A stretch of DNA of 64,000 bases, taken from positions 1-64,000 of the forward strand of contig NZ_VMNI01000004.1 of NCBI RefSeq assembly GCF_007625205.1, given 5' to 3'. Origin of the DNA: Denitromonas ohlonensis (GTDB taxonomy: Bacteria > Pseudomonadota > Gammaproteobacteria > Burkholderiales > Rhodocyclaceae). Below the pieces are notes generated by a model. That model ran no database searches. It was given only the letters and a program-made list of their open reading frames with translations, and was not told the origin of the DNA. Numbering within the stretch: position 1 is the stretch's first letter; every line of letters begins with the position of its first letter. The translations under genes were made by a program, and so were the position numbers. This document shows positions 1-64,000 of this stretch, one piece after another.

Positions 1-1
1 G

Positions 2-139
2 ATGGTCATGCCGGGCGACAACGTGTCGATCACCGTCAAGCTGATCGCCCCGATCGCCATGGAAGAAGGTCTGCGCTTCGCCATCCGTGAAGGCGGTCGT
101 ACCGTCGGCGCCGGCGTGGTTGCCAAGGTCATCGAGTAA
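2..139 (+). CDS. tuf: Elongation factor Tu, 3' end (partial)
   Basis: The open frame enters from the left edge and gives 45 residues matching the C-terminal beta-barrel domain 3 of EF-Tu (MVMPGDNV near the start, [14 protein letters not shown] near the end). EF-Tu is the GTPase that delivers aminoacyl-tRNA to the ribosome. The GTP-binding domain lies outside the window. A tuf gene directly before rpsJ is the usual junction between the str and S10 operons in betaproteobacteria. Confidence 0.97.
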
Positions 140-152
140 TCAATAACGTCCC

Positions 153-175
153 GGGCGGCACATGACGTGCCGCCC
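153..175 (+). promoter_or_regulatory. Hairpin between tuf and rpsJ
   Basis: A perfect 9-bp inverted repeat (GGGCGGCAC and GTGCCGCCC) with a 5-nt loop lies 13 nt after the tuf stop and 19 nt before the rpsJ start. No clean T-run follows, so it is not a classic intrinsic terminator. It could be a partial terminator for tuf, an RNA processing site, or a small leader structure for S10 operon control. Confidence 0.55.
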
Positions 176-194
176 TCGCTCTTTGGAATCTATT

Positions 195-506
195 ATGCAA
201 AGCCAAAAAATCCGTATCCGCCTGAAAGCTTTCGACTATCGTCTGATCGACCAATCCGCGCTTGAAATCGTCGAAACGGCGAAGCGCACCGGTGCCGTGG
301 TTCGTGGCCCGGTTCCGCTGCCGACGCGTATCGAGCGTTACGACGTGCTGCGCTCGCCGCACGTCAACAAGGCATCGCGTGATCAGTTCGAAATTCGTAC
401 GCATCAGCGCCTGATGGATATCGTTGATCCGACGGAAAAGACGGTTGACGCCCTGATGAAACTCGATCTGCCGGCTGGCGTCGATGTGGAAATCAAGTTG
501 CAGTAA
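195..506 (+). CDS. rpsJ: 30S ribosomal protein S10
   Basis: This 103-residue protein has the standard S10 length and begins [17 protein letters not shown]10 sits in the head of the 30S subunit and also joins NusB in transcription antitermination. An in-frame ATG at 162 would add 11 non-conserved residues and lies inside the upstream hairpin, so 195 is the start. It is the first gene of the S10 block and is separated from rplC by a 109-bp gap that carries its own promoter-like sequence. Confidence 0.97.
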
Positions 507-514
507 TTCTTGGC

Positions 515-544
515 TTGTGTTCTGTGCGCCTGGGCCGGTATAAT
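515..544 (+). promoter_or_regulatory. Putative sigma70 promoter before rplC with palindrome around the -10
   Basis: A perfect -10 hexamer TATAAT (539-544) has TTGTGT (515-520, 3 of 6 matches) 18 bp upstream. The -10 is exactly flanked by the inverted arms GGGCCGG (532-538) and CCGGCCC (545-551). Two further small dyads lie in the 109-bp gap (552-568 and 581-600). The -10 is strong and the -35 weak. A start near 551 would leave about a 65-nt leader before rplC. Confidence 0.45.
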
Positions 545-615
545 CCGGCCCTTGCGTTTTTCGCGCAAAATCTTTACGGCCCCGGTCAATCGCAACCGGG
601 ATTTGGGAGAATAAA

Positions 616-1257
616 ATGAGTCTAGGCCTTGTAGGTCGCAAGGTCGGGATGACTCGCATATTTACCGAAGATGGTCAAACCATCCCGGTGACTGTGCTTG
701 ACATGTCCGACAACCGCGTTAGCCAGATCAAGACCGCTGAGACCGACGGCTATACGGCCGTCCAGGTTGCCTTCGGCAAGCGTCGCGCTAGCCGGGTGGG
801 TAAGCCGCTCGCGGGTCACCTTGCCAAGGCTGGTGTTGAAGCCAGCTGGCTGCTTCAGGAATTCCGTGTCGATGCGTCGGCGCTCGATGGCGTCAAGCCG
901 GGTGATGCGCTGAGCGTGGATATCTTCGGTGTCGGCCAAAAGGTTGATATCGTCGGCACGTCCATCGGTAAGGGTTTTGCTGGCGCGATCAAGCGTCACA
1001 ACTTCTCTTCCAACCGTGCTTCTCACGGTAACTCGCTGTCCCACAACTCGGCCGGTTCGATTGGTCAGGCGCAGGATCCGGGCCGCGTGCTGCCGGGTAA
1101 GCGCATGGCGGGTCACATGGGTGCCGTTCAGCGCACCATGCAGAATCTGGAAGTGATTCGTGTGGATGCCGAGCGTCAGCTGCTGCTGGTGAAAGGTGCT
1201 GTTCCGGGTGCTCGGGGTGGTGATGTGGTTGTTCGGCCGGCAGTCAAGGGGGCGTAA
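616..1257 (+). CDS. rplC: 50S ribosomal protein L3
   Basis: A 213-residue L3 protein with the N-terminal [13 protein letters not shown] motif and a central extended loop containing SHGNSLSH near residue 137. L3 binds near the 3' end of 23S rRNA and seeds 50S assembly. A good ribosome-binding site (GGGAGA) lies 5 nt before the ATG. The stop overlaps the rplD start by one base (TAATG), indicating coupled translation. Confidence 0.98.
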
Positions 1258-1880
1258 TGGAACTTAAGCTTCTTAATGAGCAGGGTCAGTCTGCCGAAAC
1301 AGTTCAGGTGTCCGACGTGCTGTTTGGTCGTGAGTACAACGAGGCGCTGATTCATCAGGTCGTCGTGGCTTACATGGCCAATGCCCGTTCGGGTAACCGT
1401 GCGCAGAAAGGGCGCTCCGAGATCGCCAAGTCGACCCGGAAACCGTGGCGTCAGAAAGGGACGGGCCGCGCTCGTGCCGGTATGGCGTCGAGCCCGCTGT
1501 GGCGCGGAGGTGGTCGGATTTTCCCGAACTCGCCCGACGAGAACTTCTCGCACAAGGTCAACCGCAAGATGTATCGCGCCGGCCTGGCGTCGATTCTGTC
1601 CCAGTTGGCTCGCGAAGGTCGTATCTCCGTGGTTGAGGATTTTGCCCTCGACGCACCGAAGACGCGCCTGGTGGCCGAAAAGCTGAAGGGCATGGGTTTT
1701 GTGGATTCGGTTCTTGTGATTACCGAAGAACTGAGCGAGAACCTCTTCCTGGCGTCGCGCAATCTGCGCGATGTGCTGGTGCTTGAGGTGACCGAGGCGG
1801 ATCCGGTGTCGCTGGTGCGCTTCCCGCAGGTTGTTGTGACCAAGGGTGCGCTGGCGAAGATGCAGGAGGTGTGGCAATGA
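1257..1880 (+). CDS. rplD: 50S ribosomal protein L4
   Basis: A 207-residue L4 with the conserved central stretch [14 protein letters not shown] that lines the peptide exit tunnel. In E. coli L4 also autoregulates the S10 operon through the leader before rpsJ. Here that leader is short (55 nt), so whether L4 control is kept is unclear. The start overlaps the rplC stop and the end overlaps the rplW start. Confidence 0.98.
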
Positions 1881-2182
1881 GTCAGCTCAAGCAAGAGCGT
1901 CTGCTGAAGGTGCTGCTCGCACCGCAGATCTCCGAGAAGGCGACCTATATCGCCGACAAGAATGAGCAAGTGGTGTTCCGCGTCGTTTCGGACGCGACCA
2001 AGCCCGAAGTGAAGGCGGCAGTTGAGTCGCTCTTCAACGTGAAGGTGAAGTCGGTTCAGACCACGAACGTCAAGGGTAAGGTCAAGCGCTTCGGTAAAAT
2101 CACCGGTCAGCGCAAGGGTTGGAAGAAGGCGTTTGTCTGCTTGCAGCCGGGCCAAGAAATCAACTTCGCGGCTGGGGAGTGA
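1877..2182 (+). CDS. rplW: 50S ribosomal protein L23
   Basis: A 101-residue L23, the exit-tunnel protein that docks trigger factor and SRP ([12 protein letters not shown] motif near residue 13). The ATG at 1877 is chosen over the in-frame GTG at 1871 because AGGAGGT (1864-1870) is then ideally spaced and the ATGA overlap with the rplD stop is typical of this operon. Confidence 0.96.
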
Positions 2183-2189
2183 CTGAGCT

Positions 2190-3017
2190 ATGGCGTTGGT
2201 AAAAGTAAAGCCGACATCCGCTGGTCGTCGCGCGGTTGTTAAGGTTGTAAATAAAGATCTGTACAAGGGTCGTCCGCACGCAGCGCTGATCGAGAAGCAG
2301 TCGAAAAATGCTGGCCGCAACAATGCAGGCCGCATTACGGTGCGTCATCAGGGCGGTGGCCACAAGCAGCATTACCGCATGATCGATTTCCGTCGCAACA
2401 AGGACGGTATCGTGGCGAAGGTTGAGCGCGTCGAGTACGACCCCAACCGCTCCGCAAACATTGCGCTGCTGTGCTACGCCGATGGCGAGCGTCGCTACAT
2501 CATTGCCCCGCGCAACATCGAAGTGGGACAACAGGTCGTGAGTGGCTCCGAGGCGCCGATCAAGGTTGGTAACGCGCTGCCGATCCGGAATATTCCGGTG
2601 GGTACCGTGATTCACTGCATCGAAATGCAGCCCGGCAAAGGCGCTCAGCTGGCGCGTTCGGCGGGGGCATCGGTCCAGTTGCTGGCACGTGAAGGCTCTT
2701 ACGCGCAGCTTCGCTTGCGCTCAGGCGAAATTCGCCGGGTGCACGTTGAGTGCCGTGCGACCGTTGGTGAAGTCGGCAACGGTGAGCATGCGCTGCGCAA
2801 GATCGGTAAAGCTGGTGCCAATCGTTGGCGCGGTATTCGCCCGACCGTTCGCGGTGTGGTGATGAACCCGGTCGATCACCCCCACGGTGGTGGTGAAGGC
2901 CGTACGGGTGAGGGCCGCGTCCCGGTCAGCCCGTGGGGTACGCCCGCCAAAGGCTATCGGACGCGTAATAACAAGCGCACCGATTCGATGATTGTTCAGC
3001 GCCGCAAGAAGCGTTAA
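2190..3017 (+). CDS. rplB: 50S ribosomal protein L2
   Basis: A 275-residue L2, the usual family length, with the C-terminal [14 protein letters not shown] motif that holds the histidine implicated in peptidyl-transferase function. It is one of the largest primary 23S rRNA-binding proteins. It starts 7 nt after rplW and ends 10 nt before rpsS in the same transcription unit. Confidence 0.98.
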
Positions 3018-3027
3018 GGGGTAACGG

Positions 3028-3303
3028 ATGACTCGCTCTCTGAAAAAAGGCCCGTTTGTCGACGCTCACCTGTTGAATAAGGTGGACGCGGCGCGGGGTA
3101 GCAACGACAAGCGCCCGATCAAGACCTGGTCACGTCGCTCGACGGTACTGCCGGATTTCGTCGGTTTGACGATTGCCGTGCATAACGGTCGCCAGCACGT
3201 CCCGGTTTATGTGTCGGAAAACATGGTAGGCCACAAGCTTGGTGAATTCGCCCTGACGCGTACGTTCAAGGGGCATCTCGCCAGCAAAAAGGCGAAACGT
3301 TAA
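3028..3303 (+). CDS. rpsS: 30S ribosomal protein S19
   Basis: A 91-residue S19 beginning [12 protein letters not shown], with the conserved [10 protein letters not shown] and [14 protein letters not shown] stretches. S19 forms a complex with S13 in the 30S head near the A- and P-site tRNAs. It is tightly spaced between rplB and rplV. Confidence 0.97.
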
Positions 3304-3315
3304 GGAGTCTTGGTA

Positions 3316-3645
3316 ATGGAAACTAAAGCCATCCTCCGCGGCGTCCGCCTCAGCGCTCAAAAAGGGCGTCTGGTGGCAGACCAGGTCCGCGGAAAACCGG
3401 TGGAGCAGGCGCTGAGCATTTTGGCGTTTTCCCCGAAGAAAGGCGCACAGATCATCAAGAAGGTGGTCGAGTCCGCGATTGCAAACGCCGAGCATAACGA
3501 CGGCGCCGATATTGACGAGCTCAAGGTGAAGACGATTCACGTTGAAGAAGGTATGACGCTGAAGCGTTTTACCGCGCGCGCCAAAGGTCGAGGCAATCGT
3601 ATTCTGAAGCCGACGTGTCACGTGTACGTGACCGTCGGGAACTGA
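3316..3645 (+). CDS. rplV: 50S ribosomal protein L22
   Basis: A 109-residue L22, whose beta-hairpin lines the exit tunnel ([17 protein letters not shown] near the end of the sequence). The ATG at 3316 is preferred over the in-frame TTG at 3310 because AAGGAG (3302-3307) sits 8 nt upstream and METKAILRG is the conserved N-terminus. Confidence 0.96.
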
Positions 3646-3654
3646 GGGGAACTC

Positions 3655-4434
3655 ATGGGTCAGAAAATTCATCCTACCGGTTTCCGCCTTGCGGTAACTC
3701 GGGACTGGACCGCCCGTTGGTATGCATCGAAGAAGGACTTCGCCAAGACTTTGGCTGACGACCTCGCGGTGCGTGCTTTCCTGAAAAAGCGCCTGGCTCA
3801 CGCCTCTGTGGGTCGTGTGCTGATCGAGCGTCCCGCCAAGAATGCGCGTATCACGTTGTTCAGCGCACGTCCTGGCGTGGTGATTGGCAAGAAAGGCGAA
3901 GATATCGAGCGCCTGAAGGCCGATCTTCAGAAGATGATTGGTGTGCCGGTGCACGTCAATATCGAAGAAGTCCGCAAGCCGGAAACCGACGCGCAATTGA
4001 TCGCCGATTCGATCGCTCAGCAGCTCGAGCGCCGGATCATGTTCCGCCGTGCCATGAAACGCGCCATCCAGAACGCCATGCGTCTGGGCGTTCAGGGTAT
4101 CAAGATCATGAGCTCCGGTCGTTTGAACGGTGCTGAAATCGCTCGGACCGAGTGGTATCGCGAAGGCCGCGTGCCTTTGCACACCCTGCGCGCCAATATC
4201 GATTACGGCGTCTCGGAAGCCAAGACGACTTACGGTATCTCGGGCATCAAGGTCTGGGTTTACAAGGGCGAGATGCTGGGTCGCAATGAGCAGCCCGCAG
4301 CAACCGAGCCGGAAAACGAACCGCGTCGCGCACGCCGTGGTGGCCGTAATGACGGCGACAATCGCGGTCAGCGTCGCGCGCCCCGTCGCGCCGAAACCGG
4401 TGGCGATGCGGCCACTGAGAGCAGGAGTGAATAA
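3655..4434 (+). CDS. rpsC: 30S ribosomal protein S3 with long charged C-terminal tail
   Basis: A 259-residue S3 with the KH-domain [12 protein letters not shown] motif (about residues 78-89) that lines the mRNA entry site. The conserved core ends near residue 212. It is followed by a low-complexity tail of roughly 45 residues rich in Arg, Gly, Glu and Asn that is absent from the 233-residue E. coli protein but is often seen in betaproteobacterial S3. The stop overlaps the rplP start by one base. Confidence 0.97.
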
Positions 4435-4847
4435 TGCTTCAGCCGAAAAGAAGAAAGTACCGCAAAGAACAGAAGGGCCGTAACACCGGCCTGGCAACGC
4501 GCGGCGCCAAAGTTAGCTTTGGTGAGTACGGTCTCAAGGCCACCGGCCGTGGCCGCCTGACTGCGCGTCAGATCGAATCGGCGCGTCGTGCCATGACGCG
4601 TCACATCAAGCGGGGCGGCCGCATCTGGATTCGTGTGTTTCCGGACAAGCCGATCAGCCGCAAGCCCGCCGAAGTGCGGATGGGCTCGGGTAAAGGTAAT
4701 CCGGAATACTACGTAGCCGAGATTCAGCCGGGCAAAGTGTTGTACGAAATGGATGGTGTTGACGAATCCCTGGCGCGCGAGGCCTTCCGCCTCGCGGCGG
4801 CGAAGCTGCCGTTTGCGACCACGTTCGTGACACGTCATGTGGGGTAG
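4434..4847 (+). CDS. rplP: 50S ribosomal protein L16
   Basis: A 137-residue L16 beginning [16 protein letters not shown], with the conserved [14 protein letters not shown] segment. L16 organises the A-site side of the 50S subunit. It is coupled to rpsC by a TAATG overlap and lies 2 nt before rpmC. Confidence 0.98.
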
Positions 4848-4849
4848 TC

Positions 4850-5041
4850 ATGAAAGCAAGTGAACTCCGCGCGAAGAGCGTCGAAGAACTCAATAAGGAA
4901 ATGCTGGAATTGCTGAAGGCGCAATTTAGTATGCGCATGCAGTTGGCGACCCAGCAACTGACCAATACCAGCCAGCTTGGCAAGGTGCGTCGCGACATCG
5001 CACGCATTCGGACCCTTCTGCGTGAAAAGGCGGCTCAGTAA
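4850..5041 (+). CDS. rpmC: 50S ribosomal protein L29
   Basis: A 63-residue helical L29 ([18 protein letters not shown]). It sits next to L23 at the tunnel exit. Its stop overlaps the rpsQ ATG by one base, so the two are probably translationally coupled. Confidence 0.97.
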
Positions 5042-5310
5042 TGACTCAGGAAACGGTGAAATCTTCCCGCACGCTGGTGGGTAAAGTGGTGAGCGACAAG
5101 ATGCAGAAGACGGTGACGGTGCTGGTTGAGCGCCGCGTCAAGCATCCGTTGTATAGCAAGATCATCATGCGTTCAGCGAAGTATCATGCGCATGACGAAG
5201 AGGGTGTGGCAGCGGCTGGCGACCTGGTGGAAATCGAGGAATGCCGTCCGATCTCGCGCTCAAAGAACTGGAAGGTCTCCAAAGTGCTTGAGAAGGCGCG
5301 AGTCATTTAA
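5041..5310 (+). CDS. rpsQ: 30S ribosomal protein S17
   Basis: An 89-residue S17 with the OB-fold motifs [14 protein letters not shown] and [15 protein letters not shown]. It is a primary 16S rRNA binder of the 30S body. It is the last gene of the S10 block, followed by a 131-bp gap that marks the start of the spc block, as in E. coli. Confidence 0.98.
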
Positions 5311-5319
5311 ATAAATGGC

Positions 5320-5355
5320 TGTAGTGGCTTGCTAAAAGTTTAGTAAGCCACTACA
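5320..5355 (+). repeat. 17-bp inverted repeat at the S10/spc boundary
   Basis: Arms 5320-5336 and 5339-5355 are complementary except for one G-T pair, separated by only 2 nt. The repeat begins 9 nt after the rpsQ stop. No T-run follows the 3' arm, so as a terminator it would be atypical. It overlaps the putative spc promoter (-35 in the left arm, -10 at the right edge). Confidence 0.8.
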
Positions 5356-5357
5356 AT
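5329..5357 (+). promoter_or_regulatory. Putative sigma70 promoter of the spc block
   Basis: TTGCTA (5329-5334, 4 of 6 matches) and TACAAT (5352-5357, 5 of 6) are separated by 17 bp. Transcription from about 5364 would give a leader of about 78 nt before rplN, with small dyads at 5385-5398 (AACCC/GGGTT) and 5409-5419 (CCGC/GCGG). Confidence 0.55.
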
Positions 5358-5441
5358 TCCGCTTCTTTGCTCTTTCGAGCATAAAACCCGAACGGGTTCC
5401 AAGACTGACCGCTTAGCGGGCCAAGTTGGAGTGTAAAACTC

Positions 5442-5810
5442 ATGATTCAAATGCAAACGGTGCTGAACGTCGCCGATAACTCTGGCGCGCGTTCCGTGAT
5501 GTGCATCAAGGTGTTGGGCGGCTCCAAGCGCCGCTACGCCGGGGTGGGCGACATCATCAAGGTCGCGATCAAGGAGGCTGTGCCTCGTGGTCGTGTCAAG
5601 AAGGGCGATGTGTATAGCGCGGTGGTGGTGCGTACAGCGAAGGGCGTTCGCCGTTCGGATGGCGCGCTCATTAAATTCGATGGCAATGCGGCGGTCTTGC
5701 TGAACTCCAAGATGGAGCCGATCGGGACGCGTATCTTCGGGCCGGTGACGCGCGAGTTGCGTACCGAGCGCTTCATGAAGATCGTTTCGCTCGCACCTGA
5801 AGTTCTGTAA
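5442..5810 (+). CDS. rplN: 50S ribosomal protein L14
   Basis: A 122-residue L14 starting [17 protein letters not shown], the exact family length. L14 contacts L19 and the 30S subunit at bridge B8. It is the first gene of the spc block, preceded by the putative promoter and inverted repeat at 5320-5357. Confidence 0.98.
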
Positions 5811-5819
5811 GGAGCGGTC

Positions 5820-6137
5820 ATGAAGAAGATTCGTACGGGCGACGAAGTCGTCGTTCTGGCTGGCAAAGATCGTGGTCGTCGCGGTGTTGTACTGCGTCGT
5901 GTGGATGCTGAGCTGGTGGTTGTTGAGGGTGTTAATCGTGTCAAGAAGCACGTGCGCCCGAACCCCATGAAGGGTGAGGTGGGTGGCATTGTTGAAAAAG
6001 ACATGCCGATCCATGTTTCCAATGTTGCGCTGTTCAATCCTGCGGCCCAGAAGGGCGATCGTGTTGGGATTAAAGTGCTTGAAGACGGTCGCAAAGCGCG
6101 CGTGTTCAAGTCGAACGGCGAACTGGTCGACGCTTAA
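5820..6137 (+). CDS. rplX: 50S ribosomal protein L24
   Basis: A 105-residue L24 with a KOW motif ([19 protein letters not shown], about residues 6-24). It initiates 50S assembly on 23S rRNA and lies near the tunnel exit. It starts 9 nt after rplN and ends 9 nt before rplE, with an AAGGA site for the latter. Confidence 0.97.
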
Positions 6138-6146
6138 GGAAACGCG

Positions 6147-6686
6147 ATGGCACGCTTGCAAGATTTCTATAAGGAAACCGTCGTTCCTGGCTTGGTCAAG
6201 CAGTTTGGCTACAAGTCAGTAATGGAGGTTCCGCGAATCACGAAGATCACCTTGAATATGGGTGTCGGTGAGGCGGTTGGCGACAAGAAGATTCTCGAGT
6301 TCGCGGTGGGTGACATGGCCAAGGTGGCCGGTCAGAAGCCGGTGGTGACTCGGGCGCGTAAGTCGATTGCTGGCTTCAAGATTCGCGATGGTTACCCGAT
6401 CGGGTGCATGGTGACGCTCCGTGGTCCTCGCATGTTCGAGTTCCTGGACCGCTTCGTGACGGTGGCTCTGCCGCGCGTTCGCGACTTTCGCGGTATTGCT
6501 GCGAAGGGTTTTGATGGTCGGGGTAACTACAACGTCGGCGTCAAAGAGCAAATTATTTTTCCGGAAATCGAATACGACAAGGTTGATGCCCTGCGTGGCA
6601 TGAACATCAGTATTACGACCACCGCGAAGACTGACGCAGAGGCGCGAGCGCTCCTGACCGCGTTCAAGTTTCCGTTCAAGAATTGA
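6147..6686 (+). CDS. rplE: 50S ribosomal protein L5
   Basis: A 179-residue L5 with [15 protein letters not shown] near the N-terminus and the [18 protein letters not shown] loop near residue 130. L5 binds 5S rRNA and contacts P-site tRNA. In E. coli the S8 autoregulatory site lies at the start of rplE. A comparable RNA fold was not evaluated here. Confidence 0.98.
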
Positions 6687-6693
6687 GGGCGAT

Positions 6694-6999
6694 ATGGCGA
6701 AACTGGCTCTGATCAATCGCGAAGAGAAGCGTCGCAAGCTGGTGGCGAAATATGCCGCCAAGCGGGCCGCGCTGGTAGCGCAAATTAACGACTCCAGTCT
6801 GTCGGACGAGGAGCGTATGGCGGCACGGCTGAAGATTCAGCAACTGCCCCGTAACGCAAGCCCGACGCGTGGTCGTAATCGTTGCAGCCTGACGGGTCGT
6901 CCGCGGGGTGTGTTCCGTAAATTCGGTCTGTGTCGCAACAAGCTCCGGGAAGTCGCTTTCCGTGGTGAGGTGCCGGGTATGACCAAGGCGAGCTGGTAA
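6694..6999 (+). CDS. rpsN: 30S ribosomal protein S14 (zinc-free form)
   Basis: A 101-residue S14 of the long type. It lacks the paired CxxC zinc motifs of the short form and keeps the C-terminal [20 protein letters not shown] signature. It is assembled in the 30S head. It lies 7 nt after rplE with a GAGGGCGAT leader. Confidence 0.97.
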
Positions 7000-7011
7000 G
7001 GAGAGACGAAG

Positions 7012-7407
7012 ATGAGTATGTCTGATCCGATCGCCGATATGTTGACCCGCATCCGTAACGGTCAGCAGGCGCAAAAGTCGACTGTTGCAATGCCCTCTTC
7101 GAAGCTGAAGGTGGCGATTGCCAAAGTGCTGCAAGAAGAAGGTTATATCGACGGTTTCTCGGTACGGGAAGCTGGTGGTAAGCCCGAGCTTGATGTGGTG
7201 CTCAAGTATTATGCTGGTGCGCCGGTGATCGAGCGTATCGAGCGTATTTCCAAGCCTGGCCTGCGTGTGTACAAGGGCAGCCAGGATTTGCCCCGCGTCA
7301 TGAACGGCCTGGGCGTTGCGATTGTGTCGACCCCCAAGGGTGTGATGACCGATCGTGCCGCACGTGCTGGTCGTGTCGGTGGCGAAGTCATCTGCATCGT
7401 GGCGTAA
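7012..7407 (+). CDS. rpsH: 30S ribosomal protein S8
   Basis: A 131-residue S8 starting [17 protein letters not shown], closely matching the E. coli start (MSMQDPIADM), so the first of two in-frame ATGs (7012 and 7018) is used. S8 binds helix 21 of 16S rRNA and is the spc-operon autoregulator in E. coli. Confidence 0.98.
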
Positions 7408-7417
7408 GGAGGCGGAC

Positions 7418-7951
7418 ATGTCGCGTGTAGCAAAAAATCCGGTCTCCGTCCCCAAGGGTGTGGATGTCAAGATCGATGCAGCAAACATTACTGTCAAAGG
7501 GCCGCTGGGCTCCTTGACTCGTGCGCTCCATCCGGCGGTTTCGATTGTTCTGAATGGTGACGAAGTTCAGTGCGCAGCCGTGGCTGGTCAGGTCGCAGGG
7601 CGTGCGATGTCCGGAACGATGCGTTCGCTGGTGGCCAACATGGTGACCGGTGTAACGCAGGGTTTTCAGCGCAAGCTGACCCTGGTTGGCGTCGGATACC
7701 GTGCTCAGGCTCAGGGCGACAAGCTGAACCTCAGTCTTGGTTTCTCGCACCCGGTGTCGCACCAGATGCCTGCTGGCGTGACGGTGGAAACGCCGACCCA
7801 GACGGAAGTTCTGATCAAGGGTGTCGACAAGCAGCAAGTCGGTCAAGTTGCCGCCGAAGTGCGCGCCTACCGGAGCCCGGAGCCCTATAAGGGCAAGGGC
7901 GTTCGTTACGCGGACGAGGTTGTGGTCATCCGCGAAACCAAGAAGAAGTAA
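7418..7951 (+). CDS. rplF: 50S ribosomal protein L6
   Basis: A 177-residue L6 beginning [17 protein letters not shown] and containing the C-terminal signature [14 protein letters not shown]. It sits near the factor-binding site. The ATG at 7418 follows GTAAGGAGG at the correct distance. Upstream in-frame starts lie inside rpsH and are not conserved. Confidence 0.97.
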
Positions 7952-7963
7952 GGGCCGTTTGTC

Positions 7964-8320
7964 ATGATGAACAAAAAAGCGACGCGCGTGCGTCGGGCTC
8001 GCAAAACCCGAGCCAAAATCTCCGAGCTGAAAGCGGTCCGACTGACGGTGTTCCGTTCGAATTTGCACATCTACGCCCAGATCATTTCTGGTTGTGGCTC
8101 CCGCGTTCTGGCGGCGGCTTCGACGGTAGAGCAGGGAGTTCGTGGCGAAGCGGGCAAGGGTGGCACTGTTGCCGCCGCGGTGTCGGTTGGCAAGACCATT
8201 GCCGAGCGCGCCAAGGCCGCCGGCATCGAAACGGTCGCCTTTGATCGTGCTGGATTCCACTATCACGGCCGCGTCAAGGCGCTGGCAGAGGCGGCTCGCG
8301 AAGCCGGCCTCAAGTTCTAA
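7964..8320 (+). CDS. rplR: 50S ribosomal protein L18
   Basis: An L18 of 118 residues (117 if the second ATG at 7967 is used), with the basic N-terminus [15 protein letters not shown] and the C-terminal [23 protein letters not shown] signature. It binds 5S rRNA together with L5. The two adjacent ATGs leave the exact start uncertain by one codon. Confidence 0.96.
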
Positions 8321-8332
8321 GCGAGGTTAGCA

Positions 8333-8857
8333 ATGGCGAAACAGCAAACCAAACGCGCCCCGGCAGCCGAAGAACGCGATGATTCCTTTCGCGAAAAAAT
8401 GGTGGCCATTAATCGGGTCACCAAGGTTGTCAAGGGTGGCCGTATTCTGGGCTTCGCAGCGCTGACGGTTGTCGGTGACGGTGATGGCACGGTCGGCATG
8501 GGCAAGGGCAAGTCCCGCGAAGTGCCTGTTGCCGTTCAGAAGGCGATGGACGAAGCGCGTCGCAAGATGGCGAAAGTCTCCCTGAAGAACGGAACCCTGC
8601 ATCACGCGGTGATTGGCAAGCACGGTGCCGCGACGGTACTGATGCAGCCGGCACCTACGGGTACCGGAATCATCGCGGGCGGCCCGATGCGTGCCGTCTT
8701 CGAGGTGATGGGCGTGACCGACATCATTTGCAAGAGCCAGGGTTCGTCGAACCCGTACAACGTGGTTCGCGCTACGTTGAATGGCCTCTTCGCAGTTCGC
8801 ACTCCGGCCCAGATTGCTGCCAAGCGCGGCAAGACGGTCGAAGAAGTGATGGGGTGA
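8333..8857 (+). CDS. rpsE: 30S ribosomal protein S5
   Basis: A 174-residue S5 with the [17 protein letters not shown] motif (about residues 28-44) and [15 protein letters not shown]. It has a role in decoding fidelity and the mRNA entry helicase. It lies 4 nt before rpmD. Confidence 0.98.
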
Positions 8858-8861
8858 ACTC

Positions 8862-9044
8862 ATGGCTGACAAAAAAGTAAAAGTTACGCTCATCAAGAGC
8901 GTCATCGGAACCAAGCAGTCCCATCGTGCCACCGTGCGTGGTCTGGGCTTGCGCCGTCTTAACCATACGGTTGAGCTTCAGGACACCCCCGAGGTGCGCG
9001 GCATGGTTAATAAAGTCGCCTACCTGGTGAAGTGCGAGGGCTAA
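8862..9044 (+). CDS. rpmD: 50S ribosomal protein L30
   Basis: A 60-residue L30 with the [21 protein letters not shown] core. It is directly adjacent to rplO with no intervening base, so translation is probably coupled. Confidence 0.97.
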
Positions 9045-9479
9045 ATGCAACTCAATACCATCAAATCGGCCGAAGGCGCCAAGCACGCACGTAAGCGCGT
9101 CGGGCGCGGCATTGGCAGCGGCCTCGGCAAGACCGCAGGTCGTGGCCACAAAGGTCAGAAATCCCGTTCCGGCGGTTTCCACAAAGTCGGTTTTGAAGGC
9201 GGTCAGATGCCGATTCAACGCCGTCTGCCGAAGCGTGGCTTTGTGTCGCTGGTGCGTGGCCGCAACGTTGAAGTCCGCTTGTCCGAACTGGATCAGCTGC
9301 CGGTCGATCAGATTGACCTGCTGGTGCTGAAACAGGCTGGAGTGATTCCTGCCGATGCGCTGTCGGCAAAAGTGATTCTGTCGGGTGCCATTACCCGCAA
9401 AGTCGCCCTGTCGGGTGTCGGTGCGACCAAAGGTGCGCTTGCAGCGATTGAGGCTGCCGGCGGCAGCGTCGCGGCGTAA
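9045..9479 (+). CDS. rplO: 50S ribosomal protein L15
   Basis: A 144-residue L15 with the Gly/Lys/Arg-rich N-terminus ([20 protein letters not shown]) and [18 protein letters not shown]. It is a late 50S assembly protein. It starts one base after the rpmD stop and precedes secY, as in the E. coli spc operon. Confidence 0.98.
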
Positions 9480-9490
9480 GGCGGTAGATC

Positions 9491-10816
9491 GTGGCAAAAC
9501 AACCCGCGACCCTCGGTAGCCAGGGCAAGTTCGGCGATTTGCGTCGCCGGCTTGTGTTCCTGTTGGGGGCGCTGGTGGTGTATCGCATCGGTGCGCACAT
9601 CCCTGTGCCAGGAATTGATCCGCAGCGTTTGGCGGAGCTGTTCCAGACGCAGCAGGGCGGAATCCTCGGGGTCTTCAACCTGTTTTCCGGCGGTGCGTTG
9701 TCGAGATTCACCATCTTCGCGCTCGGGATCATGCCGTATATCTCGGCTTCGATCATCATGCAACTGATGAGCGTTGCCTCGCCTCAGCTTGAGGCGTTGA
9801 AGAAAGAGGGTGAAGCGGGGCGTCGCAAGATTACCCAATACACCCGTTATGGCACCTTGGGCTTGGCGCTGTTTCAGGCGATCGGTATTTCGGTCGCACT
9901 TGAAAGTCAGCCCGGCTTGGTGCTGGATCCTGGTGTGATGTTCCGGTTTGTGGCGGTTGCAACGCTGGTGACCGGGACGATGTTTTTGATGTGGCTGGGC
10001 GAGCAGATCACCGAGCGTGGTCTGGGTAACGGTATTTCGCTGATTATCTTTGCGGGTATCGCGTCCGGTTTGCCAAGTGCAATTGGCGGATTGTTCGAGC
10101 TGGTCAGAACGGGCGCAATGCACCCCTTCATCGCTTTGTTCATCTGCATCCTGGTGGTGCTGGTCACGGCGCTGGTGGTGTTTGTTGAGCGCGGTCAGCG
10201 AAAGATCCTGGTCAATTACGCGAAGCGTCAGGTCGGCAACAAGGTATACGGCGGGCAGAGTTCTCATTTGCCGCTGAAACTGAACATGGCGGGTGTTATT
10301 CCCCCGATCTTCGCGTCGAGCATCATCTTGTTCCCGGCGACGCTGGGGCAGTGGTTCGGCGCTTCGGAGGGGATGGCATGGATGCGGGATATCTCTGCAA
10401 CCTTGGCTCCTGGTCAGCCGATCTACGTCATGTTGTATGCGGCTGCAATCGTGTTTTTCTGCTTTTTCTACACGGCGCTGGTGTTTAACGCACGTGAAAC
10501 GGCGGATAACCTGAAGAAGAGTGGCGCGTTTGTGCCGGGTATTCGTCCAGGTGAGCAGACTGCGCGCTACATCGATCGCATCTTGATGCGACTGACGATG
10601 GCGGGTGCGGTGTATATCACACTGGTGTGTCTGCTTCCTGAGTTCTTGATTCTGAAGTGGAACGTACCGTTTTATTTCGGGGGGACCTCGCTCCTGATCA
10701 TCGTTGTTGTGACGATGGACTTTATGGCGCAGGTTCAGGCTTACATCATGTCGCACCAATACGAGAGCCTTCTCAAGAAGGCGAACTTCAAAGGTGCGGG
10801 AATGCCGATGCGGTAA
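9491..10816 (+). CDS. secY: Preprotein translocase channel SecY
   Basis: A 441-residue inner-membrane protein with the ten hydrophobic segments expected of SecY. The conserved [20 protein letters not shown] stretch (about residues 58-77) includes the plug region. It forms the SecYEG protein-export channel. It uses a GTG start at 9491, 11 nt after rplO, and encodes MAKQPATLG. It ends 13 nt before infA. Confidence 0.98.
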
Positions 10817-10829
10817 GAGTAAGAGCACC

Positions 10830-11048
10830 ATGACGAAGGAAGATGGCATCGAGATGCAGGGGGAAGTGATTGAGACGCTTCCCAATGCGATGTTTAAGGT
10901 TCGCCTGGAAAATGGCCATACGATTCTTGGCCACATTTCCGGAAAAATGCGCAAGCACTATATTCGGATCCTGCCAGGGGACCGCGTCACGGTGCAATTG
11001 ACGCCATACGATCTGACCAAGGGGCGGATAACTTTCCGCACCAAGTAA
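10830..11048 (+). CDS. infA: Translation initiation factor IF-1
   Basis: A 72-residue IF-1, the exact family length, with the S1/OB-fold sequence [22 protein letters not shown]-1 blocks the A site during initiation. The ATG at 10830 is chosen because MTKEDGIE matches the family. The in-frame ATG at 10794 would overlap secY. Placement of infA between secY and rpmJ is common in betaproteobacteria. Confidence 0.97.
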
Positions 11049-11069
11049 CAAGATGTTCAGGAGAAAGAA

Positions 11070-11183
11070 ATGAGAGTTCAAGCTTCCGTGAAGCGCCTCT
11101 GCCGAAATTGCAAGATCATTCGCCGCAAGGGCGTGGTTCGTGTCATTTGCACCGATCCGCGTCACAAGCAGCGTCAGGGTTGA
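11070..11183 (+). CDS. rpmJ: 50S ribosomal protein L36
   Basis: A 37-residue protein beginning [19 protein letters not shown] with a Cys-x2-Cys, Cys and His arrangement typical of the zinc-binding (C+) L36. An AGGAGA ribosome-binding site lies upstream. The stop codon TGA overlaps the -35 region of the promoter before rpsM. Confidence 0.97.
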
Positions 11184-11208
11184 TAGCGCAAGCTATCAGA
11201 ACTATAAT
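11180..11208 (+). promoter_or_regulatory. Strong sigma70-like promoter of the alpha block
   Basis: TTGATA (11180-11185, 5 of 6 matches) and TATAAT (11203-11208, perfect) are separated by the ideal 17 bp. The spacer carries a 7-bp palindrome with a GCAA tetraloop (11181-11198), which also includes the rpmJ stop. Transcription from about 11215 would leave only about 22 nt before rpsM, too short for an E. coli-type S4-binding leader. Confidence 0.75.
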
Positions 11209-11236
11209 TTAAGGTTTAACTTTCTGGGGTGATCGG

Positions 11237-11599
11237 ATGGCCCGTATTGCTGGGGTAAACATTCCCAATCACAAACACGCGGAAATCGCTTTGACGGCGA
11301 TTTTCGGGGTTGGCCGGACTCGCGCGCAAAAAATTTGCGACGCAGCCGGTGTTGCACGTTCGACGAAGATGAAGGACTTGACTGAGTCGGATATGGAGCG
11401 TCTGCGCGACGAGGTGGGCAAGTTCTCGGTTGAAGGCGATTTGCGTCGTGAAATCACGATGAGCATCAAGCGCCTGATGGACCTGAGTTGCTATCGTGGG
11501 CTGCGCCATCGTCGCGGTCTGCCGTGTCGTGGTCAGCGTACCCGCACTAACGCCCGCACCCGTAAGGGACCGCGCAAGGCAATTGCCGGCAAGAAGTGA
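11237..11599 (+). CDS. rpsM: 30S ribosomal protein S13
   Basis: A 120-residue S13 beginning [20 protein letters not shown] and ending in a basic tail after [19 protein letters not shown]. It contacts the 50S subunit and P-site tRNA from the 30S head. It is the first gene of the alpha block, downstream of the strong promoter at 11180-11208. Confidence 0.98.
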
Positions 11600-11611
11600 T
11601 AGAGACGAGAT

Positions 11612-12001
11612 ATGGCTAAGACTGCAACCAAAGTTCGCAAGAAGGTAAAGAAGAACGTCGCCGAAGGCATCGTTCATGTTCATGCGAGCTTCAACAACAC
11701 GATCATCACCATTACCGATCGCCAGGGCAACGCGTTGTCGTGGGCGACTTCCGGTGGTGCCGGATTCAAGGGCTCGCGTAAGAGCACTCCGTTCGCAGCC
11801 CAGGTGGCCGCAGAAGCTGCTGGTAAAGCGGCTCAGGAATGTGGTGTGAAGAACGTCGAAGTGCGCATCAAGGGCCCGGGTCCGGGGCGTGAGTCGTCGG
11901 TGCGTGCGCTGAACGCGCTGGGTATCAAGGTGACCAGCATCACCGATATCACGCCGATCCCGCACAACGGTTGCCGGCCGCCCAAAAAGCGCCGTATCTA
12001 A
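11612..12001 (+). CDS. rpsK: 30S ribosomal protein S11
   Basis: A 129-residue S11 with [20 protein letters not shown] and the C-terminal [13 protein letters not shown] signature. It lies at the 30S platform near the E-site mRNA. It is 12 nt from rpsM and 13 nt from rpsD. Confidence 0.98.
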
Positions 12002-12014
12002 CAAGGAGTAAAAC

Positions 12015-12644
12015 GTGGCCCGCAATCTTGATCCCAAGTGCCGCCAGTGTCGCCGTGAAGGCGAGAAGCTGTTCCTGAAAGGCGAGAAGTGCTTTACCGA
12101 CAAGTGCGCCATCGAGCGCCGCGCTTACGCGCCCGGTCAGCACGGTCAGCGTTCTGGTCAGCGGATGTCTGGCTATGGCGTGCAGCTGCGCGAAAAGCAG
12201 AAAATCCGTCGTCTGTACGGTGTGCTTGAGCGTCAGTTCCGCAAAGTTTACGCCGAGGCAGATCGCCGTCGCGGTCAGACCGGTGAGAATCTGCTGCAAC
12301 TGCTGGAAGGTCGTCTGGACGCCGTTGCCTATCGTATGGGCTTTGGTGTGTCTCGCGCTGAATCGCGTCAGATCGTTCGTCACAATGGCGTTCTGGTCAA
12401 CGGTCAGCGAGTGAACATTCCTTCGTACAACGTGCGCCCTGGCGACGTTATTGAAGTGACTGAAGCCGTTCGTGGCACGCTGCGCGTCAAAGCTGCTCTG
12501 GAAGCGGCTGAATCCCGCGGCTTCCCCGAGTGGATCGAAGTGGACGTGAAGGCCGGCAAAGGCGTTTTCAAAGCCTACCCGCAGCGCAGCGAACTGCCCG
12601 CAACGCTGAACGAAGGTCTGGTCGTCGAACTTTACTCCCGCTAA
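12015..12644 (+). CDS. rpsD: 30S ribosomal protein S4
   Basis: A 209-residue S4 starting with GTG. The N-terminal region keeps a zinc-type cysteine cluster ([18 protein letters not shown]). A central S4 RNA-binding domain lies at about residues 98-160. S4 nucleates 30S assembly and in E. coli represses the alpha operon. Confidence 0.98.
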
Positions 12645-12683
12645 TTGCGGCTTCTGACGTAATTTGCGAAACAAGGACTGCTG

Positions 12684-13664
12684 ATGCAAAGCAATGTACT
12701 GCTGAAACCGCGCATCATTGACGTACAAAGCCTGTCGACCGTGCATGCACGGGTCACGATGGAGCCGTTCGAGCGCGGATTCGGACACACGCTCGGTAAC
12801 GCCCTGCGTCGGATTTTGCTCTCGTCGCTTCCCGGATGTGCGCCGACTGAAGTCAGCATCCAGGGGGTGCTGCACGAGTACTCCACGCTGGATGGCGTTC
12901 GTGAGGACGTCGTTGATCTGCTGCTGAACCTGAAGGGCGTTGTGCTGAAAATGCACAATCGCACGGATGCGACGCTGCGTCTGGCCAAATCAGGCGAAGG
13001 TATCGTGACGGCGGCGGACATCGAGACGACGCACGACGTTGAGGTGATCAACCCCGACTTCGTGATCGCACATCTGGCGCCGGGCGGCAAGCTCGACATG
13101 GAAATCAAGGTCGAGGAAGGTCGTGGCTATCAGCCGGCGAACCAGCGTCCGACGAATGGTGAATCCAAGTCGATCGGCCACGTGGTGCTGGACGCTTCGT
13201 TCAGCCCGGTTCGTCGTGTCAGCTACAAGGTCGAGAGTGCTCGTGTTGAGCAGCGTACCGACCTGGATCGCCTGGTGATCGACATCGAAACCAATGGTGC
13301 GGTCGATCCGGAAGAAGCGATTCGCTTTGCTGCACGTGTGCTGGTGGATCAACTGTCGGTGTTTGCTGATCTGGAAGGTACGCCGGTTGAAGTCGAGGCC
13401 GCACAAGCCCCGACGATCGATCCGGTGCTGCTGCGCCCGGTGGATGATCTGGAGCTGACGGTTCGGTCGGCGAACTGCCTCAAGGCAGAGAACATCTATT
13501 ACATCGGTGACCTGATCCAACGGACGGAAACCGAACTGCTCAAGACGCCGAATCTCGGACGCAAGTCGCTGAACGAGATCAAGGAAGTGCTCGCCTCGCG
13601 CGGCCTGACGCTCGGCATGAAGTTGGAAAATTGGCCGCCGGCCGGGCTCGAAAAGCTCGGTTGA
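12684..13664 (+). CDS. rpoA: RNA polymerase alpha subunit
   Basis: A 326-residue alpha subunit. The N-terminal dimerisation domain contains [21 protein letters not shown] (about residues 27-47). The C-terminal domain (about residues 240-326) carries [12 protein letters not shown]-like and [18 protein letters not shown] helices for UP-element and activator contacts. Its position between rpsD and rplQ is conserved. Confidence 0.98.
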
Positions 13665-13690
13665 ATCGGCAGGGATAAAGGAACGAGATC

Positions 13691-14098
13691 ATGCGTCACC
13701 GTAACGGTCTTCGCAAGCTGAACCGCACCAGTGCACACCGCCAGGCAATGTTCCGCAACATGGCAAACTCACTGCTGCAGCACGAAGTCATCAAGACGAC
13801 TCTCCCGAAGGCGAAGGAATTGCGCCGGGTGGTTGAGCCCCTCATCACGCTGAGCAAGAAAGCAACTGTGGCCAATCGCCGTCTGGCGTTTGACCGCCTG
13901 CGCGATCGCGACATGGTGGTCAAGCTCTTCAACGAGCTGGGCCCGCGTTACGCGACCCGTAACGGTGGCTACCTGCGTATCCTGAAGTTCGGTTTCCGTG
14001 ACGGCGACAATGCGCCGATGGCGATCGTTGAGCTGATGGATCGTCCGGAAGAAGCCGCTGCGCCGGTGGAAACACCCGCTGAAGAGCAGGCTGCATAA
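13691..14098 (+). CDS. rplQ: 50S ribosomal protein L17
   Basis: A 135-residue L17 with the [21 protein letters not shown]-terminus and GGYLRILK near residue 93. An acidic/Ala-rich tail at the end is typical of many proteobacterial homologues. It is the last gene of the ribosomal supercluster and is followed by an intrinsic terminator. Confidence 0.98.
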
Positions 14099-14136
14099 GG
14101 TCAAACAAGTGGGTTCAGGCCCGCTGGGTTTGACAG

Positions 14137-14174
14137 ACAAAACGCCCCGACATGTTCGGGGCGTTTTGTTTTTT
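14137..14174 (+). terminator. Intrinsic terminator of the ribosomal supercluster
   Basis: A perfect 14-bp stem (14137-14150 with 14156-14169) with a 5-nt loop is followed by a run of six T on the + strand. It lies 38 nt after the rplQ stop. The A-rich left foot means it could also act weakly on convergent transcription from hslR. Confidence 0.93.
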
Positions 14175-14230
14175 GTATTGGTCCGACCATGCCGAGGCTG
14201 GCCTTGGTGTGGTGCGCGGACCGCAAGCGG

Positions 14231-14617
14231 TCAGCCCACACCCTCGTTGAAGCGGTGGATGGCTCTTCGGTCGCGCTTGGTGGGGCGCCCGCCTTGGCGG
14301 GGTTCGGCTTGCGTAGCGCGCTGCGCCCGCGCGGCTTCGGCTCGGACCAGACTCTCCGCGGTTTCTGTGTAGAGTTGCTGGGCGATTGCCGCAGGACCAC
14401 GCGTTTCGGAGAGCGCGTCGACGATGACGGAGACGTGCCGTGTGCCGCTGGTAATGTCGAGGCGATCGCCGCAGTGAAGCGTGCGGGCGGGTTTTGCGCG
14501 AACCCCGTTAAGGTGGATATGGCCGCCGTCGATCGCGGTCTTGGCCAGGCCGCGCGTTTTGAAAAATCGCGCCGCCCATAGCCATTTGTCGATTCGCGGG
14601 CCGGTTTCTTGGGTCAT
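14231..14617 (-). CDS. hslR: Hsp15-type S4-domain RNA-binding protein
   Basis: A 128-residue protein with an N-terminal S4 domain (PRIDKWLWAARFFKTRGLAK, residues about 7-26, then GHIHLNGVRAKPARTL) and a basic C-terminal tail (RQGGRPTKRDRRAIHRF). This matches heat-shock protein 15, which rescues stalled 50S subunits carrying nascent chain-tRNA. The ATG at 14617 overlaps the regA stop (ATGA), so it is co-translated with the regBA pair. An upstream in-frame ATG at 14737 lies inside regA and is not supported. Confidence 0.9.
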   Translation of the reverse strand: MTQETGPRIDKWLWAARFFKTRGLAKTAIDGGHIHLNGVRAKPARTLHCGDRLDITSGTRHVSVIVDALSETRGPAAIAQQLYTETAESLVRAEAARAQRATQAEPRQGGRPTKRDRRAIHRFNEGVG

Positions 14618-15156
14618 TCGCGGACGGGGCGTTTCGCGAGTTTTCGTTGTAGTGTGCGCCGGTGCATTTTGAGTGCTCTTGCGGTGGCCGAAATGTTGCC
14701 CTGATTTTCGCCTAGAACGCGCTGAATGTGCTCCCATTCGAGCCGGTCAACCGACATCGGTTCGAGCGGCGCCGCATCTTTGGCCTCGGGTACGGCATCG
14801 ACCAGTGCACGAAGAATGCTTTCCGCATCCGCCGGTTTGGCGAGGTATTGGTGTGCCCCTAGCTTGATCGCGTCCACCGCCGTGGTAATGCTCGCGTAGC
14901 CGGTGAGAACCAGAATACGTGTGTCGGGACGCAGCTCACGCAGGGGGGCGATCAGCGGCAGGCCGGAGCTGCCGTCCAGGTTCAGGTCGAGGATGACGGC
15001 GTCCGGGCGAACGCGCCGCATTTCCTGGAGGGCGGCGGCGCTGTCGAGCGCACCGACGCAGCTGAGCCCCCGGTTCGACAAGGTGCGGCAGAGGATGCGA
15101 TTGAACGCCGGATCGTCGTCGATCACCAGAACGGTCTGAATGCCAAGTGTCGTCAT
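14614..15156 (-). CDS. regA: RegA/PrrA/ActR-type redox response regulator
   Basis: A 180-residue single-domain regulator. The receiver carries the acidic triad D13-D15, probable phosphoacceptor D57, T85 and K107. A Fis-type helix-turn-helix occupies about residues 154-176 (GNISATARALKMHRRTLQRK), the near-invariant motif of the RegA/PrrA/ActR family. That family controls respiration, nitrogen and carbon genes in response to redox state. The start overlaps the regB stop (ATGA). Confidence 0.92.
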   Translation of the reverse strand: MTTLGIQTVLVIDDDPAFNRILCRTLSNRGLSCVGALDSAAALQEMRRVRPDAVILDLNLDGSSGLPLIAPLRELRPDTRILVLTGYASITTAVDAIKLGAHQYLAKPADAESILRALVDAVPEAKDAAPLEPMSVDRLEWEHIQRVLGENQGNISATARALKMHRRTLQRKLAKRPVRE

Positions 15157-16433
15157 GTGCTCAAGAGGGGGAGAGTGACAGTGCTTATGGTACCGCCTCC
15201 GTCGCGGGGGGCGTAATGCAGGGTGCCGCCAAAGGCTTCGATGGCGCTGAGGCTGAGGAGTAGCCCAATGCCGAGCCCGTCCTTGGTTTGCGACGGGCGG
15301 TTCGGGGCTTCATGCAGGGCATTGAGCACGTCGGATGGAATGCCGGGGCCGCTGTCGGCAATATGGATGGACACCCGGCTGCCTTGGCGCTCGGCGGTGA
15401 GGGTGGCCTGCCGGCTGGGGTCTGCCGTGATCGCGTTGTTGATCAGGTTGTGAAGGGCTTGTGTCACCGACTGGTCGGCGACCATGCGCAGTCCAGCGAG
15501 GTGGTCCGTGTCGGCCCAGTTGATGCTGGCGTCGGGGCGCTGCGACTCGATGGTCATCACCAGATCGTCCAGCCAGCGCGCGATATCCAGCGCGCCGCCG
15601 GCTTCTACCCGGGCTTGGCCACCCGAGGCGGTGAGGCGCGACAGGATGTGCCGGCAGTGGCCGATCTGTTGCCCCATGATGTTGAGATCCTCCCGTGTTT
15701 CGGGGTCGTCGCAGCACTGTGCCTGCAGGTTGTCGAGAATGAGGCGCATGGTGCCCAGCGGCGTCCCCATCTCGTGGGCTGCCCCAGCGGCGAGATTGGC
15801 CATGGCGACGATTCGTTCGTTGCGCAGGCGGCGCTCGCGGGCTTGCGCCAGCGCGAGATCACGTGCGCGCACGGTGGCGGTCATGCGTGACACGTACCAC
15901 GTGATGACCAGCGCCGACACCGCGAAAGTGCCCCACATGCCGGCCAAATGCCAGTCGATGGCGCGGGTCGGGTCTGCCAGACCGAGGGGGCGATGGTGCA
16001 CCCACAGCCATGAGTACACCGAGATTGACAGCGCCGCGAGCAGCCATGTTTGCACTGCCGGAAGTACCGCGGCGCCGACGGCGATCAGCGGCAGGAAAAG
16101 CGAAATGAGCGGATTCGTTGCGCCACCGGTAAGGTAGAGCACGCCGCTCCACGCCGCCAGATCGACAATCAGTTCCAGCAACAGACTCCAGGGGCCGGGC
16201 TCGTCGCGGGCGAGAAAAACGAAGCGTGCGAGCGCATTCCACGCGCCGAGCGCGCTGGCGACCAGCAAGATGGGAACGGCCGGAATGTCGATATTGAGCG
16301 CGGGTGCGGCGCCGAAGGCCAGCGCCACCATAGCTGTGATGGAATACCAGCGCAGCGACACAAGCCGCGCGAGCGGACGCCCGTCGGCACGGGGGGGCGC
16401 AGCGTCAGGCGGGGCGGAGTTGGGGGTTGGCAT
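15153..16433 (-). CDS. regB: RegB/PrrB-type redox sensor histidine kinase
   Basis: A 426-residue membrane kinase with about six hydrophobic segments (residues about 30-185). The quinone-site motif GGATNP is at 103-108 and the RegB-type H-box AAHEMGTPLGT has His220 as the likely phosphorylation site. C260 (GHCRHIL) lies where RegB proteins carry their redox-reactive cysteine; this equivalence is inferred. The C-terminus has HATPase N and G boxes (NLINNAI, ADSGPGIP, GLGIGL). It probably phosphorylates the adjacent RegA. Confidence 0.92.
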   Translation of the reverse strand: MPTPNSAPPDAAPPRADGRPLARLVSLRWYSITAMVALAFGAAPALNIDIPAVPILLVASALGAWNALARFVFLARDEPGPWSLLLELIVDLAAWSGVLYLTGGATNPLISLFLPLIAVGAAVLPAVQTWLLAALSISVYSWLWVHHRPLGLADPTRAIDWHLAGMWGTFAVSALVITWYVSRMTATVRARDLALAQARERRLRNERIVAMANLAAGAAHEMGTPLGTMRLILDNLQAQCCDDPETREDLNIMGQQIGHCRHILSRLTASGGQARVEAGGALDIARWLDDLVMTIESQRPDASINWADTDHLAGLRMVADQSVTQALHNLINNAITADPSRQATLTAERQGSRVSIHIADSGPGIPSDVLNALHEAPNRPSQTKDGLGIGLLLSLSAIEAFGGTLHYAPRDGGGTISTVTLPLLST

Positions 16434-16548
16434 TGCCGCTCATTATGGCGGAAGTGCTTCGCTGGCGGCTCGGTGCGACGAACTGCCGCAGCGCCGGAAT
16501 GCGACTTTGGAGTAGGCTCTTGCGCGATAAACGTAGGGAGTGAATGTG

Positions 16549-17019
16549 ATGACGAATACTCGAACCCTGATGGCGGCGCTGGTGCTGTCCTGTTCTGCGG
16601 CGGCTGCTTTTGCAGGTGATGTGACGGTGAGCGAGCCGTGGGTGCGCGGCACGGTGGCCGCCCAGAAAGCCACGGGCGCGTTCATGGGGCTGACTGCGGC
16701 CAAGCCGATGCGACTGGTCGGGGCGAGCAGCCCGGCCGCGCCGGTGGTCGAGGTGCACGAGATGAGCATGGAAAACGATGTGATGAAGATGCGTCCGGTC
16801 GCGGCGATCGACCTGCCCGCGGGTCAGACGGTCGCACTCAAGCCCGGTGGTTATCACATCATGTTGATGGGGCTGACTGCGCCCCTGAATGCAGGTGCCG
16901 TGGTGCCGTTGACGCTCAGCTTTGAGGCGGCAGACGGCCAGCGCGAAGATGTCCAGGTCGAGGCCCCCGTGCGGGAACTGGCTGCACCAGCGATGAAGAT
17001 GAAGCACGGCGCGCACTGA
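16549..17019 (+). CDS. Periplasmic PCu(A)C copper chaperone
   Basis: A 156-residue protein with a signal peptide (about residues 1-22, cleavage after AFA) and the PCu(A)C copper site at exact spacing: H70-x10-M81-x21-H103-x-M105. This family delivers Cu(I) to the CuA or CuB centres of haem-copper oxidases, and possibly to copper nitrite or N2O reductases. The ATG at 16549 is preferred to GTG at 16540 because AGGGAG (16534-16539) is then properly spaced. It diverges from regB, and a terminator follows. Confidence 0.92.
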   Translation: MTNTRTLMAALVLSCSAAAAFAGDVTVSEPWVRGTVAAQKATGAFMGLTAAKPMRLVGASSPAAPVVEVHEMSMENDVMKMRPVAAIDLPAGQTVALKPGGYHIMLMGLTAPLNAGAVVPLTLSFEAADGQREDVQVEAPVRELAAPAMKMKHGAH

Positions 17020-17040
17020 CCCGTCGCGTCGCGTGCGTCC

Positions 17041-17064
17041 AAGCCGCCTGCGGGCGGCTTTTTT
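17041..17064 (+). terminator. Intrinsic terminator after the copper chaperone
   Basis: An 8-bp stem AAGCCGCC/GGCGGCTT with a 4-nt loop is followed by a run of six T. It lies 22 nt after the stop. Confidence 0.9.
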
Positions 17065-17133
17065 ATTGGGTCGGCATCGCCTGTCAGCCAGACGGGGTAT
17101 GATCCGGCCGAACGCATAATCAGGAGGTTCGGC

Positions 17134-18153
17134 ATGGCATGCATTCTTGTGACCGGCGGCGCGGGGTATATCGGATCGCATACCTGCGTTGCGCTGCTGG
17201 CGGCGGGGCACGAGGTTGTCGTGGTCGATAACTTCAGCAACAGCAACCCCGAGGCGCTGGCGCGGGTCGGCCAGATCGCCGGTCGGCCTGTGGCGGCCAT
17301 TCATGAGGTCGATATCCGAGATCGCGCCGGGCTGGATGCCGTGTTTGCCGCACAGCCCGTGGATGCGGTGATTCACTTTGCCGGGCTGAAGGCAGTGGGG
17401 GAGTCGGTTCAGAAGCCGCATGCCTACTACGACAACAATGTGGCTGGCACGCTGGTGCTGCTGGAGGTGATGGCGGCGCGTGGGGTCAAGCGCATGGTCT
17501 TCAGCTCATCGGCGACGGTGTATGGGGACCCGGCCAGTGTGCCGATCCGCGAGGACTTCCCGACGGCGCCGACCAATCCCTACGGGCGGACCAAATGGAT
17601 GCTGGAGTTTATCCTGCAGGACGTGGCTGCCGCCGACGCCGATTGGCAAATGGCCTTGCTGCGCTACTTCAATCCGGTGGGCGCGCATCCCTCGGGGCTG
17701 ATCGGTGAGGACCCCAACGGGATTCCGAACAATCTCATGCCCTATGTCAGTCAGGTCGCGGTGGGCAAACTGGCCGAACTGGGCGTGTTTGGCGATGACT
17801 ACCCGACAGCTGACGGCACGGGCGTGCGTGACTATATCCATGTGGTCGATCTTGCGATCGGCCATGTCCGCGCGGTTGAGCGACTGATGGCCGGCGCCGG
17901 GGTGCTGACGCTGAACCTCGGTACGGGGCGTGGTTACAGCGTGCTCGAGGTGGTCAAAGCCTTCGAGCGCGCCTCGGGTCGCCCCGTGCCCTACCGGATT
18001 GCGCCGCGGCGCCCCGGTGACATCGCGCAATGCTACGCGGACCCCGCCTTGGCATTGGCCGAGCTGGGCTGGCGCGCCGAGCACGATCTGGCCGACATGT
18101 GCGCAGACGCCTGGCGCTGGCAGTCCGGCAATCCAGATGGCTACGGCGCCTGA
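17134..18153 (+). CDS. galE: UDP-glucose 4-epimerase
   Basis: A 339-residue extended short-chain dehydrogenase with the NAD-binding TGGAGYIGSH motif at residues 7-16, the catalytic region FSSSATVYG near 124-132, and the YxxxK pair in NPYGRTK near 150. It interconverts UDP-glucose and UDP-galactose for exopolysaccharide and LPS synthesis. An AGGAGG site precedes the ATG. It stands alone here, followed by a MarR gene on the same strand. Confidence 0.95.
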   Translation: MACILVTGGAGYIGSHTCVALLAAGHEVVVVDNFSNSNPEALARVGQIAGRPVAAIHEVDIRDRAGLDAVFAAQPVDAVIHFAGLKAVGESVQKPHAYYDNNVAGTLVLLEVMAARGVKRMVFSSSATVYGDPASVPIREDFPTAPTNPYGRTKWMLEFILQDVAAADADWQMALLRYFNPVGAHPSGLIGEDPNGIPNNLMPYVSQVAVGKLAELGVFGDDYPTADGTGVRDYIHVVDLAIGHVRAVERLMAGAGVLTLNLGTGRGYSVLEVVKAFERASGRPVPYRIAPRRPGDIAQCYADPALALAELGWRAEHDLADMCADAWRWQSGNPDGYGA

Positions 18154-18212
18154 GGCGGTCCTTGGTCGTGGTGCTGGACGTGGCATGACGGCCCGCCTAT
18201 GATGCGGTTTGT

Positions 18213-18224
18213 TTTTGCACAAAA
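18213..18224 (+). promoter_or_regulatory. Candidate MarR operator
   Basis: The palindrome TTTTG-CA-CAAAA ends 7 bp before the marR-like ATG, in an AT-rich patch within GC-rich surroundings. MarR regulators often bind short palindromes at their own promoter. No clear ribosome-binding site is visible between it and the ATG. No binding evidence exists. Confidence 0.35.
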
Positions 18225-18231
18225 GTAAATT

Positions 18232-18708
18232 ATGACCGGGTCCGTCTCCGATAACGCCACACACGAAGCCCTGCGCCTTTTCCGCGCGATCTACGCCGAA
18301 GTGCGCCACCATCTGCAGAACATCGAGCGGCGTTGCGGGGCCAGCGGCGCGCAAGTGTGGGCGCTGGCCTTGGTGTCGCGCCAACCCGGCGTCCGGGTGA
18401 CCGAACTGGCCGATGCGATGGCAATTCACCCCTCGACCGCCAGCAATCTGCTGGCCAAGGCCGAGAAGGGCGGTTTGCTGCGGCGTGAGCGCTCGCATGC
18501 GGATCAGCGCGTGGTCAAGCTGTATCTGACCGAGTTGGGCGCTGACACCCTGGCCAAAGCGCCCGAGCCAGTCGCCGGCCTGCTACCCGATGCGCTCGCC
18601 CGATTGCCGCATGATGTGCTGCTCCGTCTCAGCGCCGACCTGCAATTGCTGGCGACCCGCATGTCCGTGCAGGAAGACGCCGCCGGCCGGCCCTTCTCTG
18701 AACTCTGA
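18232..18708 (+). CDS. MarR-family transcriptional regulator
   Basis: A 158-residue protein with a winged helix-turn-helix at about residues 45-110 (VTELADAMAIHPSTASNLLAKAEKGG, then the wing with RSHADQRVVKLYLTELG). MarR proteins typically sense small ligands or oxidants and repress a neighbouring transporter. The antiporter gene begins 24 nt downstream on the same strand, so the two are probably co-transcribed and may be functionally linked. The ligand cannot be inferred. Confidence 0.88.
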   Translation: MTGSVSDNATHEALRLFRAIYAEVRHHLQNIERRCGASGAQVWALALVSRQPGVRVTELADAMAIHPSTASNLLAKAEKGGLLRRERSHADQRVVKLYLTELGADTLAKAPEPVAGLLPDALARLPHDVLLRLSADLQLLATRMSVQEDAAGRPFSEL

Positions 18709-18732
18709 ACGACCCATCGAGCGACACCAACG

Positions 18733-20022
18733 ATGAACTGGCCGTTTCTGCCCCCGTGGCCGCCTGATATCAATGGCTTCATTCTGTTCGGTCTGCTCAT
18801 GCTGGCCGGACTGCTCGGTGGCGAACTCGCGCACCGCAGTGGTTTTGTGCCGCGCATCACCGGCTTCATTGCGATTGGTTTTGTTCTCGGGCCGAGTCTG
18901 ACAGGGGTGCTCACGCCTGAAATGCTCGATGGCGCGCAGGTGTTTGTCGATGTCGCGCTCGGCTTGATCCTGTTCCAGTTGGGGCGCCTCCTTGATCTGT
19001 CGCTCGCCCGGCGGGAGCGATCGCTGTTTGCGGCCGCCATTGCCGAGGCCGGACTCGCCTTTGCGGGCGTGTTCGCGGTGCTGACACTGTTTGATATCGC
19101 CCCGATGCAGGCCGCGGTGGCCGCTGCGATCGGCATTTCGTCCTCCCCCGCGGTGGTGCTGCTGGTGGTCAAGGAACTCGGCGCCGAGGGGCCGCTGACC
19201 GATCGCAGCCTGATGTTGGTGGCGATGAACAACATCCTCTCCTTCCTGGCCTATACCGCGTTGCTGCCCTTTATTCACTACGCGCACAACTCGGGCTGGG
19301 AGATCGCCGTTCTTGAGCCGCTGTATGTGCTTGGCGTGTCGCTGGGGATCGCCGGGGTGTTTGCGTGGCTGCTGCTGCGCCTCGCCCGCATGCTGCCCAA
19401 AGACGAAACCACGCAGTTCGCGCTGCTGATCGGCATGGTGGTGGGCACGGTTGGCGTGGCCCAGCTGGCTAATGGCTCGATGCTGCTGAGCCTGCTCGCG
19501 CTCGGCGTCATGACGCGCAACCTCGATCGTCATTCACATGTCTTGCCGGTCGACTTCGGCAGCGGTGGTGAAATCTTCTTTGTGATCCTGTTCGTTGTGG
19601 CGGGGGCGCGCTTGCATCTGGCGGATCTGAGCTCCGCCGGTTTCGCGGCGGTGGCCTTTGTCTTGGCGCGCTTCGTCGGCAAGAGTGCTGGCGTGATGCT
19701 GCTGACCCGCGCGGGACTGGATTTCCGCCAGTCTGCCCTGACCGGGCTGACGCTGGTGCCCATGGCGGGCATGGCGATCGGCCTGACGCAGATGACCGCC
19801 GCGCGCTATCCTGAGTTTGCGGCAACCTTGTCGGCGATTGTGCTCGGCGCCATCGTGATTCTCGAAACCATTGGGCCGGTGCTGACCGAGTATGCGCTCA
19901 AGCAAAGTGGTGAGGTTCCAGGCATCCTCGCCGGCGGCGCCCGGGCATCATCGGTGAATGAACGCCAGCCACCGAGCGACGAGCCCGACGGCTCGGCAGT
20001 CATGGAGAGCAAAGATGCGTAA
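18733..20022 (+). CDS. CPA2-family cation:proton antiporter
   Basis: A 429-residue protein with about 11-12 hydrophobic segments and Kef/NhaP-like features (GFIAIGFVLGPSLTGVL near residues 43-59, ISSSPAVVLLVVKELG near 135-150). It would exchange K+ or Na+ for protons across the inner membrane. It ends in a short hydrophilic tail and lacks the TrkA-N/RCK domain of KefB/C, so gating differs from those. Its stop lies 8 bp inside the next gene. Confidence 0.85.
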   Translation: MNWPFLPPWPPDINGFILFGLLMLAGLLGGELAHRSGFVPRITGFIAIGFVLGPSLTGVLTPEMLDGAQVFVDVALGLILFQLGRLLDLSLARRERSLFAAAIAEAGLAFAGVFAVLTLFDIAPMQAAVAAAIGISSSPAVVLLVVKELGAEGPLTDRSLMLVAMNNILSFLAYTALLPFIHYAHNSGWEIAVLEPLYVLGVSLGIAGVFAWLLLRLARMLPKDETTQFALLIGMVVGTVGVAQLANGSMLLSLLALGVMTRNLDRHSHVLPVDFGSGGEIFFVILFVVAGARLHLADLSSAGFAAVAFVLARFVGKSAGVMLLTRAGLDFRQSALTGLTLVPMAGMAIGLTQMTAARYPEFAATLSAIVLGAIVILETIGPVLTEYALKQSGEVPGILAGGARASSVNERQPPSDEPDGSAVMESKDA

Positions 20023-20317
20023 CGTGCTTCTGGCGGTGTCGGTGGTGTTGGCGGCGGTGTTCGCGCTGCAGAACTTTCACTCGGTGGAGCTGAGCTTTGT
20101 CATCTGGCGCTTCGAGACCACGCTCTCGGTCGCGCTGCTGCTGGCCTTGGTGCTTGGCGTGCTGATCGGCGCGCTGGCGATGCTGCCCTGGACCTTGCGC
20201 ACGCGCAAAGAGGTTCGCCAGGTCCGTCACCAGCTGGCCGATGCCGCAGCGCACCCCACGTCACCGCGGCCGCCGTCCGCGCCCCCTAAATTGCCGATCC
20301 AGGATCAGCCTCGATAA
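20015..20317 (+). CDS. LapA/DUF1049-type small membrane protein
   Basis: A 100-residue protein with two hydrophobic segments (about residues 3-20 and 38-62) separated by ALQNFHSVELSFVIWRFET, then a basic stretch and Pro-rich tail. This is the LapA/YciS layout. E. coli YciS (LapA) works with LapB in LPS assembly control. The ATG at 20015 overlaps the antiporter stop by 8 bp and has GGAGAG upstream. An in-frame ATG at 19958 lies within the antiporter. Confidence 0.8.
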   Translation: MRNVLLAVSVVLAAVFALQNFHSVELSFVIWRFETTLSVALLLALVLGVLIGALAMLPWTLRTRKEVRQVRHQLADAAAHPTSPRPPSAPPKLPIQDQPR

Positions 20318-20329
20318 GCGCGTGCCACG

Positions 20330-20641
20330 CTACCAGTTGCGGCGAATCCGGTTGCGGTGTTGCACATCGCTGGGCAGATGCTTCTGCATGGCTTCGAGGC
20401 GTTGCTCCAGCAGTTTGGCGGCTTGCTCAAACGTGCTTCGATTCAGCTGCGGCAACTCGCTTTGCCGCGCGATCAGCCGCGCGAACAGTTCAATGTGATG
20501 CTTGCGTTGCTGGCTATCGGACGACAGAAAAACGCCCAGGCCGGCCTGATCAAGCGTTTCGAGCACTTTCAGGCGGCGCTCGACGCGGCGCAGATAGCGG
20601 CTTTGCGGATCCTGGGCGGTGCTGGGTGTCGGGTCCGGCAT
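20330..20641 (-). CDS. Hypothetical protein, charged and helical
   Basis: A 103-residue protein of no family I recognise. It is rich in Arg, Leu, Gln and Glu (SRYLRRVERRLKVLETLDQA and FEQAAKLLEQRLEAMQKHL) and probably forms amphipathic helices, with no membrane segment. The ATG at 20641 has AAGGAGG at good spacing, which supports a real gene. An unusual 15-bp hairpin lies 10 nt upstream of that site. Confidence 0.7.
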   Translation of the reverse strand: MPDPTPSTAQDPQSRYLRRVERRLKVLETLDQAGLGVFLSSDSQQRKHHIELFARLIARQSELPQLNRSTFEQAAKLLEQRLEAMQKHLPSDVQHRNRIRRNW

Positions 20642-20662
20642 GGCGACCTCCTTGGCGGTAAT

Positions 20663-20695
20663 GGGGTGTGCTGGCAGACCCTGCCAGCACACCCC
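20663..20695 (-). promoter_or_regulatory. Perfect 15-bp hairpin in the leader of the hypothetical gene
   Basis: Arms 20663-20677 and 20681-20695 are perfectly complementary with a 3-nt loop. No T-run follows on either strand. It lies between the PfpI-like gene (ending at 20775) and the downstream hypothetical gene, both on the - strand. It could be a T-less terminator, an RNA stability element or a protein-binding dyad. Confidence 0.75.
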
Positions 20696-20774
20696 AAATT
20701 AGCACAAGCTTAACGTCGTCGCGGCGCTCAGGCGCTACCCGGCCGATCGCGGGCGCTGACCGGATCGCGCAGGC

Positions 20775-21356
20775 TCAAGCGTGATGGATCGTGGTGCCCA
20801 GCAGCGCGATAAACTGCGCAATCCATTGCGGGTGCGCCGGCCAGGCGGGCGCCGAGACCAGGTTGCCGTCGGTCATGGCCGCATCCACCGCGATGCTCTC
20901 GAAGTGACCGCCGGCCGCGCGCACATCGGGGCCGCAGGCCGGGTAGGCAGTGCAGTGCTTGCCGCGCAGCACGTCGGCGGCGGCCAGCACCTGCAAACCG
21001 TGGCAGACGGCGGCGATCGGCTTGTTGGCCTGATCGAAGTGCCGCACGATCTCGAGCACGCGCGGGTTAAGGCGGATGTACTCCGGTGCTCGCCCGCCGG
21101 GAATGCACAGCCCGTCGTAGTCCGCCGGGTCGATCGCGTCAAAGCTCGCGTTAAGCGTGAAGTTGTGACCCCGCTTCTCGGTGTAGGTCTGGTCGCCTTC
21201 GAAATCGTGAATGGCGGTGGCGATCTGGTCGCCGGCCTGTTTGTCCGGGCACACGGCGTGTACGGTGTAGCCGATGGCCAGCAAGGCCTGGAACGGCACC
21301 ATCAGCTCATAGTCTTCGACGAAGTCGCCGGCCAGCAGCAGAATTTTTCGACTCAT
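20775..21356 (-). CDS. DJ-1/PfpI-family protein
   Basis: A 193-residue protein of the DJ-1/PfpI fold with the nucleophile elbow AAVCHG (Cys118, His119) and PGGRAPEYI with Glu92. Members include glyoxalase III-like deglycases, stress chaperones and proteases, and the precise activity cannot be read from sequence. The ATG at 21356 ([12 protein letters not shown]) is preceded by AAGGAGA. It diverges from an RHH-type gene across 116 bp. Confidence 0.87.
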
Positions 21357-21472
21357 GATTGTCTCCTTCAGGGGGTGGGCTTCGCGCAGGAATGACATCG
21401 CAGCGAAGGCAACTACACTGTAGAGAGCCGGCCGGCGGTCGGGGTAGTAGCGAGGTGCTACAAGGAGGCGTG

Positions 21473-21772
21473 ATGTGTAATCTGTATTCGGGGCAGGACC
21501 CGGCTAACTACGAGACGGTGAAGCGCTCGGTGCGCTTGAACGGCCATGTCACCAGCGTGGCGCTGGAGCGTCAGTTCTGGGACATTCTCGAACGCCTCGC
21601 GGCGACCGAGGGCTTCAGCCTGCCGCAGTTTCTGGCGCGTTTGTACGATGAATTGCTGCAGAAGCAGGGCGATGTCGGCAATTTCTCATCGCTGCTGCGG
21701 GTGGCCTGCACGATTTATCTGAGCCGGGGCGAGCTGCCGTCGGACGAGACCTCGACGGCCGCGGCCGCCTGA
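21473..21772 (+). CDS. Ribbon-helix-helix domain protein
   Basis: A 99-residue protein whose central part reads [20 protein letters not shown] followed by [27 protein letters not shown]. This is a beta-strand then two helices, as in RHH DNA-binding proteins of the kind found widely in proteobacteria without a known partner. AAGGAGG precedes the ATG at good spacing. It could regulate the divergent PfpI gene. Confidence 0.75.
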
Positions 21773-21779
21773 GCGGCGT

Positions 21780-24320
21780 TCAGGCTGCGCGAGCGGGGCG
21801 CGGAGTGCCCGGTGCCTCGGCCGACGGTCGGCCAATGAGGTAGCCCTGCGCGTACTCGATGCCGATTTCTTCGAGCAAGGCGAGGATCTCGGCGCTCTCC
21901 ACGAATTCGGCAATGACCTCAATGTCCAGTTCCCGCGCCAGCGCCGTGATGCTGCGCACGAAGACCTGATCGCGATCGTTGTTGAGCATGTTGGCGACGA
22001 AATCGCCCTCGATCTTGAGGAAGTCGAAGCTGAAGTTGCGCAAATAGTGGAAGGACGAAAAACCGGAGCCGAAGTCGTCGATCGCCAGCTTGAAGCCTTC
22101 GGCGCGCAACTCGGCGAGGAAGCGCTGCATCAGCGCCAGATTCTTGACCGTGTCGCGCTCGGTGATTTCGAACACGATGCGTGCCGGCGGGAAACCGGAT
22201 GCGGCCACTATGTTGCGCAAGGTGGTGGTGAATTCCGACAGCACCAGCGCGCGCGGTGAGAGGTTGAAGAACAGGTAGCCGTCATAGTCGGTCTCTGCCA
22301 CCTTGGCCAGCGCTGCTTCGATCACGATGGCGTCGAGCCGGTGGATGACGCCGACCTTCTCGGCGATCTCGATGAACTGGTCGGCGCGGACGATCTCGCC
22401 ATTGATCTCGATGCGCGAGAGCACTTCAACCGCTGCGACCCGCTTGCTGGCCACGCCCATGATCGGTTGGAAGTAGGGTGTGATGCGCTTTTCGTCCACC
22501 GCCGCCAGTACCGCCACGCCCATCTCGGACAGATCGCGGAATACCGCCATCACGTCGGCGTTGGTGGGCAGGCGGACCCGCTCTTTGCCCTCGGCCTTGG
22601 CGCGATACATCATGGTGTCGGCAAACAGGAACAAGTCCTTGGCATCCGCCGCGTGATCGGGGAAGACGGCCACGCCGATGGATGCTGAGGCATGCACCTT
22701 GTCGCCGCTTTTAACTTGAATCGAGACATTGCGCGCCACCTCGAGCACACGCTGGGCCACGGTGTAGCCCTGCTCCATGTCGGCCTCCGGCAGCACCATC
22801 ACGAATTCGTCGCCGCCGTAGCGCGCGAAGATGTCGCCCGGTCGCAGGGCTGCGCCGACGCTGCTGGCGAACTGCTGCAAGAACTGGTCGCCGCTGGCAT
22901 GGCCGTAGTGATCGTTGATGAGCTTGAAGTTGTCCAGGTCGAGCAGCAGCAGGGTGAAGGGCACCGAATGGCGCTGGCTGCGACCGATTTCGTAACCGAG
23001 CAGCTCCCAGAACACCCGCTGGTTGTAGAGGCTGGTGAGCGGGTCGCGGGTGGCGTAGTACTCCAGGTCGCGGGTGTATTTGTGGATCGCCTTGATCGAG
23101 CCGACCACATTGAGCAGCGTCGACAGAATGCTCTCCAGCACCAGCATGTGGGTCTGGTCGCTCAGGGTTTCGGTATGCACGCCGATGCCGACGATGCCGC
23201 CAATCTTGGGTTGCGCCACAAACAAGGACTTCACCTTGAGCGCCAGCTCGGCGGTGTCGACCTCGTCGGTGAGCGGCTGCGTGCTGTCGTGGTGATGGCG
23301 CAGGGTCACCTCCGCGGGGCCCGACAGACGCGGGTGCGTCTGGACGGCGGCCGAAATTTGCGCCTCAATTTTTGCGCGCAGACGCTCGCTGGGCTGACCG
23401 TGCCAGAACACCTCGACGTCAAAGGCCTCGTCGTCGATCTGGAACACCGAAAACAGCACATGCACTTCGATCATCGCGTTGATGTCGCGTAGCAGCTGGG
23501 TGACATACTCGCGCCAGTCGCGGATCACCTCGGAGGTGATGACGAATTTCTCGAGCAAGCCGATTTCGAACAGCAGGATGTCCTTGTCCACCGCAATCGA
23601 GCGCAGCCGCAGGGCCAAGGTGCCCAGGGCGTGCTGGATGCGTTCGATTTCCTCGAAGCCTTGATGCGGACGGGGGTTGCCCAGCTGCTTGAGGTCGGCG
23701 ACGGTGTTGATGGCGTTGACCTGCGCCTCGACGCTCTCGACGCTGCGGCCGATTCGGCGGCCGACCCACCAGACGGCGCCGGTGGCAATGCCGATGCCCA
23801 GCAGCAAACTGGGCATGGCGCTGAAAAAGAAGGCCCACAAGGCTTCGGACACCACCTGGGTGATCGGGGCGCGCACCTCGATGGCGCCCAGCACCTCACC
23901 TTCTTGAATCTGCTCGTGACAACTCAGGCAGCGCGCTTCGGCCTTGAGCGGGAAAACCGTGCGCAGCACGCCCTTGGTGCTTTGTTCCTGGGGGTGTCCG
24001 GTGCTGAGGGCCGTTTGCACCATGGCGTCGTTCGTGCGGCCGGTGTCGGGCGCCGGTGCCGCACTGTAGATGCGAATGGATTGGTCCGGATTGCTGGCGC
24101 GCAGCGCAGCTTCGAAGGCGCGTGCCTGGTCGGCGTTCCAGCCTGTGCTCATCACTTCGTAGAGCGCGGCCTGGGTCAGTCGGGCGTTTTCGGTGGCTTG
24201 CGTGCGCGCATGTCGGGTCAGCGTGTCTTCAAATCCACTGGTGACGGCAAACCAGCTGCCGCCGACAAAGACCAAGCCAACAATGGCGGATGTCAGCAGG
24301 ATGAAGAGGCGGATGCTCAT
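21780..24320 (-). CDS. GGDEF-EAL cyclic-di-GMP protein with periplasmic c-haem motif
   Basis: An 846-residue membrane protein. TM1 is at about 5-25, with a periplasmic domain at about 30-155 carrying CLSCH (131-135), a c-type haem attachment motif. TM2 is at about 162-186, then a HAMP-like linker and a cytoplasmic region at about 240-415. GGDEF is at 502-506 with an RxxD inhibitory site five residues before it. The C-terminal EAL domain has EVL in place of EAL but keeps the ITE, DDFGSG and QGY motifs. It may sense redox state or a gas and adjust cyclic-di-GMP. It is convergent with the RHH gene. Confidence 0.88.
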   Translation of the reverse strand: MSIRLFILLTSAIVGLVFVGGSWFAVTSGFEDTLTRHARTQATENARLTQAALYEVMSTGWNADQARAFEAALRASNPDQSIRIYSAAPAPDTGRTNDAMVQTALSTGHPQEQSTKGVLRTVFPLKAEARCLSCHEQIQEGEVLGAIEVRAPITQVVSEALWAFFFSAMPSLLLGIGIATGAVWWVGRRIGRSVESVEAQVNAINTVADLKQLGNPRPHQGFEEIERIQHALGTLALRLRSIAVDKDILLFEIGLLEKFVITSEVIRDWREYVTQLLRDINAMIEVHVLFSVFQIDDEAFDVEVFWHGQPSERLRAKIEAQISAAVQTHPRLSGPAEVTLRHHHDSTQPLTDEVDTAELALKVKSLFVAQPKIGGIVGIGVHTETLSDQTHMLVLESILSTLLNVVGSIKAIHKYTRDLEYYATRDPLTSLYNQRVFWELLGYEIGRSQRHSVPFTLLLLDLDNFKLINDHYGHASGDQFLQQFASSVGAALRPGDIFARYGGDEFVMVLPEADMEQGYTVAQRVLEVARNVSIQVKSGDKVHASASIGVAVFPDHAADAKDLFLFADTMMYRAKAEGKERVRLPTNADVMAVFRDLSEMGVAVLAAVDEKRITPYFQPIMGVASKRVAAVEVLSRIEINGEIVRADQFIEIAEKVGVIHRLDAIVIEAALAKVAETDYDGYLFFNLSPRALVLSEFTTTLRNIVAASGFPPARIVFEITERDTVKNLALMQRFLAELRAEGFKLAIDDFGSGFSSFHYLRNFSFDFLKIEGDFVANMLNNDRDQVFVRSITALARELDIEVIAEFVESAEILALLEEIGIEYAQGYLIGRPSAEAPGTPRPARAA

Positions 24321-24438
24321 GGGCGTGGCCGTGACGATGCAGAGTGCCAGACGCTACGCTGCTTACCGTCAACGTCGTTTGCTTTGAATCAATTTTGCGA
24401 GGCAGTATCTGCCCGGAGATCACCGCCTGGTGCGGTTT

Positions 24439-27267
<2,829 letters not shown>

Positions 27268-27419
27268 GCCGGGCTTTTTGTTACCGAGTTTGGACCGCGC
27301 CAGAGCGGGCCCATTGAGATCTCGCCGGCCAGCCTGTCAGTCAATCGTGCACTGCAGCCCGCCGGGCGCAACCTGCTAATATACGCAATTCACTTCGCCC
27401 GGACCAAGTTTCGACCCCC

Positions 27420-28775
27420 ATGGCCGATACCGACACCATGACATCCGCCGAAAGGCGCACCGGCGCGTCGCTGGCAGGCATCTTTGGCCTGCGCATGCTC
27501 GGCCTGTTCCTGATCCTGCCCGTGTTCGCGGTTTACGCGCGCGGCGTGCCCGGCGGCGACAACCTCACCCTGGTGGGGCTGGCGCTGGGCATTTACGGCC
27601 TGACCCAGGCCTGTTTCCAGATTCCCTTCGGCATCGCGTCCGACCGCCTCGGCCGCAAGCCGGTCATCGTTTTTGGCCTGCTGCTGTTTGCTGCCGGTTC
27701 GGTGATGGCGGCCATGGCCGAGAGCCTCAACTGGATCATCGCCGGCCGCGCCCTGCAGGGCGCCGGCGCCATCTCGGCCGCCGTCACCGCACTGGCGGCC
27801 GACCTCACCCGCGAACAGCATCGCACCAAGGTGATGGCCATGATCGGCTCCAGCATCGGGCTGGTGTTTGCCATCTCGCTGGTCGCCGCGCCGCTGCTGT
27901 ATGCCGCCATCGGCATGTCCGGCATCTTCTGGATGACCGCCGGGCTCGCGCTGCTGGCCATCGTGGTGCTGCGCCGCGTGGTGCCCAATCCGCCCAAGGT
28001 CGAAGCCAAGCCGGTGCGCTTTGCCGGCGTGCTGCGCGACACCCAGCTGCTGCGCCTCAATCTCGGCATCTTTACCCTGCACACGGTGCAGATGGCCATG
28101 TTCGTGGTGGTGCCGGCGGCGCTGATTGCCCGGGGTAACCTGCCGATCGCCGAGCACTGGAAAATCTATCTGCCGGCCGTGCTGGTCAGCTTCGCGCTCA
28201 TGATTCCCGCGATCATCGTGGCCGAGCGCAAAAACCTGCTCAAACCTATCTTCATGGCGGCCATCGCGCTGCTGACGCTCACCCAGATCGGCCTGCTGTT
28301 CGGGCGTGAGCAGGTGTGGCAGATGGCGGTGTTGCTGGTCGCGTTTTTTGTCGCCTTCAATATTCTGGAAGCGACGCTGCCTTCGTTGGTGTCGCGTGTC
28401 GCGCCGCCGGCCTCGAAAGGCGCCGCTTTGGGCGTGTATAACACCAGCCAGGCACTTGGCCTGTTTCTGGGTGCCACGCTGGGCGGCTGGCTGAGCCAGC
28501 ACGTCGGGCCCGACAGTGTTTTTGTCGTTACCGCGCTCATGGCGCTGCTGTGGCTGGGCGTGGCCATGACCATGTTGCCGCCGCCCAAAGTGGCCTCGCG
28601 CAGCTACCCGATCGCCGCAACGGTAGACATCGAGGCCGTACGCCGGCAAATTCTCGATTTGCCCGGCGTGCGCGAAGCCGTCATTGAACACGATGCGCGC
28701 ATGGCGCATCTCAAAGTTAATCTGGACCGGTGGGACGAAGCCCGCCTGCGCCAACTGATAGGAGGAGAAGTCTGA
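27420..28775 (+). CDS. YajR-like MFS transporter
   Basis: A 451-residue major facilitator protein with 12 predicted membrane segments, motif A (GIASDRLGRKPV near residue 71) and a C-terminal soluble tail of about 55 residues (VDIEAVRRQILDLPGVREAV) that resembles the YAM domain of E. coli YajR. The substrate is unknown. It lies one base before ssb, strongly suggesting co-transcription. Confidence 0.87.
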   Translation: MADTDTMTSAERRTGASLAGIFGLRMLGLFLILPVFAVYARGVPGGDNLTLVGLALGIYGLTQACFQIPFGIASDRLGRKPVIVFGLLLFAAGSVMAAMAESLNWIIAGRALQGAGAISAAVTALAADLTREQHRTKVMAMIGSSIGLVFAISLVAAPLLYAAIGMSGIFWMTAGLALLAIVVLRRVVPNPPKVEAKPVRFAGVLRDTQLLRLNLGIFTLHTVQMAMFVVVPAALIARGNLPIAEHWKIYLPAVLVSFALMIPAIIVAERKNLLKPIFMAAIALLTLTQIGLLFGREQVWQMAVLLVAFFVAFNILEATLPSLVSRVAPPASKGAALGVYNTSQALGLFLGATLGGWLSQHVGPDSVFVVTALMALLWLGVAMTMLPPPKVASRSYPIAATVDIEAVRRQILDLPGVREAVIEHDARMAHLKVNLDRWDEARLRQLIGGEV

Positions 28776-29291
28776 ATGGCATCGGTCAATAAAGTGATTC
28801 TGGTGGGTAACCTGGGCCGCGACCCGGAGATCCGCTACGCCCCGTCCGGCGACGCGATCTGCAACGTCAGCATCGCCACCACGGATACCTGGAAAGACAA
28901 GCAAACCGGCGAGAAGAAAGAGTCCACCGAATGGCACCGCGTGGTGTTCTTCGGCAAGCTCGCCGAAATCGTCGGTCAATACCTCAAGAAAGGCCGCGCC
29001 ATCTATGTGGAAGGCCGCCTGCAGACCCGCAAGTGGCAAGACCAGAACGGCCAGGACCGCTACACCACCGAAATCCGCGCCAGCGAGATGCAGATGCTCG
29101 GCGGTCGTGAAGGTGGCGGCGGTAGCGGCGGCGACGCCCCCATGGACGACGGCGGCTACGACCAGCGCCCGGCCAGCCGTCCCGCGCCGCAACAGCAGCG
29201 CCCGCAGCAAGGCGGCGGCGGCAACAAGCCCGCGCCGGCCAGTGGGTCGGGTGGTGGGTTTGGGGATTTTGACGACGACATTCCGTTCTGA
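28776..29291 (+). CDS. ssb: Single-stranded DNA-binding protein
   Basis: A 171-residue SSB. The N-terminal OB fold ([37 protein letters not shown]) spans about 110 residues. A Gly/Gln/Pro-rich linker follows, then the acidic C-terminal tip DFDDDIPF that recruits repair and replication proteins. It starts directly after the MFS gene with an AGGAGGAG site inside that gene's end. A terminator follows. Confidence 0.98.
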
Positions 29292-29320
29292 GAGGTTGTC
29301 TGGTAGGAATGAACAAATAA

Positions 29321-29347
29321 AAGGAGCCCTTTGAGGGCTCTTTTTTT
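29321..29347 (+). terminator. Intrinsic terminator after ssb
   Basis: A 7-bp stem GAGCCCT/AGGGCTC (29324-29330 and 29334-29340) with a 3-nt loop, extended by A-T pairs, is followed by seven T. It lies about 30 nt after the ssb stop. Confidence 0.92.
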
Positions 29348-29501
29348 GTCGACATCACGTAATGTCTAATGAAAAAGAGAGATAAACCCAATGGACATAA
29401 CGGATGTTTGCTTCGTACTATTTCGTTGTGCCAAGCGCGCGGGCAAGTAGCTCCGTTTAGTGGCCAGGTGGTTTTCTAAGAATCCTATTGAGGGGGAGGC
29501 T

Positions 29502-30341
29502 ATGACGGCAAACGATCCACTGGAGGTGGCGAAGGGCAGCGTGTCGCTCGTTGCGGAGGTGGTCAAGGTAGCTGGAGATAGTCCACAGGTCAGAGAAGCG
29601 GCCAATAACCTTGGACAGACGGCCGTCACGCTGACGCAGACGATCAACAATGTTCTGGTCCCTTTGGCGGCAATCAATTTTGCGTTTGACAAAGCAAGAG
29701 CCTATTTTTCTGACAAATTTAGGCAGGACATTGCAGCGAAAGCTGAAGCTATTCCGGCTGAGTGTATTGTCGAGCCTAAAGCGTCTATTGCGGGGCCGAC
29801 CTTGCAGGGGCTTGCCTTTACGCATGAGGAAAAAAACCTCAAAGAAATGTACTTGAATCTTCTTGCAACGGCCATGGACGGTCGGTCGGCGTCGGTAGCT
29901 CATCCTGCGTTTGTTGAGATCATTAAGCAGATGGATAGTGAAGATGCGAGATTGGTCCGCGATACGCTTCAAACTTCCGATTCAATTCCTATCGTTCAGA
30001 TTGTCAAAACACTGGATAACGCTGGTGGGCACAGCATTCTCGCGAGGCATTTTCTGAATCTTCTGGATACGAATACTGGGGAGGCTGTTGAGGATCTTGG
30101 GGTGCCAGCAATGATCGACAACTGGATCCGACTTGGACTAGTTGAAGTCACATACGATAAATACCTCGCGGATCCAGACAGTTACTCTTGGGTGGAAAAA
30201 AGACCGGAGTTCCAACGCTTGGTACACGAGTCGCAGGCCGAAGGAGTGAGGGTAGAAAAAAAGCGGGGCCTTCTTTGTCGGACCGATCTGGGCGAGAGAT
30301 TTGCAAGAGCTGTCGGTCTGTTGTCGCCGTATAGTGACTAA
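29502..30341 (+). CDS. Abi-alpha (DUF4393)-like protein, candidate phage defence
   Basis: A 279-residue protein whose middle part (KNLKEMYLNLLATAMDG, then HPAFVEIIKQMDSEDARLV) matches my memory of the DUF4393/Abi-alpha family, named after abortive-infection proteins. A hydrophobic helix precedes it (TINNVLVPLAAINFAFDKAR). The ATG at 29502 is chosen for its GGGGGAGG site. The GTG at 29460 has none. The gene is visibly more AT-rich and uses more A/T-ending codons than its neighbours, and stands alone between the ssb terminator and a convergent gene, which fits horizontal acquisition. The defence role is inferred. Confidence 0.7.
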   Translation: MTANDPLEVAKGSVSLVAEVVKVAGDSPQVREAANNLGQTAVTLTQTINNVLVPLAAINFAFDKARAYFSDKFRQDIAAKAEAIPAECIVEPKASIAGPTLQGLAFTHEEKNLKEMYLNLLATAMDGRSASVAHPAFVEIIKQMDSEDARLVRDTLQTSDSIPIVQIVKTLDNAGGHSILARHFLNLLDTNTGEAVEDLGVPAMIDNWIRLGLVEVTYDKYLADPDSYSWVEKRPEFQRLVHESQAEGVRVEKKRGLLCRTDLGERFARAVGLLSPYSD

Positions 30342-30487
30342 CAAGCGCAACCGGGTGGAGCGGATAAGGTGAAGGCGTTCGTCGTCGTATGAAGTGATCG
30401 AAGTTTGGTATCTGGTGGATAGAACATCGCCAATACGCCGCCAACAAGCGACGAAAGGCGGGTGATCGCCCGGGCTCTCGTTTGGTT

Positions 30488-31636
30488 TTAGCGACTCGCT
30501 AACGCTGCGCCCATCCGCCGCAAGCCTTCATCCAGCGTCTGGCGCGGGCAGCCAAAATTGAGTCGAACGAAGCCCGGCGGGGCGCTGAAATGGCGGCCGT
30601 CGGAGAGGCCCACGCCGTGGTCTTCGAAGAAGGCGGCGGGGTCGGTGAGGCCGGTGTCGCGGCAGTCGATCCAGGCGAGGTAGGTGGCTTCGGGGCGGGT
30701 GGTGCGCAGGCCGGGGATGGTGGCGATGGCGTCGACGAGGCGGTCGCGGTTGCTGCGCAGGTAGTCGATGAGGGCGCGGCGCCAGGGGTCGCCGTCGCGG
30801 TAGGCGGCCTCGGTGGCGACCAGACCGAGCACATTCGGGTGCGGGATGAGGCCGCGCATGGCGCGTTGGTAGCGTTTGCGCAGCGCGGCGTCGGGGATGA
30901 TGGCGAAGCTGGCGTAGAGCGGGGCGATGTTCCAGGTTTTGCTGGGCGCCATGAGGGTGATGCTGCGCCGGGCGATGGCCTCGTCGAGCGCGGCGATGGG
31001 GGTGTGGGTGCCGTCGAGCACGAGGCCGCAGTGGATATCGTCGGAGCAGACGATGAGGTTGTGCGCCTCGGCGCGCTCGGCTAGGGCGGTGAGTTCGTCG
31101 CGGGTGAACACGCGGCCGACCGGGTTGTGCGGGTTGCATAGCAGGAGCATGCGGGTGCGCGCGTCGATGGCGGCGTCCACGGCGTCCCAGTCCCAAGCCC
31201 AATGGTTTTCGTCTTCAACCAGCGCGACGGTTTGCAGGGTGCGCCCGGTGTTGGCGGGGGCGTGCAGAAAGGGCGGATAGACCGGCGTGGCGGTGAGCAC
31301 GCCGTCACCCGCCTCGCCAGCGATGGCGCAGGCGACATTGAAGCCGGTGACCACGCCGGGCAGCCAGACCAGCCAGTCGGGGTCGATGCGCCAGTCGTGG
31401 TCGCGTTCGATGCTGTGTACAACGGTGTCGATCAGCGATTGCCAGGGGCCGGCGTAGCCGAACACCTTTTGGTCGATGCGCGCATGCAGGGCGTCGAGGA
31501 TGGGTTGCGCCGTGGCGAAATCCATGTCGGCCACCCACATGGGCAGGATGTCGCGGCCGGCGTAGCGCGCCCATTTTTCGTCGGGGATGGCGCGGCGGTC
31601 GATGACGGTGTCGAAGTCGAAGGTCGGGGTGGTCAT
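30488..31636 (-). CDS. MalY/PatB-type PLP-dependent C-S lyase/aminotransferase
   Basis: A 382-residue fold-type I PLP enzyme. It has the MalY/PatB N-terminus (LPMWVADMDF), CNPHNPVGRVF near residue 165 and the PLP-lysine motif APSKTWNIA near 227. Members act as cystathionine beta-lyases or cysteine-S-conjugate lyases. The ATG at 31636 (MTTPTFDFDTVIDR) is chosen because upstream sequence in this frame is repeat-derived low-complexity. Convergent with the Abi-alpha-like gene. Confidence 0.9.
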   Translation of the reverse strand: MTTPTFDFDTVIDRRAIPDEKWARYAGRDILPMWVADMDFATAQPILDALHARIDQKVFGYAGPWQSLIDTVVHSIERDHDWRIDPDWLVWLPGVVTGFNVACAIAGEAGDGVLTATPVYPPFLHAPANTGRTLQTVALVEDENHWAWDWDAVDAAIDARTRMLLLCNPHNPVGRVFTRDELTALAERAEAHNLIVCSDDIHCGLVLDGTHTPIAALDEAIARRSITLMAPSKTWNIAPLYASFAIIPDAALRKRYQRAMRGLIPHPNVLGLVATEAAYRDGDPWRRALIDYLRSNRDRLVDAIATIPGLRTTRPEATYLAWIDCRDTGLTDPAAFFEDHGVGLSDGRHFSAPPGFVRLNFGCPRQTLDEGLRRMGAALASR

Positions 31637-31767
31637 GGGCGGGACAGGGTTGGACGGGATGTCTCGAGTGTAGGGAGTTGGGGCCGTCGGTGTCACGCGC
31701 ACATGGCAGGTCGTGTGTGAAAAACCGTCAGCTTGCGCGGCGGTTGGCGTTTGATGCGAGGTCGTGC

Positions 31768-31849
31768 CGTAGGGTGGGCGGCTTGCCGCCCACCATGCAT
31801 CGGTTGTGTATGGGGCATCGCTGGTGGGCGGCAAGCCGCCCACCCTACG
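31768..31849. repeat. 27-bp perfect inverted repeat pair with 28-bp spacer
   Basis: Arms 31768-31794 and 31823-31849 are perfect reverse complements. Each arm is itself palindromic at its core (GGTGGGCGGC/GCCGCCCACC). The stretch 31637-31988 contains no gene I can support. The layout matches a second element at 54846-54941, which also begins CGTAGG and TGGG. Confidence 0.9.
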
Positions 31850-31880
31850 ACCACGACCGCGAGGCCTTCGCCAGATCGCG

Positions 31881-31982
31881 GGCAGCGAGCAAAGCGAGCT
31901 TGGGGGCCCGGTCATCCGCCGGGCCGCCCCAAGGATGAGCGCAGCCCCCTCGGGGGGCAGCGAGCAAAGCGAGCGTGGGGGC
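31881..31982. repeat. Two 27-bp direct repeats
   Basis: Copies at 31881-31907 and 31956-31982 (starting GGCAGCGAGCAAAGCGAGC) differ at one base and are 75 bp apart. The DNA between them is itself GC-rich and partly palindromic (GGCCCGG.. and CCGGGCCG..). They look like dispersed intergenic repeats of the kind abundant in Azoarcus/Thauera-type genomes. Confidence 0.8.
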
Positions 31983-31988
31983 CTTCCT

Positions 31989-32252
31989 CTACACCCCGCC
32001 GCCGTGATGTTCGACAAAATGCTTGAGCACCATCTTGAGCATGCTCAGGCGGTGCTTGTCGCCTTTGGCGCGCGCGGCTTCGATGTCGTCGCAGATCATG
32101 CGTTTGATGCGCTTTTCGCCGCTGGCGGTGTGGGTGAGGTAGTTGCCGAGCTCGACGGCGACCATTTCGGGCAGGTGTTCATGCTCCGCGATGGCGAGGA
32201 TTTCTTCTTCGGTGAGTTCGGAAAGTTCAATACAGTCCTGAATCGTTAGCAT
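31989..32252 (-). CDS. Small conserved-looking hypothetical protein
   Basis: An 87-residue acidic-then-basic helical protein (MLTIQDCIELSELTEEEILAI at the start, RIKRMICDDIEAARAKGDKHR in the middle, His-rich end). I do not recognise a named family. GGAGGG lies 7 nt before the ATG, supporting translation. It stands alone between the repeat region and the MBL gene, with about 190 bp of non-coding DNA upstream. Confidence 0.7.
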   Translation of the reverse strand: MLTIQDCIELSELTEEEILAIAEHEHLPEMVAVELGNYLTHTASGEKRIKRMICDDIEAARAKGDKHRLSMLKMVLKHFVEHHGGGV

Positions 32253-32442
32253 GATGGCTCCCTCCTTATTGGACGCGCGAGGGGTGGTATCACCGGATTC
32301 AGGCTGCGCCGGCGATACCGCTCGGCGTCATGACGTTTTGGTTACAGTAAATCACTGATACACATTCGAAAGATTGATCCGTGGCAATCGCTTGGCGGAT
32401 GCCCGCTAAAATGAGCGCCATGCTGATTCAATGGAGAGTGGA

Positions 32443-33387
32443 ATGTCGGTGCTGATCCCCTGGCCGGACGATATTTATGCGGTCGATGCGTGTTACATGC
32501 GGCCGCAACTGGCGGCAATTCATCTGATCCGCTCGGGCGACCGGGTGGCGATTGTCGATACCGGTAACAACGCGTCGGTGCCGCATGTGATGGCGGCGCT
32601 GGCCGAGCTTGGGTTGGGTGCCGAGGCGGTCAGTCATGTGCTGCTCACACACATCCATCTTGACCACGCGGGTGGCGCGGGCGCCTTCATGGCGGCCTGT
32701 CCGAACGCGACGCTGGTGGTGCATCCGCGCGGCGCGCGGCATATGGCCGATCCGTCCAGGCTGTGGGCGGGCACGGTGGCGGTGTATGGCGAGGCTGACG
32801 CGACGGCGCGCTACGGCGAGATTCTGCCGATTGCGGCCGAGCGCATCGTCGAGGCGACCGACAATCTGATGATCGACCTGAACGGGCGGCCGCTGCGGGT
32901 GGCCGATACGCCGGGGCATGCGCGGCACCATGTGTGCTATTTCGATGAGCGCAGCCGGGCATGGTTTACCGGCGATGTGTTCGGACTCTCGTATCGCGAG
33001 CTGGACCGCGATGGCAAGGCCTTCGTGTTTCCGAGCACCACGCCGGTGCAGTTCGACCCGCCGGCGCTGCATGAATCCATCGACCGGCTGATGGCGGCCG
33101 AGCCGAGCGCGATGTATCTCACCCATTTCAGCCGGGTCACCGATCTGCCGCGGCTGGCGGCCGATCTGCATCGCCTGATCGATGCGCATGTGGCCATCGC
33201 CAAGGCCGGCGCGGGCGCGATCGATCATCGTCACCAGATTATCCGCTCCGGGCTGTCGGCGCTGTTGCGTGAAGAGGCCCGTCGTCAGCAGTGGACGCTG
33301 GACGAGACGGCGTTGTTCGATCTGTTCGAGGTGGACCTCGAGCTGAACGCGCAGGGCCTGGAGGTGTGGCTCGATAGCGCGGCGTGA
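32443..33387 (+). CDS. MBL-fold metallo-hydrolase
   Basis: A 314-residue metallo-beta-lactamase-fold enzyme with the metal motif THIHLDHAGG (about residues 67-76), a further metal-type segment DTPGHARHH (about 149-157), and FTGDVFG (about 170). The substrate is not evident; the family includes glyoxalase II-like and lactonase enzymes. The ATG at 32443 is preferred over that at 32431 because GGAG is then well placed. Convergent with the Sel1 gene, 7 bp apart. Confidence 0.87.
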   Translation: MSVLIPWPDDIYAVDACYMRPQLAAIHLIRSGDRVAIVDTGNNASVPHVMAALAELGLGAEAVSHVLLTHIHLDHAGGAGAFMAACPNATLVVHPRGARHMADPSRLWAGTVAVYGEADATARYGEILPIAAERIVEATDNLMIDLNGRPLRVADTPGHARHHVCYFDERSRAWFTGDVFGLSYRELDRDGKAFVFPSTTPVQFDPPALHESIDRLMAAEPSAMYLTHFSRVTDLPRLAADLHRLIDAHVAIAKAGAGAIDHRHQIIRSGLSALLREEARRQQWTLDETALFDLFEVDLELNAQGLEVWLDSAA

Positions 33388-33394
33388 TCCGGCG

Positions 33395-34060
33395 CTAGGG
33401 TTTTTTGTCCAGCGCCTGAAATTTGGCCTGGGCGCCGCGGTCGCCCTGCAGCGCGGCTTGCAGGTACCAGTGGCGGGCGAGGCGGGTGTCTTGCGCAACG
33501 CCATAGCCTTCTTCGTACATGTGGCCGATCAGGTATTGCGCGCCGGGGTCACCGCCGTTGGCCGCGGCGCGATACCAGTGGGCGGCTTGGGCGTAGTCCT
33601 GCGCCACGCCCTGACCGAGAAAATACAGCGTGGCCAGCGAAATCTGCGCTTCCATGTGGCCTTGCTCGGCGGCGCGGCGATACCACTCGGCCGCGGTCGA
33701 GAATGACCGGGTGACATGGTCGCCGTGGTCGTAGAGCAGGGCAAAATTGAACTGCGCCTGCGGTAGGCCGGCTTGCGCCGCGCGGCGCAGCCATTGCCAC
33801 ATCGCGTTGGGGTTGTCGGTATGTGCTTCGCCGCGGTAGAGCATCATGGCCAGGTTGAACTGGGCGAGACGGTTGCCGCGGCGCCCGGCCACTTCGAAAT
33901 ACTGCGCGGCCGTGGCATGATCGCCGCCTTCGTAGGCTTCGGTGCCGCTTTGTGCCAGGCGCATGGTCTCAAGGGTTTGGGCTTGTGCTTGCGTGGTGGC
34001 CGCGCCCGTGGAAAACGACAACGCAAGCGCAAGCGCCAGGGCAAGGGGTCGAAAAGGCAT
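33395..34060 (-). CDS. Secreted Sel1-repeat protein
   Basis: A 221-residue protein with a signal peptide (about 1-28, ending TQAQA) and about four to five Sel1-type TPR repeats from residue 37 (for example AAEWYRRAAEQGHMEAQISLA and AAHWYRAAANGGDPGAQYLIG). Such proteins form periplasmic or surface protein-interaction scaffolds. No enzymatic domain is seen. It diverges from tcdA. Confidence 0.88.
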   Translation of the reverse strand: MPFRPLALALALALSFSTGAATTQAQAQTLETMRLAQSGTEAYEGGDHATAAQYFEVAGRRGNRLAQFNLAMMLYRGEAHTDNPNAMWQWLRRAAQAGLPQAQFNFALLYDHGDHVTRSFSTAAEWYRRAAEQGHMEAQISLATLYFLGQGVAQDYAQAAHWYRAAANGGDPGAQYLIGHMYEEGYGVAQDTRLARHWYLQAALQGDRGAQAKFQALDKKP

Positions 34061-34116
34061 GTGGGGCTCCGGCGGGTTTTTCGTTGGAGCTTCATGCGCT
34101 CTTGGAGTTCAGTGAA

Positions 34117-34914
34117 ATGAGCAATTCGCAGTCAGTGGATCGCGCGCGGCGCTTTGGGGGCGTGGCGCGCTTGTATGGCGAGGCCGCGCTGGCGCGTTTG
34201 CAGCAGGCGCGCGTGGTGGTGGCCGGTATTGGCGGCGTGGGCTCGTGGGTAGTCGAGGCGCTGGCACGCAGTGGCGTGGGGCATCTGCGCCTGATCGATC
34301 TTGACCATGTGGCCGAGTCGAACATCAACCGCCAGATCCACGCGCTCGACGACACGCTCGGCCAGGCCAAGATCGAGGCCATGGCGGCGCGCATCCGGCT
34401 GATCGACCCGGGCATCGTCGTTGAATGCATTGATGATTTCGTGACCGAGGCCAACGTGGCCACCACGCTCGCCGGGCCGGTTGATCTGGTGGTTGATGCG
34501 ATCGATGATCTGTCGGCCAAGGCCGCGATCGTGCTGCATTGCCGGCGCCACGGCATCCGCCTGATCACGTTGGGCGCGGCCGGCGGCCAGACCGATCCGA
34601 CGCGGATCGTGATTGGTGACTTGTCGCGCACCGAGCAAGACCCGCTGCTGGCCCGGCTGCGCAAGCGCTTGCGGCAGAAGCACGGATTTTCGCGTAATTC
34701 GGGGCGCCGCTTTGGCATTGATGCGGTGTACTCGACCGAGCCGCTGCGCTACCCCGAGGGCAGCTGCGACGCGGTGGTCGGGCCGGCCGGGCTCAACTGC
34801 GCCGGCTTTGGCTCCAGCATCGCGGTGACCGCCAGCTTTGGCCTGGCGGCGGCCAGTCGGGCGATCGATCGGCTGCTGGTCGCCGCGCCCGCCCCCGACT
34901 CAGCGCAGGAATAA
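34117..34914 (+). CDS. tcdA: tRNA threonylcarbamoyladenosine dehydratase
   Basis: A 265-residue E1/ThiF-like ATP-dependent enzyme with the nucleotide-binding motif VAGIGGVGSWVVEALARSG (about 31-49) and DHVAESNINRQ (about 61-71). It cyclises t6A to ct6A at position 37 of ANN-decoding tRNAs. The ATG at 34117 (MSNSQSVDRARRFGG) matches the family start. Upstream frame overlaps the divergent Sel1 gene. It ends convergently and overlaps the M23 gene end by 15 bp. Confidence 0.92.
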   Translation: MSNSQSVDRARRFGGVARLYGEAALARLQQARVVVAGIGGVGSWVVEALARSGVGHLRLIDLDHVAESNINRQIHALDDTLGQAKIEAMAARIRLIDPGIVVECIDDFVTEANVATTLAGPVDLVVDAIDDLSAKAAIVLHCRRHGIRLITLGAAGGQTDPTRIVIGDLSRTEQDPLLARLRKRLRQKHGFSRNSGRRFGIDAVYSTEPLRYPEGSCDAVVGPAGLNCAGFGSSIAVTASFGLAAASRAIDRLLVAAPAPDSAQE

Positions 34915-35730
34915 AGCCGGGTCGACCGGCGTGCCATTCAAGAACACGCTCCAGTGCAGGTGCGGCCCGGTGGCCCGGCCGGTCTGACCCACGGTGCCAA
35001 CCGTCTTGCCCTGCGCGACCGGGGTGCCGGCGGCGATGGCGACGCTGTCCAGGTGGCAGAACATCGAGATCAGGCCTTGGCCGTGGTCGATGAACACCGT
35101 GTTTCCGTTGAAGAAAAAATCGCCCACATGGGTGACCACGCCGGCGGCCGGCGCCACGATCGGCGTGCCTTTGCCGGCCGCGATGTCGAGCCCGCGGTGG
35201 GGGGCGCGCGGCTGGCCATTGAAGGTGCGGCGCAGACCAAAAGCGCTGGAGCGGCGGCCGGGCACGGGCGTGACAAAGTCGAGCTGCACCGCGTCGGTGT
35301 CGCGGAACAGGGTCTTGACTTCATTTTGCGTCGCCGCCTCGGCCTTGATACGCCGCAGGTCGGCCGGGTCAGGCTCGACCATGCGCTGGTTCTTGAGGCG
35401 CAGGTGCTGTACGGGATAGGCTTTGTCCTTGAGCGTCAGGCTCAGCGCCGAGGTCTTGCCCTGGCGGCTCACGGTAACGCTGTGCTTGCCGGGGGCGAGA
35501 TCCAGTGGCAGACCGATCCAGGCCGTCCACTGCGCGTCGTCGCGCAGCACCAGCACCGGGGCGTCGCCAAAACGCACCGTTGGCCGCGCCTCGCTGGCTG
35601 GCGCGATGCTGAGTCGGGCGATGCCGCCGGGCACCAGTGCGGGCGTCGGGGCGCCGAGCGCCCAGGGGCTGACAAGGCAGAGCGCGGCGGCCAGCAGGGC
35701 GCGACGCCATGGGGGCAGGGATGTCATCAT
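34900..35730 (-). CDS. M23-family murein endopeptidase
   Basis: A 276-residue exported protein with a signal peptide (about 1-26). The C-terminal LytM/M23 domain (about 165-275) has HRGLDIAAGKGTPIVAPAAG, with metal-binding His and Asp, and the GPHLHWSVF motif (HxH). It has an N-terminal beta-rich region (about 30-130). It would cut peptidoglycan cross-links or activate amidases. Two adjacent ATGs (35730 and 35727) leave the start uncertain by one codon. It diverges from cbiX. Confidence 0.88.
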   Translation of the reverse strand: MMTSLPPWRRALLAAALCLVSPWALGAPTPALVPGGIARLSIAPASEARPTVRFGDAPVLVLRDDAQWTAWIGLPLDLAPGKHSVTVSRQGKTSALSLTLKDKAYPVQHLRLKNQRMVEPDPADLRRIKAEAATQNEVKTLFRDTDAVQLDFVTPVPGRRSSAFGLRRTFNGQPRAPHRGLDIAAGKGTPIVAPAAGVVTHVGDFFFNGNTVFIDHGQGLISMFCHLDSVAIAAGTPVAQGKTVGTVGQTGRATGPHLHWSVFLNGTPVDPALFLR

Positions 35731-35814
35731 GGGCGCATGATAACGACTTGTGCCGACAACCGGCAGCGCGGCGATGCGTCCCGCGACGGTGGCACAACCC
35801 ACAAGGAGAAGCAG

Positions 35815-36183
35815 ATGGCGGCAAAGGGCATCGTACTTTTTGGACACGGCGCGCGCGACCCGGAATGGGCCGGCCCCATGAAGCGCGTGGCCGCACGCAT
35901 TGCGGCGCGCTCGCCGGACACGCCGGTGGGTGTGGCCTTCATGGAGTTTCTGACGCCGACGCTGAACGAGGCTGTCGACGCGCTCGCGGCGGCCGGAGTC
36001 GAGCACATCACCGTGGTGCCGGTCTTTCTGGCGCAGGGCGGGCACCTGAAGCGCGACGTGCCGCTGCTGGTGGCTGAGGCGGCGGCGCGACATCCGGCGC
36101 TGACGGTCACGCAGGTGCTCGCCGCCGGAGAGTCCGACGGTGTGGTTGAAGCGCTTGCAGATTATGCCTTGGGGGTTGCATGA
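35815..36183 (+). CDS. cbiX: CbiX/SirB-type sirohydrochlorin chelatase
   Basis: A 122-residue single-domain chelatase with the N-terminal GIVLFGHGARDPEW motif (catalytic His11) and VVPVFLAQGGHLKRD (His79 region), the size of short CbiX/SirB. It would insert Co2+ or Fe2+ into sirohydrochlorin. Sirohaem made this way is the cofactor of the NirB encoded about 21 kb away; that link is only functional. The start follows AAGGAG. It is followed by a sensor kinase gene after about 46 bp. Confidence 0.88.
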   Translation: MAAKGIVLFGHGARDPEWAGPMKRVAARIAARSPDTPVGVAFMEFLTPTLNEAVDALAAAGVEHITVVPVFLAQGGHLKRDVPLLVAEAAARHPALTVTQVLAAGESDGVVEALADYALGVA

Positions 36184-36229
36184 TGGCGTCGTAAGCTCTT
36201 GCATCCAACCCCTTGCCCGACAGGTTCAT

Positions 36230-38872
36230 GTGAATACGCCCGCCGATATCCCGTCCGAGATTGCTTCCGCCGCACCGCGCAAGGGTGGGCGGATGACGGC
36301 GTTGGTGGCCGTGGCGGTGGTCGCGCTCGCGCTGGCGAGCTGGGGTGGGATGCGGGCGCGGGTGCTCGAGAGCGCCCGGCAGCAATTTGCGCTGGATGCC
36401 GATGCGGTGGTGGCCACGGCCGAGGCGCGCCTGGCGCGGTTTGCCGAGGTGCAGCGTGGTGCGGCAGGCCTGGTTCGCGTGGCGGCCACCGTGCCCACCA
36501 GCGACTGGGAGGCCTATGTCGACGCGCTCAGGCTGACGCGGGCCTTTCCGGGCTTCTCCAGTGTGTCGCTGGGCTGGCGGATTCCCCAAGGTCGGCATGA
36601 TCAGCTCGATCCTTGGGTGAGCGGCGCGGTCGGCGAGTATTTCGATATCCGGCCGGCTGGCGAGCGGCCCGTGTATTTGCCCGTGGTGCGGGTGGCTCCG
36701 GCGCCCATGGACTTGTCACGGGTGCTGGGCTTTGATCTTTTGTCGGACCCGGCCCGTCGGGTGGCTGCCGAGCATGCCTGGCGCTCCGGCGATGTGGCCT
36801 TGTCGGCGCACACCGCCGTGCGCGGCGACACGGGCGAGGGCGCGCCGGTGTTTTCACTGGTGATGCCGGTGTATGCCACGGCCGCACCACCGCTCGACGA
36901 GGCGCAGCGAGAGGCGGCGGCCATGGGCGTGATCAGCGCCGACTTTTTCGCTGCCGAGTTTCTCGAATCGGTGCTGACCGGTCGCGGTCGGCTGCTCGCC
37001 GTTCAGCTCTATGACTCGCGCGACACCGAACTTGCCGAGCGCCTGGCGGTGCGCGGGGTCGATGAACCGTCGGCGCGCTTCGGTGCTGAGCGGCAACTCC
37101 ATTTTGGTGGCCACGCGTGGTTTTTCCGCTTGAGCTCGACGCCGGCCTACGAGGCCTTGATTCCGTGGTGGCAGGCGTATGTGGTCGCCGCTGGCGTTGC
37201 CGCGCTGGGCGCGCTGGTGGTGGTGCTCGTTGGCATGCTCGGCGCCACGCGGCGCAGGGCTGACCGCCTCGCCAAGCGCATGACGGCGGCCCTGCGTGAG
37301 AAGGATCAGCGATTGCGCCTGGCGCTGGAGGGGGCGCAAGAGGGCTGGTGGGATTGGGATCCGGCGCGCGGCGGCATGCTGGCCTCGGATCGCGCCCTGA
37401 AAATTCTTGGCGTGGTCGAGCGCCACCCCGCCAGCCAGTTGCTGGCCGTGTGGCGCAGCCGGCTGCATCCGCAGGATCGCGCCGCGGTCGATGCGGCGAT
37501 TGCGCAGCATCTCGATTTCGACGCCTCGCTCGACATGCGCTACCGCATCGTGCTGCCCGATGGCCTCACCCGGTGGTTGCGCACCCGCGGCAAGGCCCGG
37601 CGGGATGCCACCGGTGCGGTGCTGGGGGTGGCCGGCTTCGTCGCCGACATCACCGCCGAGCAGCTGGCGGCCGAGGCGCAGACGCGGCTGGCCGCGCGCC
37701 ATGCCAGCGCCTTGGCCGCGCTGCCGGACCTGCTCTTCGAGTTTGATGAAGACTGCCGTTATGTGGGCTATCACGCCAGCGATGAGGGTGACCTGGCCAT
37801 GGCGCCGGCAGACTTCATGGGCAAGCGCAGCGCAGACGTTCTGCCGCCGGCGGTGGCGGCCGCGCTGGATGAAGCCTGCCGCAAGGTCGCCGCGAATGGC
37901 GGCGTGGAGCACGTGGAATACACGCTCAATACCTTGAGCGGCGAGGCGCAAAGTTTCGAGGGGCGGGTGGTGCGGGTGGAGACCGGCGGCTTTCTGTGTA
38001 TCGTGCGCAATCTGAGTGAATTCAGGCGTGTCGAGCAGGAACTGACGCGCCATCGCGACAACCTCGCCGATCTGGTGGCGGAGCAGACCATAGATCTGTT
38101 GTTGGCCAAGGATGCGGCCGATCGGGCCAGCCGCGGCAAGAGCGAGTTTCTGGCCACGCTCTCGCACGAGTTGCGCACCCCGCTGCATGCAATTCTCGGC
38201 TTTGCCGAAATGGGGCTGAACCGGGACCTGAGCGAAGCGCGACGCACCCACTGTTTGCAGCGAATCGAGCTCAGCGGGCAGCGCTTGCTCGGCATGGTGT
38301 CTGATCTGCTTGACGTGGCGCGCACCGAATCGGCGCACGGAAAGCTTGCGCTCGCGCCCGTGGACTGGGCCATGGTGTGCCGCGACGTGGTGGATGAGTG
38401 CGAGGCGCTCGCGCAGGCCAAGGGCATGCGGCTGCACCTCGAACTGGCCGAGCATCGGTGTCCGGTGCGGGCAGATGGCTTGCGGTTGCAGCAGGTGGTG
38501 ATGAATCTGGTGACCAACGCGATCAAGTTTTCACCGGTCGGCACACCGGTTGTGTTGCGCCTGGGGGTGCGCGAAGGCGTCTCGTTGCCGGCTGATCCGA
38601 TGCATGGTGAAGTCATGGAGCTGGAAGTGATTGATCAGGGCATCGGTCTGCCCGAGGACGCGGCCGAGCGGCTCTTCGAGGCCTTTGTTCGTGGTCACCC
38701 GGAGCTGCCCGACTCGCCGCCGGGCAGCGGGCTCGGACTGTCGATCTGCCGGCAGTTTGTTGAAGCCTTTGGCGGGCGCATTGCCGCGGCGAATCGCGAC
38801 GGTGGCGGCGCGGTGTTCCGGGTGCAGCTGCCGTGCGCCCAGGTTGGCGTGGTGACGGGGGTCAAGGCGTGA
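36230..38872 (+). CDS. CHASE-PAS sensor histidine kinase (pair 1)
   Basis: An 880-residue membrane kinase. TM1 is at about 23-40, a periplasmic CHASE domain at about 60-290 (DALRLTRAFPGFSSVSLGWRI is typical) and TM2 at about 315-340. PAS-like segments lie at about 365-480 and 500-605. A HisKA box with His646 (LSHELRTPLHAILG) and a HATPase domain to about 870 (NLVTNAIKFSP, DQGIGLP, GSGLGLSI) complete it. CHASE domains sense small extracellular ligands. GTG at 36230 is chosen; ATG at 36293 is the alternative. Its TGA overlaps the GTG of the next gene. Confidence 0.88.
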   Translation: MNTPADIPSEIASAAPRKGGRMTALVAVAVVALALASWGGMRARVLESARQQFALDADAVVATAEARLARFAEVQRGAAGLVRVAATVPTSDWEAYVDALRLTRAFPGFSSVSLGWRIPQGRHDQLDPWVSGAVGEYFDIRPAGERPVYLPVVRVAPAPMDLSRVLGFDLLSDPARRVAAEHAWRSGDVALSAHTAVRGDTGEGAPVFSLVMPVYATAAPPLDEAQREAAAMGVISADFFAAEFLESVLTGRGRLLAVQLYDSRDTELAERLAVRGVDEPSARFGAERQLHFGGHAWFFRLSSTPAYEALIPWWQAYVVAAGVAALGALVVVLVGMLGATRRRADRLAKRMTAALREKDQRLRLALEGAQEGWWDWDPARGGMLASDRALKILGVVERHPASQLLAVWRSRLHPQDRAAVDAAIAQHLDFDASLDMRYRIVLPDGLTRWLRTRGKARRDATGAVLGVAGFVADITAEQLAAEAQTRLAARHASALAALPDLLFEFDEDCRYVGYHASDEGDLAMAPADFMGKRSADVLPPAVAAALDEACRKVAANGGVEHVEYTLNTLSGEAQSFEGRVVRVETGGFLCIVRNLSEFRRVEQELTRHRDNLADLVAEQTIDLLLAKDAADRASRGKSEFLATLSHELRTPLHAILGFAEMGLNRDLSEARRTHCLQRIELSGQRLLGMVSDLLDVARTESAHGKLALAPVDWAMVCRDVVDECEALAQAKGMRLHLELAEHRCPVRADGLRLQQVVMNLVTNAIKFSPVGTPVVLRLGVREGVSLPADPMHGEVMELEVIDQGIGLPEDAAERLFEAFVRGHPELPDSPPGSGLGLSICRQFVEAFGGRIAAANRDGGGAVFRVQLPCAQVGVVTGVKA

Positions 38873-39786
38873 GTGCGGCGGCGCGCCCGCAGATCTTGCT
38901 GGTCGATGACGAGGGTTTCAACCTCGAACTCATGGCCCATGCCCTGTCCAGCCAGGCGTATGACGTGAGTACGGCCGATAGTGGGCGCAGCGCGCTGGCA
39001 CAGATGGCGGCCAGCACCTCGGGTTTCGATCTGGTGGTGCTCGATCAGCGCATGGCGCCGCCCGACGGGCTGGACGTGTTGCGACAGATGCGGAGCCTGC
39101 CGCAACAGGCGCTGACGCCGGTGATCATCCAGACCGCCGTGGCCGATCCGGATACCGTGGCCGAGGGCATTGCCGCCGGCGCTTACTACTACCTTACCAA
39201 GCCGTATCGTGCGAATTCGCTGCTGACCCTGGTGCGCGCGGCACTGGCGAATCATGTCGAGCGTACCCAGCTGTCGCTGGAGGTGCGTGAGCTGCGGCGC
39301 ACGGTGGGCTTGCTGGACGCGGCGCAGTTTCGTCTGCGCAGTGTGGACGAGGCCAGCGCACTCGCCCATGGGCTGGCGGTTTTGTGCGCCACGCCGGATC
39401 TGGCCGCCATCGGTTTGTCCGAGTTGCTGCGCAATGCGGTCGAGCACGGCAACCTGGCGATCGGCTACGAGACCAAGGCCGAGCTGGTGCAAAGTGGTCG
39501 CTGGCGTGACGAGATCGATCGCCGGATGCGCCTGCCGGCCTACCGTGATCGGCGGGTGTGGGTCGAGGTGCGGCGCGCCGTCGAGTCGGTCAGCATCACC
39601 ATTCGCGATGAGGGCGAGGGCTTCGACTGGCGGCCGTTCATGGCGCTGTCGGCCGAGCGGGCGACGCAGGTCAATGGCCGCGGGATCTCGCTCGCCTGCC
39701 GGCTTGGTTTTTTGTCGGTTGCGTATCGCGATGGCGGGCGCGAGGTAATGGTGAGTTGCGCGCCGGCGGTTGGCCGCCCGAACTGA
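38869..39786 (+). CDS. Response regulator fused to RsbW-like HATPase domain (pair 1)
   Basis: A 305-residue cytoplasmic protein. The N-terminal receiver has D59 as phosphoacceptor and K111. A linker leads to a C-terminal GHKL/HATPase domain with N-box LSELLRNAVEHGN (about 185-197), G1-type RDEGEGFDW and NGRGISLA. There is no phosphoacceptor histidine, so the ATPase resembles RsbW-type anti-sigma or Ser kinases rather than a histidine kinase. The GTG start overlaps the kinase stop (GTGA), so the pair is translationally coupled. Confidence 0.83.
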   Translation: MSAAARPQILLVDDEGFNLELMAHALSSQAYDVSTADSGRSALAQMAASTSGFDLVVLDQRMAPPDGLDVLRQMRSLPQQALTPVIIQTAVADPDTVAEGIAAGAYYYLTKPYRANSLLTLVRAALANHVERTQLSLEVRELRRTVGLLDAAQFRLRSVDEASALAHGLAVLCATPDLAAIGLSELLRNAVEHGNLAIGYETKAELVQSGRWRDEIDRRMRLPAYRDRRVWVEVRRAVESVSITIRDEGEGFDWRPFMALSAERATQVNGRGISLACRLGFLSVAYRDGGREVMVSCAPAVGRPN

Positions 39787-39819
39787 GCGTCGAGTGACGC
39801 ACCTGAAGGCGCGGATGTC

Positions 39820-39854
39820 TTGACACTCAGGAATATCAGCATAAACTAATATGC
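39820..39854 (+). promoter_or_regulatory. Putative promoter and dyad at the RND/SQR operon start
   Basis: TTGACA (39820-39825, perfect) lies 16 bp before TAAACT (39842-39847, 4 of 6 matches to the -10). The dyad GCATA-N6-TATGC (39839-39854) overlaps the -10 and ends one base before the GTG start codon, a position where a repressor could block polymerase. Confidence 0.45.
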
Positions 39855-40907
39855 GTGAAATCCCCGACCCACTCCCTCTCCGTTGTCGCGCTGTGTGCGT
39901 TCGCTCTGTCGGCCGCGCCTGCCGTTTTTGCCACCGAGCTTGAAACGGCGCTGGTCGAGCGCGCCGCCACCGGTGTGCGCCATGTGGCCGAAGCCGTTGT
40001 CGAGGCGGTCAATAGCGCCACGATTGCCGCCCAGGTGCAAGGACGCATCACCGAGGTGGCGGCCGACGCCGGCGACCGCGTCAGTGCCGGGCAGGTGCTG
40101 ATGCGCATCGATGCCAGCGAGGCCAATCAGGCCGTCGCTGGCGCCGCGGCATCGGTCGCTCAGGCGCAAGCCACCTATGTGAACGCGCAGGCTGAATGGC
40201 GGCGCAATGTGTCGCTGAAGGAAAAGGGCTTTGTCAGCCAGGCGGTGGTCGATCAGGCCGTGGCGGCAATGAATGTGGCGGCCGCGGGGCTGACCGCAGC
40301 CAAAGCCGGGCGTGGGCAGGCCGCGACCGTGCGCGATTTCACCCGTATTTCGGCGCCGATCAGTGGCGTGGTTGCCGAGCGCCATGCCGAGGTCGGCGAA
40401 ATGGCTCAGCCCGGCCGGCCGCTGCTGACACTTTACGACCCGCGCCAGTTGCGTGTCGTGGCGCAGTTGCCGCAGTCGGTAGCGCAAGGTGTGTCGGGCA
40501 TGCCCTTGGCGGCCGACATCGTGCTGATCGGGCAGGCTGGCCCGGTGGCTGCGACGGCCGTGATGCTGGTGCCGTCGGCCGATCCGAAAACCCACACCAT
40601 GGAAGTGCGCGCGGTGCTGCCGGCGACGGTGGCCGGCGTCGTGCCGGGTCAGTTTGCGCGTTTGATGCTGCAGGTCGGTACCGCGCCGCGTTTGACCATG
40701 CCGGCCGCGGCCGTGCTTCGCCGTGGCGAAGTGACGGCGGTGTATGTCCAGACCGACGCCGGTTTCCGCCTGCGTCAGATACGTCCCGGCGAGGTCTTGC
40801 CGGATGGCCGGATCGAGATTCTGGCCGGCCTGAATGAGGGAGACAGGGTCGCCCTGGATCCCATTAAAGCGAGCCTGTTGCGCCAACAAAACGCTTCACA
40901 ACAATAG
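39855..40907 (+). CDS. RND efflux periplasmic adaptor (membrane fusion protein)
   Basis: A 350-residue protein with a signal peptide (about 1-24), a barrel-sandwich/lipoyl region (AQVQGRITEVAADAGDRVSAGQVL, cut here to its ends, about 55-78), a helical hairpin, and SGVVAERHAEVGEMAQPGRPLL. It links an RND pump to an outer-membrane channel, for which no gene is present here. It starts with GTG at 39855 and no ribosome-binding site is obvious, so a leaderless start is possible. It is the first gene of the SQR/RND operon. Confidence 0.88.
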   Translation: MKSPTHSLSVVALCAFALSAAPAVFATELETALVERAATGVRHVAEAVVEAVNSATIAAQVQGRITEVAADAGDRVSAGQVLMRIDASEANQAVAGAAASVAQAQATYVNAQAEWRRNVSLKEKGFVSQAVVDQAVAAMNVAAAGLTAAKAGRGQAATVRDFTRISAPISGVVAERHAEVGEMAQPGRPLLTLYDPRQLRVVAQLPQSVAQGVSGMPLAADIVLIGQAGPVAATAVMLVPSADPKTHTMEVRAVLPATVAGVVPGQFARLMLQVGTAPRLTMPAAAVLRRGEVTAVYVQTDAGFRLRQIRPGEVLPDGRIEILAGLNEGDRVALDPIKASLLRQQNASQQ

Positions 40908-40997
40908 CGCGGACTCGCACAACGTGTCTGGACGGGACTTCGGCTGCGCCGGCGCCCGGACCGGATGCACCAGTGCTCATGGCTTGGAGGAGAGACG

Positions 40998-42272
40998 ATG
41001 GCGCACATAGTGATTGTTGGAGCGGGGCTCGGCGGACTGCCGATGGCCTACGAAATGAAGGCGCTGGCGCGCGCGGAAGACCGGATCACGGTGGTGGCCA
41101 ACAATGGCCGCTTCCACTTCACGCCATCGAATCCCTGGGTGGCGGTGAACTGGCGCAAGCGCGATGACATCGAACTCGAGATCGCGCCGCTGCTGGCGAA
41201 GAAGAAGATCGAGTTCGTTCAGCAGGCGGTGACTCAGGTGCACGCCTCGGACAACAGCCTGACGCTGGCCGACGGCAGCAGTCTCGAGTACGACATTCTG
41301 GTCATCGCGACCGGCCCGCAGCTGGCTTTTGACGAAATCCCCGGCCTCGGGCCCGAGGGCTTCACCCAGTCGATCTGCCATGTGGATCACGCGGTGACGG
41401 CCGAGGCGAACTGGCAGGCCTTCGTGAACGATCCTGGCCCGATCGTGGTCGGTGCGGTGCAGGGCGCCTCGTGCTTCGGGCCGGCCTACGAGTTCGCGCG
41501 CATCATGGAAACGGACCTGCGCAAGCGCAAGCTGCGCGACCGGGTGCCGATGACCTTCGTCACCTCCGAACCCTACATCGGTCACCTCGGCCTGGGCGGC
41601 GTGGGCGACTCGAAGGGCATGATCGAGTCGATGTTCCGCGACCGCCACATCAAATGGATCTGCAATGCCAAGGTCGACAAGGTCGAGGACGGCACCATGT
41701 TCGTGACCGAGCATGACGACGAAGGCAAGCCGAAGCGCCAGCACGAGTTGCCCTTCAAGTACTCGATGATGCTGCCGGCCTTCCGCGGCATCGATGCGGT
41801 GCGCGGGGTCGAGGGGCTGGTCAATCCGCGCGGCTTCGTGCTGATCGACGAATTCCAGCGCAACCCGCGCTATCCGAACATCTACGGCATCGGCGTGTGT
41901 GTGGCGATTCCGCCGGTGGAGGCCACACCGGTGCCGACCGGCGTGCCCAAGACCGGCTACATGATCGAATCGATGGTCACCGCCACCGCCAAGAACATCC
42001 GCGCCGTGCTCGATGGCGAGCAGCCGGTCGAGCGTGCCACCTGGAACGCGGTGTGCCTGGCCGACTTCGGCGACACCGGCGCGGCCTTCGTGGCGCTGCC
42101 GCAGATTCCGCCACGCAATGTGAACTGGTACTCGGAGGGCCGCTGGGTGCATCTGGCCAAGGTCGGCTTCGAGAAGTACTTCCTGCGCAAGATGAAGAAG
42201 GGCACCACCGAGCCGATCTACGAAAAGATCGTGCTCGACGCGCTCGGCATCATGAAACTCAAGAATCGGTAG
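40998..42272 (+). CDS. sqr: Sulfide:quinone oxidoreductase-like flavoprotein
   Basis: A 424-residue FAD-dependent disulfide-oxidoreductase-fold enzyme. The N-terminal FAD motif is VIVGAGLGGLPMAYE. Cysteines lie where SQR has its sulfide-oxidising residues: SICHVDHA (about 126), GASCFGPAYEF (about 158) and IGVCVAIPPVEATPVPTGVPKTGY (about 300). SQR oxidises sulfide to polysulfide and passes electrons to quinone. The ATG at 40998 has GGAGGAGAG before it. Lying between an RND adaptor and pump, it may serve sulfide detoxification. Confidence 0.87.
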   Translation: MAHIVIVGAGLGGLPMAYEMKALARAEDRITVVANNGRFHFTPSNPWVAVNWRKRDDIELEIAPLLAKKKIEFVQQAVTQVHASDNSLTLADGSSLEYDILVIATGPQLAFDEIPGLGPEGFTQSICHVDHAVTAEANWQAFVNDPGPIVVGAVQGASCFGPAYEFARIMETDLRKRKLRDRVPMTFVTSEPYIGHLGLGGVGDSKGMIESMFRDRHIKWICNAKVDKVEDGTMFVTEHDDEGKPKRQHELPFKYSMMLPAFRGIDAVRGVEGLVNPRGFVLIDEFQRNPRYPNIYGIGVCVAIPPVEATPVPTGVPKTGYMIESMVTATAKNIRAVLDGEQPVERATWNAVCLADFGDTGAAFVALPQIPPRNVNWYSEGRWVHLAKVGFEKYFLRKMKKGTTEPIYEKIVLDALGIMKLKNR

Positions 42273-42282
42273 ATCGCACCAC

Positions 42283-45200
42283 GTGAGCAATGACACCCCC
42301 TCCCTCGGCCTGTCCGGACAAATCGCCAGCGGCTTTCAGCGCAATGCGCTGACGCCGCTGCTGGCGCTGGTGCTGTTCCTGATGGGGGTGTTCGCCACCT
42401 TGATCACCCCCAAGGAGGAAGAGCCCCAGATCGACGTCACCATGGCCAACGTCTTCGTGCCTTTTCCGGGTGCCTCGGCGCGGGAGGTGGAGTCGCTGGT
42501 GTCGCGTCCGGCCGAGCAGGTGCTCTCGCGCATGGCCGGGGTTGAGCATGTGTATTCGGTGTCGCAGCCGGACATGTCGGTGCTCACCGTGCAGTTCGAG
42601 GTCGGTGTGCCCAATCAGGACGCGCTGGTGCGGCTCTACGACACGCTGGAGTCGCACCGCGACTGGCTGCGCCCCGAACTGGGCGTGCTCGAACCCATCG
42701 TCAAGCCGAAGGGCATCGACGATGTGCCGATTGTCGGCCTCACGCTGTGGACCGAGGACCCCGATCGCGCCGGCTTCGACATGCAGCAGGTGGCCCGCGC
42801 GATCGAGATCGACCTCAAGCGCATCCCCGGCACGCGTGACGTGGTGACCATCGGCGGCCCCGGCCATGTGCTGCGCGTGCTGATGGACCCGGCGCGGATG
42901 AACGCGCATGGCGTGACGGCGGCGGACCTCAAAGCCGCGCTGCAGGTGTCGAATGCCTCGCAATCCGCCGGCCGGCTGGTGGCCGACAATCAGGAGGTGC
43001 TGGTGCAGACCGGCACCTACATCAGCTCGGCGCAGGATGTGCGCGCGTTGGTGGTGGGCGTGGCCGACGGCAAGCCGGTGTATCTGTCGGACGTGGCCGA
43101 GGTAGCCAACGGGCCGGACCAGCCCTCGCGCTATGTGTGGTTCGGCGCGGGTGCGGCGGCGGCCGAGCGCGGCATCGACACCGCTGGGGTATCGCCCGCG
43201 GTGACGCTGTCGGTGTCGAAAAAGCCCGGCGCCAATGCCTCGGACGTGGCCAACGCGCTGCTCGCCCGCGTCGAGACCTTGCGGGGCACGGTGATCCCCG
43301 AGGGCGTCAACGTCACCGTCACCCGCAACTACGGCGAAACCGCCAACGACAAGGCCAACAAGCTGATCGGCAAGCTGGTGTTCGCCACCAGCGCGGTGGT
43401 CTTGCTGGTGCTGCTCACGCTGGGCTGGCGCGAGGCGGTCATCGTCGGTCTGGCGGTCACGCTGACCCTGGCGGCGACGCTGTTCGCGTCCTGGGCCTGG
43501 GGCTTCACGCTCAACCGGGTGAGCCTGTTCGCGCTCATTTTCTCGATCGGCATTCTGGTGGACGATGCCATCGTGGTGGTCGAGAACATCCATCGCTGGC
43601 ATTTGCTCGAACCGGACAAACCGCTGTGGCAGCTGATTCCCAAGGCCGTCGACGAGGTCGGCGGGCCGACCATTCTCGCCACCTTCACGGTGATCGCGGC
43701 GCTGCTGCCGATGGCCTTTGTGTCGGGCCTGATGGGCCCCTACATGAGCCCGATCCCGATCAATGCCTCGATGGGCATGTTCATCTCGCTGCTGGTGGCC
43801 TTTATCGTCACCCCGTGGCTGGCGCAGAAGATGCTCAAGTCGACCAGTGGCCACGCCCATGCCGGCGAAGACCGCATGACGCGGCGGCTCACCGCCTTCT
43901 TCCGCGCAGTCATCGGCCCCTTGATCGATGCCAAGCGCGGCCGGCGCAACCGCAGCCTGCTGTGGCTGCTGGTGATCGCGCTGATCGCCGGCTCGGTGGC
44001 GCTGGCGGCGGTCAAGCTGGTGGTGCTCAAGATGCTGCCGCTGGACAACAAGTCGGAATTCCAGGTGGTGCTCGACATGCCGGTGGGCACGCCGCTGGAG
44101 CGCACTGCGCAGGTGCTGCTGGAGATCGGCGAGGCGGTGGGCAAGACGCCCGAAGTGACCGACTGGCAAGCCTACGCCGGCACCGCCAGCCCGATCAACT
44201 TCAACGGCCTGGTGCGCCAGTACTACCTGCGCAGCGCGCCGGAGCAGGGCGACTTGCAGATCAATCTGGTCGACAAGGCGCACCGTGATCGCAGCAGCCA
44301 TGAGGTGGCCGGTGCGGTGCGTGCGGCGGTCACCGCCATCGCGCGAGCGCACGGCGGCAACGCCAAGGTGGTCGAAGTGCCGCCCGGCCCGCCGGTGCTC
44401 TCGCCCATCGTCGCCGAAGTCTATGGCCCGGACTACACCGGCCAGCTGGCGGTGGCGCAGCAGGTGCGCGAGGTCTTCGACACCACGCCCGACATCGTCG
44501 GCGCCGACGACAGCATCGACGAGACCGCGCCCAAGCTGGTGCTGCGGGTCAATCAGGCCAAGGCGGCGCTGATGGGCGTGGCGCAGGCGCAGATCGTTGA
44601 AGTGATGCGCCTCGGTCTCGCCGGTGAGAGCGTGACGCCGCTGCATGGCGGCGACAACAAGTACGAGATCCCGGTGCGCATCCAGTTGCCGCCCACGCAG
44701 CAGTCAACGGTGGCGCATCTGCTGCAACTCAAGCTGCGCGCGCAGGACGGCACGCTGATACCGGTGTCCGAGCTGGTCAGCGTACACCCCACCGAGCGCG
44801 ACCAGGTCATCTATCACAAGGACTTGCTGCCGGTGGTGTATGTGACCGCCGATATGGCCGGCGCGCTCGACTCGCCGCTCTACGGCATGTTCGACATCCG
44901 CAGCCAGATCAAGGACATGCCGCTGGTGGGCGAGCGCCTGGCTGGCGTGCTGGACGAGTGGTTCATCCAGCAGCCGCACGACCCCTACGCCGGCTACAGC
45001 GTGAAATGGGACGGCGAGTGGCAAGTGACCTACGAGACCTTCCGCGACATGGGCGCCGCCTACGCGGTCGGCCTGATCCTGATTTACCTGCTGGTGGTGG
45101 CGCAGTTCCGCCGCTATCTGGTGCCGCTGATCATCATGGCGCCGATCCCGCTGACCATCATCGGCGTGATGCCCGGCCACGCCTTGCTTGGCGCGCAATT

Positions 45201-45549
45201 CACCGCCACCTCGATGATCGGCATGATCGCGCTGGCCGGCATCATCGTGCGCAACTCCATCTTGCTGGTGGACTTCATCAACCACCAGGTGCGCGCCGGC
45301 GTGCCCTTTGCCGAGGCGGTGATCACCTCGGCCGCGGTGCGCGCCAAGCCGATCGGCCTGACCGCGCTGGCCGCCATGATTGGCGCCGCCTTCATTCTCG
45401 ACGACCCGATCTTCAACGGCCTGGCGATCAGCCTCATCTTCGGCATCCTGGTGTCCACGGTGCTGACGCTGGTGGTGATCCCGGTGCTGTATTTCGCGGC
45501 CATGCGCCATCGCGTGGCTGAACTGCAATCAGAAGGACATCCGTCATGA
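42283..45549 (+). CDS. RND-family efflux pump
   Basis: A 1088-residue AcrB/MexB-like inner-membrane pump with two hydrophobic halves of about six segments each, separated by periplasmic loops. The first half carries the ILVDDAIVVVENIHR motif with the adjacent aspartates of the proton relay (about residues 427-441). The substrate is unknown. The GTG start lies 11 nt after sqr; the stop overlaps the DUF2892 ATG. Confidence 0.92.
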   Translation: MSNDTPSLGLSGQIASGFQRNALTPLLALVLFLMGVFATLITPKEEEPQIDVTMANVFVPFPGASAREVESLVSRPAEQVLSRMAGVEHVYSVSQPDMSVLTVQFEVGVPNQDALVRLYDTLESHRDWLRPELGVLEPIVKPKGIDDVPIVGLTLWTEDPDRAGFDMQQVARAIEIDLKRIPGTRDVVTIGGPGHVLRVLMDPARMNAHGVTAADLKAALQVSNASQSAGRLVADNQEVLVQTGTYISSAQDVRALVVGVADGKPVYLSDVAEVANGPDQPSRYVWFGAGAAAAERGIDTAGVSPAVTLSVSKKPGANASDVANALLARVETLRGTVIPEGVNVTVTRNYGETANDKANKLIGKLVFATSAVVLLVLLTLGWREAVIVGLAVTLTLAATLFASWAWGFTLNRVSLFALIFSIGILVDDAIVVVENIHRWHLLEPDKPLWQLIPKAVDEVGGPTILATFTVIAALLPMAFVSGLMGPYMSPIPINASMGMFISLLVAFIVTPWLAQKMLKSTSGHAHAGEDRMTRRLTAFFRAVIGPLIDAKRGRRNRSLLWLLVIALIAGSVALAAVKLVVLKMLPLDNKSEFQVVLDMPVGTPLERTAQVLLEIGEAVGKTPEVTDWQAYAGTASPINFNGLVRQYYLRSAPEQGDLQINLVDKAHRDRSSHEVAGAVRAAVTAIARAHGGNAKVVEVPPGPPVLSPIVAEVYGPDYTGQLAVAQQVREVFDTTPDIVGADDSIDETAPKLVLRVNQAKAALMGVAQAQIVEVMRLGLAGESVTPLHGGDNKYEIPVRIQLPPTQQSTVAHLLQLKLRAQDGTLIPVSELVSVHPTERDQVIYHKDLLPVVYVTADMAGALDSPLYGMFDIRSQIKDMPLVGERLAGVLDEWFIQQPHDPYAGYSVKWDGEWQVTYETFRDMGAAYAVGLILIYLLVVAQFRRYLVPLIIMAPIPLTIIGVMPGHALLGAQFTATSMIGMIALAGIIVRNSILLVDFINHQVRAGVPFAEAVITSAAVRAKPIGLTALAAMIGAAFILDDPIFNGLAISLIFGILVSTVLTLVVIPVLYFAAMRHRVAELQSEGHPS

Positions 45550-45770
45550 CGCTGACCGTCAATCAATTCGTTCGCATCTTCGCCGGCGCCTTTGTGCTCA
45601 TCTCGCTGGCGCTGGGGGTGGAAGCCTCGCCGCTGTTCGTGAACGCTAACTTTCTGTGGTTTACCGCCTTTGTCGGCGCCAATCTTTTCCAGAGCGGCTT
45701 CACCGGGCTGTGCCCGCTGGAGACCGTCCTGCGCAAGCTCGGCGTCAAGGACAGCATCGGCTGCAGCTGA
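45546..45770 (+). CDS. DUF2892/YgaP-like membrane protein
   Basis: A 74-residue protein with two hydrophobic segments and the conserved GFTGLCPLETVLRKLG end typical of DUF2892, the membrane part of YgaP-type rhodanese proteins. It is frequently encoded beside sulfur-oxidising enzymes. The ATGA overlap with the RND stop indicates co-translation. Confidence 0.88.
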   Translation: MTLTVNQFVRIFAGAFVLISLALGVEASPLFVNANFLWFTAFVGANLFQSGFTGLCPLETVLRKLGVKDSIGCS

Positions 45771-45828
45771 GCCTCAATCAGGGGCGTTCTGCCCTCAAGT
45801 CAGCGCGGGTTTGGGCCGATAAGCAGGA

Positions 45829-48800
45829 ATGTCGTCCCCCGACTCCGCTTCGCTGACTTTGCCTGAGACATCTTCCGGCGCTGAGGCTCACGCCGCCCGC
45901 GCCGCGTCCTTGCGCCGGGCGTTTCCCCTCGCGCTGATGGTGTTGCTGCTTGGCGTGGTACTGACCTGGGCCGGCGCACACTATGTCGACCGTCTGGAGT
46001 CCGCACGGACGCAGCAAGATACCGAGCACGCCGTCAATCGGGTGACCGCCGCCCTGCAGGAGCGGCTGAACTACTACATCGGCCATATGCGCGCCGCGGC
46101 CGGGCTGTTTGTCGCCTCGGAACGAGTGAGTCTGTTTGAGTGGGAGCGTTACATCGCCACCACTGAGTTGCGCCCCCTCAACGAGATGGGCGCGGCCGGG
46201 CTGGTGTACGCCCCGCGGGTCGCCGCTGACCGGCGGGCCGACTGGGAAGACTTCATGTTCTACGCCTACGACCGGGTCATCGCGATTCGCGGCTCGGCCG
46301 AAGGCGCGGCGTTTCCTGCCCAGTTCGCGGCGCCGCGGGTCAGCACGCTGGAGGTGATTCTGGGTTTCGATCTGGCCTCCAATCCTGTCCGTCGTGCGGC
46401 GATCGAAGCGTCGATCACGCGCGGTGACATCGTGCTCAGTGCGGCCATTACGCTCAAGGACGCGGGAGATGCTTCACCCGCCGGCATCCTCGCCTTGCCG
46501 GTGTTCCATCCGGCCAAAGAGCTGCGGCACGACGTGCCCGACCGTGATCTGGTGCGCGGCGTCGTAGTGCTCGGCGTCCGCTATGGCGACTGGATCGCCT
46601 CGGTGTCGAATGACTGGATCGACAAGGTTCAGGTTGAACTGCTGGATGAAACCGATGCGCTTGCCGTTCCTCTCGTGTCGCTGGGCATGTCGCCGGCCAG
46701 GCCTGGCGTGTCGCGGCGGCTGGTGGTTGGCGGGCGTCAGTTACGCCTGGTTTTCTATCCGGTCGCGCAACTGGGTGACAATGTTGCCGGGCTCACGGTG
46801 CGGGCGGCGGGTGCCTTGCTGACCCTGGCCTTTGCTTTGCTGACCTTCTATCTGGCCTCGGGCCGACATCGTGCCCTGGCGTCGGCAGAGCGTATCGGTG
46901 GTGCGCTGGCGGAGTCGGAGCGACGTTTTTCCCTGGCCGCGACAGCCACCAGCGACGGCATCTGGGAGTGGGCCTCCGACCGGCCCGAGATGTATTTGTC
47001 GGCGCGGGCCCAGTACATGCTGTTTGGCGCTCCGAGGTCGGGCCCCATTGGCTGGCGTGATGTTCTGCATTGTCTGGCCCCTGACGAGCGGCGGGTGTTG
47101 TTGCTCGCCTTGCGCGGGCATTTGCGCCATCGACAGCCGCTGGAAGTTGCCATTCGCGTCCCGGGCGGCGATGGCGAGGACCGTCAGTTGTTGGTTCGTG
47201 GGCGGGCGGCATGGGACGCCGTTGGCCGGGCGGCACGCGTGGCCGGCGCCATTTCCGATGTCTCGTTGCTGCATGAGCGCGAAGTGGCGCTGGAGCGGGC
47301 GCGAGAGTTTTACGCGCGGGTGCTCGATTTCCTCCCGCATCCGGTGTTGGTCAAGTCGGCCGATCATCGGTATGTGCTCGCCAATCAGGCCGCCGGGGTG
47401 TTTCTCGGACGCGAATCCGAAAGCATTGTGGGGCTGCGGACCGAGGATGTGTTGCCGGGCCAGTCGGCCAAGCATCTGGCCGAAGATGCGCGGGCGCTTG
47501 CCGGCGCGGTCAGCACGCAGGAGTTTCATCTGACGCTCGATAGCGGCAGCGAGCACGACGCGATCATCAGCAAGGCGGGCGTTGCCGGCCTCGATGGCGA
47601 GCCGGTGGTGCTGGTGACGATCACCGATGTGAGTGCGTTGCGCCGCGTGGAGCAAGCGCTCAAATCGTCCCTGTCCGAGCTCGACGCATTGTTCCGTAAC
47701 TCCCCCTTGGGCATGGCGATGGTGCGGGTCGACGGCAGCATCGTGCGGGTCAATGAGGCGTTTTCGCAGATTGTCGGCGTGGCGGCGGATGCCCTGCCCG
47801 GGATGCGCTACGCCGAACTGACGCCGCCGCGCCTGCATGCGCTGGATCGAGAGAAGACGATTGATGCCTTGCATGAGGGTGTGGTGACGCCATATGAGCG
47901 CGCCTTCGTTCGCCCCGACGGCACCGAAGTGCCGGTGTTGCTGAGCGGCGCGGTGATGCGTGAAGAGGAGGGCGGTACCGCGATCTGGACGGTGGTCGAA
48001 GATATTTCCGAACGCAAGGCGGCCGAGGCGGAACTGGCGGCAGCGCACGCCACCAATGCGTCCATCATTGAGGCGATGCCCGACATTCTGGTGCAGTTCG
48101 ACGCCGATCTGCGCCTGGTTGCGGTGCGTACGCGGCAAGGTGCGCCGCTGACCGTGGGGATGGACGGTGCGCTTGGGCGGCCGCTGGAAGAAATCATTTC
48201 TCAGAAGCGGTTTGCACAAGTGGTGCCGACCCTGCGCCGGGCGCACATGACCGGCCAGTTGCAGTGTGTGGAATACCAGGCGCCGGACCCCGACGGCATG
48301 ATTCAGGACTATGAAGCCCGGGTCGCCCCGGTGGGCACCGGCGGATTGCTGGTGGTGCTGCGCAATGTGTCGGAACTCAAGGCCCGGGAGCGCGCGTTGC
48401 GCGAGAGCGAGGCCCGTTTCCGGCTGCTGGCCGACGCTGCGCCCGTGGTGATCTGGCTGGCCGACCCGACGCTCAACATCACCTATGTCAATCGAAGCTG
48501 GCGAACGCTGACCGGTATGACCAGGGTGGATGTTCAGGGCACGGACTGGTTGCGTTATGTGCATCCGGATGATCTGGCCGCGGTGAAAGAGGTCGGCCGG
48601 GAGGCGCGTCAAACCCAAAAGGCCTATCAGCTTGAGTTCCGGGTGCGCCGGCCCGGCGGGCGCTATGCCTGGCTGATGGCCAAGGGCGAGCCGCGGGTCG
48701 ACGATCAGGGCCGCCTCGTGGGCTTTATCGGTGTCGGTGTGGATATTTCGAATGAAAAGAAGGCGAACGAGGCCTTGCGCCAGCATCGCGATCACCTGGC

Positions 48801-49623
48801 CGAACTGGTGTCAGAGAAGACGGCCGGGCTGATCGAGGCGAAGGAGGTGGCCGAGCGGGCCAACGAAGCCAAGTCGCGCTTTCTGGCCAACATGTCGCAC
48901 GAGCTGCGCTCGCCGATGCATGCGGTGCTCAGTTATGCCCGCCTGGGCGAGAACAAGGCGCTCAGTGCGCCGGCAGACAAACTGCAGGACTATTTTCAAC
49001 GCATCCGCAGTAGTGGCGACCGTCTGTTGAAACTGGTCGACAACCTGCTCGATCTGTCCAAGCTCGAAGCCGGGCGCATGGTGCTCGATATTCAGCCCCT
49101 GGCGCTCAGTGCGGTGCTCGATGAGGTGCTCGATGAGGTCGAAGGGCTTCGGGTGGCCCGAGGGATTCAACTGGCGACACAGATTCAAGACGTGCCCGCC
49201 GTTGCGGGAGATGCTCCGCGCATTGGTCAGGTGGTACGCAATCTGTTGTCCAATGCGATCAAATTCTCGCCCGCGGGCGGGGAGATTCTTGTACAAGTGG
49301 GGCATGACACATTGCCTTGCGGTCGGCGCACCGACGATGCCGGCGACCGCGACGCCGTCGCCTTGCGCGTGATTGATCAAGGCATCGGCATACCCGATGC
49401 GGAACTCGAAGCGGTATTCGACAAATTCGTGCAAAGTAGTGTGACCCGAACCGGTGCAGGCGGGACGGGTCTGGGTCTGGCAATTTGCCGCGAAATCCTG
49501 CTCGCGCATGGCGGCCGGATTCACGCCCGAAACATGGCAGGCGGGGGGGGCTGCTTCGAAATCATACTGCCGGCGTTCTCGCCGGCCGACGGACGCTTGG
49601 CGGAGGAGCAGCTGGAACCATGA
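45829..49623 (+). CDS. CHASE-multi-PAS sensor histidine kinase (pair 2)
   Basis: A 1264-residue membrane kinase. TM1 is at about 28-48, a CHASE domain at about 70-290 and TM2 at about 322-345. Four or so PAS/PAC modules follow to about 985 (the last shows RSWRTLTGMTRVDVQG and YAWLMAKGEPRVD). A coiled segment leads to HisKA with His1024 (NMSHELRSPMHAVLS) and a HATPase domain to about 1258 (NLLSNAIKFSP, DQGIGIPD, GTGLGLAI). It is the larger relative of the kinase at 36230. Its stop overlaps the next ATG. Confidence 0.89.
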   Translation: MSSPDSASLTLPETSSGAEAHAARAASLRRAFPLALMVLLLGVVLTWAGAHYVDRLESARTQQDTEHAVNRVTAALQERLNYYIGHMRAAAGLFVASERVSLFEWERYIATTELRPLNEMGAAGLVYAPRVAADRRADWEDFMFYAYDRVIAIRGSAEGAAFPAQFAAPRVSTLEVILGFDLASNPVRRAAIEASITRGDIVLSAAITLKDAGDASPAGILALPVFHPAKELRHDVPDRDLVRGVVVLGVRYGDWIASVSNDWIDKVQVELLDETDALAVPLVSLGMSPARPGVSRRLVVGGRQLRLVFYPVAQLGDNVAGLTVRAAGALLTLAFALLTFYLASGRHRALASAERIGGALAESERRFSLAATATSDGIWEWASDRPEMYLSARAQYMLFGAPRSGPIGWRDVLHCLAPDERRVLLLALRGHLRHRQPLEVAIRVPGGDGEDRQLLVRGRAAWDAVGRAARVAGAISDVSLLHEREVALERAREFYARVLDFLPHPVLVKSADHRYVLANQAAGVFLGRESESIVGLRTEDVLPGQSAKHLAEDARALAGAVSTQEFHLTLDSGSEHDAIISKAGVAGLDGEPVVLVTITDVSALRRVEQALKSSLSELDALFRNSPLGMAMVRVDGSIVRVNEAFSQIVGVAADALPGMRYAELTPPRLHALDREKTIDALHEGVVTPYERAFVRPDGTEVPVLLSGAVMREEEGGTAIWTVVEDISERKAAEAELAAAHATNASIIEAMPDILVQFDADLRLVAVRTRQGAPLTVGMDGALGRPLEEIISQKRFAQVVPTLRRAHMTGQLQCVEYQAPDPDGMIQDYEARVAPVGTGGLLVVLRNVSELKARERALRESEARFRLLADAAPVVIWLADPTLNITYVNRSWRTLTGMTRVDVQGTDWLRYVHPDDLAAVKEVGREARQTQKAYQLEFRVRRPGGRYAWLMAKGEPRVDDQGRLVGFIGVGVDISNEKKANEALRQHRDHLAELVSEKTAGLIEAKEVAERANEAKSRFLANMSHELRSPMHAVLSYARLGENKALSAPADKLQDYFQRIRSSGDRLLKLVDNLLDLSKLEAGRMVLDIQPLALSAVLDEVLDEVEGLRVARGIQLATQIQDVPAVAGDAPRIGQVVRNLLSNAIKFSPAGGEILVQVGHDTLPCGRRTDDAGDRDAVALRVIDQGIGIPDAELEAVFDKFVQSSVTRTGAGGTGLGLAICREILLAHGGRIHARNMAGGGGCFEIILPAFSPADGRLAEEQLEP

Positions 49624-50519
49624 GTCAGATCCGTATTCTTGTTGTTGATGATGAGCCCTTCAATCTGGACATCATCAGCGAATATCTCGAGGGCGCCGGC
49701 TATTTGCTGCAGATGGCCGAGAGTGGTGAGGAGGCCTGGACCTACCTGCGTCGCGGCGATTCGCGCTTCGACCTGGTGGTGCTCGACCGCATGATGCCCG
49801 GCATCGATGGGCTGGAACTGCTGCGCTGGCTCAAGGCGGACCGCCGTCTGGCCGACATTCCCGTCATCATGCAGACCGCCGCGGCCAGCCCCGAGCAGGT
49901 GCGCGAAGGGCTGGCCGCGGGGGCGTATTACTACCTCACCAAGCCCTTCGAGCCCGAGAGCCTGCAGAGCATCGTGCGGGCAGCGCTCGACGACCTGCAT
50001 CAGCGTCGCGCTCTGGCCGAACGGCTGGCCGCGCAGCGTCACGCATTGCAGACCTTGCAGCACGGCGTCTTTGCGTTTCGCACCATGGAAGAGGCGCACG
50101 GCCTGGCCGCCCTCGCCGCCTCGATCTGCGATGAGCCCGACGTGGTTGTGCTGGGTTTGTCCGAATTGTTGGTCAATGGCGTCGAACACGGCAATCTCGC
50201 GATCTGCTTCGACGAAAAATCGCGTTTGCGCGAGGCAGGCGAGTGGGAAGCTGAAGTCAAGCGCCGCCTGGCGCTGCCCGAGAATCAGAGCAAGTATGTG
50301 CGGCTCACGGTGGCCTCCGACCCCCTGGCCTGGGTGTTTTCGATCGAAGACGAAGGCGGCGGCTTTGTGTGGCAGGACTTTCTCGAACTGGCGCCGGAGC
50401 GCGCCTTTGCTCCCAATGGACGCGGCATCGCGCTGGCCCGCCAACTGGCCTTCGATGAGCTCGAATACCAGGGCAACGGGAATTGCGTGCGGGCAACGGT
50501 GCGCAAGCGGCGGCATTAA
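49620..50519 (+). CDS. Response regulator fused to RsbW-like HATPase domain (pair 2)
   Basis: A 299-residue protein with the same layout as the one at 38869. The receiver has D56 and K108, then a C-terminal GHKL domain with LSELLVNGVEHGN, EDEGGGFVW and NGRGIALA. The two proteins share long stretches of the ATPase domain (GLSELL, VEHGNLAI), so they are paralogues. The ATGA overlap couples it to the CHASE kinase. It precedes a receiver-PAS-SpoIIE gene by 118 bp. Confidence 0.84.
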   Translation: MSQIRILVVDDEPFNLDIISEYLEGAGYLLQMAESGEEAWTYLRRGDSRFDLVVLDRMMPGIDGLELLRWLKADRRLADIPVIMQTAAASPEQVREGLAAGAYYYLTKPFEPESLQSIVRAALDDLHQRRALAERLAAQRHALQTLQHGVFAFRTMEEAHGLAALAASICDEPDVVVLGLSELLVNGVEHGNLAICFDEKSRLREAGEWEAEVKRRLALPENQSKYVRLTVASDPLAWVFSIEDEGGGFVWQDFLELAPERAFAPNGRGIALARQLAFDELEYQGNGNCVRATVRKRRH

Positions 50520-50637
50520 CGCGGTCAATGCATCGCCGCCGCGGTGTGGTATTTGTGGCCTCGCCCGGCGCAGAATTCGGGCACACTAGGCAAAAAGACA
50601 TAGTCGGTGACGCGGCCGTGGCGGAGAAATCCGCGGC

Positions 50638-52218
50638 ATGACGCGCGTCGGCAGAATAACGAGCGATACGATGTCGAGTGCAGCGCTGAGCGTTCTCGTG
50701 GTGGATGACACCTCCGCCAACCGAAACCTGATGGCGGCCTTTCTTGCCAAACTGGGGCATGAGGCCGTGTTCGCCGTTGACGGCGTCGAAGCGCTTGAGC
50801 GCTTTGGTCAGCGTCGCCCCGACATGATCCTGATGGATCTGATGATGCCACGCATGGACGGCTTTGAGGCCACCCGGCTGGTGCGCGAGCGGCAAGGCGC
50901 CATCTGGACGCCCATCGTCATCATGTCGGCGCTCAACTCCGACGCCGATATCGTCGCTGGCCTGGACGCCGGCGCGGACGACTACCTGGTCAAGCCTGTG
51001 TCTTTCGCGGTATTCGCGGCCAAGATGCGCACCATCCAGCGCCTGCTCGAGATGGAGCGCCGGCAGCGCGAGTTGCTGGACCGGATGCACGCCATATCGA
51101 ATGCGGTCATCGACGGCATCATCACCATCGACGAGACCGGTGTGATCCAGTCCGCCAACCCGGCCGCATGCAAGATGTTCGGCTACGAGAACGACGCGCT
51201 GGCCGGCAAGAGCGTCAGCGTGCTGGCCGCGCCGCCGGATGGCCGGCAGAGCGACCGTCAGCTGGCGAACTACCTGGCCGGTGGGACGGCCGGTATGATT
51301 GGCACCGTCCGCGAACTCCAAGGCGAGCGCGCCGATGGCGAGGTGTTTCCGCTAGAGGTCGGCGTGACCGAGCTGCAGATCGATGATCACCGCCTGTATA
51401 TCGGCGTGATGCGCGATATCAGCGAGCGCCTCATTCAGCATGCCGCCCTGGCCGAAAACGCCGCCCGCCTGCAGCGCTATCACGACGAGCAGCAACGCGA
51501 GCAGGAACTGGCCCGCCAGATCATGGCCAGCCAGGTCGACGCCGCCGGGCTGCGCGATGCGCGGGTGCACTTTACGGTGATGCCGGCGCGACGGTTTTCG
51601 GGCGACCTCGTGGTCGCTGCCAGCTCGCCCGGCGGCCGGCTCTACGCCATGCTGGCGGATGCGACCGGGCACGGCCTGTCGGCGGCGATCAGCGTTCAAC
51701 CGGTGTTGCCGGTGTTTTATGCGCTGGTGGCGCGCGACGTGCCACTGGCACAGCTGGTGGGCGAACTGAATGCGGTCTTGCACCGCTCCTTGCCGATTGG
51801 CCGTTTCGTCGGCGCCGCGCTGGCCTGCCTGAATCGTCAGGGTGACGATGTCGAGATCTGGGTGGGCGGGGTGCCGGAGATGGTGCTGGTCGGGGCCGAT
51901 GGACGAGTGCGCCAGCGCTTCGAATCCAATCACCTGCCGCTTGGCGTGATCGAAACGGGCACGGAAGGCTGTGAAGTTGCGCATGCCCGGACGCTCCCGG
52001 GCGATCAGTTGGTGATGTATTCCGACGGCGTCATTGAGGCGACCAATGACAAGGCCGAGGGCTTCGGGCGCTTGCGCCTGGAGGAAGTGTTGCGCGCGCA
52101 TGCCAAGGACATGCGCATCGACGCGTTGCGCATTGCGCTGGCCGAGCATCTGGCGGGCGCGTCGGCTCACGACGACATGTCGGCGCTCATGCTCGACTGC
52201 GCACCGCATCCGCACTGA
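50638..52218 (+). CDS. Receiver-PAS-SpoIIE phosphatase regulator
   Basis: A 526-residue protein. The N-terminal receiver has D67 (MILMDLMMPRMDG) and DDYLVKP. A PAS domain lies at about 145-270 (IITIDETGVIQSANPAACKMFG) and a C-terminal SpoIIE/PP2C-like phosphatase at about 300-520 (YAMLADATGHGLSAAI, YSDGVIEATN, DDMSALML). Such proteins dephosphorylate anti-anti-sigma factors in partner-switching pathways. The ATG at 50638 is used; ATG at 50671 (MSSAALSVLVVDD) is a fair alternative because the first ATG abuts a hairpin. Confidence 0.85.
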   Translation: MTRVGRITSDTMSSAALSVLVVDDTSANRNLMAAFLAKLGHEAVFAVDGVEALERFGQRRPDMILMDLMMPRMDGFEATRLVRERQGAIWTPIVIMSALNSDADIVAGLDAGADDYLVKPVSFAVFAAKMRTIQRLLEMERRQRELLDRMHAISNAVIDGIITIDETGVIQSANPAACKMFGYENDALAGKSVSVLAAPPDGRQSDRQLANYLAGGTAGMIGTVRELQGERADGEVFPLEVGVTELQIDDHRLYIGVMRDISERLIQHAALAENAARLQRYHDEQQREQELARQIMASQVDAAGLRDARVHFTVMPARRFSGDLVVAASSPGGRLYAMLADATGHGLSAAISVQPVLPVFYALVARDVPLAQLVGELNAVLHRSLPIGRFVGAALACLNRQGDDVEIWVGGVPEMVLVGADGRVRQRFESNHLPLGVIETGTEGCEVAHARTLPGDQLVMYSDGVIEATNDKAEGFGRLRLEEVLRAHAKDMRIDALRIALAEHLAGASAHDDMSALMLDCAPHPH

Positions 52219-52398
52219 GGGCTTGCGAGCGACATGGCGCGCCAGGGGCAGGCTCGCCCGGCGCAAAAAAACCTACGGTTTGCCGGCCGTGCGCCGTTAT
52301 CTCTCAGGATTGGGCGGCGTCTGTTCAGATGTCCGCGTGCTTCGATGTGGTGCCTGCGCGCCGCGACCTTTTTGACCTCTCGGTACCAGCGATCAGCC

Positions 52399-52701
52399 AT
52401 GAATCCATATGACGACCGACGCGCTTCCCGGCGAATTCCCCTGGGCTGCAATGCCATGATCAAGCCCGCCGGCCAAGCGCCTGCCGTGCCGGCGCACTGC
52501 ATTGAGCTGAGCCCCGGCGGCATGACGCTGGAGAGCGACTATGTGCCGAGTCTGTCGGAAATGCTCGACGTGCTGGTGCGCCAGCCCGAAGGCGGGCTGG
52601 AGCGCCCACCCTTGCATGTGCGGGTGGAGGTCAAGCGTTGCCACAAGTCCGAGTCGGGCAAATACGTGCTCGGCGCGCAGATCGTACAAGTGCTCAAATA
52701 G
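52399..52701 (+). CDS. PilZ-domain protein
   Basis: A 100-residue protein with the cyclic-di-GMP-binding RRASRRIP sequence (RxxxR, residues about 7-14) and ELSPGGM in place of the usual D/NxSxxG box, so Glu replaces Asp/Asn. It may act as a stand-alone PilZ adaptor for motility or surface functions. The ATG at 52399 gives the natural domain start. It follows the SpoIIE protein gene by 180 bp, in which I see no gene. Confidence 0.82.
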   Translation: MNPYDDRRASRRIPLGCNAMIKPAGQAPAVPAHCIELSPGGMTLESDYVPSLSEMLDVLVRQPEGGLERPPLHVRVEVKRCHKSESGKYVLGAQIVQVLK

Positions 52702-52986
52702 TTAGCGGCACACCAGTGTCGGCGCCGGGCTGTCCTTGGCGTTGTTGGCGGCCACCGCGGTCACCACGCATTTCATGGCGCCACATTCACAATTGAAGAC
52801 CAGCGCCTGCGTCATCACCAGGCGCTGACCGCCCGAGCAGGCGCAGGGCTCGACGTATTTGCTGCCTGTCGCGGCTGGCTCGGCGGGTGTCGTGCTCGCA
52901 CTTGGCGGCTTGGGCGAGGCGGCCAGCGCGCCCTGGCACAGCAGACCGAGGGCGAGTGCCGCAAGCAGGCGGGGCATTCGGGGCAT
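52702..52986 (-). CDS. Small secreted cysteine-rich protein
   Basis: A 94-residue protein with a signal peptide (about 1-22, ending GALAAS), a Pro/Ala/Thr linker and a Cys-rich end (EPCACSGG.., FNCECGAMKC..). I do not recognise a family. Six cysteines in the last 50 residues suggest disulfides or metal binding. GGAG precedes the ATG at 52986. It is convergent with the PilZ gene and abuts its stop. Confidence 0.7.
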   Translation of the reverse strand: MPRMPRLLAALALGLLCQGALAASPKPPSASTTPAEPAATGSKYVEPCACSGGQRLVMTQALVFNCECGAMKCVVTAVAANNAKDSPAPTLVCR

Positions 52987-53068
52987 GATGGTTCTCCAGA
53001 CAAGGCCAGCCGAGCGGCCAGCTACTGCTCCCAGTATGGCCAATGGATGCGCGTGCCGAAAGGGCGAG

Positions 53069-54781
53069 TCAGCGCGCCAGTTGCCAGAGATTGAGCAGAA
53101 ACAGGATCACGCACAGCACCTGCCACACGGCGACCGGGTTTTTCTGGATCAGCGGCTGACGGCGGATGTTCTCGACCAGCGCCGGGTTGGGCACGGTGAA
53201 GTCCTGCAGAAACTCCGAGAAGGCGTGGTAGCGGTCGACCGGATTGGGCTGCAGCGCTTTCTTGAGACAGCCCTCAATCCACAGCGGCAGATCGTGGCGG
53301 CGGTGGCGGGCGGGGATGTAGTCCAACTCGGTGTAAGACTTGAGGCTGACACGCTTGACCGCCGGTTCGTCGAAAGGCAGGGCGCCGGTGATCATCTCGT
53401 AGGCAATCACCGCCAGCGAGAACAGGTCGGAGCGGAAGCTGCCACGCTCGCCCATCAGGTATTCGGGCGCGACGTAATTGACGCTGCCTTGCGGCACGGA
53501 TTTGTCCAGCGGCGAGGCGATCTCGTCGGTGCCGGCGATCATCACCGTGCCGAAGTCGAGAATCTTCACCCGGCCGTCACGGTTGATCATGATGTTTTCG
53601 GGCTTCAGATCCTGATGCACCATGTCGGCGCGCTGAAAGGCGCGCAGGCCGGCGATGGTCTGGCGGATGATGTCGCGCACCGCGTCCAGCGGCGGTTCGG
53701 GGTTGTCCTGCATCCACTCGCGCAGGTTCATGCCCTCGATGTGTTCGCCCAGATAAGTCATGAACTGCTTGGTCGGCCGCCCCGGGTAGGTCTTCATCAC
53801 GTTGGGGTGGTCAATGCGCTGCCCCACCCATTCTTCGCGGATGAAACCATCCAGATACAGCGCATCTTCGGCAAAGTTCTGCGAGGGCGCCTTGAGCACA
53901 TAGCGCTGGCCGGTGTCGATGTCCTTGACCAGATACATGTGGCTGCGCGTGCCGGAGAAGATCACGTCCAGTACCTCGTAGCCGTCGATCTTGTTGCCGG
54001 GGGTGAGCACCGGCGGGATCGGCCGCTGGGTGAGGCGGCGGTGGGTTTCTTCGAGCGTTTCGAGTGGCAGGGTGTCGACCGCCACCAGCAGGGCCGAGAG
54101 GTTGTCGTCCGAGCCGGCGGCGAGGGCCTCATCGACCAGCTGACGGGCGAGGGTTTCGAGATCGCCGTCGGCGGCGGTGACGATGTCGCGGATGCGGGTG
54201 CTCGGCAGCACGCCGTGCACGCCATCGGTGGTGAGCAGCACCCGGTCGCCTTCGAGCAGTTCGCGGGTGAGGTAGTCGACCTCCAGCCGGGTGTCGGCGC
54301 CGAGCGCGCGGGCGAGGAATTCGCGCCCGCCTTCGGTCATCACATGGTCGCGGGTGAGCTGCTCCAGCGTCTTGCCGCGCATATGCCATACCCGGCTGTC
54401 GCCGGCATGGAACACATGCAAGGTGTTGGACTTGATGACCGCCGCCGAGAAGGTGGTGAGCAGGCTGTCGCGCGTGCCGTGGCGCGCGGCGTTCTGGCGA
54501 TACACCCATTGGTTCAGGCCGTTGAGCACCTGGCTGGCGGCCTTGCGCACGCTCCAGGTCGGTGGGGTGCTGAAATAGTCGTTGATGAAGCCGGTGACCG
54601 CCATCTGGCTGGCAATCTCGGAATCCGCCGCGCTGCTGACCCCGTCGCACATCACCGCCGCCGCGCCTTTGAGGTCGCGCTCCGACCCGTCGGGCAGGTG
54701 GGCCGCGAAGGCGTCCTGATTGACGGGTTTGACCCCTTCGATCGAGTGGCCGCCGAAGCGCACTTCAAGGCGCGTGCTCAT
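53069..54781 (-). CDS. Membrane-anchored PP2C phosphatase/Ser-Thr kinase fusion
   Basis: A 570-residue protein. The N-terminal PP2C domain (about 5-240) keeps metal-binding aspartates in VNQDAFAA, MCDGVSS, LTTDGVHG and GSDDNLSA. A Hanks-type kinase (about 260-530) has VLKAPS (ATP lysine), MVHQDLKPENIM (catalytic Asp) and ILDFGTV (DFG). A single membrane helix lies at the C-terminus (about 548-566). Homologues occur next to nitrate transporters in betaproteobacteria. It probably modifies a target in nitrate assimilation; the target is unknown. Confidence 0.88.
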   Translation of the reverse strand: MSTRLEVRFGGHSIEGVKPVNQDAFAAHLPDGSERDLKGAAAVMCDGVSSAADSEIASQMAVTGFINDYFSTPPTWSVRKAASQVLNGLNQWVYRQNAARHGTRDSLLTTFSAAVIKSNTLHVFHAGDSRVWHMRGKTLEQLTRDHVMTEGGREFLARALGADTRLEVDYLTRELLEGDRVLLTTDGVHGVLPSTRIRDIVTAADGDLETLARQLVDEALAAGSDDNLSALLVAVDTLPLETLEETHRRLTQRPIPPVLTPGNKIDGYEVLDVIFSGTRSHMYLVKDIDTGQRYVLKAPSQNFAEDALYLDGFIREEWVGQRIDHPNVMKTYPGRPTKQFMTYLGEHIEGMNLREWMQDNPEPPLDAVRDIIRQTIAGLRAFQRADMVHQDLKPENIMINRDGRVKILDFGTVMIAGTDEIASPLDKSVPQGSVNYVAPEYLMGERGSFRSDLFSLAVIAYEMITGALPFDEPAVKRVSLKSYTELDYIPARHRRHDLPLWIEGCLKKALQPNPVDRYHAFSEFLQDFTVPNPALVENIRRQPLIQKNPVAVWQVLCVILFLLNLWQLAR

Positions 54782-54845
54782 GGGCTGTCAGCTCCTGTGG
54801 GAAAGGCCGGCGGGGGCCGGCCTTTGTCATGGTGTGGGTTACGGG

Positions 54846-54941
54846 CGTAGGTTGGGTTGAGCGAAGCGAAGCCCAACGTGCAAAGCCGTACCAGCCTCCA
54901 ATGTTGATTGTTGGGCTTCGCTGCGCTCAACCCAACCTACG
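54846..54941. repeat. 32-bp inverted repeat pair with 32-bp spacer
   Basis: Arms 54846-54877 and 54910-54941 are complementary at 31 of 32 positions. The architecture resembles the element at 31768-31849 (outer CGTAGG and TGGG, similar spacer length). It fills most of the gap between the narK-like gene and the kinase, where it could reduce read-through. Confidence 0.9.
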
Positions 54942-54966
54942 CATTTTCCGTCGATTCTACCCAGCC

Positions 54967-56436
54967 TCAGCTCACGCTGATCAGCTCCACCGACCCATCT
55001 TCGCGCACTTCGGTCATGTGGCCTTTCGGCTCTTCCATGAACAGCAGGGTGACGAAGCCGAGCACGGCGGTGAGTGCGATCACGCTGAAGAAGATCTCGT
55101 AGCTGACTAGCGACAGCACGGTGAGGTACACCACCGCGCCGACGTTGCCGTAGGCGCCGGTCATGCCGGCGATCTGGCCGGTCAGGCGACGCTTGATCAG
55201 CGGCACCACGGCAAACACCGCGCCTTCGCCAGCCTGCACGAAGAAGGAGCAGGCCATCGCTACGCCCACGGCCAGCCACAGCGGCCAGCTGCTGTTGGTC
55301 ATCGCCATCAGGGCGTAGCCCCCGGCCAGGCCGGCGGTGAGGATGAGCAGCGTCTTCTTGCGGCCGAAGCGGTCGGAGATCCAGCCGCCGCCGGGGCGCG
55401 ACATGAGGTTCATGAAGGCGTAGGCCGAGGCCACCAGGCCGGCATACACCGGGTCGAGGTTGAAGGTTTCGGCAAAGAACAGCGGCAGCATCGAGACCAC
55501 GGCCAGCTCGGAGCCGAAGGTGGCGAAGTACAGGATGTTGAGCACCGCGACCTGCTTGAACTTGTAGCGATGCATCTCCGGCACCGGGGTGGTGAAGATC
55601 TCGCGATTTACCGCGTAGGCGCTGTAGCAGTCATACACATAGATGGCGGCCAGGCCGACATAGACGGCGGTGGCGGCGAACTCGGAGATCATCTTGACGC
55701 CGGCGGGCGAGAGCTTCCAGGTCAGCAGCGCGAGCGCGGCATACATCGGGATCTTCATCAGCAGCAGGAAGTAGAAGTCGCCGGTGCTGGTCACTTCCAG
55801 GCCGCCGCTTTTCTTCGGCTTGAAATAGGTCGAGCCCTTGGGTGTGTCGCTGACGTTGAAGTACCAGATGAATGAGAAGATCAGGCTCAGCGCGCCGGTG
55901 ATGCCGATGGCGTAGCGCCAGCCGTCGTCACCGCCGAACACCAAGGCCAGCGTCGGCAGCAGCATGGCCGCGGCAGCGGAGCCGAAGTTGCCCCAACCGC
56001 CGTAGATGCCTTCGGCCGTGCCCAGCTCATTGGCGGGAAACCACTCGCTGACCATGCGGATACCGACCACGAAGCCCGCGCCGATGAAGCCGAGCAGGAA
56101 GCGCGCGATGGCCGCCTGGGTAAAAGTGTCGGCCAGCGCGAACATGAAGCAGGGCACGCTGGAGATGAACAGCAGCGCGGCGTAGGTGATGCGCGGGCCG
56201 TACTTGTCGGTGAGCATGCCGATCAGGATGCGCGCCGGGATGGTGAGCGCGACGTTGAGAATCAGCAGGGTCTTGACCTGCCCGGGCTCCAGCCCCAGTG
56301 ACTTGGCAATGGCGCCCAGCAGCGGTGCGTGGTTGAACCACACGAAGAAGGTGATGAAGAACACCATCCATGACAGGTGGAGGATCTTCATTTTCCCCGT
56401 GAAAGAGAGCAGGTTGAAGCCTTTCTCGTTAGACAT
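54967..56436 (-). CDS. narK: NarK/NasA-type nitrate/nitrite transporter
   Basis: A 489-residue major facilitator with 12 predicted membrane segments and the nitrate/nitrite porter signatures: [13 protein letters not shown] (about 122-134) and a glycine-rich stretch [14 protein letters not shown] (about 425-438). It imports nitrate or exchanges it for nitrite. Lying downstream of nirB and nirD with a shared direction, it fits assimilation. A symbol of nasA would suit equally well. Confidence 0.92.
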
Positions 56437-56566
56437 GTGTCACCTCGTGATGCTGTAAAAAATCTGGGGTCTCGCCGGGCTTGGGGCCGAGCGGGGCCGG
56501 CGCGGGCAGCAAGTTGCCTGCGCTTGTGTGATGGATGTGCGGGCCGGCCTGGCGCCGGCGGCGTGC

Positions 56567-56908
56567 TTAGAGTTGGAGGAAGACCATGCCGTCCTCGACC
56601 TTGACGGCGAAGGGCTTGGTGCAGCCCTTGTCGGGCGCGACCGCCTCGCCGTTTTCGAGCTGGATCTTCCAGTTGTGCAGCGGGCAGGTCACCGATCGGC
56701 CATGCACCATGCCTTGCGACAGCGGGCCGCCCTTGTGCGGGCACTTGTCATGCACGGCAAAGACTTCGTCCTCGCGGTTGCGGAAGACCGCGATGTCGCC
56801 GTGGGCGGTGCTGCCGACCACGCGCGAGCCGAGCACCGGAATCTCGTCGAGTTTGAAAACCGGCCGCCAGGTCAGATCGGTGGGGGTGTCGAGTGATTGT
56901 GTCGTCAT
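56567..56908 (-). CDS. nirD: Nitrite reductase small subunit NirD
   Basis: A 113-residue Rieske-type protein with the iron-sulfur ligands CPHKGG and CPLHNW intact (C-x-H ... C-x2-H), unlike E. coli NirD, which lacks the cysteines. It pairs with NirB to reduce nitrite to ammonium. The ATG at 56908 is used; a TTG at 56920 is the alternative. About 85 bp separate it from nirB, partly filled by a possible microprotein. Confidence 0.93.
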   Translation of the reverse strand: MTTQSLDTPTDLTWRPVFKLDEIPVLGSRVVGSTAHGDIAVFRNREDEVFAVHDKCPHKGGPLSQGMVHGRSVTCPLHNWKIQLENGEAVAPDKGCTKPFAVKVEDGMVFLQL

Positions 56909-56935
56909 GGTGTGTCTCAATTCGAGGAAATGTGC

Positions 56936-56995
56936 TTAGAGCGGCGTGCCTTCATCGTCGGTCTCGACGGGCCACCAGTGATCCCATTCATTCAT
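56936..56995 (-). CDS. Possible 19-residue microprotein between nirB and nirD
   Basis: An open frame reading MNEWDHWWPVETDDEGTPL with a GAGG ribosome-binding site 8 nt upstream. It begins 10 nt after the nirB stop and ends 27 nt before nirD. The Trp/Asp/Glu-rich composition is striking. There is no homology evidence, so it may be chance. Confidence 0.4.
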   Translation of the reverse strand: MNEWDHWWPVETDDEGTPL

Positions 56996-57005
56996 GTCAG
57001 GCGCC

Positions 57006-59447
57006 TCACGCAGTCACGTCTTCAAAGTTGCGGCGCAGCTCGGGCTGCTCGGCGCGCTCTTGCCACGGATCGACGTAGCCCTGCAGCGCGAACAACAGCC
57101 GCTCGTAGAGCGCTTTGCGGTTGGCCGTGTCGTCGAGCACTCGCTTCTTCACATAGTCGAGGCCGACGCGTTCGATGTAATGGACGGTGCGCTCGAGGTA
57201 GAAGCCCTCTTCTCGGTAGAGCTGCAGGAAGGCGGCGGAGACTTCCTTCACTTCCTCGTCGGTCTGCACCTTGCAGAAGAACTGCGCCACTTCGGTCTTG
57301 ATGCCGCCGTTGCCGGCGACGTAGATTTCGTAGCCCGAATCGACACCGATCACGCCCACGTCCTTGATGCCGGCCTCGGCGCAGTTACGCGGGCAGCCGG
57401 ACACCGCCAGCTTGACCTTGTGCGGGCTGTACATGCCGAACAGCATCTTCTCCAGCTTGACGCCCATCTCCATCGAGCGCTGGGTGCCGAAGCGGCAATG
57501 CTCGGAGCCGACGCAGGTTTTGACGGTGCGGATCGACTTGCCATAGGCGTGGCCCGAGACCATGCCGGCCTGGTTGAGGTCGTGCCAGATCAGCGGCAGA
57601 TCGCCCTTCTTGACGCCGAGCAGGTCGATGCGCTGGCCGCCGGTGACTTTCACCGTCGGCACCTGGTATTTGTCGGCAGCGTCGGCAATGGCGCGCAGTT
57701 CCGCCGGCGTGGTCAGCCCGCCGAGCATGCGCGGCACCACCGAGTAGGTGCCGTCTTTCTGGATGTTGGCGTGAGCGCGCTCGTTGATGAAGCGGCTCTG
57801 CGCGTCATCCTTGGCTTCATGCGGCCAGGTCGAGATGCAGTAGTAGTTGAGCGCCGGGCGGCACGAGGCGCAGCCGTTGGGCGTGCTCCACTCCATGAAG
57901 TCCATCACCGCCTGAGGCGACAGCAGCTTGTGTTCGCGCACGGCTTTACGTACTTCGCCGTGCGAGTGGTCGGTGCAGCCGCACACCGCCTTGTTGTTGG
58001 AGTCGGCCGGCTGGTAGGCGCCGCCGATGGTCGAGGCCAGGATCTGTTCGACCAGGCCGGTGCAGGAGCCACACGAGCTCGACGCCTTGGTGTGCTTGCG
58101 CACCTCGTCCAGCGTGAACAAGCCGTTTTCCTTGATCGACTTGACGATGTCGCCCTTGCACACGCCGTTGCAGCCGCACACCTCGGCGGTGTCGGGCATG
58201 GCCGCGGCGGAGTTCACGCCCTTGTGGCCGGCGTCGCCCAGGTGGCTGTTGCCGAAGAGCAGGTGGTCGCGAATCTCGCCGATGTTCTGGCCGTCCTTGA
58301 GCATCTGGAAATACCAGGCGCCGTCCTTGGTGTCGCCGTACATCACGGCGCCGACCAGCTTGTCGCCCTTGAGCACCACGCGCTTGTAGATGCCGGCACC
58401 CGGATCGTTGAGCACGATGTCCTCGGTGCCGTCGCCGCCCATGAAGTCGCCGGCCGAGAACACATCGATGCCGGTGACCTTTAGCTTGGTGGACGTGACC
58501 GAGCCCTTGTACAGCCCGATGCCGAACATCGCCAGGTGGTTGGCACATACCTTCGCCTGCTCGAACAGCGGCGCCACCAGACCGTAGGCGATGCCGCGGT
58601 GGTTGGCGCATTCGCCCACGGCGTACACGCGCGGATCGTAGGTCTGCATGGTGTCATTGACCACGATGCCGCGATTGCAATGAATGCCGGCGGATTCGGC
58701 CAGCGCGGTGTTGGGGCGGATGCCGGCGGCCATCACCACCAGATCGGCCGGCACAGCGTCGCCATCCTTGAACACCACTTTCGACACCCGACCCGACTCG
58801 CCCGCCTGCAGCTCGGCGGTGAATTTGGGCAGCAGAAACTTCATGCCCTTGGCTTCGAGCGACTTGCGCAACATGTTGGCGGCGGTCTGGTCGAGCTGGC
58901 GCTCCATGATCCAGTCGCTGATGTGCACCACGCTCACATCCATGCCACGCAGCGCCAGGCCGTTGGCCGCTTCGAGGCCGAGCAGGCCGGCGCCGATGAC
59001 CACGGCGTGCTTGTGGCGGGCGGCCGCTTCGATCATGGCGTCGGTGTCGGCGATGTCGCGATAGGCGATCACGCCCGGCAGGTCGGCGCCCGGGATCGGC
59101 AGCATGAAGGGGTTGGAGCCGGTGGCCAGCAGCAGGCGGTCGTATTCGACCTCGCAGCCGTCCTCGCCAAACACCTTGCGCGCCTTGCGGTCGATCTTCA
59201 CGACCTTGTTGTTCAGGCGCAGGTCGATGCCGTTGTCGGCATACCACTGCTTGTCGTTAAGGATGATGTCCTGAATCGTCATCTCGCCGGCGAGCACCGG
59301 CGAGAGCAGGATGCGGTTGTAGTTGGGGTGCGGCTCGGCGCCGAACACGGTGATCTCGTACATGTCGGGCGCGATCTTGATCAGCTCCTCCAGCGTTCGC
59401 ACGCCGGCCATGCCGTTGCCCACCATCACCAGTTTCAGTTTGCGCAT
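57006..59447 (-). CDS. nirB: NADH-dependent nitrite reductase large subunit NirB
   Basis: An 813-residue flavoprotein. The N-terminal FAD/NAD module has VMVGNGMAGVRTLEEL. BFD-type [2Fe-2S] cysteines lie at CGCNGVCKGD and CGSCTGL (about 435-480) with a further Cys cluster (CGCTDHSH). The C-terminal sirohaem/4Fe-4S ligands are CVGSEHC and CPRNC. It reduces nitrite to ammonium with NADH. The ATG at 59447 follows AAGGGA. A sigma54 promoter-like site lies about 92 bp upstream. Confidence 0.96.
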   Translation of the reverse strand: MRKLKLVMVGNGMAGVRTLEELIKIAPDMYEITVFGAEPHPNYNRILLSPVLAGEMTIQDIILNDKQWYADNGIDLRLNNKVVKIDRKARKVFGEDGCEVEYDRLLLATGSNPFMLPIPGADLPGVIAYRDIADTDAMIEAAARHKHAVVIGAGLLGLEAANGLALRGMDVSVVHISDWIMERQLDQTAANMLRKSLEAKGMKFLLPKFTAELQAGESGRVSKVVFKDGDAVPADLVVMAAGIRPNTALAESAGIHCNRGIVVNDTMQTYDPRVYAVGECANHRGIAYGLVAPLFEQAKVCANHLAMFGIGLYKGSVTSTKLKVTGIDVFSAGDFMGGDGTEDIVLNDPGAGIYKRVVLKGDKLVGAVMYGDTKDGAWYFQMLKDGQNIGEIRDHLLFGNSHLGDAGHKGVNSAAAMPDTAEVCGCNGVCKGDIVKSIKENGLFTLDEVRKHTKASSSCGSCTGLVEQILASTIGGAYQPADSNNKAVCGCTDHSHGEVRKAVREHKLLSPQAVMDFMEWSTPNGCASCRPALNYYCISTWPHEAKDDAQSRFINERAHANIQKDGTYSVVPRMLGGLTTPAELRAIADAADKYQVPTVKVTGGQRIDLLGVKKGDLPLIWHDLNQAGMVSGHAYGKSIRTVKTCVGSEHCRFGTQRSMEMGVKLEKMLFGMYSPHKVKLAVSGCPRNCAEAGIKDVGVIGVDSGYEIYVAGNGGIKTEVAQFFCKVQTDEEVKEVSAAFLQLYREEGFYLERTVHYIERVGLDYVKKRVLDDTANRKALYERLLFALQGYVDPWQERAEQPELRRNFEDVTA

Positions 59448-59538
59448 GTCGTGTCCCTTGCTTGCAGCCCAGCCCATGGGCCGAACCGTCATCCGTTGTC
59501 AGTGCAGCGCAGCTTAGGCGCCGTATCAGACGGGATTT

Positions 59539-59554
59539 AGCAAGGGGTGTGCCA
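59539..59554 (-). promoter_or_regulatory. Sigma54 (-24/-12) promoter upstream of nirB
   Basis: On the - strand the sequence is TGGCAC-N5-TTGCT, a perfect match to the sigma54 consensus (-24 at 59549-59554, -12 at 59540-59543). A start near 59528 gives about an 80-nt leader. An inverted repeat (GCCAGC/GCTGGC, 59551-59567) overlaps the -24 side. Confidence 0.75.
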
Positions 59555-59591
59555 GCCGTGTGCTGGCGCGGGATGGAATGGTGCAGCGCGC

Positions 59592-59619
59592 AAAAAAAGG
59601 CCTGTGAAGGCCTGTTTTT
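59592..59619 (-). terminator. Intrinsic terminator after dsbB
   Basis: A 6-bp AGGCCT/AGGCCT stem (59598-59603 and 59608-59613) with a GTGA loop is flanked by runs of A and T, giving a seven-base U tail on the - strand. It lies about 55 nt downstream of the dsbB stop and insulates nirB. Confidence 0.85.
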
Positions 59620-59634
59620 GCACCATGGCAGTGC
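59620..59634. promoter_or_regulatory. NtrC-like dyad upstream of the sigma54 site
   Basis: GCAC-N7-GTGC, the spacing of the NtrC consensus, is centred about 100 bp upstream of the predicted start. That is a usual distance for an enhancer. Only the GCAC/GTGC core matches. No binding evidence exists. Confidence 0.4.
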
Positions 59635-59674
59635 GCGGCGCACCGCCGAGAGGCGTGAGGCGGGCGGCGACGGC

Positions 59675-60175
59675 TTAGCGCGCGACGCGTCGGAAAATCA
59701 CATGCAGACCGAAGGCCAGCACGCCCAGGAAGGACAGCAGCGACCAGTTGGCGATGGACAGGCCGAGGAAGGTCCAGTCGATGGCGGTGCAGTCGCCTGC
59801 ACCACGAAAGATCATCGGCAGCAGTTCGGTGAGCGGAAAGCTCTCCATCAGATATTCAATGCCCGGGCCGCACTCGGCAATGCTCGGCGGAAAGCGCTGC
59901 ATCCAGCTCTGCCATGCCGCCACGCCGCCACCGGCCAGCGCAAACAGGGTGATCAGCACGCCATACACTTTGCGCCCGCCACCGGTGCTGCCGTGCAGGC
60001 CGGCGATCAGGCCAAAGCAGGTGGCCACGGCGAAGGCGTAGCGCTGCATGATGCACATGGGGCAGGGCTCGAGGCCGACCACGTGCTGCAGGTACAGGCC
60101 GAAACCCAGCAGGCCGCTGCCCACCAGAAAGAGTGCGAAGAAGGGCAGGCGGGGGCGGTCGAGCAGGCTGAACAT
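59675..60175 (-). CDS. dsbB: Disulfide bond formation protein DsbB
   Basis: A 166-residue inner-membrane protein with four hydrophobic segments, the first periplasmic cysteine pair CPMC (about 38-41) and a second pair (ECGPG near 101 and GAGDC near 127). It reoxidises DsbA and passes electrons to quinones. It has its own terminator and lies upstream of nirB on the same strand. Confidence 0.95.
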   Translation of the reverse strand: MFSLLDRPRLPFFALFLVGSGLLGFGLYLQHVVGLEPCPMCIMQRYAFAVATCFGLIAGLHGSTGGGRKVYGVLITLFALAGGGVAAWQSWMQRFPPSIAECGPGIEYLMESFPLTELLPMIFRGAGDCTAIDWTFLGLSIANWSLLSFLGVLAFGLHVIFRRVAR

Positions 60176-60351
60176 GGCGGTCGCAAGGAAAATGATGGGC
60201 GGATTCTAGCAGCCCGTGGCGGGCGCAGTCCGTCTGACGCGTTGTGCGCGACCAAGTTCCTTCGCGACCGGGCCGTTGGCGAGGCGGGGTGATATTGATC
60301 CGGAGGTGCGTGCGCTGACCTGTCCGGTCGATGCCCCGGGTGGTGCCGGCG

Positions 60352-60872
60352 TCAGCGGCGTGCCAGGCGCTGCCAGAGCGCGATCAGGCTCAACAAGGCA
60401 ATGCCATTTGCGGCTGCGGTTCGGGCATGGGACTGAGCCGCCGCGCGCGCTTGCGGTGGCGTCTCGCGCTGGCAGGCGCCGTGGGCGTCGACGGCGACGC
60501 AATCGGCATCGAGCCGGAGGGTGTCGCCACGCGGCGGGAGGGCGGCCGGGCGGTCGGGCCCGCGCGGATCGGCGAATGCGACCTTGAACACCCCGCCGCG
60601 CAGGTGCTGCGCCGCAGTCGCGTCGGTGGACGACGCCCAGGCCGGGTGGAGGTGTAGGCCGACGGCGCCCGGCGTGTGGCGAAGTGCCATCCCCGACCAA
60701 GGCCGGGTGGCTGGGCCGCCGCGATGCTCGCGGTGCTGTGCGCGCGCTCACCCTTGGCTTCGATGGTGGTGTCGGGCGCGAGCGATGCGGCCAGTGCGCC
60801 CGGGCCTGCGCCAAGCGCGGTGACGACGGCGGTCAGCCAGACAAGGCCGGTTTTTTGCGTTTGCGAGTCCAT
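60352..60872 (-). pseudogene. Apparently frameshifted gene for a small secreted protein
   Basis: From the ATG at 60872 (MDSQTQKTGLVWLTAVVTALG, a signal-peptide-like start, with GAGGGAG upstream) one frame reads to about 60700. The downstream sequence is then better coded in another frame to 60352 (AWASSTDATAAQHLRGGVF, later LDADCVAVDAHGACQ). Codon third positions are GC-rich in each frame in its own part. A hydrophobic C-terminal helix (NGIALLSLIALWQRLARR) resembles a sorting tail. A sequencing error or a real frameshift are both possible. I do not recognise the family. Confidence 0.5.
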
Positions 60873-60878
60873 GTGCAT

Positions 60879-61199
60879 GCTCCCTCTGCCGTGTTGAACT
60901 CTCTCGGCATTATTCGTGCCGCTTATGACATCGCAAAACAATCAATGAGTTACGGGCGATTCCCGGTCGGTGGCGGGCGGGCGCGGTGGTGATTCGCATC
61001 GATTGTGTTCCCTGGATGGCACACCCGGGTCGGCGCCGTTCCGGCATGTCTGCCGACAACCCGTACCGGGTGGGCGTTCAAGCGCGGCGGGGGGGATGAG
61101 TGGCGTGTAAAGATCGCCGACAGTCGGGCGCGCCGGGGGGCTGGCCGGCTCAGCCGTCATGAACACATCGACTACGCTCGCTACGATTTCTTCACGCGC
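60879..61199. other. Intergenic stretch without a supported gene
   Basis: About 320 bp between the frameshifted secreted-protein gene and the EamA gene. A 74-codon open frame at 60942-61166 on the - strand is low-complexity and lacks a ribosome-binding site, so it is not called. I see no strong promoter or terminator here. Confidence 0.6.
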
Positions 61200-62165
61200 T
61201 CAGTTGCCAAGTGCTTGTGCCACGGCCGCGGGCCGGCGACGGAAGGCCTGTACGGCGAGGATCACGCCGGTCAGCAGCAAGGCGATGCCGCCCATCTCGG
61301 CGAGGCTCGGCCAGCGTTCGTACCAGACAAAACCGTAGGCCAGCGCGGCGAGGGTCTCGAAGACGATCAGCTGGCCGGCCAGCCCCGGCGGCAGCAGGTG
61401 GCTGGCGCGGTTCCACAGCAGCGTGCCCAGCCACGAGGCGAGCAGACCGGTGAGCAGCATCAGGGCGATGAACACCCCCGGCCGCGGCCCGGCGATGTCG
61501 ACGGTGCCAGTGGAGGTCCATTGCCACAGTGCGATACCGGCCAGCGCCAACAGGGCCAGCGGCAGCGTCATCAGCCCCTGCGCGGTGGCCCAGGCGCGGG
61601 CCAGGCCGGTCGGCTGGCGACGCAGCCAGTAGCTGTTGTTGAGCGGGTACCAGGTCCAGCACACCAGCGCCACGACAGCCGCCGCCAGACCACTCCAGTA
61701 GCGGGCGTCGTGCGCAATGTCGCCGGCGTCGTCGGTCTGGGCGTGCACCAGCATCAGGCCGGCCAGGATCACGGTCAGCGGCAGCAGCAGCCGGCGCCAC
61801 GGCAGGCCATGGTCGGCCGCATCCTGGCTGGTGAGTTTGGCGGTGATGGCGATGGCCACCGGCAAGGTGCCGATGATCATGGTCGGTACGGTTACGCCGG
61901 CGAGCTGGATCGCGCTGGCCAGCGCGGCGAAGTAGATCACGTTGCCGATCAGGGCCAGCTTGGCCGCGTCGATCCAGTCGGCCCGCGTCAGGCGCTTGAG
62001 CGCGGCACGGTCGGCGCGGGCGAGGAACAGGGCCAGCACGCCGAAGGCGATATAGCGCCCGGCCGCCAGCATCACGCCGGAGTAGTCCGGCAACATCAGC
62101 GGCACGATGAACACCAGCCCCCACAGCAGCCCGGCGCCAAGGGCGGCGCTCAGACCCGCGAGCAT
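61200..62165 (-). CDS. EamA/DMT-superfamily transporter
   Basis: A 321-residue protein with about ten hydrophobic segments and the duplicated EamA layout (GAGLLWGLVFIVPLML in the first half, GLLASWLGTLLWNRASHLLP in the second). Members export amino acids or metabolites; the substrate is unknown. It lies 72 bp after an AraC regulator on the same strand, which may control it. Confidence 0.87.
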   Translation of the reverse strand: MLAGLSAALGAGLLWGLVFIVPLMLPDYSGVMLAAGRYIAFGVLALFLARADRAALKRLTRADWIDAAKLALIGNVIYFAALASAIQLAGVTVPTMIIGTLPVAIAITAKLTSQDAADHGLPWRRLLLPLTVILAGLMLVHAQTDDAGDIAHDARYWSGLAAAVVALVCWTWYPLNNSYWLRRQPTGLARAWATAQGLMTLPLALLALAGIALWQWTSTGTVDIAGPRPGVFIALMLLTGLLASWLGTLLWNRASHLLPPGLAGQLIVFETLAALAYGFVWYERWPSLAEMGGIALLLTGVILAVQAFRRRPAAVAQALGN

Positions 62166-62237
62166 GCGCTCGCCGAAGCGGACAGAAAGAAGGACATGAT
62201 CGGCCTGAGGGCTGTGAATGAGCCGTCAGACTAGGGC

Positions 62238-63059
62238 TTAGCGGCGCGCCGGTCTTGTACCGATTTGCGCTTGATACTCGGCGGGCGTCACGCCGTAGGC
62301 CTGGCGAAACCAGCGGGTGAGGTGGCTCTGGTCGGTGAAGCCGGCGTCCAGCGCGACATCCAGCGGTCGCTGTGCGCCGGCCAGCAACTGCTTGGCGCGC
62401 AACACCCGGCGCGCCTGCACATAGCGGTGCGGGCTGAGGTGGAAGTGGTTGGCGAAGGCGCGGGCAAAGTGGTGCATCGACAATCCGGCGATGGCGGCGA
62501 GCTGTTCGAGGTCCAGCGCCTGGTCGAGATGTGCCTCGATGTAGTCCACCACGCGATCGAAGCGCAGCGCCGCCGGATCGGCCACACGGCGCGCATGGCG
62601 GCCGTGGCGCTCGGCGATGCCGAGGATGGCGTCGGTCAGTGCGGTCTGGGCGGCCAGCGGCTCGTCGGCTTGCCACATGCGCACGAAGGCAGTCGAGAGC
62701 GCGTGCGCCAGCGCCGCGTCCTTGATCGTGGCCTGCGGAAAGTACACCTGCGGCCCGGCAATTGCGCTCATCGCCGCCGGCTGCAGGTACACCATGTGAT
62801 AACGCCAGCCGCCCTCGGAGGCGGCCTCGCCGGTGTGCGGCTCGTCGGGGTTGAGCAGCACCAGCGTGGCCGGATCGGCGATGTGGCCGCTGCCGCGATA
62901 GCGGAAACGCTCGACCCCGCTGGCGATCACGCCGACCGAGAAGCCCTCATGCACATGCGCCGAAAAGGCGTGCTCGATCAGCCGCGCGGTGTACAGCTCC
63001 ACGCCCGGCAAAAAGGGCGCCGGGCGGAAGGTGACGAATTCGCCGGGGTGTTCGAACAT
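62238..63059 (-). CDS. AraC-family transcriptional regulator
   Basis: A 273-residue protein with an N-terminal cupin-like ligand domain (about 10-90, SAHVHEGFSVGVIASGVE) and two C-terminal helix-turn-helix motifs (about 170-265, LEQLAAIAGLSMHHFARAFAN and VALDAGFTDQSHLTRWFRQAYG). The layout matches AraC regulators of amino-acid exporters. It probably activates the downstream EamA gene. Confidence 0.9.
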   Translation of the reverse strand: MFEHPGEFVTFRPAPFLPGVELYTARLIEHAFSAHVHEGFSVGVIASGVERFRYRGSGHIADPATLVLLNPDEPHTGEAASEGGWRYHMVYLQPAAMSAIAGPQVYFPQATIKDAALAHALSTAFVRMWQADEPLAAQTALTDAILGIAERHGRHARRVADPAALRFDRVVDYIEAHLDQALDLEQLAAIAGLSMHHFARAFANHFHLSPHRYVQARRVLRAKQLLAGAQRPLDVALDAGFTDQSHLTRWFRQAYGVTPAEYQAQIGTRPARR

Positions 63060-63107
63060 GGGCGGGGCGTGTTGGGCAGGAGCCCCGATTCTACGCCCCG
63101 CGCCGGG

Positions 63108-63596
63108 TCAGTCGTGCCGGGCGCTCGGGATCGGCGTGCTGAGCCAGCGGCCCAGTGTGGGTGGGTCGATCAGCCCGCTGCGGGCCTGGCGGGGCTGGCC
63201 GGCGGGGTAGAAATAGCTGCGCGGCAGCTCGCCGAACCAGGCGGGGTCGACGCGCTGGCGCAGGCGCTCGGGCTCGCTGGCGTCGAAGGCCCAGTGTTCC
63301 AGATCGGTCAGGCCGAAGCGCTTGAGCAGTACGTCAGCCTCGGCGTGGCGCTCGGGGTCGTCGGTGACGATCAGCACCAGGCGCTGGCGGGCGCGGGCGT
63401 CGGTGAGCGTGCCGAATAGCGCCAACTCCTTGAGGCAGGGGGGGCAGTCCACCGACCACAGCACCAGCACGAAGTCGCTGCCGGCGCGGCGGGCCTCGAT
63501 CTGCGCGAGGCTGTCGGCGCCGAAGGCATTGAACTCGGCCAGCGCAGGGCGCGTGAGCAGGAGCAGGCCGATGAAGAGTGCGGCGAGGCGCGTCAT
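63108..63596 (-). CDS. Exported thioredoxin-fold protein
   Basis: A 162-residue protein with a signal peptide (about 1-20) and a thioredoxin/TlpA-like domain with the active-site motif CPPC (about residues 53-56, in WSVDCPPCLKEL). The cis-Pro loop is likely around LPRSYFYPAG. It may reduce disulfides or assist metal or haem handling. Its ATG overlaps the stop of the upstream sialidase-like gene (ATGA). Confidence 0.85.
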   Translation of the reverse strand: MTRLAALFIGLLLLTRPALAEFNAFGADSLAQIEARRAGSDFVLVLWSVDCPPCLKELALFGTLTDARARQRLVLIVTDDPERHAEADVLLKRFGLTDLEHWAFDASEPERLRQRVDPAWFGELPRSYFYPAGQPRQARSGLIDPPTLGRWLSTPIPSARHD

Positions 63597-64000
63597 GGTG
63601 CCGGCACCGGGATCAGGCGATAGCCATCGGCCTGGGTTTGCCAGGAGAGGAACAGCTCGCCCTGGCGGACGATCATCAGCGGGTGGTCGGAGCCGCCTGC
63701 GGTGCTGGCCAGCGTGCGCTCGGGCGACCAATGCTGGCCGCCGTCTTTTGATTCGCTGATCAGCAGGACCGTGCCATTTGGCTGCAGGGCTTTCCAGGCG
63801 ACGAAGACCCGACCGTTGCCGAGCGCGCGCACTTGCGGTCGGCTGGCGCCGGGCTGATGGGAGAGGCGGTGGGCGGCGCTGCGTTTGCCGGTGGCCGGGT
63901 CGATGCGGCCGTAGTGCAGGCCGGGCGCTTTGCCGCCGCCGGCGAACCACACCATGTGCGCTTGACCGCCTGTATCGACGCTCAGGTCGGGGCCGTGATG
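63593..64000 (-). CDS. Sialidase/BNR-repeat protein, 3' part (partial)
   Basis: The frame is open to the right edge. The visible 135 residues include the Asp-box SKDGGQHW (SxDxGxxW) and beta-propeller-like strands (VRALGNGRVFVAWKAL, HPLMIVRQGELFLSWQ). This fits sialidase-like propeller proteins. The N-terminus and any signal peptide lie outside the window. It is translationally coupled to the thioredoxin-fold gene. Confidence 0.75.
   Translation of the reverse strand, partial: HHGPDLSVDTGGQAHMVWFAGGGKAPGLHYGRIDPATGKRSAAHRLSHQPGASRPQVRALGNGRVFVAWKALQPNGTVLLISESKDGGQHWSPERTLASTAGGSDHPLMIVRQGELFLSWQTQADGYRLIPVPAP

Follow-up and report, generated by a model that had tools for sequence, protein, structure and literature searches.

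The window, a 64,000-nucleotide stretch of the Denitromonas ohlonensis genome, encodes two membrane sensor kinases, each followed by a response regulator, and a receiver-PAS-SpoIIE phosphatase downstream of the second pair (Table 1). These five genes had been reported in a preliminary description of the DNA, and a check of open reading frames and Pfam domains bore out all of them, including the Response_reg, PAS, and SpoIIE matches of the phosphatase and the two CHASE kinases whose stop codons overlap the start of a regulator gene by four bases (a GTG for RR1 and an ATG for RR2). The positions of the HlyD-type and RND-type genes between the two sensor blocks are kept in the examined loci of genera g1, g37, and g50. 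In genus g50, a PilZ gene also lies directly 3′ of the phosphatase gene, as in the window; the PilZ-domain protein is at most a putative part of the output. A scan of the interval between RR2 and RRSpoIIE found no promoter-like site. A weak terminator match in the same interval was not used as evidence because scanning the region returned 15 such sites compared with 4.9 in shuffled sequences.

Table 1. Features of the sensor-regulator locus within the 64,000-nucleotide window
Feature	Position	Strand	Description	Basis
HK1	36230..38872	+	CHASE-PAS-PAS-HisKA-HATPase_c membrane sensor kinase, 880 aa; frame open from 36140	Pfam
RR1	38869..39786	+	receiver and RsbW-like ATPase, 305 aa, GTG start; accessory kinase arm	
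HlyD-type adaptor	39855-40907	+	between the two sensor blocks	
FAD/NAD oxidoreductase	40965-42272	+	between the two sensor blocks	
RND-type pump	42283-45549	+	between the two sensor blocks	
HK2	45829..49623	+	CHASE, several PAS, HisKA, HATPase_c membrane sensor kinase, 1264 aa	Pfam
RR2	49620..50519	+	receiver and RsbW-like ATPase, 299 aa, ATG start; main kinase arm	
RRSpoIIE	50638..52218	+	receiver-PAS-SpoIIE phosphatase, 526 aa; phosphatase arm	
PilZ-domain protein	52399..52701	+	100 aa, downstream of RRSpoIIE	

Both regulators combine a receiver with a C-terminal ATPase domain in about 300 residues, which is the layout of TciR and LvrC. For RR2, Pfam scores are 97.2 bits for Response_reg and 40.4 bits for HATPase_c_2; for RR1, the corresponding values are 82.4 bits and 22.8 bits, the latter under the 27.4 cut-off. 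The Pfam search lists HisKA for neither protein, in agreement with the earlier claim that the phosphoacceptor His is missing and as expected of a GHKL ATPase of the partner-switch kind. In an alignment of 54 regulators (RR1, RR2, and 52 relatives), the tested positions of the N-box, G1, and G2 are invariant with the exception of a single Asn-to-Ser change before G2, and the receiver phospho-acceptor position holds Asp in 50 sequences, Asn in one, and a gap in three. A predicted model of the RR1 ATPase domain (pLDDT 80.3) has LvrC (Z 12.9), RsbW (10.7), and SpoIIAB (10.4) as its top solved structures, with sensor histidine kinases below them at Z about 6; LvrC (PDB 9qih) is also the top structural match for full-length RR2. 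The motifs and the predicted fold confirm RR1 as carrying a predicted RsbW/SpoIIAB-type ATPase despite the sub-cut-off Pfam score. The concern raised beforehand that these C-terminal domains might not be GHKL ATPases was thus not borne out by either motifs or structure comparison. NCBIfam searches with the regulators and kinases matched only receiver, PAS, and kinase-core models of other families, all under cut-off save one generic PAS model. RR1-type regulators form a clade of their own, and their receiver is absent in genus g50 and weak in genus g37, which counts against the switch proposed below.

The SpoIIE domain of RRSpoIIE scores 122.1 bits in Pfam, and the protein is 98% identical to its D. 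halophila counterpart. The catalytic Asp residues required of a SpoIIE/PP2C phosphatase are in place: the tested positions hold Asp in either 61 or 60 of 61 aligned sequences, the exception being an unread residue (X). A genome search found RRSpoIIE to be the sole REC-SpoIIE phosphatase of D. ohlonensis; the two further matches to the SpoIIE profile (27.9 and 26.8 bits against a cut-off of 25) are PP2C-protein kinase fusions. RRSpoIIE has no HATPase domain, and no single REC-PP2C-HATPase chain of the HsbR/CrsR kind was seen in the genome among the SpoIIE-profile matches, nor does the locus encode a single RsbW-like-REC-PP2C chain of the SypE kind. As the preliminary description had it, the kinase arm and the phosphatase arm each have a receiver of their own, and there is a second kinase arm, HK1-RR1.

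Gene order among relatives suggests which sensor serves which arm. Relatives of RRSpoIIE were called full-length when the match began within the first 12 query residues, although one of them (G163) ends at residue 300. An RsbW-like gene lies directly 5′ of the phosphatase gene in 52 of 60 relative regions by an automated count (region L073 also has the regulator, its overlapping frame having been filtered out), a receiver was detected in 49 of these 52 genes, and a sensor histidine kinase is also present in 46 of the 60 regions. In genus g41, two of three genomes encode REC-HATPase-REC-SpoIIE in one chain (L123 by Pfam and L124 by homology), and in the third (G097) the arms are apart, as judged by frame length. 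The frame of RR2 is broken in regions L066 and L069. Its apparent split in L036 falls on undetermined bases (N) and repetitive G/C and was set aside as an assembly gap with no biological meaning. The conservation of HK2, RR2, and the phosphatase as one block makes it probable that a single sensor governs RR2 as well as RRSpoIIE. The earlier proposal that each arm may have its own sensor therefore holds for RR1, which is paired with HK1, and probably fails for RR2 and RRSpoIIE, which share their block with HK2; HK1-RR1 adds a second kinase arm that is accessory to the block. We consider it highly improbable that the locus is just two ordinary two-component pairs next to a phosphatase by chance, with no common target. 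HK1-RR1 does lie apart from the block beside the pump operon, and a co-evolution test of the HK2 DHp domain against the two receivers was negative (partial distance correlations of −0.07 and 0.00 in 45 triads, a weak test), yet chance neighbors would not account for the conserved block, the fusion of both arms, or the co-inheritance with a STAS protein described below. Other pairings in this test reached 0.39 (DHp with the ATPase part of RR2) and 0.22 (the RR2 ATPase with SpoIIE), and none of the four values was taken as support.

A partner switch also needs a STAS protein with a phosphorylatable Ser. The earlier statement that the window holds none was upheld by a STAS query (E 1e-4) and a STAS HMM (E 0.1) over positions 30001-60000 and by two whole-genome Pfam searches, which placed no STAS protein within the 64 kb. 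The genome-wide search called for at that stage returned a single small STAS protein that belongs to the anti-sigma-antagonist type, encoded on another contig between cheB and a chemoreceptor gene (L031:12240-12539), so a plausible partner exists in the genome and the refuting case named beforehand, in which no STAS partner is encoded anywhere, does not apply. Its motif is YLDSSALGML, with Ser54 as the probable phosphorylation site, and the LDSSALG motif is identical in all nine aligned STAS proteins. The gene follows cheB in 10 of 10 family loci that we chose from six genera, and this location in a chemotaxis operon is what hints at motility; we found no paper on chemotaxis in Denitromonas in the open-licence PMC literature.

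Could the switch act on a different STAS protein, with the che-linked one serving HsbR-type systems only? Apart from the che-linked protein, STAS domains occur in the genome in three SulP permeases, one MlaB in an mla operon, and one protein of 381 aa at L006 that has two such stretches. The last of these is unexplained and, like MlaB, could be the substrate. In the two g37 loci among the ten, cheB-STAS is followed by an HsbR-like gene, and because the STAS protein there already adjoins an HsbR-like controller, the block of this genus may have another target. STAS and HsbR-like genes also adjoin in four further regions (L141-L144). This alternative nonetheless seems quite improbable for Denitromonas, where no HsbR-like gene was seen in the che cluster, a single REC-SpoIIE phosphatase is available, and the che-linked STAS protein alone passes the anti-sigma antagonist cut-off.

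The STAS orthologue and the RsbW-like domain tend to be inherited together. Among 199 family genomes, 87 have both, 11 the domain only, 8 the STAS orthologue only, and 93 neither, an association reached in 0 of 10000 within-genus permutations; in the FlgM-positive family genomes, the counts are 84, 10, 5, and 71. Outside the family, 367 genomes of the order sample, counted after 12 of the window's own family had been taken out, divide into 70, 3, 32, and 262. In family f3 there is also physical proximity, with a histidine kinase and RR-HATPase 5-12 kb from cheB-STAS-HsbR-like genes, which favors a link. The STAS-only genomes (8/199 and 32/367) fit a STAS protein that serves other controllers. 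Thresholds, chosen after the lists were inspected, were at least 72 bits (family) and at least 115 bits (order) for the RsbW-like domain and at least 67 and at least 62 bits, respectively, for STAS. Family genome G101 (a 21-bit match) and 13 order genomes with 20-46-bit matches only, mostly to HsbR-type frames, were scored as without the domain, and six order genomes with weak STAS matches (E about 2e-8 to 9e-6) as without STAS. The domain is itself associated with FlgM in the family (both 94, domain only 4, FlgM only 76, neither 25; nine of the FlgM-negative genomes were derived from the count table), which counts against a link specific to STAS. Shared lifestyle or ancestry could be behind part of the co-occurrence, which does not amount to interaction.

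These counts also bear on a model proposed for both TciR (PMC12826045) and LvrC (PMC13269768), in which the RsbW-like domains would be mainly receiver-controlled anti-sigma factors that sequester sigma directly, with STAS not essential. LvrC is the closest solved structure, and 14 of 171 domain-bearing genomes (11/98 in the family and 3/73 outside) have no STAS orthologue. On the other hand, 157 of the 171 do possess one, the kinase motifs are conserved, and it is hard to see what the adjoining SpoIIE phosphatase would do if there were no phosphoprotein for it to act on. We regard this model as unlikely to be the main explanation, and it is not exclusive because CrsR does both (PMC6482189).

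Our preferred reading, to which we assign a probability of roughly 0.62, is that HK2 together with RR2 and RRSpoIIE makes up a partner switch with two regulators that acts on the che-linked STAS protein, with RR1 as a second kinase input. This reading draws on the domains, motifs, predicted ATPase fold, gene order, the sole REC-SpoIIE phosphatase, and the presence and co-inheritance of STAS. HK2 would sense an extracytoplasmic signal and, as the adjacency of the genes suggests, phosphorylate RR2 and RRSpoIIE on their receivers, so that one membrane sensor of this water bacterium appears to command both a kinase regulator and a phosphatase regulator. Phosphorylation would shift the balance between the RR2 serine kinase and the RRSpoIIE phosphatase, the direction of each arm being presumptive, and the two would probably work in push-pull on the serine, probably Ser54, of the single putative STAS substrate encoded among chemotaxis genes. 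As with HsbA and CrsA, to which the STAS protein is similar, its phosphorylation may determine whether it binds the RsbW-like domains or an output factor; FlgM and RpoS are candidates suggested by those two systems. RR1, under its own sensor HK1, would feed into the same switch. Several observations weigh against this reading in addition to those above: queries and HMM searches found no STAS protein in the 60 block neighborhoods (about 9 kb on each side, less at contig ends), and the authors of the TciR study, in the available text, report no RsbV homologue in Vogesella (PMC12826045).

If the two-regulator reading is correct, a single sensor acts on the kinase arm and the phosphatase arm of a partner switch, each by way of its own response regulator. 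The arrangement is a new form of a known partner switch, and one sensor driving both arms in this way was not encountered in the open-licence PMC literature, part of which was covered at the level of titles and abstracts. The locus, the fused form, and the STAS co-inheritance give receiver-RsbW regulators a concrete candidate substrate and an opposing enzyme. A broader proposal is that Burkholderiales (in the GTDB sense) regulators of the TciR/LvrC kind are generally receiver-gated serine kinases of a single conserved HsbA-type STAS protein of the che cluster, in push-pull with a receiver-gated phosphatase under the same histidine kinase, so that membrane sensors outside chemotaxis would modulate motility or general stress responses. 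This proposal is tentative and falls somewhat short of an even chance.

Kinase, phosphatase, and STAS are separate proteins in SiaABC. The same is true of RbaV-RbaW-RbaY of Rhodobacter capsulatus, in which RbaY is REC-PP2C; RbaW differs from RR2 in being described with a HATPase domain only, and the text available describes no block in which a sensor kinase is joined to the two arms (PMC3999984). HsbR-HsbA of Pseudomonas and CrsR-CrsA of Shewanella, with links to FlgM/FliA and RpoS, similarly direct a serine kinase and a PP2C phosphatase, under receiver control, at a small STAS protein, but with receiver, phosphatase, and kinase/anti-sigma domain in one chain where Denitromonas uses two regulators (PMC5085249, PMC6482189). 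SypE-SypA of Vibrio fischeri likewise joins an RsbW-like kinase, a receiver, and a phosphatase acting on STAS in one chain (PMC12826045, PMC8256260), and its order of kinase, REC, and phosphatase is unlike that of the fused g41 relatives. The recent receiver-RsbW regulators TciR (2025) and LvrC (2026) have no target named in the available text of either report (PMC12826045, PMC13269768). LvrC of Leptospira shares the receiver and Bergerat/RsbW-like domain, but its input comes from LvrB, a histidine kinase under Rec control, and it is a proposed anti-sigma factor whose accessible account describes no phosphatase arm (PMC13269768). TciK-TciR of the betaproteobacterium Vogesella indigofera, compared by description only, is alike in that a histidine kinase adjoins a receiver and RsbW-like regulator with no DNA-binding domain; the phosphatase arm, STAS partner, and substrate proposed here for Denitromonas have no reported counterpart in the available text on that pair (PMC12826045).

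The five genes lie where the preliminary description placed them, and each receiver-ATPase regulator overlaps its sensor kinase gene by 4 bases as described there (RR1 with HK1, RR2 with HK2). Pfam assigns CHASE, two PAS, HisKA and HATPase_c domains to HK1, and CHASE, several PAS, HisKA and HATPase_c to HK2. RR1 carries a receiver (82.4 bits) and an HATPase_c_2 match (22.8 bits, cut-off 27.4), RR2 a receiver (97.2 bits) and HATPase_c_2 (40.4 bits), and RRSpoIIE, 98% identical to a protein of Denitromonas halophila SFB-3, a receiver, PAS and SpoIIE (122.1 bits). Motif conservation and predicted-fold matches uphold the earlier assignment of the C-terminal domains of RR1 and RR2 as RsbW-like. In an alignment of 54 regulators (RR1, RR2 and 52 relatives), no variation occurs at the N-box Glu, Asn, Glu and His, the G1 Asp-x-Gly-x-Gly or the G2 Gly-Arg-Gly, and the receiver Asp is kept in 50 (Asn in one, a gap in three). 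For the model of RR1's ATPase domain (pLDDT 80.3, pTM 0.77, with residues 136-147, probably the ATP lid, at low confidence), Foldseek ranked LvrC of Leptospira (E 9.2e-8) at the top, followed by SpoIIAB (3.2e-4) and RsbW (4.2e-3). VIA-align gave Z scores of 12.9 for LvrC, 10.7 for RsbW and 10.4 for SpoIIAB, whereas the best-scoring sensor histidine kinases and mitochondrial kinases reached about 6. LvrC was also the best match, over 330-340 alignment columns, of the full-length RR2 model (pLDDT 82.6), whose pTM of 0.56 makes its domain arrangement uncertain. The tested SpoIIE positions hold Asp in 61/61 or 60/61 aligned phosphatase proteins.

Denitromonas is placed by NCBI in Zoogloeaceae, Rhodocyclales; the family and order genome sets used here we take to be GTDB Rhodocyclaceae and Burkholderiales. 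In one search of 199 family genomes, 74 were counted as having an RRSpoIIE match that begins close to query residue 1, and all but one of them (73) also have an RsbW-like domain somewhere. Neighbourhoods were sampled as 60 regions from 59 of the 74 (the window's own region extra, 14 genomes left out). An RsbW-like gene stands immediately 5' of the phosphatase in 52 regions, with a receiver detected in 49 of these, and 46 regions have a histidine kinase in addition; eight are without a counted RsbW-like neighbour, including locus L073, which has one that the filter dropped. In genus g41, two genomes out of three (L123, L124) encode both arms as a single REC-HATPase-REC-SpoIIE chain. This usual adjacency, together with the g41 fusion, indicates that the two arms, kinase and phosphatase, as a rule occur together and that both arms of the block (HK2, RR2 and RRSpoIIE) probably sit under one sensor. 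The domains agree with the preliminary description in putting the arms on separate receivers, but the conserved block speaks against its suggestion that each may have its own sensor. Relatives differ in the sensor part of the kinase, and CHASE similarity is seen in only some. An apparent split of RR2 in one relative was rejected as an assembly gap (N run plus repetitive G/C, L036:9052-9287). A PilZ-domain gene (52399-52701) lies downstream of the phosphatase, likewise in genus g50, and several kilobases from it in some other relatives (relatives' loci L059-L063, L066).

STAS proteins are phosphorylated by RsbW-type domains and dephosphorylated by SpoIIE-type phosphatases. No STAS protein was found in the window, in agreement with the preliminary description, or near the block; the genome-wide search proposed with that description, run with Pfam, yielded a candidate of 99 aa outside the window. 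It alone exceeds the NCBIfam anti-sigma antagonist cut-off (59.5 vs 53.45 bits; other STAS proteins <=24), and its surroundings read cheA, cheW, MCP, cheR, cheD, cheB, STAS, MCP, cheV. The motif YLDSSALGM is identical in 9/9 aligned copies, and its Ser54 is the probable phosphoserine. In 10/10 fetched, hand-chosen family loci from six genera the gene follows cheB, and in two of these, both g37, an HsbR-like REC-SpoIIE-HATPase gene comes next. By eye, a number of family genomes have it on the same contig as flgM, ~14-24 kb away; in D. ohlonensis the two are on different contigs. Another possible partner-switch component is a protein of 381 aa that has two STAS stretches. RRSpoIIE is the genome's one REC-SpoIIE phosphatase; the other two SpoIIE-profile matches (27.9 and 26.8 bits, cut-off 25) are PP2C-protein kinase fusions. 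The fusion gene in the window adjoins a transporter gene (54967-56436), presumably for nitrate/nitrite to judge by its sequence.

Features of the proposed switch, STAS and phosphatase inventory, and free-standing RsbW-like domains (L-handles are fetched loci, C2 a contig)
Feature	Location	Strand	Size	Remarks
HK1	window 36230-38872			
RR1	window 38869-39786			
HK2	window 45829-49623			
RR2	window 49620-50519			
RRSpoIIE	window 50638-52218			
STAS protein	C2		99 aa	che cluster; Pfam whole-genome search
SulP permeases with STAS	L002, L003, L004			Pfam whole-genome search
MlaB	L005			mlaA-mlaC operon; STAS by Pfam
Two STAS stretches	L006:1480-2625	-	381 aa	no other Pfam domain
PP2C + Ser/Thr protein kinase fusion	window 53069-54781	-	570 aa	
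PP2C + Ser/Thr protein kinase fusion	L030:352-2124	-	590 aa	
Free-standing RsbW-like domain, RR1's place	L115:9642-10124, L116:8482-9018		161-179 aa	no receiver detected

Twenty order-level regions were fetched, four of them picked for having the RsbW-like and STAS genes on one contig. In these four, a histidine kinase and RR-HATPase lie 5, 8 and 12 kb (family f3) and ~18 kb from a cheB-STAS-HsbR-like cluster. A REC-SpoIIE gene adjoins the regulator in 3/20 (families f29 and f39); the remaining 13, with no SpoIIE match and an adjacent kinase in some and none in others, resemble TciKR. Among the 199 family genomes, 87 have both the RsbW-like domain and STAS, 11 the domain alone, 8 STAS alone and 93 neither (Fisher 6.5e-34). 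Within-genus permutation of STAS reached the domain-STAS concordance of 180 (mean 167.1) in 0/10000 and the RRSpoIIE-STAS concordance of 172 (mean 164.2) in 8/10000. Flagella are a possible confounder, because domain and STAS are each associated with FlgM, but in the 170 FlgM-positive family genomes the counts are still 84 both, 10 domain alone, 5 STAS alone and 71 neither. Outside the family (367/379 order genomes) they are 70, 3, 32 and 262. The domain nearly always occurs with STAS and STAS often without it, a one-sided pattern that fits a regulator dependent on STAS. Ancestry may still contribute to these associations, and the presence thresholds in family and order were fixed after inspecting the lists.

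The second kinase arm of the preliminary description is also present, RR1 combining a receiver and RsbW-like domain besides RR2. Paired RsbW-like matches <=11 kb apart on one contig, picked by eye, occur in 14 genomes, and the upstream copy adjoins hlyD-RND in the loci examined for g1, g37 and g50 (window, L115-L119, L121, L122). RR1 and five upstream copies form one clade (FastTree support 0.97), with L115 and L120 outside. In g50 the copy consists of an RsbW-like domain standing alone, with no receiver detected, and in g37 the receiver is weak (20.5 bits for L118 vs a cut-off of 30.2). In L116 Asn replaces the first G1 Asp. The HlyD-type adaptor and RND-type pump (window 39855-45549) stay between the accessory gene and HK2 in loci of three genera; an oxidoreductase gene in that interval is present in only some relatives' loci. 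We read RR1 as an accessory kinase input whose sensor control was acquired or kept in Denitromonas.

In the proposed mechanism, HK2 would shift the balance between RR2 and RRSpoIIE acting on the che-linked STAS protein, and RR1 would add a second kinase input; candidate outputs are FlgM/FliA, RpoS or another factor. Unphosphorylated HsbA binds FlgM, phosphorylated HsbA binds HsbD or HsbR, and RpoS is bound by HsbR/CrsR domains (PMC5085249, PMC6482189). The block may work by analogy with HsbR-HsbA but is not a member of that system, because its arms do not form the one-chain architecture. Two receiver-bearing arms with one sensor in one block were not found in searches of open-licence PMC papers. 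Related forms may be described by Bouillet and others, who surveyed conserved partner switches in 2018. RR1 and RR2 share their architecture with TciR and LvrC. The TciR paper counts ~100 proteins with the TciR domain architecture and states that an earlier response-regulator census had noted it (PMC12826045), so the receiver plus RsbW-like regulator is an already known type.
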